Made by a program: the position numbers and the translations under genes | Notes under the pieces: model-generated | The model's database searches: none | The model's input: only the letters and a program-made list of their open reading frames with translations | What the model was told of the DNA's origin: nothing | Source: Rhizophagus irregularis | Lineage: Eukaryota > Glomeromycota > Glomeromycetes > Glomerales > Glomeraceae | NCBI RefSeq assembly: GCF_026210795.1 | Contig: NC_089436.1 | Span: 1,178,001-1,242,000 of the forward strand | Direction of reading: 5' to 3' | DNA: 64,000 nucleotides | Shown here: piece by piece, positions 1-64,000 of the stretch | How the letters are laid out: each line of letters opens with the position of its first letter | Numbering within the stretch: position 1 is the stretch's first letter

Positions 1-27
1 ACTTTAAAATTTTTTACTTATGGACAG

Positions 28-153
28 CTAAGACAGGTAACTTCGCGATGCGATTTTTGTTCCGGAGAGATTTTTAACAAAAAGCTTACTACGTAAAATT
101 TTTCGTTTTTCGAGTTGAGTTGTCAGTTCATCAATATCAATAGTCTCAGACAT
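28..153 (-). CDS. short ORF, unrecognised, near left window edge
   Basis: A 41-residue reading frame starts at an ATG (complement of 151-153) and stops at 28-30. The translation is charged and begins MSETIDIDELTTQLEKRK. A TATA-rich stretch lies just upstream (about 154-170). It could be the first exon of a gene that continues past the left window edge, but I see no convincing donor site before the stop. I do not recognise the product; chance is also possible in AT-rich DNA. Confidence 0.25.
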   Translation of the reverse strand: MSETIDIDELTTQLEKRKILRSKLFVKNLSGTKIASRSYLS

Positions 154-189
154 TATATTTTATTTATTAGTAAAGTTTTTAATCATTTC

Positions 190-310
190 GAGTGATGAAA
201 AAAAATGCGTCATCCGGGTCACGTCACCCGGGTTGATCTGCTGCTGGGTCAAAGCGTTGCGGATCTCGGGTCAGGTCGATCACTCGGGTTTGATCCGACC
301 CGTACGGAGC
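190..310. repeat. GC-rich degenerate GGGTC/CCCGG repeat patch
   Basis: A stretch much richer in G and C than its surroundings is built from overlapping GGGTCA, CCGGGT and GGGTT words in both orientations. The same type of sequence fills the interior of the element at 20234-20845 and the region 57270-57420. It is probably the core of an old inverted-repeat transposon. No coding potential seen. Confidence 0.45.
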
Positions 311-525
311 ACTAAGTCCGATATATTGTGTATCAGAAAAAATTTTGTATCAAATATGACAATGATCAGCATTTTAACGGTAACCAATTACTAATTTAAC
401 CGGTTCGGTTAAAAATTGTTTTTTACCCGGTTGACAAATGTTCAGTTTAATCTTTAACCTCAATTTAATATTGGTCAGATGCTAGAATGTTCCAGACTAC
501 AAGTATTTATAAGCTGCTGCTTAAA

Positions 526-600
526 AACTATAAATAAAAGCGTTTTACTTACTCTTCTTACTCTTCATAATTTTTTTAAAAAAATTACAAACGCTTCAAG
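526..600 (+). promoter_or_regulatory. core promoter and 5' UTR of the first kinase copy
   Basis: A TATA-type box (CTATAAATAAAAG, 528-540) lies about 65 bp upstream of the ATG. It is followed by a perfect 18-bp AT palindrome at 569-586 and by the sequence ACGCTTCAAG directly before the ATG. The last ten bases are also present before the copy at 28077. Assignment as promoter is inference from position. Confidence 0.5.
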
Positions 601-3205
601 ATGTCTCAACACGTTGGATCCAGAAAGACATATAATGAATGTTTCGAATGTGCACGACAACGAACAGCAGTAGCATGGTGTAAGAATTGCGATATTGCAT
701 TTTTAAAAGATAATTTTCATAATTGGACTAGTAGAAATTCTAAAATAGATGATTTTATTAAGTATACTCAGTTAAACGCTAAAGAGAGTATGGATTATCT
801 TGAATGGATTAATTTTGATCAATTCGACTTGATCGAAAATATTAATAAACGAGGCGCTTTCAGCTCGATTTATTCAGCAGTATGGATGGAAGGCCCAAAA
901 TGGAATCTTGACGAGGAGGCCGAATTATGGACTCGTACTGGTCCAATTAAGGTGATTCTAAAACGATTAGATAATTCTCAGAACATGGACCATGAATTTA
1001 TTAATCAGGCAGGTGAAAGTTTTTATCTGATCTATCCTTATAAAATTTTTTTTCAGAAAATGATCACGTGACTGGGTTTCTTTCGGAATAAAACTAGAAA
1101 AATGATCATTTATCGGAGATTTTTCTAGAATTTTTTTATAGGGTAGCCATAATTCGTTGTATAGTATATAAGTAATAAGATCTGATCTTTAAATTTTATA
1201 TAATTTTTAAACAAATTTAGATCCGTTTCTTCAGTGGATTCGTTATAGATAACAGGTTATGACGATAGTAGTGGAGTACGGTGGAAGTGTTGAGTGGAGT
1301 ACGGTGATATTTAGAAGTAACTTATAAATATGTGAAATGTACTCAAGTGATAAATAATACCTCCCATATTATGATGATGATTTTGACCAGCTCATTTTAT
1401 TTATCACTTGAGTACGTGAACCATCAATTAATTAAATTAAACTTATGTAAACTATTTATTGTAAAGTATCATATAGAAGTTTATTATTAGTAGAGAATTT
1501 TTTTGAAATGGCTTAATTTATGCCGGTTATAAATTAAATACCGGTATTTTAGATTAATTCGGATTTTTTAATTTATAATTTCTCATTTTAAAAAATATTA
1601 TAAATTAACATATACACAGTGAAATTCGATATAATGGAACCATCCGTTCAATTAGTAAAGTTTGTCAAAGATCTGTTATATCGAGAAATCCATTTCATCA
1701 ATAGTAAATTAATGATAAATCCGTTCCAGACCCCAATTCGATATATCAAGGTTCCGGTATATCGAATTTCACAGTGTTAAATTAACATAACAAGTGTTTC
1801 TCGGAAAGTAATTTATCCGTGCACGCCTTGAAACAGAAGCCATTAAATTTCCGAAACTAATTTCGATAAATCGTATTAGTCTTTGTGCAATACTACAAGA
1901 TTAAAGAAGTACACAAACCCTAAAAAAACATGACACCTCGCTTTTTTGAAAAATACTAAAGAAAAAATTTTTTTCTTATTGAGAAGTATCCAAAAAAAAG
2001 CTAAAAAAGCTTGAATTATTAATTTTTATTTGAAAAGGAAGGTGTCATGAAAAAGACAACTATTTGCAGAATTTGGGAATTGGGATGAAAACAATAAGAA
2101 TCTAGAGTTATGAACGTGTGAATTATAATAGGAATTACTACAATACTATAAGTTATCATGATCGTCAAAAAAAAATTCTAATAATAAACTTTATATGATA
2201 CACATAATTTAATTAAATTGATGGTACTCCACTCATCATTATCACACCGGACTCAACTATTCGTAGCATTTCAACCTGGTAGTACATTTTAATTGTGAAT
2301 TTCATAAAAAATAGATTGATGTCAACAATAAATTCTTAAAATTTTAATTCGCATGAGTATGATTACGTATGATAACTGATATTAACCATTTAGTCTTTTT
2401 TATCTAATAGTTATATAGATATCATAAATGCTTGCAAAGTGGAGCACTTGCAGATTGTTTTGGTATAACTAAAGACCCAACATCATGCTACATGTTCGTT
2501 ATGAGATATTATAAAAATGGAAATTTATACTCGTACCTCGAAGAAACTATGGGGATTCTTTGCTGGAGAGATATTGTAGACATGTTATGGTCAATATCCG
2601 CAGGTCTAGATTTGATTCACAAACATGACCTCGTTCATGGACATCTACATGGAGGAAATATATTGGTCGAAAGTGATGTGAACTCTATTGACACTAAAAT
2701 TACGGATACTGGATTACACGGACCAGTTGATAAACAAATACCATTCAAACAAATTTACGGTGTAGTTCCCTTTGTTGCTCCAGAGATCTTTGATGGAAAG
2801 ACGCCAACTAAAGAATCTGATGTATATAGTTTTGGTATGGTCATGTGGATGTTATCAGCTGGTGTGCGTCCTTATTGTGATAGACCTCATGATAAACAAC
2901 TAATTCAAGAAATCTGCTTAGGATTAAGACCAAGCGTCGTAGATGGAACTCCATCTGTTTTCTCCAATTTAATGTTACAATGTTTAGATGCGAATCCATC
3001 AAATAGACCAACAGCATCTCAACTTTACGAATGCTTAGGAAATTGGATCACTGCAATTTGTGATGACCCTAACCCATCCGATTTATCAGAACAATTTGAC
3101 GCTGCTGAAGAAATTAAATTCTCAAATTTAGAAAATTCTAATTTCAACACTTTTGCGATTCACGAAAAAGCTTTTTATTTCAGTCATCCATTATTAGATG
3201 CTTAG
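601..3205 (+). CDS. TKL-like pseudokinase, copy 1 (two exons, GC-AG intron)
   Basis: Exons are 601-1008 and 2411-3205, giving 400 residues. The intron starts with GC (CAG|GCAGGT) and ends AATAG; only this splice keeps the frame. Residues 14-30 hold a C-x2-C...C-x2-C zinc-type motif. The kinase fold follows: glycine-loop remnant G85-A-F-S-S-I-Y, lysine K121, helix-C glutamate E132 just before the splice point, HRD replaced by H212-G-H214, retained N219, DFG replaced by D235-T-G, APE at 259-261 and the SDVYSFG segment. Loss of the catalytic Asp predicts no phosphotransfer, while the Mg-binding residues remain. The intron is 1402 nt because transposon-like repeats sit inside it. Closest relative in the window is the copy at 28077-29724, with shared 5' end and about 1.2 kb of shared 3' flank. 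The role is unknown; signalling scaffold is the usual guess for such proteins. Confidence 0.9.
1615..1782. mobile_element. short TIR element nested in intron (pogo/Tc1-like ends)
   Basis: The ends are near-perfect inverted repeats: ACACAGTGAAATTCGATATA at the left and its complement with one change at the right, continuing into GGAACC on both sides. The CAGT...CGATATA ends are of the style seen in pogo/Tc1-type transposons. About 168 bp, no coding capacity. The element at 29814-29963 has similar ends (CAGTCAGGACTCGATATAAC). Confidence 0.65.
1830..2060. repeat. dispersed repeat, copy A (partner at 7495-7745)
   Basis: Both copies share CGCCTTGAAA, then a purine-rich GGCATT block, ACACCTCGCTTTTT and a terminal GAAAGG(C/T)GT(T/C)ATG. 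In this copy the ACACCTC block and the terminal GGTGTCATG can pair, so the unit can fold as a long hairpin. It is probably a small non-autonomous element. Confidence 0.5.
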
Positions 3206-5424
3206 AGGTTGGCGTTTCTTCTTTGTTTAATTCTCATATTTTTCAATTTATTTAACTTTTAATTTTATTATAGTTTATCATAGATTTCAATCAGAAATTT
3301 AATTCCTTTTATCGGTATTATTTATTCGTTTTTTTCGATATCACAAACACCACAAACTAAGTAATGTTTCACAAATTAACTACTATTTCGTTTAAAAGCA
3401 AATATTATACGTCCCTATATATTTCGTTTAAGATAAGCAAATATTTATACACAAACACAGAAATTTTTTTTTCTCGTAAAATAAAATAGTTTCTTTATAT
3501 TTATATCGTTATAATAAGTACTAAGAATATATGGCGGTAATAAGGTTTTAAAATAGTCTATCTCATATATGAATTTATCTAGCGTAGAATTTCCTTATTA
3601 CGAAATCTTATTCGTCAACTTTCAAATAATTTTTTACTTTTAGAAATTTTAGGTATATTTAAAGTCCGTTCAAATTAATTGTATGCTTAACTACCTATTT
3701 TTTAGTTCTAATAAATACGATAATATGTTTAGTAATACTCAAAAACAATAATTAAGTTGAAATGGACTAAATTATAAGAAATAATAACTCGCTGTTGGTA
3801 ATTTTCAAGAGCAAATTTCATTCTTATTGAAAAAAAAAAGATGTATCTTATTATGTGTAAAGATATAATAAATTCTTTTTATTCGATAACTGTAACAAAA
3901 CGAATATGGTTTCCAAATTATGATTGTCCTTCAATTCGTAAATTGCGTTCAGAATCATTCCGTACAACGGTACAAGATTTTCCTTATTTTGTTGTTCTGC
4001 AATTCAAGTCTCAACTCTTGGTCTAAGCAGCGATATGTTCTGTAAGTTGGAAGCATATTCCAAATCTTCCAAATCTAATAAAAATGATTGGAAGCCTCCG
4101 TTATAAAAAATACGCATGTATAAGGTAATACGTGTTGAATTATAAATAGAAAGCTTCCAATGCATATCACTAATCTAGAATGTTCAACTAACGATTGATT
4201 CGTGATTCCTCTACTAACGATTTAAGACGTGTTTAATTAGTTAAAAGCTTAAAACCCATCTGAGTAAGTCAATATTTTAGTCGTTATTCTTTTAAATTTA
4301 TAATAATATCAGAGCTGTTACGGATAATAATATTTCGTTTGCGATACTTTTTATCTTTCTATTAATAAATCTTATAAACTTTGTCACCTATTACCAATGA
4401 ATAGATATTTTTGTAAGGCGAATTTTTTTCATAAAACTTAATGGGATGAATTACACAAATAAAAAAAGTAATTGCTAATAGACGCTACCGACTTATAAGC
4501 TATTAATTATAGCGCATGCCGTACTTTCACTTCCATTTTTACAAGACATATGCCGTTTGCTAGACCAATGAATTTGGGCATATTGCAATTTTTAGGTTGA
4601 TTGTTAAAACCTATTATTTAATTAAAATATTAATCATTAATTATTTGTATATATTTATTCAAATATAAAAAAAAATAAATTATAAATTAATTAAAGATTA
4701 TTTAAGTATAAAACATTTTATTACCTTAAATAAATAGATTAATTAAAAAAGTTTCTATACAAAAATACATAAATATTGCATGCTAATAAAGTATTAGCAA
4801 GTAAATAATCCATATACTAAACCTATAAAACTACTAATACTTTCTTGACTTGTTTTTATCGTTTTCCGTAAAAGGCTCGTATTTCCGGAATTAATCACGG
4901 AATTTATCGAATTGTTTACATTTTCCATGAATGGATCCGTGAAAACGGAGTTTTTACAGAAATAACGGATAAAAATTTTATAGGGCAAATAGTTAAAAAT
5001 ACATATTATTAGTGTATTAAGCGCCTAAAAATAATTTTTTACAAATAAATATATAATAGCTTTAAAAATATTAGTTATTGTCTCTAAATACGACAAAAGG
5101 TATTTTTTATTAATACTTACAGTACCAACAACATTTTAGCATTATTCAATAACCCAAAGAAAGTGTGATCGAAGTGTTTTCTGTGATCTAAAGTGTGATC
5201 TCAAAGTTAAGCAGTAAATATATTGAATTTTTTCTAGTAAAAAGACTTCGAGTTCAGAGTATACAGTATGCAAAGAGTCCATTTATCGTGACACATAAAG
5301 AAATTAAAATGTTATTAAAAAAAAAAAAAGTTTCGCAATCTAAACATATTGGTTATTATTAATAACGAAAATAATCATTATTATTTAGTATTTCATGGGG
5401 AGTTGGGAATAATAGGGTTTTTTT
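3206..5424. other. intergenic region, mostly 3' flank shared with copy 3
   Basis: From the stop codon to about 4490 the sequence can be matched block by block to 29725-31310, for example CACAAAC..CACAAACT, AACAAAACGAATA, CATTCCGTACAA, GAAGCAGCGATGT and GATGAATTACACAAATAAAA. This shows a duplication larger than the gene itself. The rest is AT-rich with no convincing gene. Around 5160-5215 AGTGTGATC is repeated three times. Confidence 0.55.
4824..4986. mobile_element. TIR element of the CCCTATAAAA family
   Basis: The right end reads ACGGAGTTTTTACAG then AATAACGGATAAAA and TTTTATAGGG, identical in style to the ends at 27542-28064. Internal words (CCGTGAAAA, GGATCCGTG, TTTCCGGAATTA) also recur there. 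The left end is decayed. No coding capacity. Confidence 0.55.
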
Positions 5425-6014
5425 CCAGTCATTTCCAATCTAATATAAAATAAAAAATCAAACTTTGTTTAAAAAATTATCAAAGTAATTTTATTATGGT
5501 TAATACCTTTATGGGGAACGCAAGTTCAGGACCATTTACTCTTTCTTCAGGTTGTATAGGATGAGATACGGGGTAAAGTGAAACATTTGGTCCAAATAGA
5601 ACACGATCTCCAATTTCAACTTTATTACAGTCCAATATTGTACAATTAAAATTACAAAAAAAATTATCCCCAATATGAATATTATATCCCTACGAAATTA
5701 CCGTAATAAAAATATTAATTTCGTCACAAATATAATTGAATATGATAAAAACTCACATAATCACAATAGAATGGTGGTTCAATTTCAACATCCTTACCAA
5801 CACTACCAAATTATTGACGAAAAATGTTTTCTCTTTCACGATATTCATCAGTTTTAAAACGAATTGGTTTAGAATTATTAAATTTATAAAGTATTTCTCT
5901 AGCTTTAAACCGATCATTAATTAATTCTTCGGAAAATCCTGAATATGGAAGTCCGGCAAGGGCTTTTTCTTTTTCACTTAACATATTTTCATTTAAATTG
6001 TTTTTTTCGGACAT
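5425..6014 (-). pseudogene. maltose/galactoside O-acetyltransferase-like gene, broken
   Basis: On the minus strand exon 1 (6014-5757) begins at an ATG and encodes a Mac domain (EKEKALAGLPYSGFSEEL, residues about 15-32). It continues into FGSVGKDVEIEPPFYCDY, but an in-frame TAA separates the two parts where the family has Leu. Exon 2 (5689-5507, after a GTGAGT donor) encodes left-handed beta-helix repeats: GYNIHIGDNFFCNFN, LDCNKVEIGD, and the catalytic-type SHPIQPEER. Exon 3 would start at 5439 with IGNDW but homology ends at once, so the C-terminal third is missing. Splice phases are all 0. The family transfers acetyl from acetyl-CoA to sugars. With a nonsense codon and a lost end it is probably non-functional. 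Confidence 0.85.
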
Positions 6015-8033
6015 TTTTTTTTTTGTTTCGATTAATCTAAGGTTTGTTTATGGGAAGAAAAGAAAACTTTCTTATATATACTGTTTATGTAAGATTTTTT
6101 TTTTATTTTATCGCGAAAATTACTGGATGAACCTTATGCACTAATCAAAAGGTAAATTAGAATTTTTACTCGGTTATGACCGATCCGGTAATGTTATTGT
6201 TGTTTTGATTTTGTAGAATGACTTTCCTTAGATGAGCAAGCTATTAAGTACTAAAATCGACAAAAATCATTTGAGCGAATCATAAGTATTCTTTTATATA
6301 AAGTCGGAGTAAAATTTCACATAGATATCCAAAAAATGGTAAGAGATCTTGATATCGAAAAAAAAAAATTTATATATTTATAAATATAGAAATCACATTT
6401 CGATATATAGAATGAGTTTTATATGAGGATATTCGTAAAGGGGAATAAAAAGTTTTATACGACAATAACATTAAAAAAATGCTTTTAGAAATAATAAATA
6501 TAAAATTGGTTAGTTCGATATCAGCTCAGCCGGTCTGAATCAGTTACTTGATTCAAATAATTCATTAAAATGATCAGCTTTTAAAATCTTGGAATATTAC
6601 GTGAGGCTAAATATGTTTTTTCAAGCTCAATGAGATTTTATTCCAGAGTTTATTTCAGTGATGTGTGGAAGTTTTTTAATCTGCTGTTATACTACGCAGA
6701 ATTTTATGCGGTGTAATAGGACCCGGGGGGTTGCCAGAGTTATATAAAAAATTTCTTTAGCGCTAGTGTTACTTTATTGCATATTTGCATATTGCATACA
6801 CGGCACTATGTGCTAAGCTTTATTACACAGATTTCTCATAAAAATAAAAAATTTACTGCAAACCTCGCTTAAAACGTTTACTATTTTCTTCAAGAGATGA
6901 ATCGGATAATCGACTAGAAGAACTTTCGAGAGGTATGACTTTGAAGTCTCGGATTGATTGGCCACGCTCAGCTGATCAAAATCGACCTGAAGTCTGGTCA
7001 TGATAAAATTTCTGCGCCTCAGAGGCGTAGCCAGCATCACGTGAATTGATTTTTAGCGTAAGTTGATGCTGCCGAGTTCCGCAGTGAAAGATAGATATAT
7101 ATATATACTGTATATAGAATTAACTTCAGGAAATAAAACCAGTAACATATTATACAATAGTAGATTTTACTATAGGACTTGACTTAGTTTTGTGAAACTA
7201 CAGTATGTTGACAGAACAACGGGTTCGCATATAAACAAGCGCGTGATACGTTGGGGACTAATAAAATCAAAGTCTCATGCAATTTTCGCTATTACAAATT
7301 TTTTGTAAATTTGATACCAATCAATATTTAACACATTAATTTCGGAAAATACCGGTTACTTTTATTTATATTTATAATTAAGTAATAAATTCATTATATC
7401 ATTTTATTTATTTTAAGGCTAGTCAGATTCATTATATCATTTTTATCATCTTTCTTTCTTTTAATTTTGAGCTTGTATTTCACGTGTTTTTTTAATTGTC
7501 GAGAACGCCTTGAAATAGGAGGCATTTTCCCATTAAAAAAACCGAATCATAAAAACTCGATAAACTGTGCCTTATTTGTTTTTATGTAATACTAAAAGTC
7601 AAAACATACACAATAACTTTAAAAGCAATGTAACACCTCGCTTTTTAAGAAATTTTTTTTTTTTTATTGCTAAAAGGTTATTTCAGAGCGGGAATATCAT
7701 TGGAGAGAAAAGGAAAGGCGTTATGTGAAAGAGATTATTGTTTGGAATGTTCCTGCAGAAATATACAATGTGAATAATGAGAAGAGTTTCGATTTATGGA
7801 AGTTTAAAAATAAATCAATCAATTTTAATAGGAAAATTTATAATAAAAGGCAATTTTTAGTATATATGATGACAAAAAAATTGATCAATTGATTTTATTA
7901 GTCCATTGACCACCCCAGTGATACACTATGGTTGTAAAAGTTCTGGAAATTCTATAAATAGTGAAAAAGAATTCGATCGAAGAATTCTCTGCTGTTTTAA
8001 ATATACAGTATGACTATGTTTATGTTTTACACG
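6015..8033. other. intergenic, no supported gene
   Basis: AT-rich sequence without a credible gene. A more GC-rich patch around 6900-7080 contains a small palindrome (GCCTCAGAGGC, about 7014-7024) and CACGTGA, but the minus-strand frame across it has no recognisable domain. The second copy of the hairpin repeat lies at 7495-7745. Confidence 0.5.
7495..7745. repeat. dispersed repeat, copy B (partner at 1830-2060)
   Basis: It shares ACGCCTTGAAATAGGAGGCA, the block TAACACCTCGCTTTTT and a terminal GAAAGGCGTTATG with the intron repeat in kinase copy 1. The same orientation and spacing indicate copies of one dispersed unit of about 240 bp. Confidence 0.5.
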
Positions 8034-8155
8034 TACTGTATTTTGCGGTATATAAGCACCCCTTTTTTGCATTTGATGCCGGCCAAGATCCTCATAATTC
8101 TGGCCAAAATTGCCATAATTCTGGTCAGGGGTGCTTATTTACCGCAAAATACGGT
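8034..8155. mobile_element. 122-bp TIR element with TACYGTATTTTGCGG ends
   Basis: Left end TACTGTATTTTGCGGTATAT and right end (complement) TACCGTATTTTGCGGTAAAT continue as AAGCACCCCT on both sides, so the arms are about 30 bp. The ends start with TA, as expected for Tc1/mariner- or pogo-type insertion. The same end sequence is used by the element in the copy 2 kinase intron at 20234-20845. Confidence 0.75.
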
Positions 8156-8461
8156 ATATGCGGCAGCGTGAGCACAACACTGATTTACTGATTAGATCGC
8201 GAGATAATCGCAGCAAAAGATTTCATATACTTTATAAATCCATTTTAATGCGTGACAAAATAAAATTATTTTAAAGATTGACTACTATAAATAATAAAAT
8301 CTAGATTTTTTAAATTATATATAAATATACATCCTTCTTTAAAAGGAGAATTAAGAAACTTCTTACTAAACTTCAAATATTTCTCGTATAATAACGATTT
8401 AGAGAAACATCGTATCTTGATTATCTTGATTAACTATATCAAGAAATATTATAATAGTATC

Positions 8462-10075
8462 ATGAATTTATATTATAATAGTTTTGTGACATACTTTGGA
8501 TTGTTTATTTTAATATGTCTAACCGGATTTATTACGTCAGTTGGAGTCGGACGTATAGAATTGGTGTTTCCGGTCGGTAGCGCTTTTATAACAGCAATAC
8601 CGATGATTCTAACATACGTATCGTTGCATCTAATTATGCGGATTATTAGTAATCTGCTTAATTGGGTGATGAGTTATTTAATAATATATAACGAAAGAGA
8701 AATTGAACCACGCGCTTTAATGGCAGTAGCCAATAATCAAGATACCGGAATGTTACAGTCTGTTAAACTATTATTAACAGAGAGAAAAGTTCCACTAGTA
8801 CTAAGAATTATTATTTTTATAATTGCTTTAGTTGGAACACTCGAAATAGTTATTGGATTTGCAATAAGCACAACTACAATACCAGGATCTTTATCAATTA
8901 AGGGTGGAGCGTTTAACGCTGATCCTTTAAAACCATGTGTGGAAGAGGACGGGGGATGTCCGGCATTATTGCAATCTAAATTTAGGTTTCAGTGGTTACA
9001 AGGTGCTTCAGATTTGATGGTAAATGGAATTTCTAAGCAGTTATCTATGCACTGGGGAGATTTAGTTGATGATGAAAGAATAGTGATGGTAGCAACAACC
9101 GATAACAATTCAAATATAAATTATAAGTTGGTACAAGCTAAGAATGAGACTATTCCAGCTTTTAGTTTGAGTACTATGTGTTACAATACTCCTGAAACTT
9201 ATCCAATTCTAGGATCAAATTCTTTTCGTGATCTAAATATAACACAACCAACCCCATTATTTGATTTAATACAAACCATACAAGCAAATTCTGGATTAGA
9301 GGGTCGGTGGATGGGAGAAATTGTTAAACTTGAGCAAGATAATCTTAATGAAACTACTCGAATAACCCTAAATTTCGTACAAATATTACCCGTCAACTCA
9401 TCATGTGTCGGAAAGTTTGATATAGCTGGAAACTTACAGATATGTCGTCCTACAAAAGGTTTACAAATTAGCTGCTTAATGAATGCACATGTTGATTATG
9501 TTGAATATATAACAGCAGGATGTGATACCTGTGGTACTAGAGGAATTAGTAACAATAGAGTAGATTACTCTAGCCCAAAGCCAGTATATGGTGAATTTAT
9601 GCATAAATCATTAGCATCATATGATGGTCATATCCTGATGCCTCAATGCAAAGACACAGTTAATTTTGGAGGATGTTTGGCTCCTGACACAAATAATGTG
9701 GATCTGGTAAGAGCTAAATTTATCGAATTATTACGTGGCATTACTGCCTCTGGAGTCATTGCTAGACGAATCTTATTGTCAGATAAAGGCATAGAAATAC
9801 CAGTCCAGCTTTTAATTAAAGGAGAAACTGGAGTGAGATTAGAAATCGGGGGAGGATATTGGATTACTATACTTATAATGAATATTTTATGCTTTTTAGG
9901 AGTTGTTGGTTGGTTATTCATAAAATACAGAGAAATGGGAGGACGTACAATACCTCAAATATCTATTGAATGGTTAATGTTCGAAGCTGAAGATGCAGAT
10001 GATTGTATTAGAGAAGATAATGGTAAATGTAGAATTGAATATGCCAATGACACGTTTTCAATAATTCCAGTATAG
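8462..10075 (+). CDS. multi-pass membrane protein with large Cys-rich ectodomain, unrecognised
   Basis: A single open frame of 537 residues from the first ATG (8462); the frame extends upstream only through non-ATG codons. Hydrophobic segments lie at about 8-28, 40-62, 112-135 and 466-489. Residues about 136-465 form a large domain with paired cysteines (CVEEDGGC, CDTC, CKDTVNFGGC) and several N-x-S/T sites, consistent with an extracytoplasmic, disulfide-bonded, glycosylated region. The last 48 residues are acidic and probably cytosolic. A TATA-like stretch is at 8314-8330 and AATAAA at 10173-10178. I do not recognise a named domain. Codon usage and length argue for a real intronless gene. 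Confidence 0.85.
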   Translation: MNLYYNSFVTYFGLFILICLTGFITSVGVGRIELVFPVGSAFITAIPMILTYVSLHLIMRIISNLLNWVMSYLIIYNEREIEPRALMAVANNQDTGMLQSVKLLLTERKVPLVLRIIIFIIALVGTLEIVIGFAISTTTIPGSLSIKGGAFNADPLKPCVEEDGGCPALLQSKFRFQWLQGASDLMVNGISKQLSMHWGDLVDDERIVMVATTDNNSNINYKLVQAKNETIPAFSLSTMCYNTPETYPILGSNSFRDLNITQPTPLFDLIQTIQANSGLEGRWMGEIVKLEQDNLNETTRITLNFVQILPVNSSCVGKFDIAGNLQICRPTKGLQISCLMNAHVDYVEYITAGCDTCGTRGISNNRVDYSSPKPVYGEFMHKSLASYDGHILMPQCKDTVNFGGCLAPDTNNVDLVRAKFIELLRGITASGVIARRILLSDKGIEIPVQLLIKGETGVRLEIGGGYWITILIMNILCFLGVVGWLFIKYREMGGRTIPQISIEWLMFEAEDADDCIREDNGKCRIEYANDTFSIIPV

Positions 10076-10078
10076 TAC

Positions 10079-10185
10079 TTATGTATATTTTTGTATATAA
10101 GCTATGTTTTGTATTCAAATTATATACTGCTTATGTATATTTTTGTATATTAACTATATTTTGTATATATTAAATAAAATGAACT
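10079..10185 (+). repeat. tandem duplication in 3' UTR of the membrane protein gene
   Basis: A unit of about 50 bp beginning CTTATGTATATTTTTGTATA occurs twice in a row with small changes, just after the stop codon. AATAAA lies in the second copy. It could affect 3' end formation, but this is inference. Confidence 0.6.
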
Positions 10186-10540
10186 ATACTTGTTAAATGT
10201 AATTGGTCCTGCGGTATAAGACATAAACGCTTCGTCGCTTCGCTAATATTGTAACATAAATAAAGTAAATGACTTAAAATTAATTGTTGATTATATATAA
10301 TAATAAGAGCTCACCGACGGTGAACCGTACCAGCATTATAATATACTTTCGACCAGAATTAAAAATCTAATAAAATACTGGCCGGCATTACATTATAATT
10401 TCACCACCGGTGATGTTTAGCAATACCCTAATAATAATTTCCGAGAAAACAAATTTAATAATCAACAAGATATCATACAAGATAATGAAGATGACACATA
10501 AGATATTAGATATATATTGTTAATTGAAAATAACTACGTT

Positions 10541-10738
10541 TAACCGGAGGGGAAATTCTCTCCCTAATACTTATTAGAGTTAGAGGTTAAGATTAGGGGT
10601 CAGGTTTATTTATCACAACGTATCACACTCCCACGGTCTTCATTTTTGTTAATTAATCTGGGGACAGAGAAATTTTTTGTTAATAAAACCTATTTGTCAC
10701 CCATTATTCGTCACGGAAGGAATTTCCCCTCCGGTTAA
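10541..10738. mobile_element. TIR element TAACCGGAGGGGAAATTC, copy A
   Basis: Ends are inverted repeats: TAACCGGAGGGGAAATTC at the left and GAATTTCCCCTCCGGTTA at the right. The interior shares AACCTATTTGTCACCCATTATTCGTCACG and GACAGAGAAATTTTTTGTTA blocks with the copy at 47665-47809, which is in the opposite orientation. Non-autonomous. Confidence 0.75.
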
Positions 10739-12600
10739 AATTAGAAATTTTCTTTTTAATTTATTAAAATGGTCAAAAAAATAAATAAAAGTATAATATT
10801 ACTCCATTATTATTAAAAAGAACTTAATACAGTATCTTTTATTTTCTGCTGAATGTTATTCTCTTTCTCAATTAATTCTTTCACTTGAATATTATCCTTT
10901 GTGCTTTCTACGTGACTTCATAAAGTGCACGTACTAATGCGTTTACTGTATCGTAAAAGAATAAAATTAGAAAATGAACAATGCATTAATTGATATGTTT
11001 TTTGATAATTTGAATATGGATAACAATCACAATATCTATTGTTAAAGTCACAAACACCAACTGGTATTAAAAAAAAATTTTAGGGGAAAAAAATGATAAG
11101 TCAAATAAATATGAAGTGAGAATATCTTTCTTTAAAACAAAAGAAAAAAAAAGTTTTAGTTTTAAGACTGTCAATTTTTCAGTATACTTTTTTCTGGTAA
11201 CAAATAATAGATAGGCCAATAAGTCTTAACACAGAATCTTACAATCCAATCTGCTTATAATTGCTTTCGTGGAAACCTTAGAACCAAAGAGAATTAAAAG
11301 TATGCTTAATTGAGAAAAGCTCGCCAAAGATACATTGAATGCTCATTTGATAGGATAAATGCTTATTAGTTAATTTCATGTGATTTTTCTTTCAGCCCAA
11401 CCAATGAATTTATAAATGCCGATGGCACATGACTTGGAAATTAAAGTATCCTTGTTCATATGTTGAAGCAGTGATGGAAAGCGGAAAGGCTATTTCTGAA
11501 TTTTTGGGCAGCATTTATTATAAAAGTTGCTGGTGTTAAGGGAATTAAATGGTTAGTTTTTAAGTTCTTTTTTTTCTAGATGATGTTTTATCCATTCTTG
11601 AATTTAATTATCATAACTTTTCTGGCGAGTTTTTTGAATTGAAATCATTATTAACTTGATCATTATGAGAAGCGATTTGTTTATAAATTATAAAATTATT
11701 ATATATTTTTTTTTTTAAGAAAAAAAGCTTTTGTTAAGGCTTCATTTAATAGTTCATTATTTTATTAAACATAGAATATCATTTACGTACTTTAAAAATA
11801 AAATAAAAATACCAATCATGATTATTATGAAATAGTTTGAATTAAAGGTCAATGTAAATTTAAAACTGTAAGGAGTTTTTTGCTTGAAGGCTACATGCTT
11901 ACATCAGTACCAAAAAAATTCAACATATGGTTTTTTAAAACTTTTTTGGTTACAGGAATCACAATACAATAACAATTATTTTTTTAGGTCTAGTAAAACG
12001 AGAATTACTACTTCGCCGCAACTTTTTTTATTATGGTTGTATGATAACCTAAAGTAATGTAATTCTTTATGCTCAATTTCTAGCAGTACCTTACCAATTT
12101 TTTTTTAAAAAAATATTCCATCAATATGAAATTTATAATGATTATAATAATTGGAGAAACTTACTTATTAATAAATTTAATCTACGTAACAACAATACTT
12201 TCAAAAAATTTCAATTCCTGATTGAATCAAGTTTTATATCATTTAGAAATGAAACACAAGGAGTTATGAATAATAATATATATAATGAGAATTATTGAAT
12301 TTTAAACTTTAATTCCGGCTGAAATTGGTTATAGCTTTATCAAGTCAAATTTATTCGCTATATCAAGTATTATTATCGTTATTTATAAAAATCTCCCGCT
12401 TTAACAAGCAAGACAAACAAACAACGATAAAAATACATAATATACTTATCATCGTAATTAGTTCAAGCTTCCAATAAAATTATCATTTTACGTCAAATTG
12501 ATCATTATCGTTATCTAATTGACAATTACTTAAAAAAATACATTCTATCAATATGAAATTTAAATTTATTTTATCATTCGAAAAATTTAATTTCGACCAC
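10739..12600. other. intergenic, no supported gene
   Basis: AT-rich sequence without a supported coding region. Around 11400-11560 a short patch reads like a very decayed transposase (FWAAFIIKVAGVKG, compare the FWA/WGC block of Tc1-like enzymes), but the match is too weak to call. Confidence 0.4.
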
Positions 12601-12909
12601 TTACTTTTTAATAAATTCTACATAATATTTTTTTTTCCATTCTTCAGCAACTTCTATTTGGGTATAAAATAATTCTTTCCATTCATTTACTATTTCCATA
12701 TTTTTTTGGTAATTATTAGTAACATTTTTAAATTTCATATTTAGTTCTTTTATCGTTCTTTTATTTCTTGCAATTTCCAATACTAATCCAATATTTTTAT
12801 GCTGAGCAATATCAAACATTCCTGACCAAAATTTCTTTTTGAAACTTAAGGTTCTTCTTTTTTCTTTTGATTTTGTGTAACTTTTCTCGCGTTTATTGTA
12901 TCGGGTCAT
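12601..12909 (-). CDS. small basic coiled-coil protein, hypothetical
   Basis: From the ATG at 12909 the frame gives 102 residues, Lys-rich at the N-terminus (KREKSYTKSKEKRR) and helical with coiled-coil character at the C-terminus (EWKELFYTQIEVAEEWKKKY). A TCTATCTTTCAG acceptor-like sequence ends exactly before the ATG, so this may be the coding exon after a 5' UTR intron. Upstream on the same strand, at 13075-13110, is a motif also found at 17758-17782. No domain recognised. Confidence 0.45.
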   Translation of the reverse strand: MTRYNKREKSYTKSKEKRRTLSFKKKFWSGMFDIAQHKNIGLVLEIARNKRTIKELNMKFKNVTNNYQKNMEIVNEWKELFYTQIEVAEEWKKKYYVEFIKK

Positions 12910-13077
12910 CTGAAAGATAGAGAATAACGAATATTGTGCGCGCAAGGTAATTGTAAGGAAAAAAAATAGGAAAAAAAAATGGGATAGTACAAAAAGAACG
13001 AATTACTATTACTCCTGAATACGAAAACAAAATAAAATAAAATAAACAAGAGAAATAATAGCAAGTGGTGGGCATGA

Positions 13078-13112
13078 GTGTGCCGTTAAGCCCAATCTCA
13101 CCTTATTGATCA
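13078..13112 (-). promoter_or_regulatory. shared motif upstream of small-gene units (copy 1)
   Basis: The minus strand reads GATCAATAAGGTGAGATTGG followed by GC. The same word occurs on the plus strand at 17761-17782. Both are surrounded by AAAGGA a few bases upstream. Long exact matches are unexpected in this background. It may be a promoter element or a relic of the duplicated unit; function not shown. Confidence 0.4.
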
Positions 13113-13378
13113 GTCCTTTATGAATTTAGATTGAGAGTAATTTTCGTATATTGGTTGTATTTATACAAAATCAATATTTCAATTGATTTACGAAAAAAAA
13201 GAAAGAGAGAAACTCAGATTCCCACTAAAGTAAGTTTACACGTTTTTTCGGGCAACTTGATAAGAACAACAGCATTTATGCATAGTTTCTTAGTTTTATT
13301 TGGAAAAAACAATTTTTGGAAGTCACGTGATACTATACCAATCAAAACAAAGTTTTAGAACGAGTATAATCGCATGAG

Positions 13379-13425
13379 TTCCCAAAGTTCCCAAAGTTTC
13401 CATAGTTTCTATAATTTCCAATTTC
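13379..13425. repeat. 9-mer tandem repeat TTTCCAAAG, array 1
   Basis: About four imperfect copies of CCAAAGTTT/CCATAGTTT follow GAACGAGTATAATCGCA. The same anchor precedes a longer array at 18270-18365, and a short array is at 13664-13690. The arrays bracket the patch of small genes. Confidence 0.6.
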
Positions 13426-13534
13426 CCGATCTCATATTATGATTCTTTTGCGCGTAAAAACCATACTACGCATATTCTTTGATTAGTTCATAAAGTTTGT
13501 TTTTAAAAATTAGGTAATTCTTATAAATTAAATA

Positions 13535-13645
13535 AAAACAACGAGATCAAAATAAACTTTTGAAACTATAACTTTATTAAATTCAAAATTATTACAATAA
13601 GGAATAGAGAAATAAAAAGAAAAGAAAAAATATTGGAAAAATCTA
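13535..13645 (-). repeat. shared 3' flank of the WDGS-type genes, copy 1
   Basis: The block CAACGAGATCAAAA, then ATAACTTTATTAA and AAAATTATTACAATAA, recurs at 16458-16590. On the minus strand it carries AATAAAGTTATA, a plausible poly(A) signal. In both places it lies downstream of a minus-strand member of the WDGS-type family, so it is probably conserved 3' UTR. Confidence 0.55.
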
Positions 13646-13921
13646 TAATGTTACACAACCACCAAAGTTTCCAAAGTTTCCAAATTCAGTTTTGAAGAGT
13701 ATCGTTATTAAAATATCAGAGAGTTATAAAAGAAATAACATTTGAAATTTTCGAAAGGACAATTAGCTGTTCAATACTATTTACTAGTACAGCCGATTTT
13801 GAGTTTTGATTCATTTTAAAAATTGGTCGATTTTGTGAGATAAATATTATATTTCAAACTGACAAACGAAATTATTAAAATCCACTACTCCAATCAAATT
13901 TTCTATCATATAATTGGCTTT

Positions 13922-14269
13922 TTAAACGTGATCATCTTCAAATACGTTTTCGCCACCAACCACGATACTACTTAGGCATCTATCTTCTGATATTGGTTGA
14001 ATAAAATATGTACTATTTTCTTTTTCGAAATTGTTATTGTTCCATAAAGATAAAATCTCATTTTTGACTACATAAAAACGGTGATAAAAAATATCACGAG
14101 TTTCATCCATTTTTTTGTAGTGTATTACTTCTGAACCGTCCCATAATGTAAAATATAAATTTTTAACGTCAATGAACCGATTGTTAAAAATAATTGAAAA
14201 AGTTCTTCCGGGTCATAATTGATATTATTATGAAGGTATTGACGTAAAAGATCATGATAATGTTCTGAT
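13922..14269 (-). pseudogene. WDGS-type family member, broken
   Basis: After an acceptor-like TTTTAATAG the minus strand encodes SEHYHDLLRQYLHNN..NYDPEELFQ, then shifts frame near 14195 and continues with FIDVKNLYFTLWDGSEVIHY, FYHRFYVVKNEILSLWNN and SEDRCLSSIVV to a stop at 13922. The two parts are in different frames, so the gene is broken or an intron has been missed. An upstream fragment at about 14300-14345 reads AWDGSSVTSWTRYDYYYN, a second WDGS module. The same module (VWNGDSDDRYDYFDR) is in the gene at 16758-17267. Function unknown. Confidence 0.5.
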
Positions 14270-14420
14270 CTATTAAAAAAAAAGTGTAATATATGTTATA
14301 ATAATAATCGTATCGTGTCCAACTTGTTACGCTTGAACCATCCCATGCATAAGGTCATTTCCTCAGGGAAGATATGTAGTTTATTTAATAAAGCTTTAGT
14401 TGAGTTTTTGATTGAAGCAT
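14150..14420. repeat. direct repeat unit A (partner 15140-15375)
   Basis: The unit contains CCGGGTCATAATTGATATT, CGTATCGTGTCCAAC, GTTACGCTTGAACCATCC, AGGTCATTTCC and TTTATTTAATAAAGCTTTAG, all of which recur in order at 15140-15375. The two units flank the gene at 14673-15020 in the same orientation, so the block was duplicated around it. Confidence 0.7.
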
Positions 14421-14672
14421 TCATTTTAATAAAGATTAGCATTTATTTTATCAAATTTTTAGCCGTCATATTTATAATTTATGATTTATCGATGTACTAT
14501 TTAAATTTCCTTCAATCGATTCCTGTTAAAGAACAAGTTCTTTGTTAATAGAAAATTTATTATTTATTAGCATTACTAAACAAAGTATTTTAACTTTCCT
14601 TATAAATAATGCAGGTATAAAAAGTCCATAGTTCATTCTCATCACTCTAATAAATTATAAAATTAAAGAAAT

Positions 14673-15020
14673 ATGTCTCAAGAAATTGAACATTTTTACT
14701 CTCGAAATCGAAATTATCCTAACGCTCAAGTTCCTTTGACTAGCATTGAGCAAGATTTTTATACTGAGCAATCTCGGCAAAATGATAAGCAAAATTTCAA
14801 TAAACATAAAGAGAATACTCGGTTAGAAAGAATGCGTACTTATTATTATCAAACTACAATTCATGCTTTAGAAAAACTCATTGATTTACAATTTCAAATA
14901 ATTAATAGACAAGACAGATTTATCAATTCTTTATGTTTTGTCTTTGGATTAAATTTTGTTATAATTTTATTCTTTATAGTTTTATTTGTTCTAAAATTTC
15001 AATGTAATTTCAAAAATTAA
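14673..15020 (+). CDS. small tail-anchored-like protein, hypothetical
   Basis: ATG at 14673 gives 115 residues. The first 80 are hydrophilic and helix-prone (MSQEIEHFYSRNRNYPN...RLERMRTYYYQTTIHALEKL); a single strong membrane segment lies at about 88-108 with only a few residues after it, the layout of a tail-anchored protein. A second locus starting MSQEIE lies at 18423. No domain recognised. It sits between two direct repeat units. Confidence 0.6.
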   Translation: MSQEIEHFYSRNRNYPNAQVPLTSIEQDFYTEQSRQNDKQNFNKHKENTRLERMRTYYYQTTIHALEKLIDLQFQIINRQDRFINSLCFVFGLNFVIILFFIVLFVLKFQCNFKN

Positions 15021-15139
15021 TTATTACATGGCGGGTGCAGCTCTTGATAAGCTTACAGAAATTAGAAAAGTTTCATTTTTTGATATATTTAATTTTTTTA
15101 TGCAAAAAAGAACTTCGTATTAGTTAATACTAGTTGATT

Positions 15140-15375
15140 AAGAAATATTTAAAAGTTTTTCCGGGTCATAATTGATATTTTATGAAGTTATTGACGTAAA
15201 TGTAATGATAATGTTTTGATCTATTAAAAGAAAACATTAAAATATGTTTGTATAATAATCATATCGTGTCTAACATGTTACGCTTGAACCATCCTATAAG
15301 GTTATTTGGTATTTCACAAGGTTATTTCCCCTGGGAAGATTTGTTTTTTATTTAATAAAGCTTTAGTTGGTTTTC
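15140..15375. repeat. direct repeat unit B with decayed WDGS-family exon
   Basis: Second copy of the unit at 14150-14420. On the minus strand the exon corresponding to SEHYHD is present (SKHYHY, about 15230) but a one-base shift destroys the frame straight after. It is therefore more decayed than unit A. Confidence 0.6.
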
Positions 15376-15433
15376 TAGTATGATAATAATCTTTAATTCT
15401 AGTTAAAGAATAATTTTTATAAAGCGCTTTATT

Positions 15434-15925
15434 TTACTGTCTAAAATTAGTAAAATTAACTTTTTCAAGATAATCAACTCTTTCTTCAAGAATATCAAGT
15501 TTTTTTTCAATCTCAATATTGATAATACACGTTAATTTTTCATACTCAGCCTTAAGATAATTAATGCAATTCTCATGACTCTCATATATATTCGTCTGAA
15601 CAATCATCGAGATTATTAAGAATTTTCTGAATATAAATAATATTTTCCATATTGTTAAGAAGAGTGCTGTAATCGACTTTGTTATCTTTCTTTTCAAGAA
15701 TTTCAAGTTTTTTTCATTTTCCTTTAATAACGTAGATAGGTTGAAATTATTTCGCGTTTCTTCATTAGCTTTATTAGTCATTTCTTCTAGCCTCTTCCTT
15801 AGAAAAAAGATACAATTATCTTTTTCTTGTGATTCCTTATTAACTTTAAAAGTCATTTCCTCCAGATTTTTCTTAAGAGATGAGATTTGGTTTTCTTTTG
15901 CTGTCAATGATGCATATAGTATCAT
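15434..15925 (-). CDS. coiled-coil protein, probably with two compensating frameshifts
   Basis: An ATG-initiated 163-residue frame. Residues 1-75 and 115-163 are heptad-rich coiled coil (SSLKKNLEEMTFKVNKE, FLRKRLEEMTNKANEE, YLKAEYEKLTCIINIEIEKK). The middle (about 80-112) is an odd hydrophobic stretch. In the neighbouring frame the same DNA (about 15600-15705) reads EKKDNKVDYSTLLNN and YIQKILNNLDDCSDEYI, which fits the coiled coil far better. I infer an ancestral continuous coil in which a pair of indels now yields a spurious membrane-like segment. Product unknown. Confidence 0.45.
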   Translation of the reverse strand: MILYASLTAKENQISSLKKNLEEMTFKVNKESQEKDNCIFFLRKRLEEMTNKANEETRNNFNLSTLLKENEKNLKFLKRKITKSITALFLTIWKILFIFRKFLIISMIVQTNIYESHENCINYLKAEYEKLTCIINIEIEKKLDILEERVDYLEKVNFTNFRQ

Positions 15926-15947
15926 ATTTTTTTCTGATTTTATATGA

Positions 15948-16757
15948 GAACTGAACTGAAATAGTTAATATTGATTCAAAATTTAATATTACTCTATTTA
16001 TTACTACTTACGTGTATTTTTCGTTATAAAGCATATTTAAGTATTGTTGGCTACAGTAAAAAATTATTTTATTATTATGAAAATAATATTAAATAGAGAA
16101 AGAAATTACAAACTTTATAAATTGAGCCGAAGTTAATTCCCTTTTTAGAATTTCGTTATCAGCACGCGTTAAATGGAAGATTAATAATTAATTAATTTAT
16201 TAAATTAATCTTTATTCGTTATTTGAAAAATATTTACATAATTCGTTGAATATTCTCCATCGTTAAATTTCGCAGGGCTAAAACGATCTGATCATAGAGT
16301 ATTTTAATATACTGAATTTCAATCTAATTAGAAAGCTCAAACAAAGAAAACTATTTTGCATTAATATAGTAACAAATATCTAGTAGAATTTCCATTTTAA
16401 ATGAATTCTCGATCTTTATGAATTGAAATTATTTGATCAGAGGTCTCATACATTCAACGAGATCAAAAATAGCTTTTCGAGTATACTTAATTATAACTTT
16501 ATTAACGTTAAATTTAAAAATTATTACAATAAAAAGATTGGTTAAAATTGTATTAAACGGAATAAAAAAATAAAAAGAAAAATCGATATTTATAATATTA
16601 TACTTGTAATTAACTATATACTTAGTTTAAAATATTTTAAAATTCAAGAAAAGTACAGAATTTTCCGTTTGCGTTCGAACCAAACGAGTAAGAATTTATA
16701 TTATTTTTATTTGAAGTCCCAAATTTAAAAGACAACTATGAATGTACAAAGGAATTA
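15948..16757. other. intergenic, no gene
   Basis: AT-rich spacer. 16458-16590 holds the second copy of the 3' flank block seen at 13535-13645, including AATAAAGTTATA on the minus strand; nothing else is supported. Confidence 0.5.
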
Positions 16758-17267
16758 TTATCTACTTTGCTTAAAATTTCGTTGTATATTTTGGATCGAA
16801 CCGTTACGATTATAAGAGATTCTATCAAAATAATCATAACGGTCGTCGCTGTCACCGTTCCAGACTGAAATTGACCTTATTTCGGAAACAGGAGCGATAG
16901 TAAGGTCGGTGTTGATACCGTAATCGTTATAATGAATAAGGTCGTTATTCGATAATTCAGTCTGTACATACTTCGTTTCCTTCGTTTCCTCCAAATTGTC
17001 TCTAAAAAAAAAATTGTAAGTTTCAGAGTATGAAGCTAGTGAACTCAAATCGCATAACGAGAGCCCTCGACCATATCCTACTCCTTACTTATTTTTCTGT
17101 GAATATTTTAACTTCCTTTTATATTTTTTTAAGTAAAACGAATTTTTTTTACTTTTACGCGACTTTCTTCGATTGTTTTGTATTGAAGATACCAATTCTC
17201 CTTGAGAATTATTAATAATATTTCGAATTTTTAGACTTTCGCGTCGAGTAATCCTGTCGCAAGGCAT
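16758..17267 (-). CDS. two-exon small basic/acidic protein, WDGS-type family
   Basis: I join 17267-17089 and 17001-16758 (140 residues). The intron of 87 nt has a GTAAGG donor and a TTTTTTTTTTAG acceptor, and the phases match. The N-terminal half is very basic (NNRRKSRKSKKNSFYLKKYK). The C-terminal half is polar and acidic with LIHYNDYGINTDL and VWNGDSDDRYDYFDR. The last motif resembles WDGSSVTSWTRYDYYYN in the broken copy near 14.3 kb. The shared downstream block with a poly(A) signal at 16458-16590 supports a real transcript. No known domain. Confidence 0.55.
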
Positions 17268-17757
17268 ATTTTAATAGGAATAATATTGTATCATATTCAA
17301 TGAAAGAAATTAATAAATGAGAATGAGCTTATTATATAATAAATTAATTGATCGAAAATCCGTACGATCATTACTTTTAATGGCAAATAATTCGTTTTTT
17401 ACTCTTCTTGAATCTCAAGAATACATGTGAAACTAAAATCTTAATAACATGTCTCATATTTTTTTATTTGTAAAGAAAAGCAGATTGAGTAAAAATTCAC
17501 AGGAAAACTTTCCAGGTCCCATGAAATATTGTTTTTAGATTTTGTGGATTATGATGTTATGTTGATATTAGATAAACTTGACCAAGTGGAAAAAGTATAT
17601 ATTATTTTTTATTTTTGATGATATTAATGCTGTAAATTTGTTTGACGTCGTGTTCAATCACGTGACTTCTAAAAATCGTTTTTAAATTTGTATAAATACA
17701 ATAAATACAACAAATATACGAAACGTCGAAAAGTACTCTTTAAAGGATCTCAATAAG

Positions 17758-17790
17758 ATCAATAAGGTGAGATTGGGCACTTCAGCGCTG
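17758..17790 (+). promoter_or_regulatory. shared motif (copy 2)
   Basis: AAGATCAATAAGGTGAGATT followed by GGGC matches the minus-strand motif at 13078-13112. AAAGGATC lies just upstream as in the other copy. No gene start is evident within 100 bp downstream, so this may be the orphan promoter of a deleted unit. Confidence 0.35.
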
Positions 17791-17902
17791 GCTACAAGCG
17801 TCCTTTAAAACCGACTCGGGCATTCATTATGATTGGCTAAGGATCATGTGATTATACATGACAGCAGTCATTAATTTTTGGTGGAGTAATTTTTTTCTTT
17901 AG

Positions 17903-18215
17903 GATTCCATATCAACTTGTCATAAAAATTTTTTGTAACCTTTGCCATAACCCAACTTTCAATAGTACAGTTTTTAAAATTTATAATATCTAGATTAGAA
18001 ATACTCCAAAATTTGTCAATAGATATCCTATTATTAATTAATTCGATTTTCTTGAGATTATAATTGTTATATAAACTAAAAACGGTATTGTTATATTATT
18101 CCATTTCCAATTTTTAAATATTAAGACATTTAATTTTGTATAATTGTTAATTAAAGCTTTTATATAAATAACGAATGTTTCCAATTGAAAATTATGGTCT
18201 AGAAATTCAACTTCA
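17903..18215 (-). pseudogene. F-box/LRR-type protein fragment
   Basis: The minus strand encodes leucine-rich-repeat-like segments: EFLDHNFQLETFVIYIKALI, KLNVLIFKNWKWNN, then after a frameshift near 18085-18100 NLKKIELINNR, ISNLDIINFKNCTIESWV. The spacing of L..L.L..N/C is typical of the large LRR families of these fungi. No F-box is seen, and there is no start codon, so it is a fragment. Confidence 0.5.
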
Positions 18216-18269
18216 ATAACGATAATGATAAAATAAAAATAATAAGTAAAATTAGAACGAGTATAATTG

Positions 18270-18365
18270 CAAGTTTCCAAAGTTTCCAAAGTTTCCATAG
18301 TTTCCATAGTTTCCATAAGTATTCGAAGTTTCCTTAAGTATTCGAAGTTTCCAAAGTTTCCAAAA
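18270..18365. repeat. 9-mer tandem repeat TTTCCAAAG, array 2
   Basis: Nine or more imperfect units of GTTTCCAAA/GTTTCCATA with an interspersed GTATTCGAA variant (twice). It follows the anchor GAACGAGTATAATTGCA, which also precedes the array at 13379. On the minus strand it yields a MET/LET-rich frame that I regard as spurious. Confidence 0.7.
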
Positions 18366-18422
18366 AACAAGTTTCATTTGATTACGTAATTAATAAATAA
18401 TTCGGGTAATTATGGTTACAGA

Positions 18423-18512
18423 ATGTCTCAAGAAATTGAAACAAAAATAAATAAAGAATCTATATATGGAACTGATCGGAGGTACAGAAGTGATAAGCTA
18501 CTTGGATATTAA
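18423..18512 (+). pseudogene. truncated relative of the 14673 gene
   Basis: The frame starts MSQEIE, as does the gene at 14673-15020, but stops after 29 residues and lacks the membrane segment. It is likely a decayed paralogue or an isolated first exon. Confidence 0.35.
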
Positions 18513-18639
18513 AGTGATGATATTTTGAAAGAAGGTATTTTAAATAAATATAGTTAAATGAATTTTGTTCTTCAAAAATTTTTTAATTATATGCATCGCG
18601 CGCATTAAATATTTTTATAAAAATGTAGATACCATTCTT

Positions 18640-18775
18640 GGCGAAATGTTGAATTCGCTTCAGCAAAGAGTTCTTCGGCAAAATGTCCATTCACGACAGC
18701 GAAATGGCTATTCGATGAAATGATACTTCAGCGAAATTTCACTTCGGTGAAATGGGCTTCGGCGAAAGTGTCCGG
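18640..18775. repeat. degenerate TTCGGCGAAATG short-period repeat
   Basis: The words GGCGAAATG, GGCAAAATG, AGCGAAATG, GGTGAAATG and GGCGAAAG recur about every 14-20 bp, each preceded by TTC. The same sort of pattern, more decayed, is at 32640-32790. No coding meaning seen. Confidence 0.6.
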
Positions 18776-19338
18776 TTACCAATACAATTCATACAAAAAA
18801 CTTTTTAAATTAATATTATGTTCAAATTTATCAATTTTTAAGAATAAAATACTTTTATTGAATATTTTTATTAGATAGAAAGATTAATAATAATTCTATT
18901 TTTGGTTGATAATAGGCCAATATGTTATATTATTTTATATTAGATACAGTATAGAATAACAAATTGTTGTTTTATATATTTCTTATATATTTGGCATTTT
19001 TTTCAACGTATTGTTTATGTTATATTATAAGAGCATAGCCACAATCACATAATAGAGAGTTAACAGTCAAATGTTCAAATAGTTTTCGTAATAAAAATAG
19101 ACTGAAAATCATTCCATGTGACAATTATGCACAACCCTAACCCACCTGATCATCACATGTACATATTCGGATTCATGTGGATAAATTTCTGCAAATCTAT
19201 TAATAGAGAACTAATAGAAAGTGACTATTCCGAAACATTTAGCCTTTCGGCAAATATTGATTGCCGAAATCAAAACTGTTAAATATTGATTCATGAGAAA
19301 AGCCGAAAAATGAGAGTTTCATTTTTTAAATTCAAGAA
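18776..19338. other. upstream region of kinase copy 2
   Basis: AT-rich; no gene. Near 19240-19310 are CGGCAAATATTGATTGCCG-type words related to the element at 19979-20222. TTTTTTAAATTCAAGAA lies directly before the ATG of copy 2. Confidence 0.4.
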
Positions 19339-21855
19339 ATGTCTCAACATTCCGGATCCAGAAAGACTTACGGGGAGTGTTCAGATTGTAAAAGGCAGCG
19401 AATTGCGGTTGCATGGTGTAAGAATTGCGATGTTATAAATTTGAAAGAAAATTTTCATAATTGGACTAGTGAAAATACTAAAATTGATGAATTTATAAAA
19501 TATACTCAGTTAAATGCTAAAAGTTGTATGGACTGTCTTGAATGGATTGAATTTGACCATTTTGACTTGATAGAGAATATAAATAAACGAGGAGCCTTCA
19601 GCTCAATTTATTCCGCAGTATGGATGGAAGGTCCAAGGTGGAATTTAGATGAAGAGGCAGAAATATGGACTCGAAGTGGCCCCATCAAGGTTATTTTAAA
19701 ACGATTAAATAATTCTCAGAATATGAGTCAAGAATTTGTGAATCAGGCAAGTATTTAATTTATTCAATAACATATCAGGTACATGTTCTGATCAGGTTTC
19801 GCAAACCAATAAACATGTGATCAAAATGCTCAACAATCAATCCTGAAAAATTTTTAATGTTGGACCAACATCAAAAAATTTTTATACGCGCCTTGAAAAA
19901 GTTTGTTTAATTATATGCGCACTATATGTAAGAATAAAATAATAATAAGCGCAATTACAATTTAATGTGCGTTGCGTCTAGAGTTGGATGCAAATGCCGA
20001 AACTCTTTGCCGAAATCCCAAACTAAATTCTAGATTTCAGCAATGGTTTGAAATTTTGACAATAGTTAGTAATCAAATTGAAATCCCAAATCCCAAAGTT
20101 GCCAAAATCCCAAACTGCTGCTGAAAATCAAAAACTTATGCCAAATTTCAAATTATTACCGAAATTCAACTTTAAAATTTGATTTGGGATTTCGGCAAAG
20201 AGTTTCGGCGCCCAACTCTAAGTTGCGTCTATTTACCGTATTTTGCGGGCCACAGTACCCCCTATGCACAGTACCCGTTTCAGACCCGAATTCTTGACGG
20301 GTAAATGGGTTGACCCATTAAGGTACTAATACAAACCCGGGTTGGCACCTGCTAAGGAAAGTTTGACCCGGTTTCTTATTGGGTTAACCCAGGTTGGTTA
20401 ACAGCAGGTCGATAAACGGTTTGATAAAGGGTTTTAACGGTTGGATAGCGGGTGTTAACGGGTTAATGATGGTTTAATCAGATCAAACGCATCAAAAGTT
20501 CTCCAACCCGTTTAGCTAACCGTTTAAACCGATAACCCGATAATCCGTTAAAAACTGATATCCGATATCATTTATCGGGTTTAAATCGGTTGTATCCGAT
20601 AATTTAAACGGATATCCGTTATAGCCTGTTAATAACGGGTTACGGGTCTGAACACTACGGCCACATGAAATTTTTTTTGGTTTTTTAAAGTACCCGGATA
20701 TTATTTTGCATGGATATTCGATTTTTAACCTTTAAAATTTGTAATATACTCGTGGTATAATACTAGGAACTGTATTGTAAAATAAATTACGCAATATAAA
20801 TTCCTGTACCCATACCCCAGGTACTATGCCCCCCCTTATACGGTATATCACTGATTTATGGCCATATTATGAAAGAAAAAATAGAATTATAAACAAATTT
20901 GATCGTAAAACTAACGAGATAATAATCACGAATTATTAAATTAAATTTTGGGTGGTGATAGAATCGGACCAACAATATTTTGACTCACATGAAATGACTA
21001 TATATATTATTTATTATTAACCATCTTATCTTTTTTTAAAAAAAATAAAATTAATAGTTGTACAGATATTATAAATGCTTGCAAAGTGGAGCACTTGCAG
21101 AATGTTTTGGTGTAACCAAAGATCCAACGGCATGTTACATGTTCGTTATGAGGTATTACAAAAACGGGAATTTATACATGTATCTTGAAGAAACTATGGG
21201 AATTCTTTGTTGGAGAGATATTGTAGATATGTTATGGTCAATATCCGCAGGTCTAAATTTTATTCATGGACATGGTCTTGTTCATGGAAATTTACACGGA
21301 GGAAATATACTAGTCGAGTGTGACGTGAACTCGATTGATACTAAAATCACAGATACCGGATTGCACTTGCCTGCTGATAAATTGATGTCATTTCAACAAA
21401 TTTATGGCGTAATACCTTTCGTTGCTCCGGAGATTTTTAACAAAAATTTGCTAACTAAAGCCTCCGATATTTATAGCTTTGGCATGATCATGTGGATGTT
21501 GTCAGCTGGTGTACGTCCTTATTATGATAGACCTCATGATAAACAACTTATTAAAGAAATCTGTTCGGGTTTAAGACCAAGTATTGTCAATGGGACTCCA
21601 GCTGTTTATTCTAGATTAATGTTTCAGTGCTTAGATGTTAATCCATTAAACAGGCCAGCAGCATCTCAACTTCATGAATGCTTTGGAAATTGGATCTCAG
21701 AAATTTGTGATAGTCCTGATCCATCCGATTTATCTAATCAATTTGATGCTGCCGAAGAAATCAAATTTTCAAATTTAAAAAATTTTGATTTTAACATAGC
21801 ACAATGTCATGAAATGGCTATTTATTGTAGTCGCCCATTATTAGATCATGCTTAA
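19339..21855 (+). CDS. TKL-like pseudokinase, copy 2 (HGN variant, GC-AG intron)
   Basis: Exons 19339-19746 and 21058-21855 give 401 residues. The donor is CAG|GCAAGT, a textbook GC-AG site, and the acceptor is TTAATAG. C14/C17 and C27/C30 form the N-terminal zinc-type motif. The kinase part keeps GAFSSIY, the lysine in VILKRL, DTG and APE, but the HRD motif is HGN (residues 212-214), so Asn rather than His stands at the catalytic Asp position. It is the most divergent of copies 1-3 (for example HLPADKL after DTG, and a TITYCSRPLLDHA-like tail). The 1311-nt intron holds two transposon-like elements. Likely a signalling pseudokinase; partner unknown. Confidence 0.9.
19979..20222. mobile_element. 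TIR element in intron of kinase copy 2, 8-bp TSD
   Basis: Inverted ends TAGAGTTGG...GCCGAAACTC, then TTTGCCGAAATCCCAAA, match the complement at 20181-20220. GTTGCGTC lies directly on both sides (19971-19978 and 20223-20230), an 8-bp target-site duplication as in hAT-type elements. The interior repeats CCCAAA and CCGAAA words. Decayed pieces of the same family are near 56930-57000 and 60490-60590. Confidence 0.7.
20234..20845. mobile_element. TIR element with GGGTTAACC-rich core in same intron
   Basis: Ends TACCGTATTTTGCGG (20234) and TTATACGGTA (20845) belong to the same end type as 8034-8155. The core (about 20290-20650) is unusually GC-rich and made of overlapping GGGTTAACGG, GATAACCCG and GTTTAAACGG words on both strands. 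No open frame. It accounts for nearly half of the intron. Confidence 0.65.
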
Positions 21856-22599
21856 AATCGCATTTTTTACTTTTTTATTTTCGATTCTAATTAATTTATA
21901 AATCCTTTTTTATCATTATTTATTCGCTTTATCGTAAACACAAACATCACAAACTCAAACTTAATATTAGAAATATTTCTTAGACTTTTTAAAATTTCAT
22001 TCACAAATTAATTAAGCTTTCATTTCGTTTAAATTAACATGATTATATCGCAAACACAAATTATTATTTTCTTATTTTCTTTTTTCTTTTTTTTCGGTTT
22101 TTTTTTCGAGATTTTATAAAAAAACATCGTTCTAATAAGTTAAGAAGCTATGATGGTAAGTTTTTAAAATTTTTATCTAACATAGAATGATTATGAAATC
22201 TTGAAAATCATCTCAATTAACAATAAGATTGTCCTAATTTAATCGCTGTTTATCCCTATTTAATTTTAAATTTCAATAAACTTATATATTTAGTTTATTT
22301 ATTAACTTAAACCCCCTTAATACCTTTCAAACTTATCGGAAAATATGGACAAGTTAAAATGTCCTACTAATTATATCAACTATGTTAAATCGACTGAAAG
22401 GAATAGCTACTAGACGTTGGAATCTTCAAGTAAAAATTATTATTCTTACTGAAATAAATTCTAAAATAAGATAGATTTTTATAAATGTAATTATTTTAAA
22501 TTCTTTTTATTCGTATTAGTTATAACATTACGAAACTGTACTGGACAGAAAAGCCAATCTCATCTATTACTATCAATTTCTAACGCAACATTACAATTA
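21856..22599. other. 3' flank of kinase copy 2
   Basis: AT-rich. The first 150 bp after the stop resemble the 3' flank of copy 1 (TTATTTATTCG, CACAAAC..CACAAACT), so the duplication reached beyond the coding region. No further gene. Confidence 0.45.
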
Positions 22600-22806
22600 A
22601 ATTTATTTAGATTTTGATAATTCTTTCATACTAATGAAATTACTAGTGCTGGCAGCACTTTCTCATCGATATTTTTGTTCATGTCTAATATCAAAATCAA
22701 TTCATTCAGGATAATTCTTATTTCGTTAGCATTAATTGAGCATGTCTTATGAATTCATCAATTTTAGTATTTTCACTAGTCCAACTACGAAAATTTTCTT
22801 TCAAAC
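22600..22806 (-). pseudogene. kinase-family exon 1 relic
   Basis: The minus strand at 22806-22720 still reads LKENFRSWTSENTKIDEFIR, the family-specific block after the zinc motif. It then loses frame, though IDFD..K.I-type remnants continue to about 22640. The zinc motif itself and exon 2 are not found. A dead copy. Confidence 0.75.
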
Positions 22807-24201
22807 ATACAGTCCGAACATCTATTTATATAATTAATTTCTGAAGTGTTCCAATAAATGATTAATTTGTAATTCCGGTAAATTTCACAAAATTTTATTT
22901 TTCGATCTTATTATGTAAAAGCTTGGAACGGATCGACTTAAACAAACACTTAAGTACTGTAACACCTAAGCCCGTGATAAATCACGTTGCCACCTTAGAT
23001 ATTAACAAAATAACTCTTTATTAAAAATATAAATTAATACAATAATATGCTTGGTTTAATAACGTTAAATAATAAATCAAATAATTATATCAAAATTCAT
23101 AGCTTCTAAATTTATTACTCTAAAAGTGTAACTCGTTTTTGGAGAAGTCACATTATTGTCCCTATTTATATTTGTTTATGTTTCACCAAATTGTTAATTT
23201 AATTTTATGGATTTTAACCTCGAAAGTTTCCATGAAGATTATCTTCGCAAATCTGACCTTTTCATTAGATTATCTTTATAAATTTTAAGATCCATGAATT
23301 CTTAATCCTTAATTATTTTCATCCATAATGATCATTCTCTACTACCTTAATTATGATTTGTAATGATTTTTAATTTCAACGTAATGATCTACAAATTAAT
23401 CATCTGATATTCTGATTCACCTGACCTAAAGATCTCCAATTGTCCTTAAATCACCTGATTCATAGTTTAACGTCACTTCGGACATTAAATTATCCTCAAA
23501 ATTAATAACCAATAGTTTAACGTCATTTCGGACCAATTAAAAATAAAACTAAAAATAAATTAAAATTTTATATACTAAGATTAAATATAATACTGCGCCC
23601 CACAATTAATAAATTTACTAGGTATACTACGGCATTACAGTACTAAAACCACATCAAAAATTTTTTCGATAGACAAATTCCAATATAACGATATTGCGAA
23701 AAATATCGGTTTAATACATCAAAACCTTGTCGGACCTTTTCCTGAATGGCATTTTCCAAATATACTGAAGTCACCCAAACACTTAAGTAAAACAAATCAC
23801 GATAGGATTCACGAGAATATAGTGCTGGCCAGAATTACAAATAGATTGGCTAGCGTGATGTCACGTGACATAGATCCACAATTTAAAATATTGAAAAATA
23901 TCGTCATGTCGAAATTTACATTTCTCTCCTATAGTGGAAAGTAAAATTTTACCGTTATATAAAGTTTTTAACATACAGTATATCAGTATATGTAAATCTA
24001 AATCATTTTTACATATTGGTCCATAAAAATTATCACGATAAATTCAAAATAGAATTGACTGATTTGACTCCAATCCTTATATGCGAGTTTAACTTCAACT
24101 CGTGTTCACACTTTATTAATTTCCGGTTGTACATAAATCGTGCAGTTGACCAGTTTATATAAAATTCTGCACATAATTGGAGACTACGAATTAATCTACA
24201 T
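22807..24201. other. intergenic with dispersed repeat pieces
   Basis: No gene. 23240-23620 has several TTTAACGTCA(C/T)TTCGGAC words. 23650-23960 contains CGATATTGCGAAAAATATCGG and CTATAGTGGAAAGTAAAATT, related to repeats at 27289-27395 and 59170-59262. Confidence 0.4.
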
Positions 24202-24560
24202 GTTTACTTACTTGATCTATAAATTCTTGACTTATATTATGAGAATTATCCAAACTTTTTAGAATAACCTTAATTGGACCAGTACGAGCCCATACTTCGA
24301 CTTCTTCATCCAAATTCCACCTTGGACCTTCGATCATTCGAGGTAGTCCATACTTTCCTTAGCGTTTAATTGAGTAAATCTGATAAATTCATCTATTTTA
24401 GAATTTCCACTAGTCCCAATTTGGAAAGCATGTTTTCAGGTTCACGATATCACATTTTTCACACCATATCGTCGCCGTTCGTTGTCGCTTACATAAGCAT
24501 GTACCATAAGTTTCTCTTGATCCAAAGCGTTTCAATAAAACAGAAGTTTCTAATGAAAGA
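24202..24560 (-). pseudogene. kinase-family exon 1 pseudogene with internal deletion
   Basis: On the minus strand, remnants of the CxxC module (RRTIWCEKCDIV) are followed by a damaged linker, WTSGNSKIDEFIRFTQLNAK and ESMDYLE. The segment that should encode the glycine loop is deleted, and the frame shifts into the WNLDEEVEVWARTGPIKVIL region. The donor CAA|GTAAGT is still intact at its end, showing it belonged to the GT-AG subgroup. No exon 2 is visible downstream on the minus strand. Confidence 0.85.
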
Positions 24561-25317
24561 GTCATTTCTTAACTCGATCGTAATCCGCTCTATGTATTGA
24601 TTGTAAGAGTGATGTGAGTGCTATTTAATTGATGTTTTAACGCTTTTTTTCTGAAACTGAAGTGCCTTGCACTTTTATTTTTTAAAAAAGATCGAGTTTA
24701 AATAAATTATTTCTCGGTATCTAAATTCTAAACAATAATCAACAAATTGTTGTATTGTAGCTTTTTTTTTATTATCCTGATGCAATTGCTTAACTTTAGA
24801 AGACAAATAAACTAATTGGGAACTATAATAATATAAATGGCTAATATTGAACGAATTGAATTACATTTTTAGCAAGAACATTCTTATCTAGAGTAAATAA
24901 TTTGACTTATTACTAATAACCAGCTTATTACGATATAGTATATTATCAAGTAAGTATATATATACTTAATTGCTTTGCCCAATATTGCACTTGATTAAAA
25001 TCTTTTTCCTTTTTATGTTATGTAGAACAAATAAATAAAGAGAATCCAGCATTCCAGCTAATACACAAATAAACATAAACAAAATATTTAAGACGGATAT
25101 CCGAATTTTAAGTTAACCCAATAAACGGATAAGAAATCATTAGTATTAAACACTTGGTTTTAATAATACTTATATAATATAATAAGTCATGTACGATATA
25201 CTAACGTATAATTTTTGGTGATAGTATAATTGTTATACGTTAAAATATTTCTGTTGTTAATTTTAATAAAATTAAATGATCGGTAGGTAATCTGACCCAA
25301 GGTAGCTTATTTATCCA

Positions 25318-25590
25318 TTGACCGATATAGTCCCACATCCAATAAGTGTGTTATCGTTCCGACGTTTTGATCATGCATTAATTAATAACATGATCATAAA
25401 TAAGTTTTATTTAAACTTTCTATAAATTTCATTTTTATGCTATTTTTAATCCACTTCATAAGCTTTATTTAAACTTTTCCCACAAAATATTCATTTACAC
25501 CATATCTTTTTACTCCGCTTTATTATTATATCAATCATGTCTTATTGCTATGCCTAATAAAAATATCGGTCTATGTGGGCTGAACGATAA
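25318..25590. mobile_element. dispersed repeat GACCGATATAG..., copy A
   Basis: About 270 bp that recurs at 60070-60310 in the same orientation, sharing CCGATATAG, CCCACATCCAATAA, GTTTTGATCATG, TTTTTATGCTATTT, TAATCCACTT and CTATTGCTATGCCTAATAAA-like blocks. The ends GACCGATAT and ATATCGGTC are inverted, so it is probably a small TIR element. Confidence 0.7.
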
Positions 25591-25805
25591 CTATTTATTA
25601 TCCTCATAAGTTCATGCAGATTTTACATAATTGTTATTCAGGTCCGTTATCTCATATTACTATGTATTACCATAATGATAAACTCCCGTTGCTATCCAAT
25701 AATTTTATTATAAAAATTGCCCTGTCAAACCGATAATATATAAATATTATTATATTAATACATTTTATATTTATCCATGTTTGATATTGAAAAAATGAGT
25801 GATAT

Positions 25806-25918
25806 ATTACTAACTCTGTAAAAAATTTTATCCGTAATATCTGTAAAAACTCCGACATTTACGGAATTAGCACGGAATAAAGAAAAAAAATACGGAATAA
25901 ATGTTTTTTTTATAGGGT
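25806..25918. mobile_element. short CCCTATAAAA-family element
   Basis: It starts AAAAATTTTATCCGTAAT, then CTGTAAAAACTCCG, has TTACGGAATTAGCACGGAAT inside, and ends TTTTTATAGGGT. These are the ends of the family at 27542-28064 and 4824-4986, here about 110 bp long. Confidence 0.6.
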
Positions 25919-27288
25919 ATATATTAAAAGGTTTGAATTTTTAATAATATTTATGCTATACTGCACATGATAGGTAACTTATATCTAAATCAAATGAGTA
26001 AATGACTAAGTAATCAGACGTAAAATTAATTTAAAAAAAAATGATTAAGGAAATTTCCAAATATATTGCTTATTAAAATGAAGACCTTAAAGGTTATTCA
26101 TTTGCATGTTGTTGTGTTACCAATGGATCAATAATCATAGGGTACCTGACGTAAACAATTAGTTTCAAATTTCTAATTGGTCTTCAGAATTAATTCTGTA
26201 GATTATTAATTTTTCAAAGGTACAAATAGAAAACAAATACCCACGCAAAAAGATATACTGTATATAGAACATACAGTATATTGAATCAAAACAATATTGC
26301 TTAAATACAATATATAGAAACTATGATATCAAACATTCTGTTTACTATTTTTATTAAATGAATTATTAATGTGGGGAGATAAACATTTTATGAGTAAAAA
26401 TCTACCGGATTTGACTTTAGCCTAATAGTTATAAACAGTACATTACTTTCTTTTTATATTTTTTAAAAAATTGAATCGGCTTTTAAAATACACAATTATA
26501 AAAAATAAAAAAAAATTCAAATATAATCTTAAAAGAATCTTGAGAATAATACGTAATAGAGCAATCAATACACAATAGTACTTTGGGTATTTTACTAATT
26601 TACCTCTACAAAATACTCGTCAGTGCCTTACTAATCATTTGTCATAAGATGTTATAAAATTGGTTTAATGCACGCTTGGCTGCATGGTGCACATTGACAT
26701 CAAAACAAAATTATCGACAATGTGTAATTTTTTCAATATAGAATCGAACGACGAATAAAAATTAAACATACCAGCATAAATAAAATAAAAAAAGAATTGA
26801 ATCCTGTGATCTTTAATCATGATTTTTTTAAAACATATAGTTTATATTAACGCAAATAAAAAAATAATTACTAGACAATAACAAAACAAAATTTTTTTAT
26901 TATTTTATATAATAAAATTTACTCTAATATGTCAATTTTTTTAAAGAAATATGTAATAAGTTTTTTCAAACCTCGATATACCGATATATACTAGAAAACG
27001 GGAACCGTTGAAGTGCCGTTTCTGATTCGTGAAGTCCATTTATTTAGAAATGTATCAATAGCGTAACTTTTGTAAAATATGCAGGACAAACAGATATCGC
27101 ATATGACTGCATGAGTTGATATTTTATTTAACAATGCATCAATAACGTAACTTTTGCATCACCTTTCAATAAAAAGATTTATTACATATTATTTCCGTAA
27201 ATGTATCATATTCACGGAGTTTTGCTTTACAGCGGTAATAATATATAATTCTTCGTTACACTTACTAGGACTAATTAAAAACTCGACA

Positions 27289-27395
27289 TAACGATAAAAT
27301 TTTGTTTTCACTACTATATGAGAGAACATATCGGTATAATTCGTATTTTTTCAATGATTTTCATATTCCCAACATATCGTTACATCATAATTTGA
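27289..27395. repeat. AACGATAAAATTTTG dispersed repeat, copy A
   Basis: AACGATAAAATTTTGTTTTC, CACTA, ATATCGGTATAATT and CAACATATCGT occur in order. The same series is found reverse-complemented at 59170-59262 and partly near 23930-23960. Probably a non-autonomous pogo-like element. Confidence 0.55.
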
Positions 27396-27541
27396 CTGTA
27401 CTTACTTTATCACTTACAAATAGGTTAATTGTAGAGTAATTTTTATTACGGAAACTTCATTGTGATTGCTATTTCTTCCATGTGGTTTTATTATGATTTA
27501 TTGTATTTTTTTTTTATAAAAAAGGCGTGATTTATACTACA

Positions 27542-28064
27542 ACCCTATAAAAAATTTTATCCGTTATTCCTGTAAAAACTCCGTAAAAATGAGCCTTTCA
27601 CGGATCCATTCACGCAAAATGTAAATAATTCGACAAATTCCGGGGGTATAAGGCTATTAATTCCGGAAATATGAGCCTTTTACGGAAAAAAGACGGAATA
27701 TAAAAAACGGATCGACTTTTTTTACAAGGCAAAGGATATATAGTATAATACCGAGTTTTTATTATTAAAACATATAAATGAGCAGATGCCAAGAAATTTA
27801 AAAAAGGATCGACACGGAACATTGTAATACCGGGACAAGCCATTTCGATCGGGTATTAACCGATATCTCCGTATCTAAAAATATTAGATATAAATAAAAA
27901 AAACTTATAAATTGGGCGAGTTTTTCATTTTAAGAATTGCGGCCCCTGTAAAAAAGTCAATCCGCTTTTATATTCCATCTTATTTACATTTTCCGTGAAT
28001 AGATCCGTGAAAAGCTAAGTTTTACGGAGTTTTTACAGAAATAACGGATAAAATTTTTAAAGGG
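27542..28064. mobile_element. 523-bp TIR element ending 12 bp from kinase copy 3 ATG
   Basis: The left end CCCTATAAAAAATTTTATCC and the right end (complement) CCCTTTAAAAATTTTATCCG both continue into GTTATT-CTGTAAAAACTCC. The inner sequence repeats GGATCCATTCACG/GTGAATAGATCCGTG and TTCCGGAA words. The right end lies immediately before AAACGCTTCAAGATG, the start context of kinase copy 3. No open frame of note. Confidence 0.75.
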
Positions 28065-28076
28065 AAACGCTTCAAG

Positions 28077-29724
28077 ATGTCTCAACACGCTGGATCCAGA
28101 AAAAATTTTGGTAAGTGTTTTGATTGTGAACGGCAACGAACAGCGATAGCGTGGTGTGAGAATTGCGATATTGCATTTTTCAAAGATAATTTTCGTAATT
28201 GGACTAGTGGAAATTCTAAAATAGACGAACTTATTAAATATACTCAGTTAAGCGCTAAAGAGAATATGGATTATCTTGAGTGGATTGATTTTGATCAATT
28301 CGACTTGATCGAAAATATTAATAAACGAGGCGCTTTCAGTTCGATTTATTCAGCAGTATGGATGGAAGGCCCAAGATGGAATCTTGATGAAGAAACCGAA
28401 ATATGGTCTCGTACTGGTCCAATTAAGGTGATTCTAAAACGATTAGATAATTCTCAGAACATAGATCGAGAATTTGTAAATCAGGCAAGTAAACATAGAT
28501 ATATTAAATCGATCAGGCAATTCGTGTATAAGTAAAAAAAAATAAAAAATCATAATTTAAAATTATACAATAATACGTTTTGATAAATGTTACAAAATTT
28601 CCGAAAACACAGACATGTTATCAGTTTTATTAATGTCTCCGGTTAATATTATAATTTTTCTATGAGAATTATTTTATAAAATTTTTCATCGCTCTGGCCA
28701 AGTTTTTAAATTAACGCAAATGGATCATTAATAATTTGACCAGGATTACACGATCACATTAAATGACTATAGTTTGCCATTTGATTTTAAAATGACACAT
28801 GAACAACTTGAATAATAAATTATTAAATTTAAAATTCCAATTCGCATTAGAATGACTACATATTATAACTGAAAGGTATTGATATTAATTTTTTTTCTTT
28901 TTTTCTTTCTTAAAATTAATCTAATCAAGTTATATAGATATAATAAGTGCTTGCAAAGTGGAGCACTTGCAGATTGTTTTGGTATAACTAAAGACCCAAC
29001 ATCATGCTACATGTTCGTTATGAGATATTATAAAAATGGGAATTTATACTCGTACCTTGAAGAAACTAGGGGGATTCTTTGCTGGAGAGATATTGTAGAT
29101 ATGTTATGGTCAATATCCACGGGTCTAAATTTTATTCACAAACACGATCGCGTCCATGGACATTTACATGGAGGAAATGTATTAGTTGAAAATGAAACGG
29201 GCTCAATCGACACTAAAATTACGGACACTGGATTACACGGGCTTGTTGATAAACAAATATCATCACAACAAATATATGGCGTAATACCTTTTGTTGCTCC
29301 AGAGATCTTTGATGGAAATACGCCAACTAAAGAATCTGATATCTATAGTTTTGGTATGGTCATGTGGATGTTATCAGCTGGTGTACGTCCTTATTATGAT
29401 AGACCTCATAATAAACAACTAATTCAGGAAATCTGTTTAGGATTAAGACCAAGCATCGTAAATGGAACTCCACCTGTTTTCTCCAGTTTAATGTTACAAT
29501 GTTTAGATACGAATCCATCAAATAGACCAACAGTATCTCAACTTTACGAATGTCTTGGAAATTGGGTCATAGCAATCTGTGACGATCCCAATCAATCCGA
29601 TTTATCAGATCAATTTGACTCTGCTGAAGAGATTAAATTCTCAAATTTAGAAAAGTCTAATTTCAATACTTTCGCAATTCACGAAGAAGCTTTTTATTTC
29701 AGTCGTCCGTTATTAGATGTTTAA
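28077..29724 (+). CDS. TKL-like pseudokinase, copy 3 (GC-AG intron)
   Basis: Exons 28077-28484 and 28930-29724 give 400 residues, the same length as copy 1. The donor is CAG|GCAAGT and the acceptor AATCAAG; the intron is 445 nt. The zinc-type motif (C14/C17, C27/C30), GAFSSIY, lysine of VILKRL, HGH in place of HRD (212-214), N219, DTG and APE are all present, and the frame is open throughout. Close to copy 1, and the 3' flanks also match. The upstream side is different: the TIR element at 27542-28064 ends 12 bp before the ATG, so the ancestral promoter has been replaced or displaced. Whether it is expressed is therefore uncertain. Confidence 0.9.
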
Positions 29725-31310
29725 AGAATGGCGCTTCTTTATTTTTTTTTTTTAATTCTCGTACGTTAAATATATTTTTTCGATTTCTTTAGTTTTTAAT
29801 AATATTTATTATACAGTCAGGACTCGATATAACAAATATACATATAATGAAAAGCGATTTTTAACTTTAAGATTTTATCTTTATTTATGAACAAAATCGT
29901 TATATCAAACTTATAAATTATTATTATGATATAACGATTTTTTTCATCGAACTGGAGGATCGGTAGATTTATTATAGATTTCAATTAGAAAGAGATTATC
30001 ATTATTATTTATTCGTTTTTCCAAAATCACAAACATGGCAAACTCATTAACATTTAATATTTATATATTTAAGATTTTTTTTCATAAATTAATTAAGCTC
30101 ATCCCTATTTTGGTTAAAATAAGCAAATATTATAATTACAAACACAAAATTATTCTTATGATTCTTTTTTTTTCGAGTTTTTATAATAAGTTACTATATA
30201 CATATACAATAAATAGTTCTGTATAATAGTCAAGAATATATGACGGTAAGTTTTTTTTTAAAAAAATAGAATTTTCCTTAATATTTTTTTCAAAATAATT
30301 ACGAAATTTTATTATTCTTTTGAAATATATTTTTAAAATTTTTCATTAATAAGTAACAAATTTATTTGAAAAAGTTGACGAATAAGGCCGTTCCAACTTG
30401 ATTGCTTAACATCTATTTTTTTTAATTCTGATAAATACGATAATTTATCAAAAATCTGGATCAAACAAACAATCAAGTTGAAATGGCCTAAATTATAAGA
30501 AATAGCCGAATAACTTGTTGTTGGTAATTCAAACGCAAAAAATTGATCTTATTTTTGTTTAAAAATTTAAATCTAAATTCTTTTTATTTGATAACTGTGA
30601 CAAAACGAATACGGTTTCTCCATCTATTATGGAACCTAACACAACATCATAAATTAATCTATCTTGATATAGTCAATTGATCATCTTATATTGGCTGGTG
30701 GATGATAATCATGGATCTCTTTTGTTTATGACCATACCACCTAATCATTCCGTACAAGATTTTCCCTTTTTTGTTCTTATGCAGTTTAAGTCTCTTTTGG
30801 TCTAACTGAAGCAGCGATGTACTGGAAGTTGGAAGTGTATTTGGACTTCCAAATCTTCAAAATTCAATAAAATTATTGGAAACCTCCGATAAAAAAAAAA
30901 ATACGTATGTATAAAGTAATACATAATGAATATCGGAAGGATTAATGGAATTAGAAGGAATTGAATGGTTCAATTCCAATAAAAAAGCATTGAAAGCTTC
31001 CAATGTACATCAATAGAGTATTCAACTAAACGATTTATTCGTGTTTCCTCCCTAACGATTTTAATTAATTAATTATACGAATCACGAGTTAAATACCGTA
31101 ACAATGTCAAAAATTATCTGAGTAAGTTCCACATGTTATTTAAAAAAAGGTTCAATATCAGAGCTGTTACGAATAATATTTCATTTTTTTATCTTTTATT
31201 AACGATTCCTTAAATTTTATCATCTATTACCATTTCAGTTGTAAAGAGAATTTTTTATTTATAAACTTAATATGATGAATTACACAAATAAAAAAAAAGC
31301 AAATAATAGG
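29725..31310. other. 3' flank duplicated from copy 1 region
   Basis: Block-by-block match to 3206-4490, interrupted by an insertion at 29814-29963 and several small indels. No gene; short frames here are chance. Confidence 0.55.
29814..29963. mobile_element. pogo-like short insertion, empty site in copy 1
   Basis: It starts CAGTCAGGACTCGATATAAC after TA and ends before TA (29964-29965). An internal ATCGTTATATC/GATATAACGAT pair can fold back. The corresponding flank of copy 1 (about 3250-3285) reads straight through TTTATTATAG...TTTATCATAG without it, so it inserted after the duplication. Confidence 0.6.
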
Positions 31311-31669
31311 CGCTACATTTAAGCACAAAAGAATCTATGAGATGCGATGTAGCTATTTGCTAGCTAACTTGCAATTGTTAGTTAACTGATTGCTTTGAAT
31401 TTGTATCATTTATTTACTCAATATTTACGGAAATTACCGTGCGTACAATCATTAATTAAGGTGCTTAACGTCATTGTGCCACATCACACCTTCATTGTAA
31501 GTTTAGTAAAATTCTCTAGTAAAATAAATTGCTTAATAAGTGCCGATCGCCGATCGCGCTTTGATGTATTTTATAGTTATCTTTTTAATTCTTGAAAAGT
31601 TATGTAGATAGGATCACAAATGTTAATCCAGTATATTGTTTAACATAACAAGATCGAGATGACACTCTT

Positions 31670-31900
31670 TACCGAGTGCTACGGAGATGAGTGGGGTCAA
31701 GGAGATGTGTAGTGTATGGTCTCCTATGTGACAGTTTACACAGGTGATAAATAACGCGACGGGCCAAACACGTGATTAGGAGTGGGCCGAAATGCTGTTA
31801 ATCACCTGTGTATGGTTCACACCCCTTATTTTACACACTGTTACACACTGTTAAATATCACCATACACCACACAGTGGTCGACCCTACACCACTGGTATT
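31670..31900. repeat. nested inverted repeats ACACAGGTGAT / GTGTATGGT
   Basis: TACACAGGTGAT (31737-31748) pairs with ATCACCTGTGTA (31801-31812), and AGTGTATGG (left) with CCATACACCAC (right). ACACTGTTACACACTGTTA is a short tandem. Related words occur at 1270-1415 in the intron of copy 1. Confidence 0.5.
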
Positions 31901-32127
31901 CGTCTTACCGTGATTTACCGGGGAGGAATTTAACAAAAAAAAAATAGCCAGAATTATTGTTAATTTTGGCGCGAATTAAATGTTTAATTTAATACTTAAA
32001 AAATTATGGCCTAATTAGGAAATTTCTTCTAATTTTAACCTACATTATATATTGAAAAAACCCTTCAAAAATTGAAAAAGTGGGGGGAGGGTTATGTTAA
32101 ACAAAGTATTGGATTTGAGCAGCCTTA

Positions 32128-32352
32128 ACGAAAGGAAGCACTTACAGTTTGTTTTGGTAAGATTCAACATACTTTCAACATCCTGTTACATACAGTATTC
32201 GTTATAAGATATTACGAAACCGGGAATTCGTATTTGTGTATTTAAGAACTTTTTACTAGAGACATATCGTAGATATGCCATGATCAATATTAACAAGCCT
32301 TGAACCGATTTATTCATAAGTATGATATAATTCATGTGCATTACTATATGAA
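32128..32352 (+). pseudogene. kinase-family exon 2 relic
   Basis: Readable pieces of the exon 2 start in the right order: GALA-VCFG, TSCY, VIRYYETGNSY, RDIVDM, then a degraded IHKYD..HVH..YMK segment. Frames are broken several times and a TACAG insertion splits the MFV region. No exon 1 is seen upstream. Confidence 0.75.
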
Positions 32353-33900
32353 ACTTTCATTTCATCAACACGAAAAATTGCTCGACTTCATATCATTGTC
32401 ATTTCACCGACATGATATTTCATTTGAATAAACATAATAATGTATACAAAGAAATATGATTCTGGTGAATCAGGTAAATCTCAAATTTTTTTTTGTTTTT
32501 TTTTGTAATTTTTTTTTCTTTTAATATTAAATTTACATAAGATTATTACATCTCTATTTTAATATTATTTATAGGAAAGATATACAGTATCAAATAAAAA
32601 TAAATAATTTTTAATGATATTCAGAATATAAATAAAACGATGGTGTCGATCATCTATCGGTGAAATGGGATTCGTTGAATGGAGTCAAAGAAATGTTATG
32701 TTAGCGAAATGGTAAGTCGGTAAAACGAAGTTGGCTAACTTTATGTTAATGAAATAGATGTCGATAAGATGGGTGAATACGAGTCGAAAGTGATTCGCTG
32801 ATTAAGGATCTAACTTAAGCATACCTCATTGATGATAGTCAGAAACTTACGCGCGCGTATAAACCTTGTTGATCCTTACTATTCGACTATTCGACCGATA
32901 TCTCTATTCCATCCAATAACTATTTAAAATATTTTAATTGTGATGGGAAATTGATTTTATCGATTCATAATTTATAAATATTAAAAAATATCTTGTAAAA
33001 AGTAGGAATAATTATAATTTTACTAACATACGAATACATAACAAAAAGTCTGCTTTTTTTATTTAATAATTTACGAGATATCTAATCTACTGTTTTAACC
33101 AATTTTATAAAAAAAAATTGTATGAGCGTTATTAAATTAAAATGAAAATAATATTACATACATAAAATCCATTTCTTTTTGTAAAGAATTATGTTGACGT
33201 AATTATTATAACAATTTTTTATTGGTGTCTAGACGATTACATATTTTTTACTTATTAAAATAATTTATTTTAACTTTAAATGAAAAAACTTTTGCGTGAT
33301 TATCATCTGATCACTATATACTTTGCATAACAATACTGAAAAAATTCCAAAATTATTTTTAAAAAAAATAATTTAAATTATTATTAGAGATTATTGTAAG
33401 ATAGTCAGTGGTTTAATTCATTTAATTCAGATAATCTTTTAAAAGAAAAAAAAATAAAGGTAAATTAATAAAAGAAAAACAAACTCCCATAATGAAAAAG
33501 AAAACCCATTAATTACTGAGAAATATTAGATATTTTCTTTTCTTTTTCATAAAAATTAAAGGTAAACGGTAATTATTACACAACATTCAGTATTTAACTA
33601 AATTAATCAAATCATTATTTCCATTTTTTTTCCACTTTTTATAATTTTCATAGTCATTTTTACCATTTGTTTTTTGCATATCGTTTTTTTATAATCCCCT
33701 TTTTTTTCAATAGAGTGGAACCATATATTGAATTTCATGGTTAGTACGATCATCAAATTAATTTAAGACGATAAAGTTACACATTTCACAGGCTTCTTTT
33801 AAAAAACCTCGGTTGATTTTAAAGGGGTGAACCCTACTTAAAATATAGGGATTTGTTTCTTACCCTATTATTAAGCAATTATGTAATGTGATCGTCAAGA
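32353..33900. other. intergenic with GAAATGG-type short repeats
   Basis: 32640-32790 repeats GGTGAAATGG, GCGAAATGG and CGATAAGATGG, a decayed version of the pattern at 18640-18775. The remainder is AT-rich with no gene. Confidence 0.4.
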
Positions 33901-33994
33901 AATTTGTTTTTTATAAAGATAGAGAACCCATTATTATTTTTAAAAAACACTATGATTTTTAAACCATAGTGTTTTTTAAAAAAATTCAAAAAAA
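33840..33994 (+). promoter_or_regulatory. promoter/5' UTR of kinase copy 4, with hairpin
   Basis: GGGATTTGTTT, ACCCTATTATTAAGCAA, AATGTGATCGTCAAGAA, TATAAAGA..GAGAACCCATTA and the hairpin at 33938-33981 occur in the same order upstream of copy 7 on the other strand (49930-50075). The hairpin arms are 21 bp with one mismatch. TATAAAG is the likely TATA box. Confidence 0.6.
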
Positions 33995-35490
33995 CTGGAT
34001 TATAATCTTGAATCTTCGTTTCGTTCACTGAGCCCTTCTGGGTCTCAAGATGAGTCTCAATCTTATGGTAATTGTTCAGAATGTAAACAAAAACGAACTG
34101 CAGTAGCATGGTGTAAAAATTGCGATATAGCATTTTTTAAAGAAAATTTTTGTAGATGGACCAGCGGAAATTCTAAAATTGATGAATTTATAAGACATAC
34201 TCAATTAAATGCTAGTGAAAATATGGATTATCTCGAGTGCATTGAATTCGATCAATTTGATTTAGTTGAGAATATTAATAAACAAGGTGCTTTTATTTCA
34301 ATTTATTCTGCAATATGGATGGAAGGTCCAAGATGGAGCGTAGATGAAGAAGCTGAAGTATGGAATCGTAAAGGCCCAATTAAGGTTGCATTAAAACGCT
34401 TAGATAATTCTCAAAATATGAGTCAAGAATTTATAAATCAAGTAAGTAATAATAAGTATACAAAATAAAAAGCATCTTATTGACGAGTTTTAAGAACCAT
34501 AAATTTTACTTGGATGAAGCTCAATTTATCATCGTGGTTTAAATTGTAAGCTTCGGATGGGAATCAAATTAATGTCCTCCCATAGCGAAATTTGAGTAAT
34601 AAATGACCATAATAACATTTGCTCTAAATAAAACACCTATTAAAAAATTTATCTAATCATATATCAGACAATAGAATAAATTTTAATCTCAATTTCTTTT
34701 TCTTTATTTCTCACTTACCCAAAAAAAACAGTTGTTCAGATATTATAAATGCTTACAAAATGGAGCACTTGCGGATTGTTTTGGTATAACAAAAGATCCG
34801 ACATCGTGTTACATGTTCGTTTTAAGATATTATAAAAATGAAAATTTATATTCGTATCTCGATGAATCTATAGGAGTTCTTTGCTGGAGAGATATCATAG
34901 ATATGTTACGGTCAATATCTACGGGTCTTAATGTTATTCATGAGCATAATCTCGTTCATGGACATTTGCATGGAGGAAATGTATTAGTTGAAAGTAAAGC
35001 AAATTCAATTGATGCCAAAATTTCTGACACTGGATTACATGGACCTGTCAATAAACAAATATCATCCAAACATATTTACGGCGTGATACCTTTTGTTGCA
35101 CCAGAGGTCTTTGATTGAAATACATCAACCAAAGAATCCGATATATACAGCTTTGGCATGATCATGTGGATGTTATCAGCTGGTGTACGTCCTTATAATA
35201 ATAAATCTCATGATTCACAACTTATACAAGAAATCTGCTCGGGATTAAGACCAAGTGTTATTAGTGGGACTCCACCTGCTTTCGCTAGATTAATGTTACA
35301 ATGTTTGGATGCTGATCCATCGAAGAGACCTACAGCATCCCAACTTTACGAATGGTTAGGAAACTGGGTTACAGCAATCTGTGACGATCCTGAAACTAAA
35401 TTTGTAAATTTAGAAAAGTTAAACCTTAGGAATTTACCATGCCATGAAAATGCCATTTATTTCAGTCATCAATTAGTTTCACAAATTTAG
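33995..35490 (+). pseudogene. TKL-like pseudokinase, copy 4, broken
   Basis: By alignment with copy 7, exon 1 runs from 33995 to 34441 and exon 2 from 34732 to 35490, with a CAA|GTAAGT donor and an AACAG acceptor. Two lesions are visible. The conserved start is CTG (CTGGATTATAAT) where copy 7 has ATG, with no in-frame ATG until 34223, after the zinc motif. In exon 2 a TGA at 35116-35118 replaces the Gly codon after FD in the activation-segment region. The zinc motif, HGH, DTG and APE are otherwise intact, so inactivation looks recent. The C-terminal linker is also shorter than in copy 7. Confidence 0.88.
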
Positions 35491-35940
35491 TTTACCATAT
35501 AGAATACTTACAGTTTTTGCAGTTTTCTGGGATACAGTTTTTTACAATTCTTTATGCTATTCTCATCATTTTCATATCGTACTTTCTTTTCTAACTCGCC
35601 GCACTTTGTTCCGTTGAGTTTTTTAAGAATTTTTTAAGCTTAGTTATTTCCTTACGTACTATAAAAATTATGCATACTAAAAATTTAATATTTTTGGTCT
35701 AAGGTTTGAAAAATTAAATATCTTCAAATTAAAACGATCAAGAATTACAATAAATTAATACAATTTTAAAATTGCTTCAATCAGTTTTTTTTTTTTTGAA
35801 AATTCTGACTCTTTTGGCGCAATACTGCGACATTTTATTTAATTTAACACTTTAAAAATTCCTTACCAAAAGAAGATATAATAAAAGTCTGGATATTTTA
35901 TTTACAACTTACACAATTAAATAAAATATACATTATATTA
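35491..35940. other. 3' flank of copy 4, no gene
   Basis: AT-rich spacer without coding signal. Confidence 0.4.
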
Positions 35941-36048
35941 TGGCAAGCCGCACTGGTCAAAAGTGTGCCGCATTTTGCGGCAGGTGCGCCTGTTTTTAGG
36001 CGCCTGATGCGCTAAGTGCGGCACACTTTTGACCAGAGCGGCTTGCCA
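35941..36048. mobile_element. 108-bp near-palindromic TIR element with TA duplication
   Basis: TGGCAAGCCGCACTGGTCAA continues for 34 bp and is matched by the complement at the right end with a single-base difference; TA flanks both ends. The centre (GCGCCTGTTTTTAGGCGC) also folds. The unit is GC-rich compared with its surroundings. A half-copy starts at 57238 (TATGGCAAGCCACTCTGG). Confidence 0.8.
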
Positions 36049-37079
36049 TAGTATATGAAATTTATGAATAGCGCGGCAGCGCTATGGTTGATATACTTTT
36101 ATGAAGTTTACTGTACATGATAATGAATGAAAATCGTTATGAATTCCGTTAATAAATAAACAAATAGACTTTATAAAGCCAAATTCAATATTAAGGGACA
36201 TCCGATATATCTATTAAATTGAGTATATTTTGTAAAAACTCTCAAAAGTCACCTATCGGGTTGGGAAAAAAAAAATTATCTGACAAACTTATACTGAAGC
36301 TGCTCTATATAATTAAATTTTTCAGTGGCATTGCTTACAAAGTAATCGTACGTAATAAATTCAATTGCAGACATAAATTCACTGTCACGTAATAGTATAA
36401 AAATCAGGCAGTCGAGGGTCAATTTTATTTTGCCACATAATTTTATTTTTATTTTATTTTTAAGATGTAGACACGACTGGAGATTTTGCCACATAATTCG
36501 CCACTCTTAATGGCGAAATGCACCACAGCCAAAAGTGTTCGTGTTTTTTTATGGCGCTTGTTAGCTGCTGAACCCCCAACAAAATATATAATAAATATTG
36601 CTTGACAAACTGAACTTCGTGTTTGTTCGCAATGCTGCTTGCAGAAGTTACATAACTGAAGCTCATTAATATTTCATTGTAAAACTTATAAAAAAAAAAT
36701 TGAAAGAAATGGTTCGTTAAACATGCCGGAGAAAAATATCAACCAAAGAAATTACTGAAAGTGCCTTTTACGTACTTAAACTATACGTAAGGCATGGTAA
36801 GACATGACATATCTCTTTTTGCAAGAACTTTGCAAGAACATTGAAAAGTATACTAGATGTAGAAGCATCATTCATTGGAAGGTATTGATTTTTAAAAAAA
36901 ACTTCCAAAAGTGACACCAAAGCACACAGGCAAATTCTCATTGAATGAGCATTAATGACTAATGAAAATAGCCTATTCCTTTCAACTTTTATAAATACTT
37001 GGTATAAATGGGAAAGATCAGTTCGTCACATGCATAAAGATCACACATGCAAATAAATCATGAATGCCTGAATTTTACG
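36049..37079. other. intergenic, no supported gene
   Basis: ATTTTGCCACATAATT occurs twice (about 36427 and 36484). Two minus-strand frames here have no domain and overlap, and I do not call them. Confidence 0.4.
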
Positions 37080-37330
37080 TGGAATTTTTTTCATACGTAT
37101 GTTCAGAGATCTTCCAGATACTTGGTGATCGTGGCGCTTCCAACAAGACTGTGACTCCAGCAATCTTGCCAAAGGCCTTTCTCTGGAATTCCCTAGAGTG
37201 ATCATTTAAACTCTATTGAAACCTACTATGAGCAATCATAAGAATGAGAGATATCAAAAAAATCTTGATCTGGAAGAATTTATGGTGAAATATTCCCAAA
37301 ACTGTTCTAGCAATTTTTAAAATTAAGAGA
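37080..37330 (+). pseudogene. Tc1-like transposase relic
   Basis: One frame reads WRFQQDCDSSNLAKGLSLEF, the F-Q-Q-D...D-x2-[KN] block around the second Asp of the DDE catalytic triad. After a stop come NSIETYY (compare NPIENLW with the third acidic residue) and, shifted, NLDLEEFM. Stops and frameshifts are frequent, so it is dead. It is the only transposase-like sequence I can support in the window. Confidence 0.65.
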
Positions 37331-38055
37331 CAAGATCGCAAGTTAATTATTGAAAATAACAGAGAACATATACCATATTAAATTTTTTTAATAGTTATCT
37401 GATCTTCGGCTTTAAAATGTAAACTTCACATGATTTATTAAATATGAGTGAAACAATAATGAGACATGTTAGTGATAAATCTATAAATTCACGTGAAGAA
37501 AGTATTGGAAAGAATAATTTCGATTTTGACTTATTTGATGGGCAACGCGTCCAGAACGGAAATCCGGAACTAGTTTTACTTACCAGTTACCATTTGTGTT
37601 GAATAACGAAAATTTGATGGATTTTTTTTCCTACAGTTTAATAAGAAAATTCCTAATTTCTAAAATATCATCAATAAAATTCTTTATATTTTATTTATTT
37701 ATTATTATAAAGAATTATCTGATTTTTGAGAAATTAAAATTAATGTGACGTCAATTATCATATATGGTGAAATTTTTATTAAAATTGGTTAATTTGTGTT
37801 TGTGATTTTGTACGAAAAATTTTAAAAAACAATTAAAGTCAAATCGCGTGACAAAAACGAAGAAAAATTGCGTTAAAGAAAAATTATGTCGAAGGTGACG
37901 GACGTCGTGATGAATGTCTTTTCCGTCCATACATACAGTTGTGATGTATATGGATCAAAACGAATTATAAATAAGAAGATTGACATTAAAGAATTATAAA
38001 AGTGTACTATAATGTATTTGATTCGATTCACGTTTATGATGTTAAGGTTGTTTTA
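37331..38055. other. intergenic, no gene
   Basis: AT-rich spacer between the transposase relic and the 3' end of copy 6. Nothing recognised. Confidence 0.4.
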
Positions 38056-39782
38056 TCAGTAATATACACCAATGGAATCTAATGGACGACTAATATAGAT
38101 GGCATTTTCGTGACATGGTGTAATATTAAACTTTAATTTATCTAAATTTGCGAATTTAGTTTCTTCTGCGACATCAAATTGATCAGATAAATCTGATTGT
38201 TCGGGATCGTCGCATATTGCTGTAACCCAATTTCCTAACCATTCGTAAAGTTGAGATGCTGTTGGTCTAATTGATGGATTCGCATCTAAACATTTTAACA
38301 TTAAACTGGAGAAAACAGGTGGAGTTCCATTGACTATATTCGGTCTGGTTCCCGAACAAATCTCTTGTATAAGTTGTGAATCATGAGGTCTATCACAATA
38401 AGGACGCACACAAGCTGATAACATCCACATAATCATGCCAAAACTATAGATATCAGATTCTTTGGTTGGTGTATTTCCATCAAAGATCTCTGGAGCAACA
38501 AATGGAATTACACCGTAATTTTGTGATATTTTTCCATTAGCATGTCCGTGTAATCCCGTATCTGTGATTTTAGCATCAATTGAATCCAGCTCATTTTCAA
38601 CTAAAATATTTCCTCCATGTAAATGACCATGAACGAGATTATATTCATGAATAAAATTAAGACCAGCTGATATTGACCATAGCATTTCTACGATATCTTT
38701 CCAGCATAGAATTCCCATAGTTTCATCGAGATACGAATATAAATTTCCATTTTTGTAATATCTTATAACGAACATGTAACTTGATGTTGGATCTTTTGTC
38801 ATACCAAAACAATCTGTTAGTGCTCCACTTTGTAAACATTTGTGATATCTGTATAACTATAAAATAAAAGAAAAAAGAATAAGTAAAAAGTGCGTGATCA
38901 TAAAAATAGCAATATAAATTTTGAAATTAATTTTGGTACTATAAAAAACTATTTTAAGTCTATAGTTCTATTGCATTAATTTGTGCCCCATATTTAATAA
39001 AGTAACAAACACATTGGTTGAAAGGATATTTTAATGCTGTAATTTTATACATGGGGTGAATTAGGTTCAAGTCATACCGAAATATTACGACATTACACCA
39101 ATTCGGCATTACACCGGTGTAATGCTGGTGTAGTACTATTTTCATATGAATCTTCGAACAAAAATTCGGTAATATATTTCTCCATTACGCCGCCTTAATG
39201 CCGAACTATTTGAAATAATCACTTCCCCCATGTATAAATTGTTGTATTACAGAAAAAAAATCGGTACAACAAAAGATACGTCATCCTAACAAACCAACCA
39301 ATAATTAAATATCACTTATTACTTCATTGACAAGTTGACGAATAAGAGATATTACTTACTTGGTTTACAAATTCTTGACTGATGTTCTGAGAATTGTCTA
39401 ATCGTTTTAGGATGACCTTAATGGGACCATTGCGAGTCCAAACTTCGGCCTCTTCATCTAGATTCCATCTAGGCCCTTCCATCCATATTGCGGAATAAAT
39501 TGAACTGAAAGCACCTCGTTTATTAATATTTTCGATCAATTCAAATTGGTCAAAATCAATCCATTCAAGATAGTCCATACTCTCATTTGCATTTAGTTGG
39601 GTATCTCTAATAAATTTATCTATTAAGAAATTTCCACTAGTCCAATTATGGAAATTTTCTTTCAAAAATGCAATATCGCAATTTTTACACCATGATACCG
39701 CAGTTCGTTGTTTTTGACAATCTTGACATTCACCATAATCAGCGTTTGAGATAATTTTTTGAGACCTAAAACACGGGTCCAA
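38056..39782 (-). CDS. TKL-like pseudokinase, copy 6 (conserved start codon is TTG)
   Basis: Exon 1 is 39782-39360 and exon 2 38856-38056 (407 residues if read from the position aligned with the copy 7 start). The donor is CAA|GTAAGT and the acceptor TTTATAG. Zinc-type CQDC and WCKNC, GAFSSIY, the lysine, HGH for HRD, N, DTG and APE are all intact and the frame is open from start to stop. At the aligned start (LDPCFRSQ, compare MDYNTESSFRS) the codon is TTG, and no in-frame ATG exists upstream before a TAA. The next in-frame ATG would remove the zinc module. It may use TTG, an unseen upstream exon, or be an early pseudogene. The intron (501 nt) contains a TIR element at 39041-39240. Confidence 0.8.
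39041..39240. mobile_element. TIR element in intron of kinase copy 6
   Basis: AATTTTATACATGGGGTGA at the left is the inverse of TCACTTCCCCCATGTATAAATT-type sequence at the right, and CCGAAATATTA pairs with TAATGCCGAA nearby. The centre contains ATTACACCGGTGTAAT, a perfect 16-bp palindrome. Length 200 bp; no coding capacity. Confidence 0.65.
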
Positions 39783-39808
39783 AGGGTGCTCCAGTTTGAG
39801 AATTACTT

Positions 39809-39843
39809 GTAAAAATTCAAAATTTTGAATTTTGAATTTTTAC
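39809..39843. repeat. perfect AT palindrome upstream of copy 6
   Basis: Fourteen-base arms GTAAAAATTCAAAA / TTTTGAATTTTTAC flank a 7-base loop, 27 bp upstream of the aligned start of copy 6. Similar palindromes sit just 5' of copies 1, 4 and 7. Confidence 0.7.
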
Positions 39844-41521
39844 ATTATAAAAATTACTACCTATTTATAAGTAATAAATATATTATAAATTATATAATAC
39901 TTTTAATTTTACATAAGAGTACTTTAATCATTAGATAATCACAGCTCGACAATGAGATCATCTATCAAATATGACGTATTTGTGTAACTTACTTTTTTTT
40001 CATTGTAAATACAAATATTTACTTTTAAGATTATCAATCAATAATCAATCAATGAAATCAATGACAACAAATAAAGAAATATATAAAGATATAAAGATAT
40101 AAAAGATTAAAAGGAATTATGCTCCCGTTTTTAAAAAAGAAAGTAAATTCATTTAATAACATATTCGTCAAGATATTTTTAGCACATAATAATTCATAGA
40201 TTGATAAAATTTGCCAATTCATATGATTCAAAAAGCATGAAATTTTTTTTTTCGTAACACAATAAATTTTTAATTCACTATAACTTTTCCAACAGGGCTT
40301 TATTAAATTCATATTTTGATCTAATAATAATTTTAATTAAAAATCGTTTTCTTTTTTTTAATAAATCATATACTGCAATTTATACGACCAATGAAATTCT
40401 AGATGAAATTCTATTTGATAATCTAAATTTTCGCTAAAGTTATGATAAATATTTATATCATAGTATTGTTTTGTTTATCTTACATAATATAAACTCTACG
40501 GATTTACGTTGCCGGAAATTAAATATCGATCATTTTTCCGAGATGCGATGCTTGAATTTTAAATATTTATTATCATACTTTCTTTTTGATCAATTAGCTT
40601 ACCTAAAACAAGACTATTTATTTACATGTATTCGGTAATGTTTGATAAATTAATATGTATAGAGTAACCCTTTATTTTAATACAAATATAGTAATTGGGT
40701 TACATTCTACAATTGCCGATCGATCTAAATTTGTACAGCTTGCAGCCCTTTCGGAATTATTATAATGTGTATATGTGAATTACATTAAGGCCCACGCAAT
40801 ATTTCTTTGGGCAAAAAATACTCTTTGAGTAACTTTTTCTCCAGAACAGTAAGTTTTAACCATATATACCAAAGTAATTTCAAGTATTATTTTTGTGATA
40901 TCTATAATTTTGTAGTCTATAAATATTTATTATTTATTTATTTATTTATTTATTTATATTTTTACAATCCACGAGACGGATTCCTGATTTATTATTTTGA
41001 ACTTAAGAGAAAATTATATATGAAATAAATTTTTTTGTATTTATAACCTTAGGTAATACTGTATTTACAGTGAAATTGATGTTCAAATTTTTATATTTAT
41101 AAAAAAAAATTCATTCCTTTTTTAAAAATTGATAATTCTTTTTGAATTGAAATAATTTAAATTCAGTTTTAAGCTTAAAGTAAGTTAGACTCGAAAAGCT
41201 GCTTGGTAACACGAATGTTATTTAATTAGATAAACTCTCACATATGCTTTTACTGGAGTAATATACATTTTCAGAATAATTATTTTGTGTAATATAAATA
41301 ATTTACTTATCAAAAAAATGTTCCCTATAAAAAATACAATTAACATATGCATATGATTACTAATTGCCAAAAATAGTTAACAGAAGTATATATATTACTT
41401 ATTTATAAGTTGAAAAGTATTTAAATAATTAGAATTTTCCTTTCATTTATTAAAATAAAAAATTTTAAAAAATTTATAACCGTTTCTTTTAACCTGACAC
41501 GCTTTTTAATCGAGATAAATT
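39844..41521. other. divergent intergenic region between copies 6 and 5
   Basis: The two genes are head to head with about 1.7 kb between them. AT-rich; a TTTA microsatellite at about 40930-40960 is the only clear feature. AAAATTTTAAAAAATTT lies 40 bp before the ATG of copy 5. Confidence 0.5.
40930..40960. repeat. TTTA microsatellite
   Basis: About seven uninterrupted TTTA units followed by TATATTTTT. Confidence 0.85.
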
Positions 41522-42791
41522 ATGACTTTAGAAGGTTTATATGACAATTGTACTAATTGCAAACGACAACGAACTGCGGTATTATGGTGTAAAAATTGCG
41601 ATATTGCATTCTTAAAAGAAAATTTCCGCAGTTGGACCAGCGAAAATCCAAATATAGATGAATTTATTAGGCATACTCAACTAAACGCTAATGAGAGTAT
41701 GGACTATCTTGAATGGATTGATTTTGACCAATTTGAATTGATCGAAAATATTAATAAACGAGGTGCTTTCAGTTCAATTTATTCCGCAATATGGATGGAA
41801 GGGCCCAGATGGAATCTGGATGAAGAGGCCGAAGTTTGGACTCACAATGGTCCCATTAAGGTCATCCTAAAACGATTAGACAATTCTCAGAATATCAGTC
41901 AAGAATTTGTAAACCAAGTAAGTATAAATCTGTCACCAAGCGAAATTCAGGTTGTTTATACTGTGGAAGTCAATAAGTCAATATTGGTCAGCATCTCCTA
42001 ACTTTTCAATCAAAAAAAAGTTATATAGATATTACAAATGTGTGCAAAATGGAGCACTCGCAGATTACTTTGGCGTAACTAAAGATCCGACATCATGTTA
42101 CATGTTCGTTATGAGATATTATGAAAGTGGGAATTTATATTCGTATCTTGACGAATCCATGGGAGCCCTTTGCTGGAGAGATATTGTAGATATGTTATTG
42201 TCAATATCCGCAGGTCTCAATGTTATTCATGAATCTGGTCTTATTCATGGACACTTACACGGAGGAAATATATTAATTGAAAGAAAAATGAATTCAATTC
42301 ATGCTAAAATCGCTGATACTGGATTACACGGACCTGTTAACAAACAAATAGCGCAAATTTATGGTGTAATACCCTTCGTTTCTCCAGAAATATTTGATGG
42401 AAATATACCAACCAAAGAATCTGATATCTATAGTTTTGGTATGATCATGTGGATGCTATCAGCTGGGGTACGTCCTTATTGTGACAGACCTCATGATTCA
42501 CAACTCATACAACAAATTTGCTCAGGCTTAAGACCAAGCGTTGTTTGTGGAACCCCCTCAGCTTTCTCTAAATTAATGCTACAATGTTTAATTGCTAGTC
42601 CATCAAGTAGACCTACGGTATCCCAAATTTTCAAATGTTTAGGAGATTGGGTTTCCGGTTTATCAAATCAGTTTGATGATACCGAAGTTCCATTCGCAAA
42701 TTTGGAAAAGTTAAGTCTTCGGTCTTTATTATGTCATAAAAAAGCCATCTATTTTAGCCGTCCGTTAGATTCCATCATTATTCAGTATTGA
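41522..42791 (+). CDS. TKL-like pseudokinase, copy 5 (short intron)
   Basis: Exons 41522-41917 and 42021-42791 give 388 residues. The intron is only 103 nt (CAA|GTAAGT...CAAAAAAAAG), the shortest in the family and free of repeats, so it may reflect the ancestral state. The start is an ATG with a short leader (MTLEGLYDN) before the zinc-type CTNC...WCKNC. GAFSSIY, the lysine of VILKRL, HGH for HRD (LIHGHLHGGN), DTG and APE are present. It differs in SPEIF where others have APEIF or APEVF, and the C-terminal linker is shortened (no CDDP...DLSxQFD-preceding segment). Open throughout; best candidate for an active gene of the GT subgroup. Confidence 0.9.
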
Positions 42792-43523
42792 ATTTTTTAA
42801 GCTATAAAATTACCATATTACTATTTTTTTCGTAAATTTACACATACATTAATTACGTTAAACAATTCTTTATTTATATTTAGAGAAATTACAATTTCGT
42901 AAATTGATTTATTTCATTTAACGTATATTCACACAATCGGGAATTTCATTTATTTATCAATACTCGTTTATTTTATTGTATAAATCGGATTTTTTTTTCC
43001 TAGAACCAAAATTCGAACACCATTTGATAGTAACATTTTAAGCTATTATTATTATTTTTTTTTATGTAATTATGCCGACAATCTTAAGATTTTTATGAAA
43101 AGACATATAATCGGAAAATTGAAATCACAAACACTTTTTATTTAAAAAATTTTTGAGGTGGTAATAATTTACTTTACGATGACATTATCAGTTATGATTT
43201 ATTATTTAATAATCGGGAATTTTTAAGAATAAAATTCAAATATCAAACATCGGCTGATATTTTTTTTTATTTCAACCTGTTTACTGCGTTACTTTTTAAT
43301 ATAAATTCATTGCATATCAATGATATTACATAACTTACAAATTGTTTAAACTAAGTTTAAAGTCGTTATTCAATTTACTAATATCCAATATTGACTGGCA
43401 CTTGAGCAATACGACCACATTCATCAAAATAACTTCTATATTGATGCTGATACAGCAAATGATTTGGATCTAGAAAGTTGCTTGTAAAATTTTACGAGTT
43501 AGTGTATGATGGGGTTCCTTAAT
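42792..43523. other. 3' flank of copy 5, no gene
   Basis: AT-rich; nothing recognised. Confidence 0.4.
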
Positions 43524-43650
43524 GTACAGTGAGGGTGTACGATATTAAAGTACGAACTGGCGGGAATTAACTTTAACGCTATCACGTGCAAGTGCATAAC
43601 TCCTAAACTCGGGCCAATTCGTACGTTAATATCGTACACCTTCACTGTAC
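43524..43650. mobile_element. 127-bp TIR element GTACAGTGAGGGTGTACGAT
   Basis: The first 33 bp are inverted at the right end with two changes (right end complement begins GTACAGTGAAGGTGTACGAT). The termini start after T/C next to TA, in the style of Tc1/pogo elements. Too small to code. Confidence 0.75.
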
Positions 43651-43680
43651 GTTTGATAGGAAAACGAGAACTGTTAAAAG

Positions 43681-44012
43681 CAGTGATGGCAAATGACCAG
43701 ATCATTTGATCAAATGACAAATGGACCTTTGAATGACCTGGTCATCTGAGGTCATTTGCCATTTGAGTCATTCAAATATAATGTTGTGATTTAGGCCAAA
43801 CTTATGAAGCCGGCCAGAATTACAAATTTATAATGTCACGTGATATATTGCATCTGACGAAAATTGAAATTGTGTAAATAATTTCGGCCCAAATTATGAT
43901 TTAATTTTCAAATGGCTAAGGTCATTTGACATTTAACCTCGAAATGACCCAAATGACACATGACTAATGACTTAGATCATTTGATGTCATTTGGGTCACT
44001 TTGCTATCACTG
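43681..44012. mobile_element. hAT-like 332-bp element made of AAATGAC repeats
   Basis: Ends CAGTGATGGCAAATGACC and (complement) CAGTGATAGCAAAGTGACCC are of hAT type. The flanks GTTAAAAG (43673-43680) and GTTAAAGT (44013-44020) match at six of eight bases, consistent with an old 8-bp duplication. More than ten AAATGAC or GTCATTT words fill both halves, while the centre contains GGCCAGAATTACAAAT and GTCACGTGA, which recur near 23830-23870. Confidence 0.7.
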
Positions 44013-44020
44013 GTTAAAGT

Positions 44021-45299
44021 CTGTCTCATTGCTTAATAGTGAAAAAAATAAAAGGGGGAAAATATATTGATAAAATCAAAGTGATACAAATAAAATCGAA
44101 GAATAGAAAGGTGATACATATAAAAAGTGTATAATCAATAATCGAAAAAAAGGAAACGGGGTACAACTAGCTTATTCAAAAAAAGAAATCGGAAGAAAGG
44201 AAGGTAGGAAATTGCAGGGTTAACACAATTAGTATATGACCGTACAGTCACGCTTCGCCAGACACAACATTGCATTCATATTTAGATATTTTAAATAAAT
44301 CTCATCTTCTCATTATGTTCGAGGTTATATAATTTAATTAAAAACTAATATTTTATACTAATAATTATAAAAAAAATTTTGAAAGGTTTCGCTAAGTTTC
44401 GTTAGTATTGCATCTTTCCTCTCGTTCAATATCTTGTTGATAAATGACAACACATTTAAAAGCAATAATTCCACTTGTTCTAACTTATTTCTTTCAATAA
44501 TTCCTGCTTCTTAAGTTTCATGATGTATGCAAGATTATAATATTATTTCCGTGCGCATAAAACAATAACTGCTTAATAAATATATGTTGTTTCAATTTTC
44601 ATATTTTACTTCTAAAGTGTTAGTGAAAGTAATTTAATTTTCTTTCATAAATAAATTATAATTCATAGACGTGTATTTACGTGCTTTTTCATGCTATATT
44701 GCTATAAGCTTCCTTAGTCTTCAGCACATAGTTTTAAAACGATAAAAAGAATTTGGATATCGGATTAATAAATTATTGAATAAATTAGTAATTGTTTACC
44801 AAAGGAAAAGGATCATTTTATTGGACTTTATAAATACGTTCATGATGATGATTCGTTTATTTGACGATAAATAAGAATAATCAGGTCTTAAGTATACATT
44901 TATACAGTAATTAGAGTATTAGATTTTTTGCCAAATATTGTAATATAGTAAATGGTGTGGGGACGCATTCGTTTCACCGACACACGATATGTGACAATTA
45001 CTAAACACCTGGCCCACATTACGGCATAACTCCGGCCATTATGTTTATACATAGTCAGTGAAATGAAGTAATGAACCACACCTCATTAAATGATGTCGAA
45101 AAGAAAAGCAGATAAATGAACTATTGCTATTTTGCTTAAGATTGGTGTAAGATTATGCTTGTTTATACACTCTCATTCGCAATTTAGTTGTTTATTTCTG
45201 ATTGATCGAGCATTTGATCACGTATTTTATTTGTTGGTGCAACGTGAACGATACGTAAGTAAAGATTATTATGATCGAAATTAATGAAAATTAATTTTC
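44021..45299. other. intergenic, no gene
   Basis: AT-rich. A slightly GC-richer patch at 44950-45060 (GTGTGGGGACGC, CCGACACACG, GGCCCACATTACGGC) has no frame and no clear repeat partner in the window. Confidence 0.4.
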
Positions 45300-45860
45300 T
45301 CAAACTGACCCGTTCCCAGTCTATAAACTTCTGTTCTAGACTTCCTCTTGAAATTAATACAGCTGACCCGATCTCAACTTTAGGTCACTAGATGTAATCG
45401 CACTTCGAATGGGATAAGGCTAACAACATTCATTACACACAAATCCAAACGTCAAAACGTCAGTAACCAGAGCTGATCCATATATAGGAAATGATAATGA
45501 TGAATCGCCACCCTGGACAATGCGTCGGAACTTACTCTACAGATAAACCTCCTCCTATAACACGAAGGAACGATTTAAGCAGATCTAATTTTTATTTTGA
45601 GTTTGATATTAGTTTAAATTGTTGTTTATTAATTCTGATTTTAGATTTTAATTTATAGATTATATTGGTTATAATTTTATGTTATATTCATAGTTTATTT
45701 AATTTTGTTATTTTTATTTTTATTTTTTATATTATATTATAATTATTCAATACCGGAAATGGGGTTCTTGTTTCAGGGGTTACTACCTACATACTCACTG
45801 GATTCTGCTGGTGTTAGTATAGAAATGTTTTCCTAATAAAGCTACTGCTTCCAATAAGGA
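45300..45860. other. GC-richer island followed by AATAAA and A-run
   Basis: 45310-45600 is less AT-rich than its surroundings and has a 47-codon open stretch (KTSVTRADPYIGNDNDESPP...), but no start, splice or domain that I recognise. At 45832-45880 CCTAATAAAGCTACTGCTTC is followed by an A-run, like a transcript end. It may be a terminal exon with 3' UTR or the end of a retroelement. Confidence 0.3.
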
Positions 45861-47664
45861 TAATTAAAAAAAAATGAAAATTAATTAACATCACAAGCTA
45901 TTGAGTTAAGTGTTTGATAAATAATATCAAAAAAAGATTATCATAATTGATTTAAAATTTTTTGGTGCTTCAAAAAACACACCAATAAGCATATGCAATT
46001 CCGTGTACGATATATCAATTGATAAAAAAAGCCGATATTATTTAGATAATATTGATAAATTTATATGCATTAAATATGTATTAAATAATATATTCGAGCA
46101 CAAATTCAGAATATATTTTAATTCGTGATCCGTAAGTCAACGGTACAAAATTATGTCGATCATTGGTAATACTCGATTTTCATTTCTTAAGTAATGCTCT
46201 TTATGTAAACCCATTCAATACCAACATATTTTAATGCATAATATTTATATATTTTCCGATCGCTTGCAGTTGACTCGTTGGATCACGAATTAATTTTTTT
46301 CTAAATGAAAATTTTCATTGCTTAACGCACTCTTTTATTTGAGCTTTTTCTTATAGTTTTTGTAATTAGTACGAAATTAAAATTCTGTCCAATATCAATC
46401 AGCAATGCACAAATACTATTATGCGTTTTTTCCACGAGCCTTTTTTAGAAAGCACTGCCGTCCGTTAAACTTCATTGGATGTAATCTTAGATAATGATTA
46501 TTAAACAATTATGTCAGTTTTGTGTAACGAAGTAGGTAAATCTTACCACAGATAGGCGACGTATGTAACGCACCATCTTACCATCTCAAGTAGTGCAGGT
46601 GATGATTTGTCACAAGGTCACGTGATAGAGGTGGTCGCGTTGTTTATATTTTAATATCTCTGCGACTTAGAATATTTTTTTGTGGTCTGATCTCTATTTG
46701 TCGCTTGCATAAAATGTCACATACTTTATGTGGCGTGATAATGATAATCCCGAGATGTCAAACCGAATTGACATTTTTAAGCCCCTAAATTGCTACATAT
46801 CCAATGATCCATTGAAAATCTATACTTAAATAGTACTATAATAACAGATAAGGAATTATTTTTGAATTAATTTACATATAGAGACTCATTTTTAATGTAG
46901 GATAATATTAAAGTAATAATACATTAATTAAATGAAGAATTAAATTTATGGATTGTTTCAAATTTAGTAATGATATAGGTTTTAATTAGTACTTTTTATG
47001 TTCGTATTATCACATGTATTGTTTAAAAAGAAATTTAATATTTAGAAAAAAATTTGATTTGTTATATTTGTTTGAAAAATATTTTCTTTGTTTCTTTTTC
47101 ACAAAGAAAAAAAAAGGAACACCCAATTATACAATAACTATAGCGCTGATTTGGAAGTCCATTGTATAGGATAACTTACGTAATATGCAATGACTAAAAG
47201 AAAATTCTAAACATTTTAGTATTTAATATCCGTTTTACATTGTTTCTTAATATGTAAGTAATAATTATGCAATGATTACAAATAAAGTTTCCTATTTGGA
47301 GTTGAATAATTCCGATAATATAAATACTAATTAAATAGTGTATCACATAAAATTAATTAACAATGAAAATCAAAGGGAGAGTCCCTCAAAAAATCAATTT
47401 ACAATAAAAAATTGGTGACTCTTTTTCTTTCTACAATGTAACCAAATCGATAAAAAAAGGGCACTTTTTATGAAAGTCAAGAAAGGGCGAAGATAAAGAA
47501 ATTCAGTTTGCATAACAGAATATTTATAAGTGGGCCTACTCTTGTTAGCTGTCGAATCTATGCAAACTAACACTTTATATGACATCACGCCACCCCAAAG
47601 ACAAGCCCCATTTTTTATAGCACGAATTTGTTTCTTAATATTATTTTAAGAAAATTCCTAATTT
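45861..47664. other. intergenic, no gene
   Basis: AT-rich; no coding or repeat structure that I can support. GTCACGTGA occurs at about 46618. Confidence 0.4.
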
Positions 47665-47809
47665 TAACCGGAGGGAAATTCCTCCCGTGACGAATAATGG
47701 GGTGACGAATAGGATTTTTAATAACAAAAAATTTCTCTGTCTCCAGATTAATTAACAAAAATGAACCCTAACTCTAATAAATATTAGGGGAGGGAATTTC
47801 CCTCCGGTA
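47665..47809. mobile_element. TIR element TAACCGGAGGGAAATTCC, copy B
   Basis: Inverted ends TAACCGGAGGGAAATTCC and GGGAATTTCCCTCCGGTA, with GTGACGAATAATGGGGTGAC and AAAATTTCTCTGTC inside. Reverse-complement relative of 10541-10738, with an internal deletion. Confidence 0.75.
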
Positions 47810-48131
47810 GGTATTTTCTTATTTTAAACATAATTTATTATCATATATATCATATATTTTGCATAAGTAAAAAAAAACTTATAAAATCTTAGTAAAAAGG
47901 CACAAAAGAAAAGGGATAGTTACTATAAAAACAAATTTGCGATTTCGAAAAAAAAAGAGGTTGGTAACGAATTGAATTTAAAATTAATGGAGTTTTTGAA
48001 CGTTAATTTAAATTTTTAATGCTTATAAACACGATACGAAATTAAAATTGTTTGGTAAACAAACTTATTGTACGATAAATAGATACTCTCTATTTTAATT
48101 CGATTAGGATTAGATGACGATATTTATGCAT

Positions 48132-49931
48132 TCACATTTTCCCAAAGAAAAATGGCGTAGAGGAAGACTCATTATTGATAATAGAATCTAATGGACGACT
48201 AAAATAAATAGCATTTTCATGACACGGTGTATTATTAAACTTTAATTTATCTAAATTTGCGAATTTAGTTTCTTCTGCGACATCAAATTGATTAGATAAA
48301 TCGGACGGATCGGGGTCGTCACAAATTGCTGTAACCCAATTGCCTAACCATTCGTAAAGTTGGGATGCTGTCGGTCTCTTCGATGGATCAGCATCTAAAC
48401 ATTGTAACATTAATCTAGCGAAAACAGGTGGAGTTCCACTAATAACATTTGGTCTTAATCCTGAGCAGATTTCTTGTATAAGTTGTGAATCATGAGGTTT
48501 ATCGTGATAAGGACGTACACCAGCTGATAACATCCACATGATCATACCAAGGCTATAGATATCAGATTCTTTGGTCGGTGTATTTCCATTAAAGACCTCT
48601 GGTGCAACAAAAGGTATCACGCCATACACGTGTTGTGATGGCATTTGTTTATCAAAAGGTCCGTGTAATCCAGTATCCGTGATTTTAGTATCAATTGAGT
48701 CCATTTCGTTTTCAACTAATACATTTCCTCCATGTAAATGTCCATGAACGAGATTATGCTCATGAATAACATGGAGGCCCGCAGAGATTGACCACAACAT
48801 ATCTACAATATCTCTCCAGCAGAGAATTCCCATAGTTTCATCGAGATACGAATATAAATTTCCATTTTTGTAATATCTTATAACGAACATATAACACGAA
48901 GTTGGATCTTTTGTTATACCAAAACAATCCGCAAGTGCTCCATTTTGTAAACATTTGTGGTATTTGTATAACTTTTTTTGAGTAAATTATAAATTTTTTT
49001 AAAAAAAAGCAGAGAAAAAAACAAAGAAAAACATAATATTAATATATATTCTATTGTTTGTAATATAAATAGATTAATTAAATGCATCTAGGTTTTAACG
49101 TAGCATAATTGTTTATATTTGATCTACTGAAGATCCGGAGAAATGTTTATATCCAGTGTTTGTTATTCTGGCTATACCAATTATGCATTAATAATTTATA
49201 CATTCTATGAAAGGACTTAATCATCTAATTTTATTAAGTTCATTCACCAATGGTGGGATATCAATTTAATTCGCGAGCTTATCATAGTTTATTAAACTAT
49301 AATGATAAGCTTCAAAGGATAAAATTAATATCCCATCCAGGTAGAATTTTATGGGGCAATTAATGCATAATTTATAATTTATTTCTAGATATAAAAGGAC
49401 ATTTGAATATATAATCAATTTTGAGATTGACAGCAGATCAATCTCAAAATTCGTTAATAAGATACTTTTATTTTATGTACTTACTTGATTTATAAATTCT
49501 TGACTCATATTTTGAGAATTATCCAAACGTTTCAATACAACCTTAATTGGGCCATTACGATTCCATACTTCGGCTTCTTCATCTAAATTCCATCTTGGAC
49601 CTTCCATCCAAACTGCCGAATAAATTGAACTAAAGGCACCTCGCTTATTAATATTCTCAACTAAATCAAATTGATCAAATTCAATCCATTCGAGGTGGTC
49701 TATATTTTCATTAGCACTTAATTGAGTATCCCTTATAAATTTATCAATTATAGAATTTCCGCTGGTCCAGCTACAAAAATTTTCTTTCAAAATCGCTATA
49801 TCGCAATTTTTACACCATGCTACTGCAGTTCGTTTTTGTTTACATTCTGAACAATTACCGTAAGATTGAGATTCATTTTGAGATCTAGAAGGGCTCAGTG
49901 AACGAAACGAAGATTCAGTATTATAATCCAT
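48132..49931 (-). CDS. TKL-like pseudokinase, copy 7
   Basis: Exon 1 49931-49485 and exon 2 48971-48132 give 428 residues, the longest copy. ATG start MDYNTESSFRSLSPSRS gives a Ser-rich leader before CSEC...WCKNC. GAFSSIY, VVLKRL, HGH for HRD, DTG and APE are all present; the tail is extended after RPLDSI by NNESSSTPFFFGKM. Donor CAA|GTAAGT, acceptor AAAAAAAG; the 513-nt intron contains an inverted repeat (49253-49338) partly shared with the copy 4 intron. The upstream sequence is homologous to that of copy 4, and a 44-bp perfect palindrome abuts the ATG. Intact and probably functional as a pseudokinase. Confidence 0.9.
49253..49338. repeat. inverted repeat in intron of copy 7
   Basis: GTGGGATATCAATTTAATTC and AGCTTATCATAGTTTA are answered by TAAACTATAATGATAAGCTT and AAAATTAATATCCCATCC, giving a hairpin of about 38-bp arms with a small bulge. 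The intron of copy 4 has a shortened relative (34540-34585: GTAAGCTTCGGATGGGA, ATTAATGTCCTCCCAT). Confidence 0.6.
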
Positions 49932-49974
49932 TTAAAAAAACACTATGATTTAAAAATCATAGTGTTTTTTTAAA
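49931..49974. repeat. 44-bp perfect palindrome abutting the copy 7 start codon
   Basis: Arms of 21 bp (49931-49951 and 49954-49974) are exact inverse complements with a 2-base loop, and the A of the start codon is its first base pair. The core is CACTATGATTT. The equivalent hairpin in copy 4 (33938-33981) has one mismatch. Confidence 0.85.
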
Positions 49975-50075
49975 AAAATTAATGGGTTCTCTTTATAAAA
50001 AAAAAACCCCTTCTTGACGATCACATTACGTAATTTGCTTAATAATAGGGTAAAAACAAATCCCTTTAATTTATT
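49975..50075 (-). promoter_or_regulatory. promoter region of copy 7, shared with copy 4
   Basis: On the minus strand: ACCCTATTATTAAGCAAATT, then ACGTAATGTGATCGTCAAGA and TTTATAAAGAGAACCCATTA. The order and spacing match 33850-33935. TTTATAAAG is a plausible TATA box about 75 bp from the ATG. Confidence 0.6.
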
Positions 50076-50507
50076 TAGGGGGGGGGGAGCCGGAAAAATC
50101 ATCCGATCAACAAGCAAATATAAAAAAAGGGTGAGAAACCAAGGAGTAATGCAAAATAATAAATAATTTGTTGCACATGATAAAGAATAGTTGCCAATTT
50201 GTTTCTAAAAAAAAATCAATATGTAAATAAAATTTCAAACGAATATTAAATAATATTTGCGTCAAAGTATCGTTTTAAAAAATAGGAAACGAAAATTGTG
50301 TCGGCTTATATACAGTATATAAATCAATTTTAATGTTACATATAAGTAGTATTCGATAAAAGTAATAATAACGATAAGTGAAAAATAATTTTTCCATACA
50401 AACATGAATGACGAGAAAACGCAAATTAATTTAAATATAAACAAATATATTATAAATATTAAAGGAAAGTTTAGCGTTAATTGTGAACAAAATAATTGTA
50501 CATTAAA

Positions 50508-50565
50508 ATCTCTACAATATCCCTTCAGAAAAGTATTCCCATAAATTCGTCAAGATACGAATAAT
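50508..50565 (-). pseudogene. very short kinase-family exon 2 relic
   Basis: CTACAATATC, then CTTCAGAAAAGTATTCCCAT and TCGTCAAGATACGAATA match the complement of the exon 2 part encoding YSYLDE(T)MGILCWRDIVDM in copies 6 and 7. Only about 55 bp survive. Confidence 0.6.
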
Positions 50566-53500
50566 CATACTTATTTTATGTTTTAAAATTAAAAAATCTA
50601 TGTAAAAAATAAATTCTAATCTACTGCGGAGTAAAACACGATTGGTCGGCTCAAATTTTCTAAAAATTTGTACTTACCAAATTATTTTTGAAAAACGAGT
50701 GTTTAAATAAAAAAATTTGCTTCATACATAATTATAATTTAAGAGAATTCTGATAAATCAACAAGTAGTAAAAGAATTATTATGTAACTAACATTATTAA
50801 TATTATTATATCGGGCTTAACAATTAATAATTGATGCCGTAATTTGTTATATAACAATAAATTTGTTGGTATATCAGTATATGGAAGGTGAAATTTTGAT
50901 TCGTTATAATTTTTCCTTTTACAGAATTTTACTGCCATGCACAGAATTGCAATCATTGCTTTAAATTATAATAGATTTATTTTATTTAGTAGTTAAAGAA
51001 TTAGAAATAACATTTTAGGTAAAAGCTCATTCTTATATCGCAGTAGTTTTCATTTACATTTATGTAAGACTTATTTAACTTATGAAGTTTAAACTAAAAG
51101 TAGTTTGACATTGAAATCATTGAAATCAATTAGTTTTCCGTAAAGAATATGAAAAAATCGAGATCGTATTTAATGATCGGCCGAAATCTGGATCTTTGAA
51201 ATACGTGTCATATTTTTAGTAAATTTTTTTATAAATAATTCTTTGGCTTCCCATTAAGAAGAATCATAATTAATAATTAATTCACTTTTTTAAACCGCAT
51301 GTATAGGAATTGCCCCGATAGTAATAAAACAATGAATTTTAGAATCATTGAAGAAAGATTGTGTACCTCCCCTGAGCCTGAAAAGGGGTAAAATCAAATT
51401 TAACAAATAATTTTAGGTTATTTATCTAAATTTAGTTATATTAAACTTATACCTATTTTTCTTAACTGTTCATGATAAATTTTTTAGGGATGAAATTTCT
51501 CTAATAGTTTATTTGAATCATATTATTTATTATAAGATACAAATATACCCCCCAAAATCGTAAAATTTATACTAACGAAAGGCTTACGTATTCTTATTTC
51601 TTTCTAGGAAGTTCCTTGCAATGACGTCTCAGTCGTCTCTTGTTTGATTAAAAATCAATATTTATTTATATCTCCGTATTATAAATATTTTTTCTATAAC
51701 TAAAGATCGATGATCCTGAATATTTTTAATCGACTACGTCATTAAAAAAAAGGTAAATAATAAATGTTAAAGAAAAGAATTAACAAACAAACTAATAATT
51801 TTAATCTCTCATTTTAGGAAATTTTAATCCTTTATTTGAAATCGATTAAAAATATCAAAAAACTGTCATTAAAAATATTCACGTACATATTTCATGTTTT
51901 TAATCGAACGATAAAACACAATTGGAGGTAGTTCAATTAAACTAACCATTTTTTATATCTATAATAGTAACATATAAATGAAGAATGTATCAGATATTTA
52001 TTTTAATTTTCATTTTTTTAAATTAAATACAGTAATAAAACTTTTGATTTTACTTACAAAATATTTTCTTTCGTGCATTAAGTTCTTGCATTATTACTAA
52101 TTATTACTTTCATATAAATAATATATATATGTATTCATCCCGAATTAACTCTCCACCCATGATAATGAATTTATCTATCGTTCACTAAAATATGATGAAT
52201 ATTTCTGGTACACATCAATTATTTTATTTAAAAGTCTCATTTTTAAATTTTACACGTTATTCTTCTTTTGATGACCATCCCTCCATAAGATTTAATGCTA
52301 CATTTAATAAAAAATATTTTGAGTGATGAAATGTGCGTATTGGATTTTGATATACAATAATAGTGCAAAATCATAATGATAGTTAGTGGCTTGCCAAGCA
52401 ACGAATATTATCACTCGCCACAATATAAATAGATTGGATGATACTTATCACCCGTAGCAACAAGCCTATTTCATCTTTTTGCTTAGATAACAAGCTATAA
52501 AGACATTTTATTTGACTTAGACTAAATCATTAGTAAAATTACAGTTAAGATACGAATACAAATATACAATTAGTTTCATCTAAATTAAAATTAAACTACT
52601 AATTAGAAAAAGAAAAAAGGCCTAAATGATTCAATTAAAATGGCTAAGCAAAACTATTACTTAAGCTAAAAGTTAACTATACAAACGTTTCGTAACCCTT
52701 CCATTGATCTAATTATTAAATCCTTTTCGCAAATGTTTATCTTACGTACTATTCTAGCCGTTCCATAAAGTAATATTGTTTTCATGGCTGCAACCGTGAT
52801 ATTCACATGAGTGGTGGTATAACATAAATTTGCATGAAAGATATGAAATTAATATTATTGTTATTAGAATCTCTAAAAATTGATCATATAAATTTGATTA
52901 TTCATCTTGATAATAGGACATATACCGAAATTACAACTTATAGATGATAACGAATCTGAATTCAAGGTATCGAGACGCTAATATGAGTAACTAAAATATT
53001 GCAACATATCGTTCCACAATACTCGACTGATCTGTTAATCGTTTCTGAGATTCTGTATATAATGGTATATTTGCGGTCAATGGTTGGAATATAGAAATTT
53101 GCGATAAATATAAATCGTAAATTAATTAATGAAAGGTGTTCTGTATCAATTGCAAAATTAATTCATAAACATTAGATTGTTTTATGGCAAAACGTACTCA
53201 CTTTTTATCACTTTTCATAGAATTTGCGCAAATGATTCGTTTTCTGATACCTAATCAACATCGTTGTGCAGTATTATTAATTTTGCTAACTTTTCTAATA
53301 ATTAAAAAGTATCATTTGTTAGTAAGAATATAAGATGTTTATAAAACACATCCAAGTTATTTTTCCCTAATCTCTGGAAAGATCTGATTTTTTAATACCA
53401 ATATAAAGTAAGGAATTGTTACTTTAAGATAATTACATACTTTAGATAACTTATTGCTCTTCCAGCATCGAATATTGATTGAATACCAGATTCTTAAACG

Positions 53501-54326
53501 ACTCCTTCCGATGCCATATACACCTGAATCATCTTCATATTCATTAAGTATCCCGTGTGATACTAGAAGTTCTAAAAGATATAGTGAGTTCGTATATTTT
53601 AAATTGATTTAGAATAATTAAAATAAAAATATATATATTTTTATGTACCTGATATTGTTGAAATATATAAAAAAATTTTCTTGATTTTACATCATATTAC
53701 AAATGTTAAATGATATTGGCATTCATCTTATCTTTGATCATTTAATTTTGTCGCTGATAAATCTTTTAAATATTATCCCTTCTAATTAATTGATAGTAGC
53801 GACCTGATCAAATACCCAGGCCATCAGAATCGATATCATTACGCATAATTAATAGATGATCTTTTTTTTGTTTTCAAGTAAGATTAAGTGCAAATAAAAA
53901 GTATACATTTTTTTATTTGCTTAATTATTAATCTCATGTTTGTATATAATCTTACCTATTCTTAATTTTTTCATTTCCTTAAGAGTACTATCAGACCATC
54001 AGAAGGGCCGTATCAAAATTAAGCACTTTTTTTTATTAAAAAAAAAAAAAGATGACGCCTTATCGATAATTGGTCGATGCATAGTTCTAGCCCACTTGCC
54101 TGTTTCATGGCATATTGAATGATATACTGTATAATATTTTAAAAGAAAAAAGAGATATGTATTACCGCCATTACGTAATCTCTGAGCTTATCAGCTTATC
54201 ATTCGGCATTAAAAAGCAAGCCACAAAGTTCCACAACGCTTATCTCATCGTATTATGTCATAAAGATCATTTTTTTTTATTTAATTATTTTAAGATACAC
54301 AAAAATAAGACAATTAAAAAAAAAAT
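50566..54326. other. long AT-rich gene-free stretch
   Basis: I find no gene, relic or clear inverted repeat in 3.7 kb. 52386-52400 has AGTGGCTTGCCA, part of the end of the 35941 element. Several TATATA microsatellite bits occur. Short frames near 54.0-54.3 kb look like chance. Confidence 0.45.
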
Positions 54327-55971
54327 CTAGATATCAACTAAATCGACTTGCCTTTCTTCTTCATTTTCATTTCTCCTTCTATTACCAATTTTCAATTTCC
54401 ATATAGAAAAATATTCATACCCTTTAATAAGCAAAATTCTTCCAATTTCATAACATGTAAAAAATATCAAACACCAGAGACTAAACCAAAAATAACTTTC
54501 CCAATGCATAACAAATTTTCTTTGATGACAAAAAGTAGATTGAAAACTATACATCCCTTTACTTTCAGAATAAAATGATGTCCAATAATTTGCTAGTAAA
54601 GTCATTGGCAACAAATTATAATAAGCTGGGTTCTTCTTTGGATAAACTCTTGGTCTCGTTCCTGTTGCATCAAATAAAAAACTTGTTCTCTTCGCCCTTA
54701 GTTCTGTCATAATTCCTTCGTATGTGATGTTAGGAACATTAAGAACTGTCCATGCATATGCGCCTGTTGAAGGAAAATGTACATCTGATCCTGTAAGCAT
54801 TAACATATTATTTTGTTGTACGAACAAATATGTTTGCCAGTCAAATGTATCTCCATTGATTACTTCGAATCCATCAACTCCCTATTATGATAAATATCAT
54901 TTTTAAAATTAATAAAATTACTACAATTATTACACATATTCAGATTCTAATTAATAACGAATACCATATCTCGAAGTTTCTCTCTTGAAGGATGCTCTGG
55001 CAACGTTCCAACTTGATATCCCCATTCAGTACTGTTACTCCATGGAATATGATTTACAGATACTAAACCACCTAATTTATGAACATGATCTATTATTTCT
55101 TCTAACCTTTCATCTGAAGGAAAATCTGGAAAAACATCTACCGTTTCATTTATACCAATAAACTGCATATGGAGTCGACAGGAACTATTCAAATAAAAAA
55201 AGGTTAATGTTATTAATAATTAGTTAAATGAATTTATTTTATATAATTAAGGTTAATTAAGAGTTAAATTTTTTTTTTTTTTACCTATATTCCATTGCCG
55301 GTATTACAGTGATCGAATCATTATATTTTTCACGTGCAATTCTTTGGGCTTCTAAAGCACCTTCAATATTATTGTGATCACTTACAATTATAGCATTATA
55401 TCCATTAGCTATTTATTAAGTATCGAAATAGAACGAAATAGAAAATATTTTAGAATTTTTTTTTAAATTTAAGAAAGAAATCCATTAAATAAAATATATT
55501 TTTACCTATTGCCCATTTTAATAATTGCTCGGGGTTCATTCGACCATCAGAAAATTTTGTATGTGAGTGACCATCTAATAATACATTGAATTCACCAAAA
55601 TCATTATCTATTGGAGTCATATAAGATCTAGGATCAAATCTCCAATTAAATTCAATATCAGAATAATCATTTGAATCGGGTATAGCTTTATATTTAAAAA
55701 TAGTCAAAAAAGTGAAAAGAAATACAAGGATAAGGATAAACTGTAAAAAACGTAATAGTACATCATGTAAATATAATCGAAATTTTAACGGTATCTTTAT
55801 TTCACTTAAAACTGGTCCAGTACCACCATTCAACCGATGACGCTGGTTTTGTGGAGGTGAAGAAGTTGTTGGTAGAAGTGGAGTTTCAGGACTTATATCA
55901 AATTCTGATGAGTTCAATGTATTATAATTTTGTGTAGGACGAGAAAGAAGTGCATTTTCCTCCTGGTCCAT
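54327..55971 (-). CDS. membrane-anchored PHP-domain metallo-phosphoesterase (four exons)
   Basis: Exons 55971-55506, 55408-55285, 55184-54965 and 54881-54327 join in phase to 454 residues; introns are 76-100 nt with GTAAAA, GTAAAA and GTATTC donors and AAATAG, GAATAG and ATAATAG acceptors. A cytosolic Ser/Pro-rich N-terminus precedes a membrane segment at about 73-93. The PHP motifs follow: D133-G-H-S-H137, S-D142-G, S-D-H167-N, E195, H202, H242 and G-S-D303-V-H305, the expected metal ligands. A second membrane segment lies at about 397-421 and the tail is basic then acidic. PHP enzymes hydrolyse phosphoesters with a multi-metal centre; the substrate here is unknown. The start is the ATG at 55971; the frame extends upstream only by non-ATG codons. 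It looks fully intact and is the most conserved non-kinase gene here. Confidence 0.9.
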
Positions 55972-56190
55972 TTTATATTTGAGAGAAAAGGAAAAAAAAA
56001 TATAAAATAATAAAAATAAGTGAACTTCAACTTTAATAAATGAGAGAGAGAAGCATGGTTCTATACTCAAATTGGTAAGGTTTTCAGTTACAATTAATAA
56101 TGTTTACCTGTTACAGACGATCAGCACTATAATTGTACAACTTGTACGAAAATAAAAATACATCGAAAACCATAAAATATAGATTATATA

Positions 56191-56356
56191 GAAAACATGT
56201 CATGTATAGAGGCCTATGTATGTACGTATAGCAATGTATGGCAACGTCCGGTATACATCACATCACCCCACCCTACAGTATGGTAAAAATGACCATACAT
56301 ACCGTACGTTGATCACTATACAGACATACATAGGCCTCTATACATGACATGTTTCC
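56191..56356. mobile_element. 166-bp TIR element upstream of the PHP gene
   Basis: Arms of about 41 bp (start GAAAACATGTCATGTATAGA, then GGCCTATGTATGT) are inverted at 56316-56356 with two or three changes. The loop is GC-richer (CACATCACCCCACCC) and itself has GTATGGTAAAAATGACCATAC. It is 220 bp upstream of the PHP gene ATG, thus probably in its promoter region. Confidence 0.8.
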
Positions 56357-58645
56357 GTTGTACGCATATTTTAAAGAAGGAAATTTCCACCAATATGAAT
56401 CCGAACGTGTTGAAATTTTAGCATTATATATTAAAAATGTGATGAACTAACTTACTTAGGCAATAAAAGCACATTAAGACTGAAAAATTTTATGTTTAAT
56501 TATAGCTAAAATTTTGAATAACATTATCTGCGATATATAATTCAGCATTAATGGTATTTACTTGAAATTTTCAGGATATACGCAAATAATTATGATGCAC
56601 AGATTTACTTATAAAGTAAAAGACAATTTAATTAATAAATAAAAATGTTTACTTATAAGAAACTATTCAAAATTGGTATCTGACTGTCATCTGACGCAAA
56701 TCGACACCTGACGCACAACATATATATAGTATATTATTTTACAAATAATCATGTTAAATCTGGAAGAAAAATTAATTTTGTAATGGATGAAGAAAATATC
56801 TCTTCTATTGCAAGAATTCCAGTAAACTATTGGCTAATTCTGTTGGATACTTGGATTATAATCATTTCTCCAATTAGTTTTTTTTTGTATTGCATTTTTT
56901 GGAATTTAATATATGTCCGTAGGTATTAGTAGGGATTTTGGCAAGAGTTTGGATTATGGATTTCGGCAAATTGACAAGCTATAATTTGGCATATATCGAA
57001 TCTCAAACATATTACTAAGTTTTGCACCAATTATCCGATTAATCAAAAATTCATGTCACGAATAAAAAATCATTTAATATAAAAGGAAAAAGTATGGAAC
57101 GTGTAATGATGTTTGCAAAGATTTTCTTTGCTGAAACCTATCGATTTTGAAAAATGGGTTGGAAATATTTTTAGAAACTGATTGACATATTGCATGTACT
57201 GTACATTTATGTTAACTCTATTGTAACTCGACATTTGTATGGCAAGCCACTCTGGTGAAAAGTCTGTCATATTTTACAGCGGGTAGAATCTGGTAGATAC
57301 TGTTAATATCGGTGGGTTATGCGGCGGGTTACCCTTGTACTGACCGCAGTAGTAAACAATGGATGCCTGCTATAGTAAACAGCGGTATCTGCCCAAAGTA
57401 AACAGCAGGTACCCGCTACTGGTCTCTAATTTTTTTTGAGGCAATTTTGACGTATATGGAAAAATTATAATTAATTTTGGGCGAATCTTTTAAATTTTTC
57501 CATATTAGCAGACCCTCCGCAGGTTGGATGTTACATTATGTACGTTCATAAACTGTAAGTTTAGACGATTGTAAGTCTCATGATTACAACTGACGCGATT
57601 TATTTGATATATTTAATATATTTATTAATTTAATTTAACTTATTTTTCGTGATTTCATCACCTACACTTATAATAATAATATACAAATTCTTGATTTATT
57701 GATTGAGTATTTCCACTTCATATTTTCTATAATGACCCAATATTAATAAAATATAGAAATCAAATTAGTGGTCAACTATTATAAAGCAATATTGTCTGAT
57801 TAATCTTCGAAGTGATTGACTAACTGATAATTTAGTGATGCGCATTTTGATTGGCTTTACGAATTAAATGTAATAAATTATTAAGCGGGAAATAATCTGC
57901 AAAGTAGCTATTAAAAATCGGGTGAACTTTGTTATTTTTTCTTTATAGACAAGTATGCATTTCTTAAATATAATTTCAAATATAAAGCTAAATATATATA
58001 AATGCATTAGTTGGCTATACTTACTTAAGGTTTGGTGCCTTTTCTAAAGAAATGAAAAATGTTTTGTATGTGGTGAAGTTTTTGTACGACACTCACAGAT
58101 TCCTGTGTAACAATCGCAAATTCCTGTGTAACCATATATATGACTTTTAACTTGCGTGTATGCATCATTAAATGATATTATACAAAGGTCAAAAAATTAA
58201 AATTTACTCTATACTAATGTAGAAATTGGTGTTAAACCAACTTTTGATAAAGAAAATTCATGTAAGATCTATTTTATGATTTTATACTTTCCCCCAAAAA
58301 ATTCTCTACTTTTTAGACAGATTACGAATTAAATATTTTTCTTTAACGTATGTAACTTGTAAAAGATAACTTAATTAACTTATAATAACACGTTATACAT
58401 TAGCAAATAGTTTTATATTTAGTATAATAACACAAATTATTTTGGCGTCACAATAAATAAAATATAATGATAATTTTTCTTAAAAAATTTTATGACATTT
58501 CGCAGTGAAATTCAACTTGGGATCAACTTTACACACACACGTACCATAAATGACATGTTAATAATAAAAATAGAAGTTTAATATTTGCGCAATAACTATC
58601 ATTGGAACAAGTCTTATTGCTCTTGTGACCGGTTATTGGTTTATC
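56357..58645. other. intergenic with element fragments
   Basis: No gene. 56930-57000 has GGATTTTGGCAAGAG and GGATTTCGGCAAATTG, decayed pieces of the 19979 family. A single terminus of the 35941 family lies at 57238, followed by a GC-richer repeat patch (57270-57420: GGGTTA, GCGGGT, GTAAACAGC repeated). 58075-58125 duplicates TTCCTGTGTAACAATCGCA in part. Confidence 0.45.
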
Positions 58646-59052
58646 AGGACCCAGAAATATATATACTGTACGGGGTAGGGTACACAGATGCGTCGAATTA
58701 GACGGAGTAAAGTTTTGATTTGCGTACAATTAAGAATTTTTCATCCATATAATATATTTACTGTACATTAATCGCATTTATTGTAATATTTAGTATTAAT
58801 TGAAAAAAATTTCTAAGAGTTAAAAAGTGAAATTTTAGAAAAATATTATTGAAAAAATGGTAAATCCTATTTTTTCACATTAGTATTTGGTTTTATAAAT
58901 AATATGAAAGTCATGATAAAATAATTTATAACTTAATGTCTGAATTTTATTTGCGTATTTTTGCAGGATTTTCAATATCAGGGGTCAATTATGCGTACTA
59001 CTCATATAAAAAGTCTCTCCACCTGACCCTTATATATATATTTCTGGGTCCT
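58646..59052. mobile_element. 407-bp TIR element with perfect 8-bp TSD
   Basis: Inverted ends AGGACCCAGAAATATATATA and its exact complement at 59033-59052, flanked on both sides by GGTTTATC (58638-58645 and 59053-59060). An 8-bp duplication points to a hAT-, P- or MuDR-like relative. The interior has no long open frame. The sharp ends suggest a fairly recent insertion. Confidence 0.85.
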
Positions 59053-59169
59053 GGTTTATCTAAAGTAAAAGAATTTATCCTGGTCATGCATTAAATACGT
59101 AATAAAATTTAATTATTATATTATAGTTTTTAAAGTCTGTAAAGTCTGTAATTGTATTAATTTGTACTA

Positions 59170-59262
59170 GGTGACTGGTGACGATATGTTGAAAAATAAT
59201 ATCAAAATTATACCGATATTTATATTAGTGGGAAAACAAAATTTTATCGTTAAATCGTTTTT
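59170..59262. repeat. AACGATAAAATTTTG dispersed repeat, copy B
   Basis: ACGATATGTTG, AATTATACCGATAT, TAGTGGGAAAACAAAATTTT and ATCGTT are the reverse complement of 27289-27395, in order. Confidence 0.55.
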
Positions 59263-59614
59263 TAAATATATATCAGTATATCGAACATCAGATCTGAATG
59301 TATTTTTTTTTGATACATTACATTATTAAATTAGAATATAAATTTTATAGAAATTTATTTATTTATTCTTATACATGTATTACATGTATTACATATATAT
59401 ATATGGTGCATGATCTTTGGCGTCTGTATAATAACATAGTTATTGGTTAGATATTACAAACTGCTTCGTAGTTCGATTTAACGAAACGTGTTTCTCTCTT
59501 TTTTCTTTTAAAAAAGATGGATTTCAGATATTCATCACGTTCGTTGGACCTAATCAATTTCGTCGATATCAATCCTTAGTAGATAAATTTATTTAAAAAA
59601 TACACATCTTAAAC

Positions 59615-59702
59615 CCAATTTATTCTGTAATGTCTAAGTTTTAATCTGGATGAAAAAGCTGAAGTATGAACCTATGAACCCGAAGTGGCCCAATTAAGGT
59701 CT
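59615..59702 (+). pseudogene. kinase-family exon 1 relic
   Basis: TTTATTCTGTAATG, TTTTAATCTGGATGAAAAAG, CTGAAGTATG and GAAGTGGCCCAATTAAGGT preserve the IYSAxW...NLDEEAEVW...SGPIKV part, with stops and deletions. Together with the exon 2 relic at 62448-62551 it may be one dead gene with an enlarged intron. Confidence 0.65.
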
Positions 59703-61414
59703 GTACGAATCAAGATTAAAACTAATTCAGAATGTTTGTCTATTAGATAGGCCGGCGTCTAAGTTCTTTTTAATCACAGTCGCTAATTCGATATTATCGT
59801 CTATCAATTAATATGGTTCTATAAGATTACCAATTCTCTATGATATATTTATTCAGCAATAAAAAAATAACCTGGAATATCACGATTTCATCCAGAGAAA
59901 TATTACAATCGATCAAAGCTGCTGGTATTTAAAACAATTACTCTTTCATATTTAAAAGATGAAATTTTTTATCCATCAAAATGAAATGTTTGTGATATAT
60001 ATATATACATTTAGGCAAAGGGTTGTAAAACATATTCATTTACTTTGATATTATATTTTAGGTCACAGGACCGATATAGCCCCACATCCAATAAAAATGA
60101 TATCGTTCTGACGGTTTTGATCATGTATTTAATAATTAACTTTCATTTTTATGCTATTTCTAATCCACTTTATATAAGCTTTATTTAAACTTTTCCTATA
60201 AAAATTTCATCTCCCTCATATTTTTTTACTCCACTTTATTATATCAATAATGTATTATTGCTATGCCTAATAAAAATATCGGTCTATGAAAATCTGCATG
60301 GGCTGAATTCGAATTAAAATTTAATGGTTAATCTTTTGAATTCTTTAGTAATATAATTTAATGATTGTATATCATATAAATAATTATAATAATGTTATTG
60401 GTAATTAGTATATAAACAATTGATATAATACTATAATAATATATGAATTATAATAAATTGCAGTTTAATATAAACATGTAGTGTTTAAATAATTTAGGAT
60501 TTTGCAGAGATTTGGAATTTGTGATTAGGAAACCAATATATGCAGAAGGCCGAAATGTTTCAAATACCCAACTTCAGTGCTTTCGTAAAAAACGAAGCAA
60601 TGTAAGACTTGATTGTAACTGATCTTAGTCGTCAGTCAATTATAGATATATAGATATCAACTACATTAATTGATTACATTAACTTGAAAGTTACTTTTAA
60701 GAATGACAAAATAACATTTAGTTATTTACTTTTCTATAAAATATTTTCAGGAGTCAATGATGTAATTTCGCATTTATATATTGTCTGAGTTGCGTTAAGA
60801 TTATCTCTAATTACAAGTTGACATTAATATGCACCATACAATAAGATATTTATTTTGTTCTATAATTAGCAGAAAAAAATAGTATTTATACAGGTTAATA
60901 TAGAATGAGAATATAGCCATCATGATTGTATTGTTTCAAGAAACCAAATACAAACGATAAGTCATCAAGAAATTAAATTGTGCGATTATATGCGTAGATT
61001 TATCAAATATGTGTAATACCTGAAAATCTACACCTTGTGAATAAGCAATTACATAGTTTCAGTAATCTTCATCTTAAAGTTTACATAAAATCACATAAAC
61101 AGGTATTTTCAGTATTTAGCAATTTTAAAAAAAGGTGTAAATACGCAATTTTAAGTAATTTACATATAAATATATTGGTCAAAATATTCTTAGTATTTTG
61201 TATTTTAAAAAATTACATGTATTTTATATAAATAGAAAATTTTAGCAATAAAAAATACACGATGTTATGTATATAATATAATATGTAAAAATTAGTGATA
61301 TAACTAAGGTATTCAGTTCGGTTCTCAAGGTATGTAAAATAAATTGAAATTAATTTTGTAATTTTTCGATATTAAAAAAATGCGAGATCCCTGTAGATTA
61401 GCGTGGTTTTTCAT
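59703..61414. other. intergenic with one dispersed repeat copy
   Basis: 60070-60310 is the second copy of the repeat at 25318-25590. 60490-60590 holds words related to the 19979 element. The rest is AT-rich with no gene. Confidence 0.45.
60070..60310. mobile_element. dispersed repeat GACCGATATAG..., copy B
   Basis: ACCGATATAGCCCCACATCC at the start, CTATTGCTATGCCTAATAAA and ATATCGGTCTATG at the end, with a shared interior relative to 25318-25590. A 25-bp difference in length is due to indels. Confidence 0.7.
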
Positions 61415-61907
61415 ATACCGTATAGTTCCGAAATTAAGCAACCCCCGAAAATAAGCAACCTTCCAATTATTATAGTTCCGAAAATAAGCAACTCACGAAC
61501 TTCTGTAATAAAAAGGTAATAAACGTAATAAAGAAACATTTAATATTGCTAAAATCACTTAACACTTCAAAATGATGGACAATTTTATTAAGTATTATAA
61601 ACATTAATTATGCAAATTGTTCCAAATTACAGTAATTCTTAACAACTATTTCTCTAATGGTGCTAATATGTCTTCTCTTTTTTTGTGGCATACTGTGTAG
61701 TAAATTTTAACTGAAACATGAGAAACAAGAATGCGCGGCTGATTTATAGATCACAATATTGTACAGATCATATATTTGATCATTTAAATGCACAGTTTTC
61801 TTCGGATTTTTCGGATTTTTCGGATTTTTATTCAAAAAAAAAACTACCCCGAAATTAAGCAACTCTATAATAAAAAAAGGTTGCTTAATTTCGGAACTAT
61901 ACGATAT
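61415..61907. mobile_element. 493-bp TIR element ATACCGTATAGTTCCG
   Basis: The ends ATACCGTATAGTTCCGAAAT and (complement) ATATCGTATAGTTCCGAAAT continue through TAAGCAAC. CCGAAAATAAGCAAC or a close form recurs three more times as subterminal direct and inverted repeats, a layout typical of transposase-binding ends. TACCGTAT is shared with the 8034 and 20234 elements. A run GGATTTTTCGGATTTTTCGG is inside. Confidence 0.75.
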
Positions 61908-62447
61908 GTATAATTTCACAGATCTATACCCTATCAAATCTGATGATGAAAGCAATTCATCATGTCGACTAATACAGTACGTAGCTTTGAGATTTTGCAA
62001 ATGTTGAACATATTTGAAAAGTTCGTCAGCATTTCTATATTCAGCAGGATGTGATGGAAGTATTTTTTAAGGAATAATGCTGAGAAGCTTTGATTGGATT
62101 AAAGGATATTTATATAATACTAGTTCAGTGGCTTTATTTTATTTTATTCTAAAGAGTGGTAAATCATGCCTAATACAATTATAGTTATATGAATGAACAA
62201 AGTGAACTATCTGGTATCAAGAACTAGATTTTCATCCCAATATGAGGACCTCACCCTTAGCACTATTTTAACAGTAAAACTACGCTACTGATAATAGTTC
62301 AGTGGCTTGAATGAAATTAGCTTAACGAATGGCGCAGCAAAATATAACGTGATTGTAGATCATCAATCACATGGTTTATTACAAGTCCAACACTAATGGG
62401 CTGAGAATTTTTATTTTGGTTATAAAAATTTTGTCAATAATTTCTTT
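61908..62447. other. intergenic, no gene
   Basis: TTCAGTGGCTT occurs at about 62125 and 62298; otherwise nothing recognised. Confidence 0.4.
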
Positions 62448-62551
62448 GCAGATTGTTTTAGCATAACTAAAGATTTGACATCATGTTGCATGCTCATTAT
62501 AAGATATGAAATGAGAATTTATCTTGGGGAGTCCCGTATTGTAGATATCAT
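62448..62551 (+). pseudogene. kinase-family exon 2 relic
   Basis: ADCFSITKDLTSCCMLIIRY is readable, followed by a deletion and then the complement of ..GES-RIVDIM. The start of exon 2 and everything beyond the DIVDM block are lost. Confidence 0.75.
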
Positions 62552-63280
62552 GCATTAATTGTTCAACTATAAAAACTATTAAGCTTGGAAATTTAATTTG
62601 AGTTTAATTTGGCTCATATAAATTTATAATAACATTATTTACAAAAGTACCATTGATGCATACTGTAAATGATAATGAATTTGTTTTTTGGAAGGTTGGC
62701 GTAACGGAAAATATTTCATGCAATAATTACAAATTTAAATATAATTTTTAATTTCTCTGATATTTCATTCCTTTTTAGTGGAATAGAAGTTCCTATTGGA
62801 ATTCTCATATATTTATATTTCCAACAATACAGTCAGTGAAATGATATCGAGATAGTACTAAATCAAGAATATCTAAAGAAATTAAAATAAATAAGATAAT
62901 CCGTTACGTTTTCGTATACATATTATTAATAATACGAGTTATCACTTTATCAATTTATCGAACCACAACAACCTTCATTCCGTAAAGACAAGATAAATTT
63001 CAGCACAAGATTCTTTTGCAAGTAAATATTTATGAATGAATTTTCGTCAGATTATTCGGCAATTATGATGACTTTTGCCGAATTATATGTAAAAGGGAAT
63101 ACAGCAATATTAAACCTATATAGTCACATTAGTAAACGGGAGGATTATCATCATAGAGTTAAAAAGTATTTAACCTTAATTAATTTATATCAAATAATAA
63201 CTTTATCTTATTGTAAGTAGAAACGATGATTCGGGATGATTCGGAATGCATTGCACGTTCCTTGGCGTTCACGGATTTAG
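62552..63280. other. intergenic, no gene
   Basis: AT-rich; a 62-codon frame at 63032-63220 has no recognised features. Confidence 0.4.
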
Positions 63281-63354
63281 CTCACTTGATGATCGGAGTG
63301 TCGATCATTTTGGCGTTAATTTTGGCCAAAATGATCGAAATTCGATCAAGTGAG
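63281..63354. mobile_element. 74-bp near-palindrome
   Basis: CTCACTTGATGATCGGAGTG then TCGATCATTTTGGC pairs with GCCAAAATGATCGAAATTCG then ATCAAGTGAG. Arms of about 32 bp; probably a minimal TIR element. Confidence 0.65.
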
Positions 63355-63843
63355 TCGTGTAGATCATTCCTTTTTTGATAATTCCAGGCGGCATTACGAA
63401 ATTTTGGCCCTGAAAAGATACATAGAGCTAATAGTGTATGCGTGGGTCCCGATATCAAATATTTGGAATATTACCAAATTTCGGTATGCTTAAGCAGGAT
63501 AACAAATTATTTTTTTTTTCCTCGAAAGCGGATACTCTAAATCTTGTGGATACAAAATCAAATTACGTGCAACATATACTATAAAACACATGTTTCTTAA
63601 CTATGCAGATAATAAATTGGCATTTGTGTACAGCATTAATAATTTTAGCTTGATTCGTCTGTAATCCCCTGTCGCACTAAGTGTCACCCATGATCACCTC
63701 ATACTAATTTTTAAAAATTGCGAGTGATTAGCTGAGTTTGTAAATGACCGGGAATCTTCGTTTACTTATTTCCCGGGCCCCATATAGATAGCCGGGAAAT
63801 TACTACTTTTAGTTTACAGCTGATTTCATAATGTACGGGACAC

Positions 63844-64000
63844 TTAACAAATTTTAAAGAACTCGGAAGTATTCGGTAAAGCTTGATATATAAAATAAAA
63901 ATTATACGCTAATTTTGGAGTACTATTCCGAGAATGGTGGTATAATTTTATCCTATTGTGAGCTTTACCGAATATTTCCGAGTTCTTTAAAATTTGCTAA
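63844..64000. mobile_element. TIR element reaching the right window edge
   Basis: Arms of 40 bp (63844-63883 and 63961-64000) start TTAACAAATTTTAAAGAACT and differ at two positions. The right arm ends at the last base, so the true border may lie outside the window. Confidence 0.75.

Follow-up and report, generated by a model that had tools for sequence, protein, structure and literature searches.

The closest described systems are pseudokinases, defined by sequence as kinase domains without at least one of the VAIK Lys, the HRD Asp and the DFG Asp. The JH2 domain of the JAK family reads HGN for HRD, has Ala at the helix-C Glu position and DPG for DFG, and maintains a contact between the beta3 Lys and the DPG Asp (PMC6287396). 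A residue bulkier than Ala in VAIK usually hinders ATP binding (PMC6442604), yet JAK2 JH2 carries Leu there and binds ATP (PMC4718504). HER3, without the helix-C Glu and the HRD Asp, binds ATP at ~1 uM (PMC4718504), and orthologues of PSKH2, like HER3 an HRN pseudokinase, have Asp, Asn or His at the base position (PMC7586955). Among Toxoplasma rhoptry proteins, ROP5 reads HG[R/K/H] and ROP36 HGH (PMC3682881); ROP5B, which is probably inactive, binds ATP (PMC3682881, PMC4718504). For the fungus Rhizophagus irregularis, 2,533 kinase genes have been reported (PMC10234402), and MLKL-like Sel1 proteins have been reported in Glomeromycotina (PMC8778642).

We analysed a stretch of 64,000 nucleotides of the R. 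irregularis genome (the window), which contains seven kinase-like gene copies of two exons each (Table 1). The Pfam kinase profile PF07714 matched all six intact second (C) exons, at best with 1.2e-34, and neither of the two first exons tried alone gave a Pfam match. Each gene encodes one kinase domain over its two exons followed by a stop, with no fused active kinase, unlike the JAK family. No Sel1 match was found in the window exons and the other frames scanned. Copy 4 is likely a pseudogene, as judged from its in-frame stop. Structures predicted from window-only alignments were unusable (mean pLDDT 38.1 for the C exon and 38.5 for the N exon).

Table 1. Kinase-like exons and exon remnants in the window, numbered from its first nucleotide.
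Feature	Position	Strand	Remarks
Copy 1 exon 1	601..1008	+	Cys module (CxxC..WCKNC), beta3 Lys, Gln in helix C; GC donor after
Copy 1 exon 2	2411..3205	+	HGHLHGGN 2636-2659, DTG
Copy 2 exon 1	19339..19746	+	GC donor after
Copy 2 exon 2	21058..21855	+	HGNLHGGN 21283-21306, DTG
Exon-1 fragment, 24 codons	22733..22804	-	
Decayed exon-1 remnant, eighth copy	24203..24523	-	43% identity to copy 3
Copy 3 exon 1	28077..28484	+	GC donor after
Copy 3 exon 2	28930..29724	+	HGHLHGGN 29155-29178, DTG
Copy 4 exon 1	34028..34441	+	true start uncertain; open frame from 33980
Copy 4 exon 2	34732..35490	+	HGHLHGGN 34957-34980, DTG; in-frame stop 35116-35118
Copy 5 exon 2	38056..38856	-	HGHLHGGN 38608-38631, DTG
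Copy 5 exon 1	39360..39764	-	true start uncertain; open frame from 39839
Copy 6 exon 1	41522..41917	+	
Copy 6 exon 2	42021..42791	+	HGHLHGGN 42246-42269, DTG
Copy 7 exon 2	48132..48971	-	HGHLHGGN 48723-48746, DTG
Copy 7 exon 1	49485..49931	-	

The window is part of a larger family. Matches to the back-translated loop pattern numbered 43 in 146.7 Mb, against 0 for a reversed-pattern control, so the pattern is not due to chance. More than half of them (24) fall within C8:948,961-1,351,165; the window lies in an array of ~400 kb, and the genome holds more than 50 family copies in all. A literature search with fungal terms gave no description of the family among the matches listed. The survey by Kwon et al. 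2019, which reportedly covers fungal expansions, would be the likeliest to list such genes.

An earlier note on this DNA had described HRD as replaced by HGH, or by HGN in copy 2, and DFG by DTG; the motifs hold in all seven copies, with DTG downstream of HG[H/N]LHGGN. Its account of DTG as a replacement for DFG stands only as far as the DTG itself: the 40 sampled non-family relatives have DMG (20), DLG (17), DFG (2) or DIG (1), and DTG was therefore not derived straight from DFG. The Lys, the loop Asn, the DxG Asp and APE are retained as described, copy 6 reading SPE. The helix-C Glu, also listed as kept, is in fact Gln in all seven window copies, and when spliced copy 3 is aligned with the solved chains of Lck and of a Src/Abl ancestor, this Gln falls on the Glu position. 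The N-terminal Cys module, CxxC...WC[K/E]NC, is present throughout (WCENC in copy 3); since the pattern also occurs in 11 of the 14 non-family rows of the N-exon alignment, it was inherited and gives a weak hint of any new scaffold role.

Relationships were examined in a tree of 94 rows from this one genome, from which the motif columns had been removed beforehand. Window copy 4 and the loci L027, L028, L041, L043, L048, L055-L059 and L072 had been left out because their readable C exons were shorter than 200 aa, and L100 for want of a match. The tree unites the 54 family rows in a single clade (UFBoot 100/SH-aLRT 96). None of them has the HRD Asp, which is also missing from all seven window copies and is present in 34 of the 40 other rows; Asp-less rows number 60 in the whole tree. 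The family rows have Asn (30), His (21) or Tyr (3) in its place, with at least 10 changes at this third residue within the family, so the feature common to all copies is the missing Asp and not HGH. The middle residue of DxG is Thr in 28, Val in 24, Leu in 1 and Ile in 1. One family branch reads H[R/K/G]N with mostly DVG; the window's branch reads mostly HG[H/N/Y], with DVG and later DTG, and has a longer Gly-loop. It follows from this distribution that the Asp was lost before HGH arose, and at the level of sequence the tree and alignments show the loss to be older than the expansion of the family. The idea that the ancestor was already inactive thus stands in its timing; inactivity itself is what its sequence would predict, and for that ancestor an HRN/HKN-like state is more probable than HGH. 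Given the single clade and the absence of Asp from all 54 rows, this genome gave no sign of HGH having arisen repeatedly from HRD copies.

Gln occupies the helix-C Glu position in 50 of 51 family first exons and Arg in the remaining one, with Glu in none. The N-exon alignment, which 13 of 20 fetched upstream stretches entered and from which family rows L035, L015 and L002 were left out, has Glu in all 14 non-family rows. Three further non-family first exons read Glu (L065, L091) and Gln (L063), giving Glu in 16 of 17. L063 reads HGN, lacks the Asp and falls outside the family.

Compared with the described systems, the family as a whole shows the JH2-like pattern: the HRD Asp and the helix-C Glu are lost, the middle of DxG is altered, and Lys, Asn and Asp are kept (PMC6287396, PMC4718504); the exact HGN occurs in part of the rows only. 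JH2 occurs in one protein together with an active kinase domain, whereas the family has a single kinase domain with an N-terminal CxxC..WCxxC module and is arranged in a gene array. We take the likeness as convergent, a resemblance and not descent. HER3 and PSKH2 share HRN with part of the C17 branch, but are animal genes that do not form a large array of HGH copies. Rhoptry pseudokinases (ROP5, ROP4/7, ROP36 and ROP42-44) combine an HG-basic motif, including HGH, with lineage-specific expansion. They are secreted and have an N-terminal extension of their own; the N-terminus of the family is a Cys module common to fungal TKLs (tyrosine-kinase-like kinases). Asn, moreover, is more frequent than His at the family's base position, and its relatives are fungal TKLs. 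The sampled R. irregularis TKLs share the Cys module, the intron after helix C and an HxDLHxGN-type loop, and differ in mostly having the HRD Asp and the helix-C Glu.

In all 31 rows of the C8 branch the Gly-loop contains an extra residue, and its last Gly is replaced by Ser/Thr. The VAIK Ala is Ile or Val in all 27 DTG-branch rows of the N-exon alignment; window copy 4, outside that set, retains Ala. Because of these two changes, most window copies may bind no nucleotide. Taken further, with the polar Thr in the middle of DxG in 28 of 54 rows as an additional argument, the window's branch would be a pure scaffold that offers a protein-binding surface and no nucleotide binding at all. We consider this unlikely, as the VAIK Lys is kept in 50 of 51 first exons and the loop Asn and DxG Asp in all 54 rows, which exceeds what a disused pocket would need; the DxG Gly, the APE Glu and the helix-F Asp are likewise present in all 54.

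It is less probable still that the proteins are active kinases with an unusual mechanism, either with His as catalytic base or by slow base-free transfer. His is able to act as a base, and JAK2 JH2, with Asn at the base position, weakly autophosphorylates (PMC4718504), but in the family His swaps with Asn and Tyr, the helix-C Glu is missing, and no neighbouring Asp in HGxLHGGN substitutes for the base. Least probable is that the array consists of decaying duplicates in the course of being lost. Decay does occur, in window copy 4, in the remnant at 24.2-24.5 kb and in loci such as L043 and L055-L059, which have stops or partial exons. At least 46 of 65 loci nevertheless have both exons open with regular splice sites, a lower bound since L034, L039, L047 and L053 escape the text pattern with matches that contain no inner stop. 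Each of the 53 readable first exons ends at GT (48) or GC (5). Omega in the family was 0.168 (26 copies), 0.169 (4) and 0.123 (21), values somewhat lowered by the choice of readable copies, and 0.213 in 14 active relatives, the single active group compared. The catalytic-base codon moves among AAY, CAY and TAY, from any of which a single base change would give GAY for Asp, and despite these shifts Asp is found in none of the 54 copies. A model barring entry into Asp outperformed one with free entry (2dlnL 8.4-12.6), in a four-state test on the protein tree of array copies that may exchange sequence. Under these simple statistical models, selection would preserve the fold and appears to bar the return of Asp, which suggests proteins held intact yet switched off by selection.

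Overall, we judge it probable that the copies represent a maintained, lineage-specific family of TKL pseudokinases with a pocket like that of JAK JH2 and HER3 and a probable regulatory function. The family would have started from an active fungal TKL gene with a CxxC..WCxxC module, a kinase domain and an intron directly after the helix-C Glu codon. Loss of the catalytic base (HRD to HRN/HKN) and replacement of the helix-C Glu by Gln preceded multiplication, as the tree and alignments show. The extra Gly-loop residue, the change of the HRD Arg to Gly, the His, Asn or Tyr at the base position and DTG are the later steps shown for the window's branch. With the catalytic changes, and with Lys, Asn and Asp retained in the nucleotide site as in JAK JH2 and HER3, phosphate transfer is unlikely and some copies may hold nucleotide. 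We are confident that the family would carry out no efficient phosphotransfer, and lean slightly towards nucleotide binding by at least some members. The proteins may serve others as conformational partners, whether by braking them, by activating them allosterically or as decoys, and the active TKL kinases encoded in this genome are the most plausible counterparts; that regulating active kinases is their main role falls a little short of an even chance. More tentatively, the family could be a kinase repertoire held dead by selection, its members diversified as non-catalytic, nucleotide-gated partners of the active TKLs of an obligate plant symbiont, with a JAK-JH2-like pocket reached independently and stepwise through HRD, HRN, HGN and HGH.

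The copies of this well-supported clade, all from one genome, form a graded series that begins with HRN/DVG members lacking the additional Gly-loop residue and ends with HGH/DTG members that have it, by which the order of kinase death and reuse becomes testable with living intermediates. By sequence, some members of a very large TKL expansion are predicted to be non-catalytic, which would alter the reading of kinase counts in such genomes.

Gly at the HRD Arg position occurs in 40 of the 54 family rows. As a mark of kinase death this change was rejected, as 149 genome sites reading HGD[L/F]HxGN keep the Asp. A single clade of all 40 HG rows, a grouping that excludes the nested HRN copy L012 and includes L052, was likewise rejected (p-AU 1.2e-8). 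The fairer grouping of the C8 branch (33) with C15 (7) was not rejected (p-AU 0.106).

Seven two-exon kinase-like genes (copies 1-7, numbered by position) lie in the window. As the earlier note had stated, every copy carries HGH or HGN for HRD and DTG for DFG (HGHLHGGN in six, HGNLHGGN in one, DTG in 7/7). The beta3 Lys and helix C are encoded by exon 1, as is a CxxC..WC[K/E]NC module, and the remainder of the kinase domain by exon 2, the C exon, which begins after an AG acceptor. Each of the six intact C exons gave a match to Pfam PF07714; exon 2 of copy 4 is interrupted by an in-frame stop. Among 53 readable first exons in the genome, all ended at a 5' splice site of either GT (48) or GC (5). 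The GC sites directly follow the helix-C codon and occur in three window copies and in two loci elsewhere, L001 and L004. In the C-exon tree, copy 2 groups apart from copies 1 and 3 although all three have the GC donor, which could reflect exchange of exons or parallel change.

Coordinates of features in the window and of related kinase loci
Feature	Position	Strand
Kinase-like genes, copies 1-7	window 601-49931	five +, two -
GC 5' splice sites	window 1009, 19747, 28485	
Decayed exon-1 remnant of a further copy	window 24.2-24.5 kb	
594-codon open frame	window 8291-10075	+
Open frames, one with a PHP_C match	window 54327-56103	-
24 of the 25 HG[H/N] matches on C8 (~402 kb)	C8:948,961-1,351,165	
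L060, two adjoining kinase domains	C8:677199-681000	
L063 with L103	C14:2026709-2028680	

We searched the genome (146.7 Mb in 32 contigs) with a DNA pattern for HG[H/N][L/F]H[R/S/G]GN and identified 43 matches, against none for the reversed control. These were located on C8 (25), where the window spans 1,178,001-1,242,000, on C15 (11), and once each on C1, C3, C11, C17, C18, C26 and C28. The recurrence of this loop is not chance and reaches beyond the window. A wider loop pattern adds three copies to the C8 array, two with HGY and one with HRN. Copy 3 also served as query for a protein search in which 150 of 3,371 candidates were scored, so that counts are lower bounds; relatives on C8, C15 and C17 and a few singles ranked above the Asp-bearing kinases, which started near 40% identity. 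Genome-wide, H.D[L/F]H.GN occurs at 1,735 sites (control 1) and the same loop with an A-, C- or T-initial codon at the Asp place at 253 (control 50). Therefore, very roughly a tenth of these loops may be without Asp, counting motifs and not genes.

From 120 stretches retrieved, 94 C exons were placed in a tree computed over 209 columns, omitting the second and third residues of HRD and the second of DFG. Fifty-four rows on nine contigs, none with the HRD Asp, formed one clade (UFBoot 100, SH-aLRT 96), here called the family, which within this one genome supports the proposal that the ancestor was already changed, here by loss of the Asp, and the family then expanded. Its third HRD residue is Asn (30), His (21) or Tyr (3), its second Gly (40), Arg (7) or Lys (7), and its middle DxG residue Thr (28), Val (24), Leu (1) or Ile (1). 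One branch, from C15 and C17 (21 rows, 100/99), has H[R/K/G]N, with LKN in one row, and DVG in 20/21. The other, the window's branch, mostly from C8 (33 rows, 99/87), has HG[H/N/Y], with HRN in one row, DTG in 28 and DVG in four. Arg-to-Gly may have happened once for the C8 and C15 branches, a grouping that was not rejected (p-AU 0.106). The 40 non-family rows have Asp (34) or Asn (6) at the third HRD residue and Met (20), Leu (17), Phe (2) or Ile (1) within DxG, so Asp was lost outside the family too. The whole tree requires a minimum of four Asp-state changes, one of them covering the family. This loss may also cover L060, whose domains read HGN/DMG and then HKN/DTG; both lack Asp, the second has its own N-lobe, and the HGN domain is the closest neighbour of the family (98/83). 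It may further cover L054 (weak support, 63/40), an HRN/DIG row outside the family in which the helix-C Glu is still present.

The helix-C Glu had been claimed to be kept; instead, 51 family first exons have Gln (50) or Arg (1). Outside the family Glu was found in 14/14 aligned rows, and in 16/17 once three further readable rows were added, the exception being the Asp-less HGN copy L063. When spliced copy 3 was aligned to solved Src/Abl-ancestor and Lck chains, Gln fell on the helix-C Glu and HGHLHGGN on the HRD loop. The catalytic base and the helix-C Glu were thus lost ancestrally in the family, while its loop motifs are graded. L063 with L103, which reads HGN/DLG and has Gln for the helix-C Glu and an odd Gly-rich loop, apparently reached the same pocket independently.

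Other nucleotide-site residues and APE are conserved, as anticipated: the VAIK Lys in 50/51 rows, and the loop Asn, DxG Asp and APE Glu in 54/54, like the DxG Gly and helix-F Asp. The Gly-rich loop has normal length in 20/20 C15/C17 rows, its last Gly being Gly (6), Ser (13) or Asn (1). In the C8 branch the loop is one residue longer in all 31 rows, and its last Gly is replaced by Ser (30) or Thr (1); this additional residue is absent from 14/14 non-family rows. In all 27 aligned rows of the DTG branch, part of the C8 branch, the VAIK Ala is Ile or Val. The N-terminal Cys module is retained (50/51), but is a weak hint of a new scaffold role: it is ancestral, because non-family rows also have CxxC (14/14) and WCxxC (11/14).

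Purifying selection acts on the family. Codon-model omega was 0.168 for 26 C8-branch copies, 0.169 for four deeper copies, 0.123 for 21 C15/C17 copies and 0.213 for 14 active DMG relatives (a counting method gave pairwise medians of 0.162, 0.222, 0.179 and 0.43). Both exons are open in at least 46/65 loci. Base-position codons of the 54 rows are AAY (30), CAY (21) and TAY (3), all of them a single base away from GAY. In the family subtree, a simple four-state model with entry into Asp barred fitted better than one with free entry (2ΔlnL 8.4-12.6 across three settings of the root and two of kappa), a difference that sequence exchange within arrays could inflate. These patterns suggest a family that is maintained, not decaying. 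Judged by sequence, its proteins would lack efficient phosphotransfer, have a pocket like those of HER3 and JAK JH2, and may serve as allosteric partners or decoys, most plausibly of active tyrosine-kinase-like kinases.

The motif type of this family is known from other pseudokinases, and the family's value lies in the graded series of loop states. Kwon et al. are said to have surveyed pseudokinases across life in 2019. Arg-to-Gly alone is no mark of kinase death in this genome, because 149 sites read HGD[L/F]HxGN, with Asp kept and Gly at the HRD Arg place; among 100 matches listed, most were HGDFHDGN-like, many on C7. The change is described in 19 of ~50 human pseudokinases versus 8 of ~500 active kinases (PMC4718504). 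HGX with basic X is described as convergent among pseudokinases, with HG[R/K/H] in ROP5 and HGH in ROP36 (PMC3682881); the family has His at this position in 21, Asn in 30 and Tyr in 3 of 54 rows. JAK JH2 combines HGN with helix-C Glu to Ala and DPG (PMC6287396); HGN recurs in part of the family, and all 51 family first exons read lack the Glu. HGN is also reported in Arabidopsis ARLPKs (PMC4848489), and Asp, Asn and His states at the base position in PSKH2 (PMC7586955). The expanded R. irregularis kinome has been published (PMC10234402).

Within the window, the 594-codon open frame looks membrane-spanning by eye and gave no Pfam match at E 0.01. One of the minus-strand open frames matches PHP_C (PF13263; E 4.3e-4, 20.2 bits against a cut-off of 21.3); with this below-cut-off match, they are perhaps a PHP-type gene adjoining the array.
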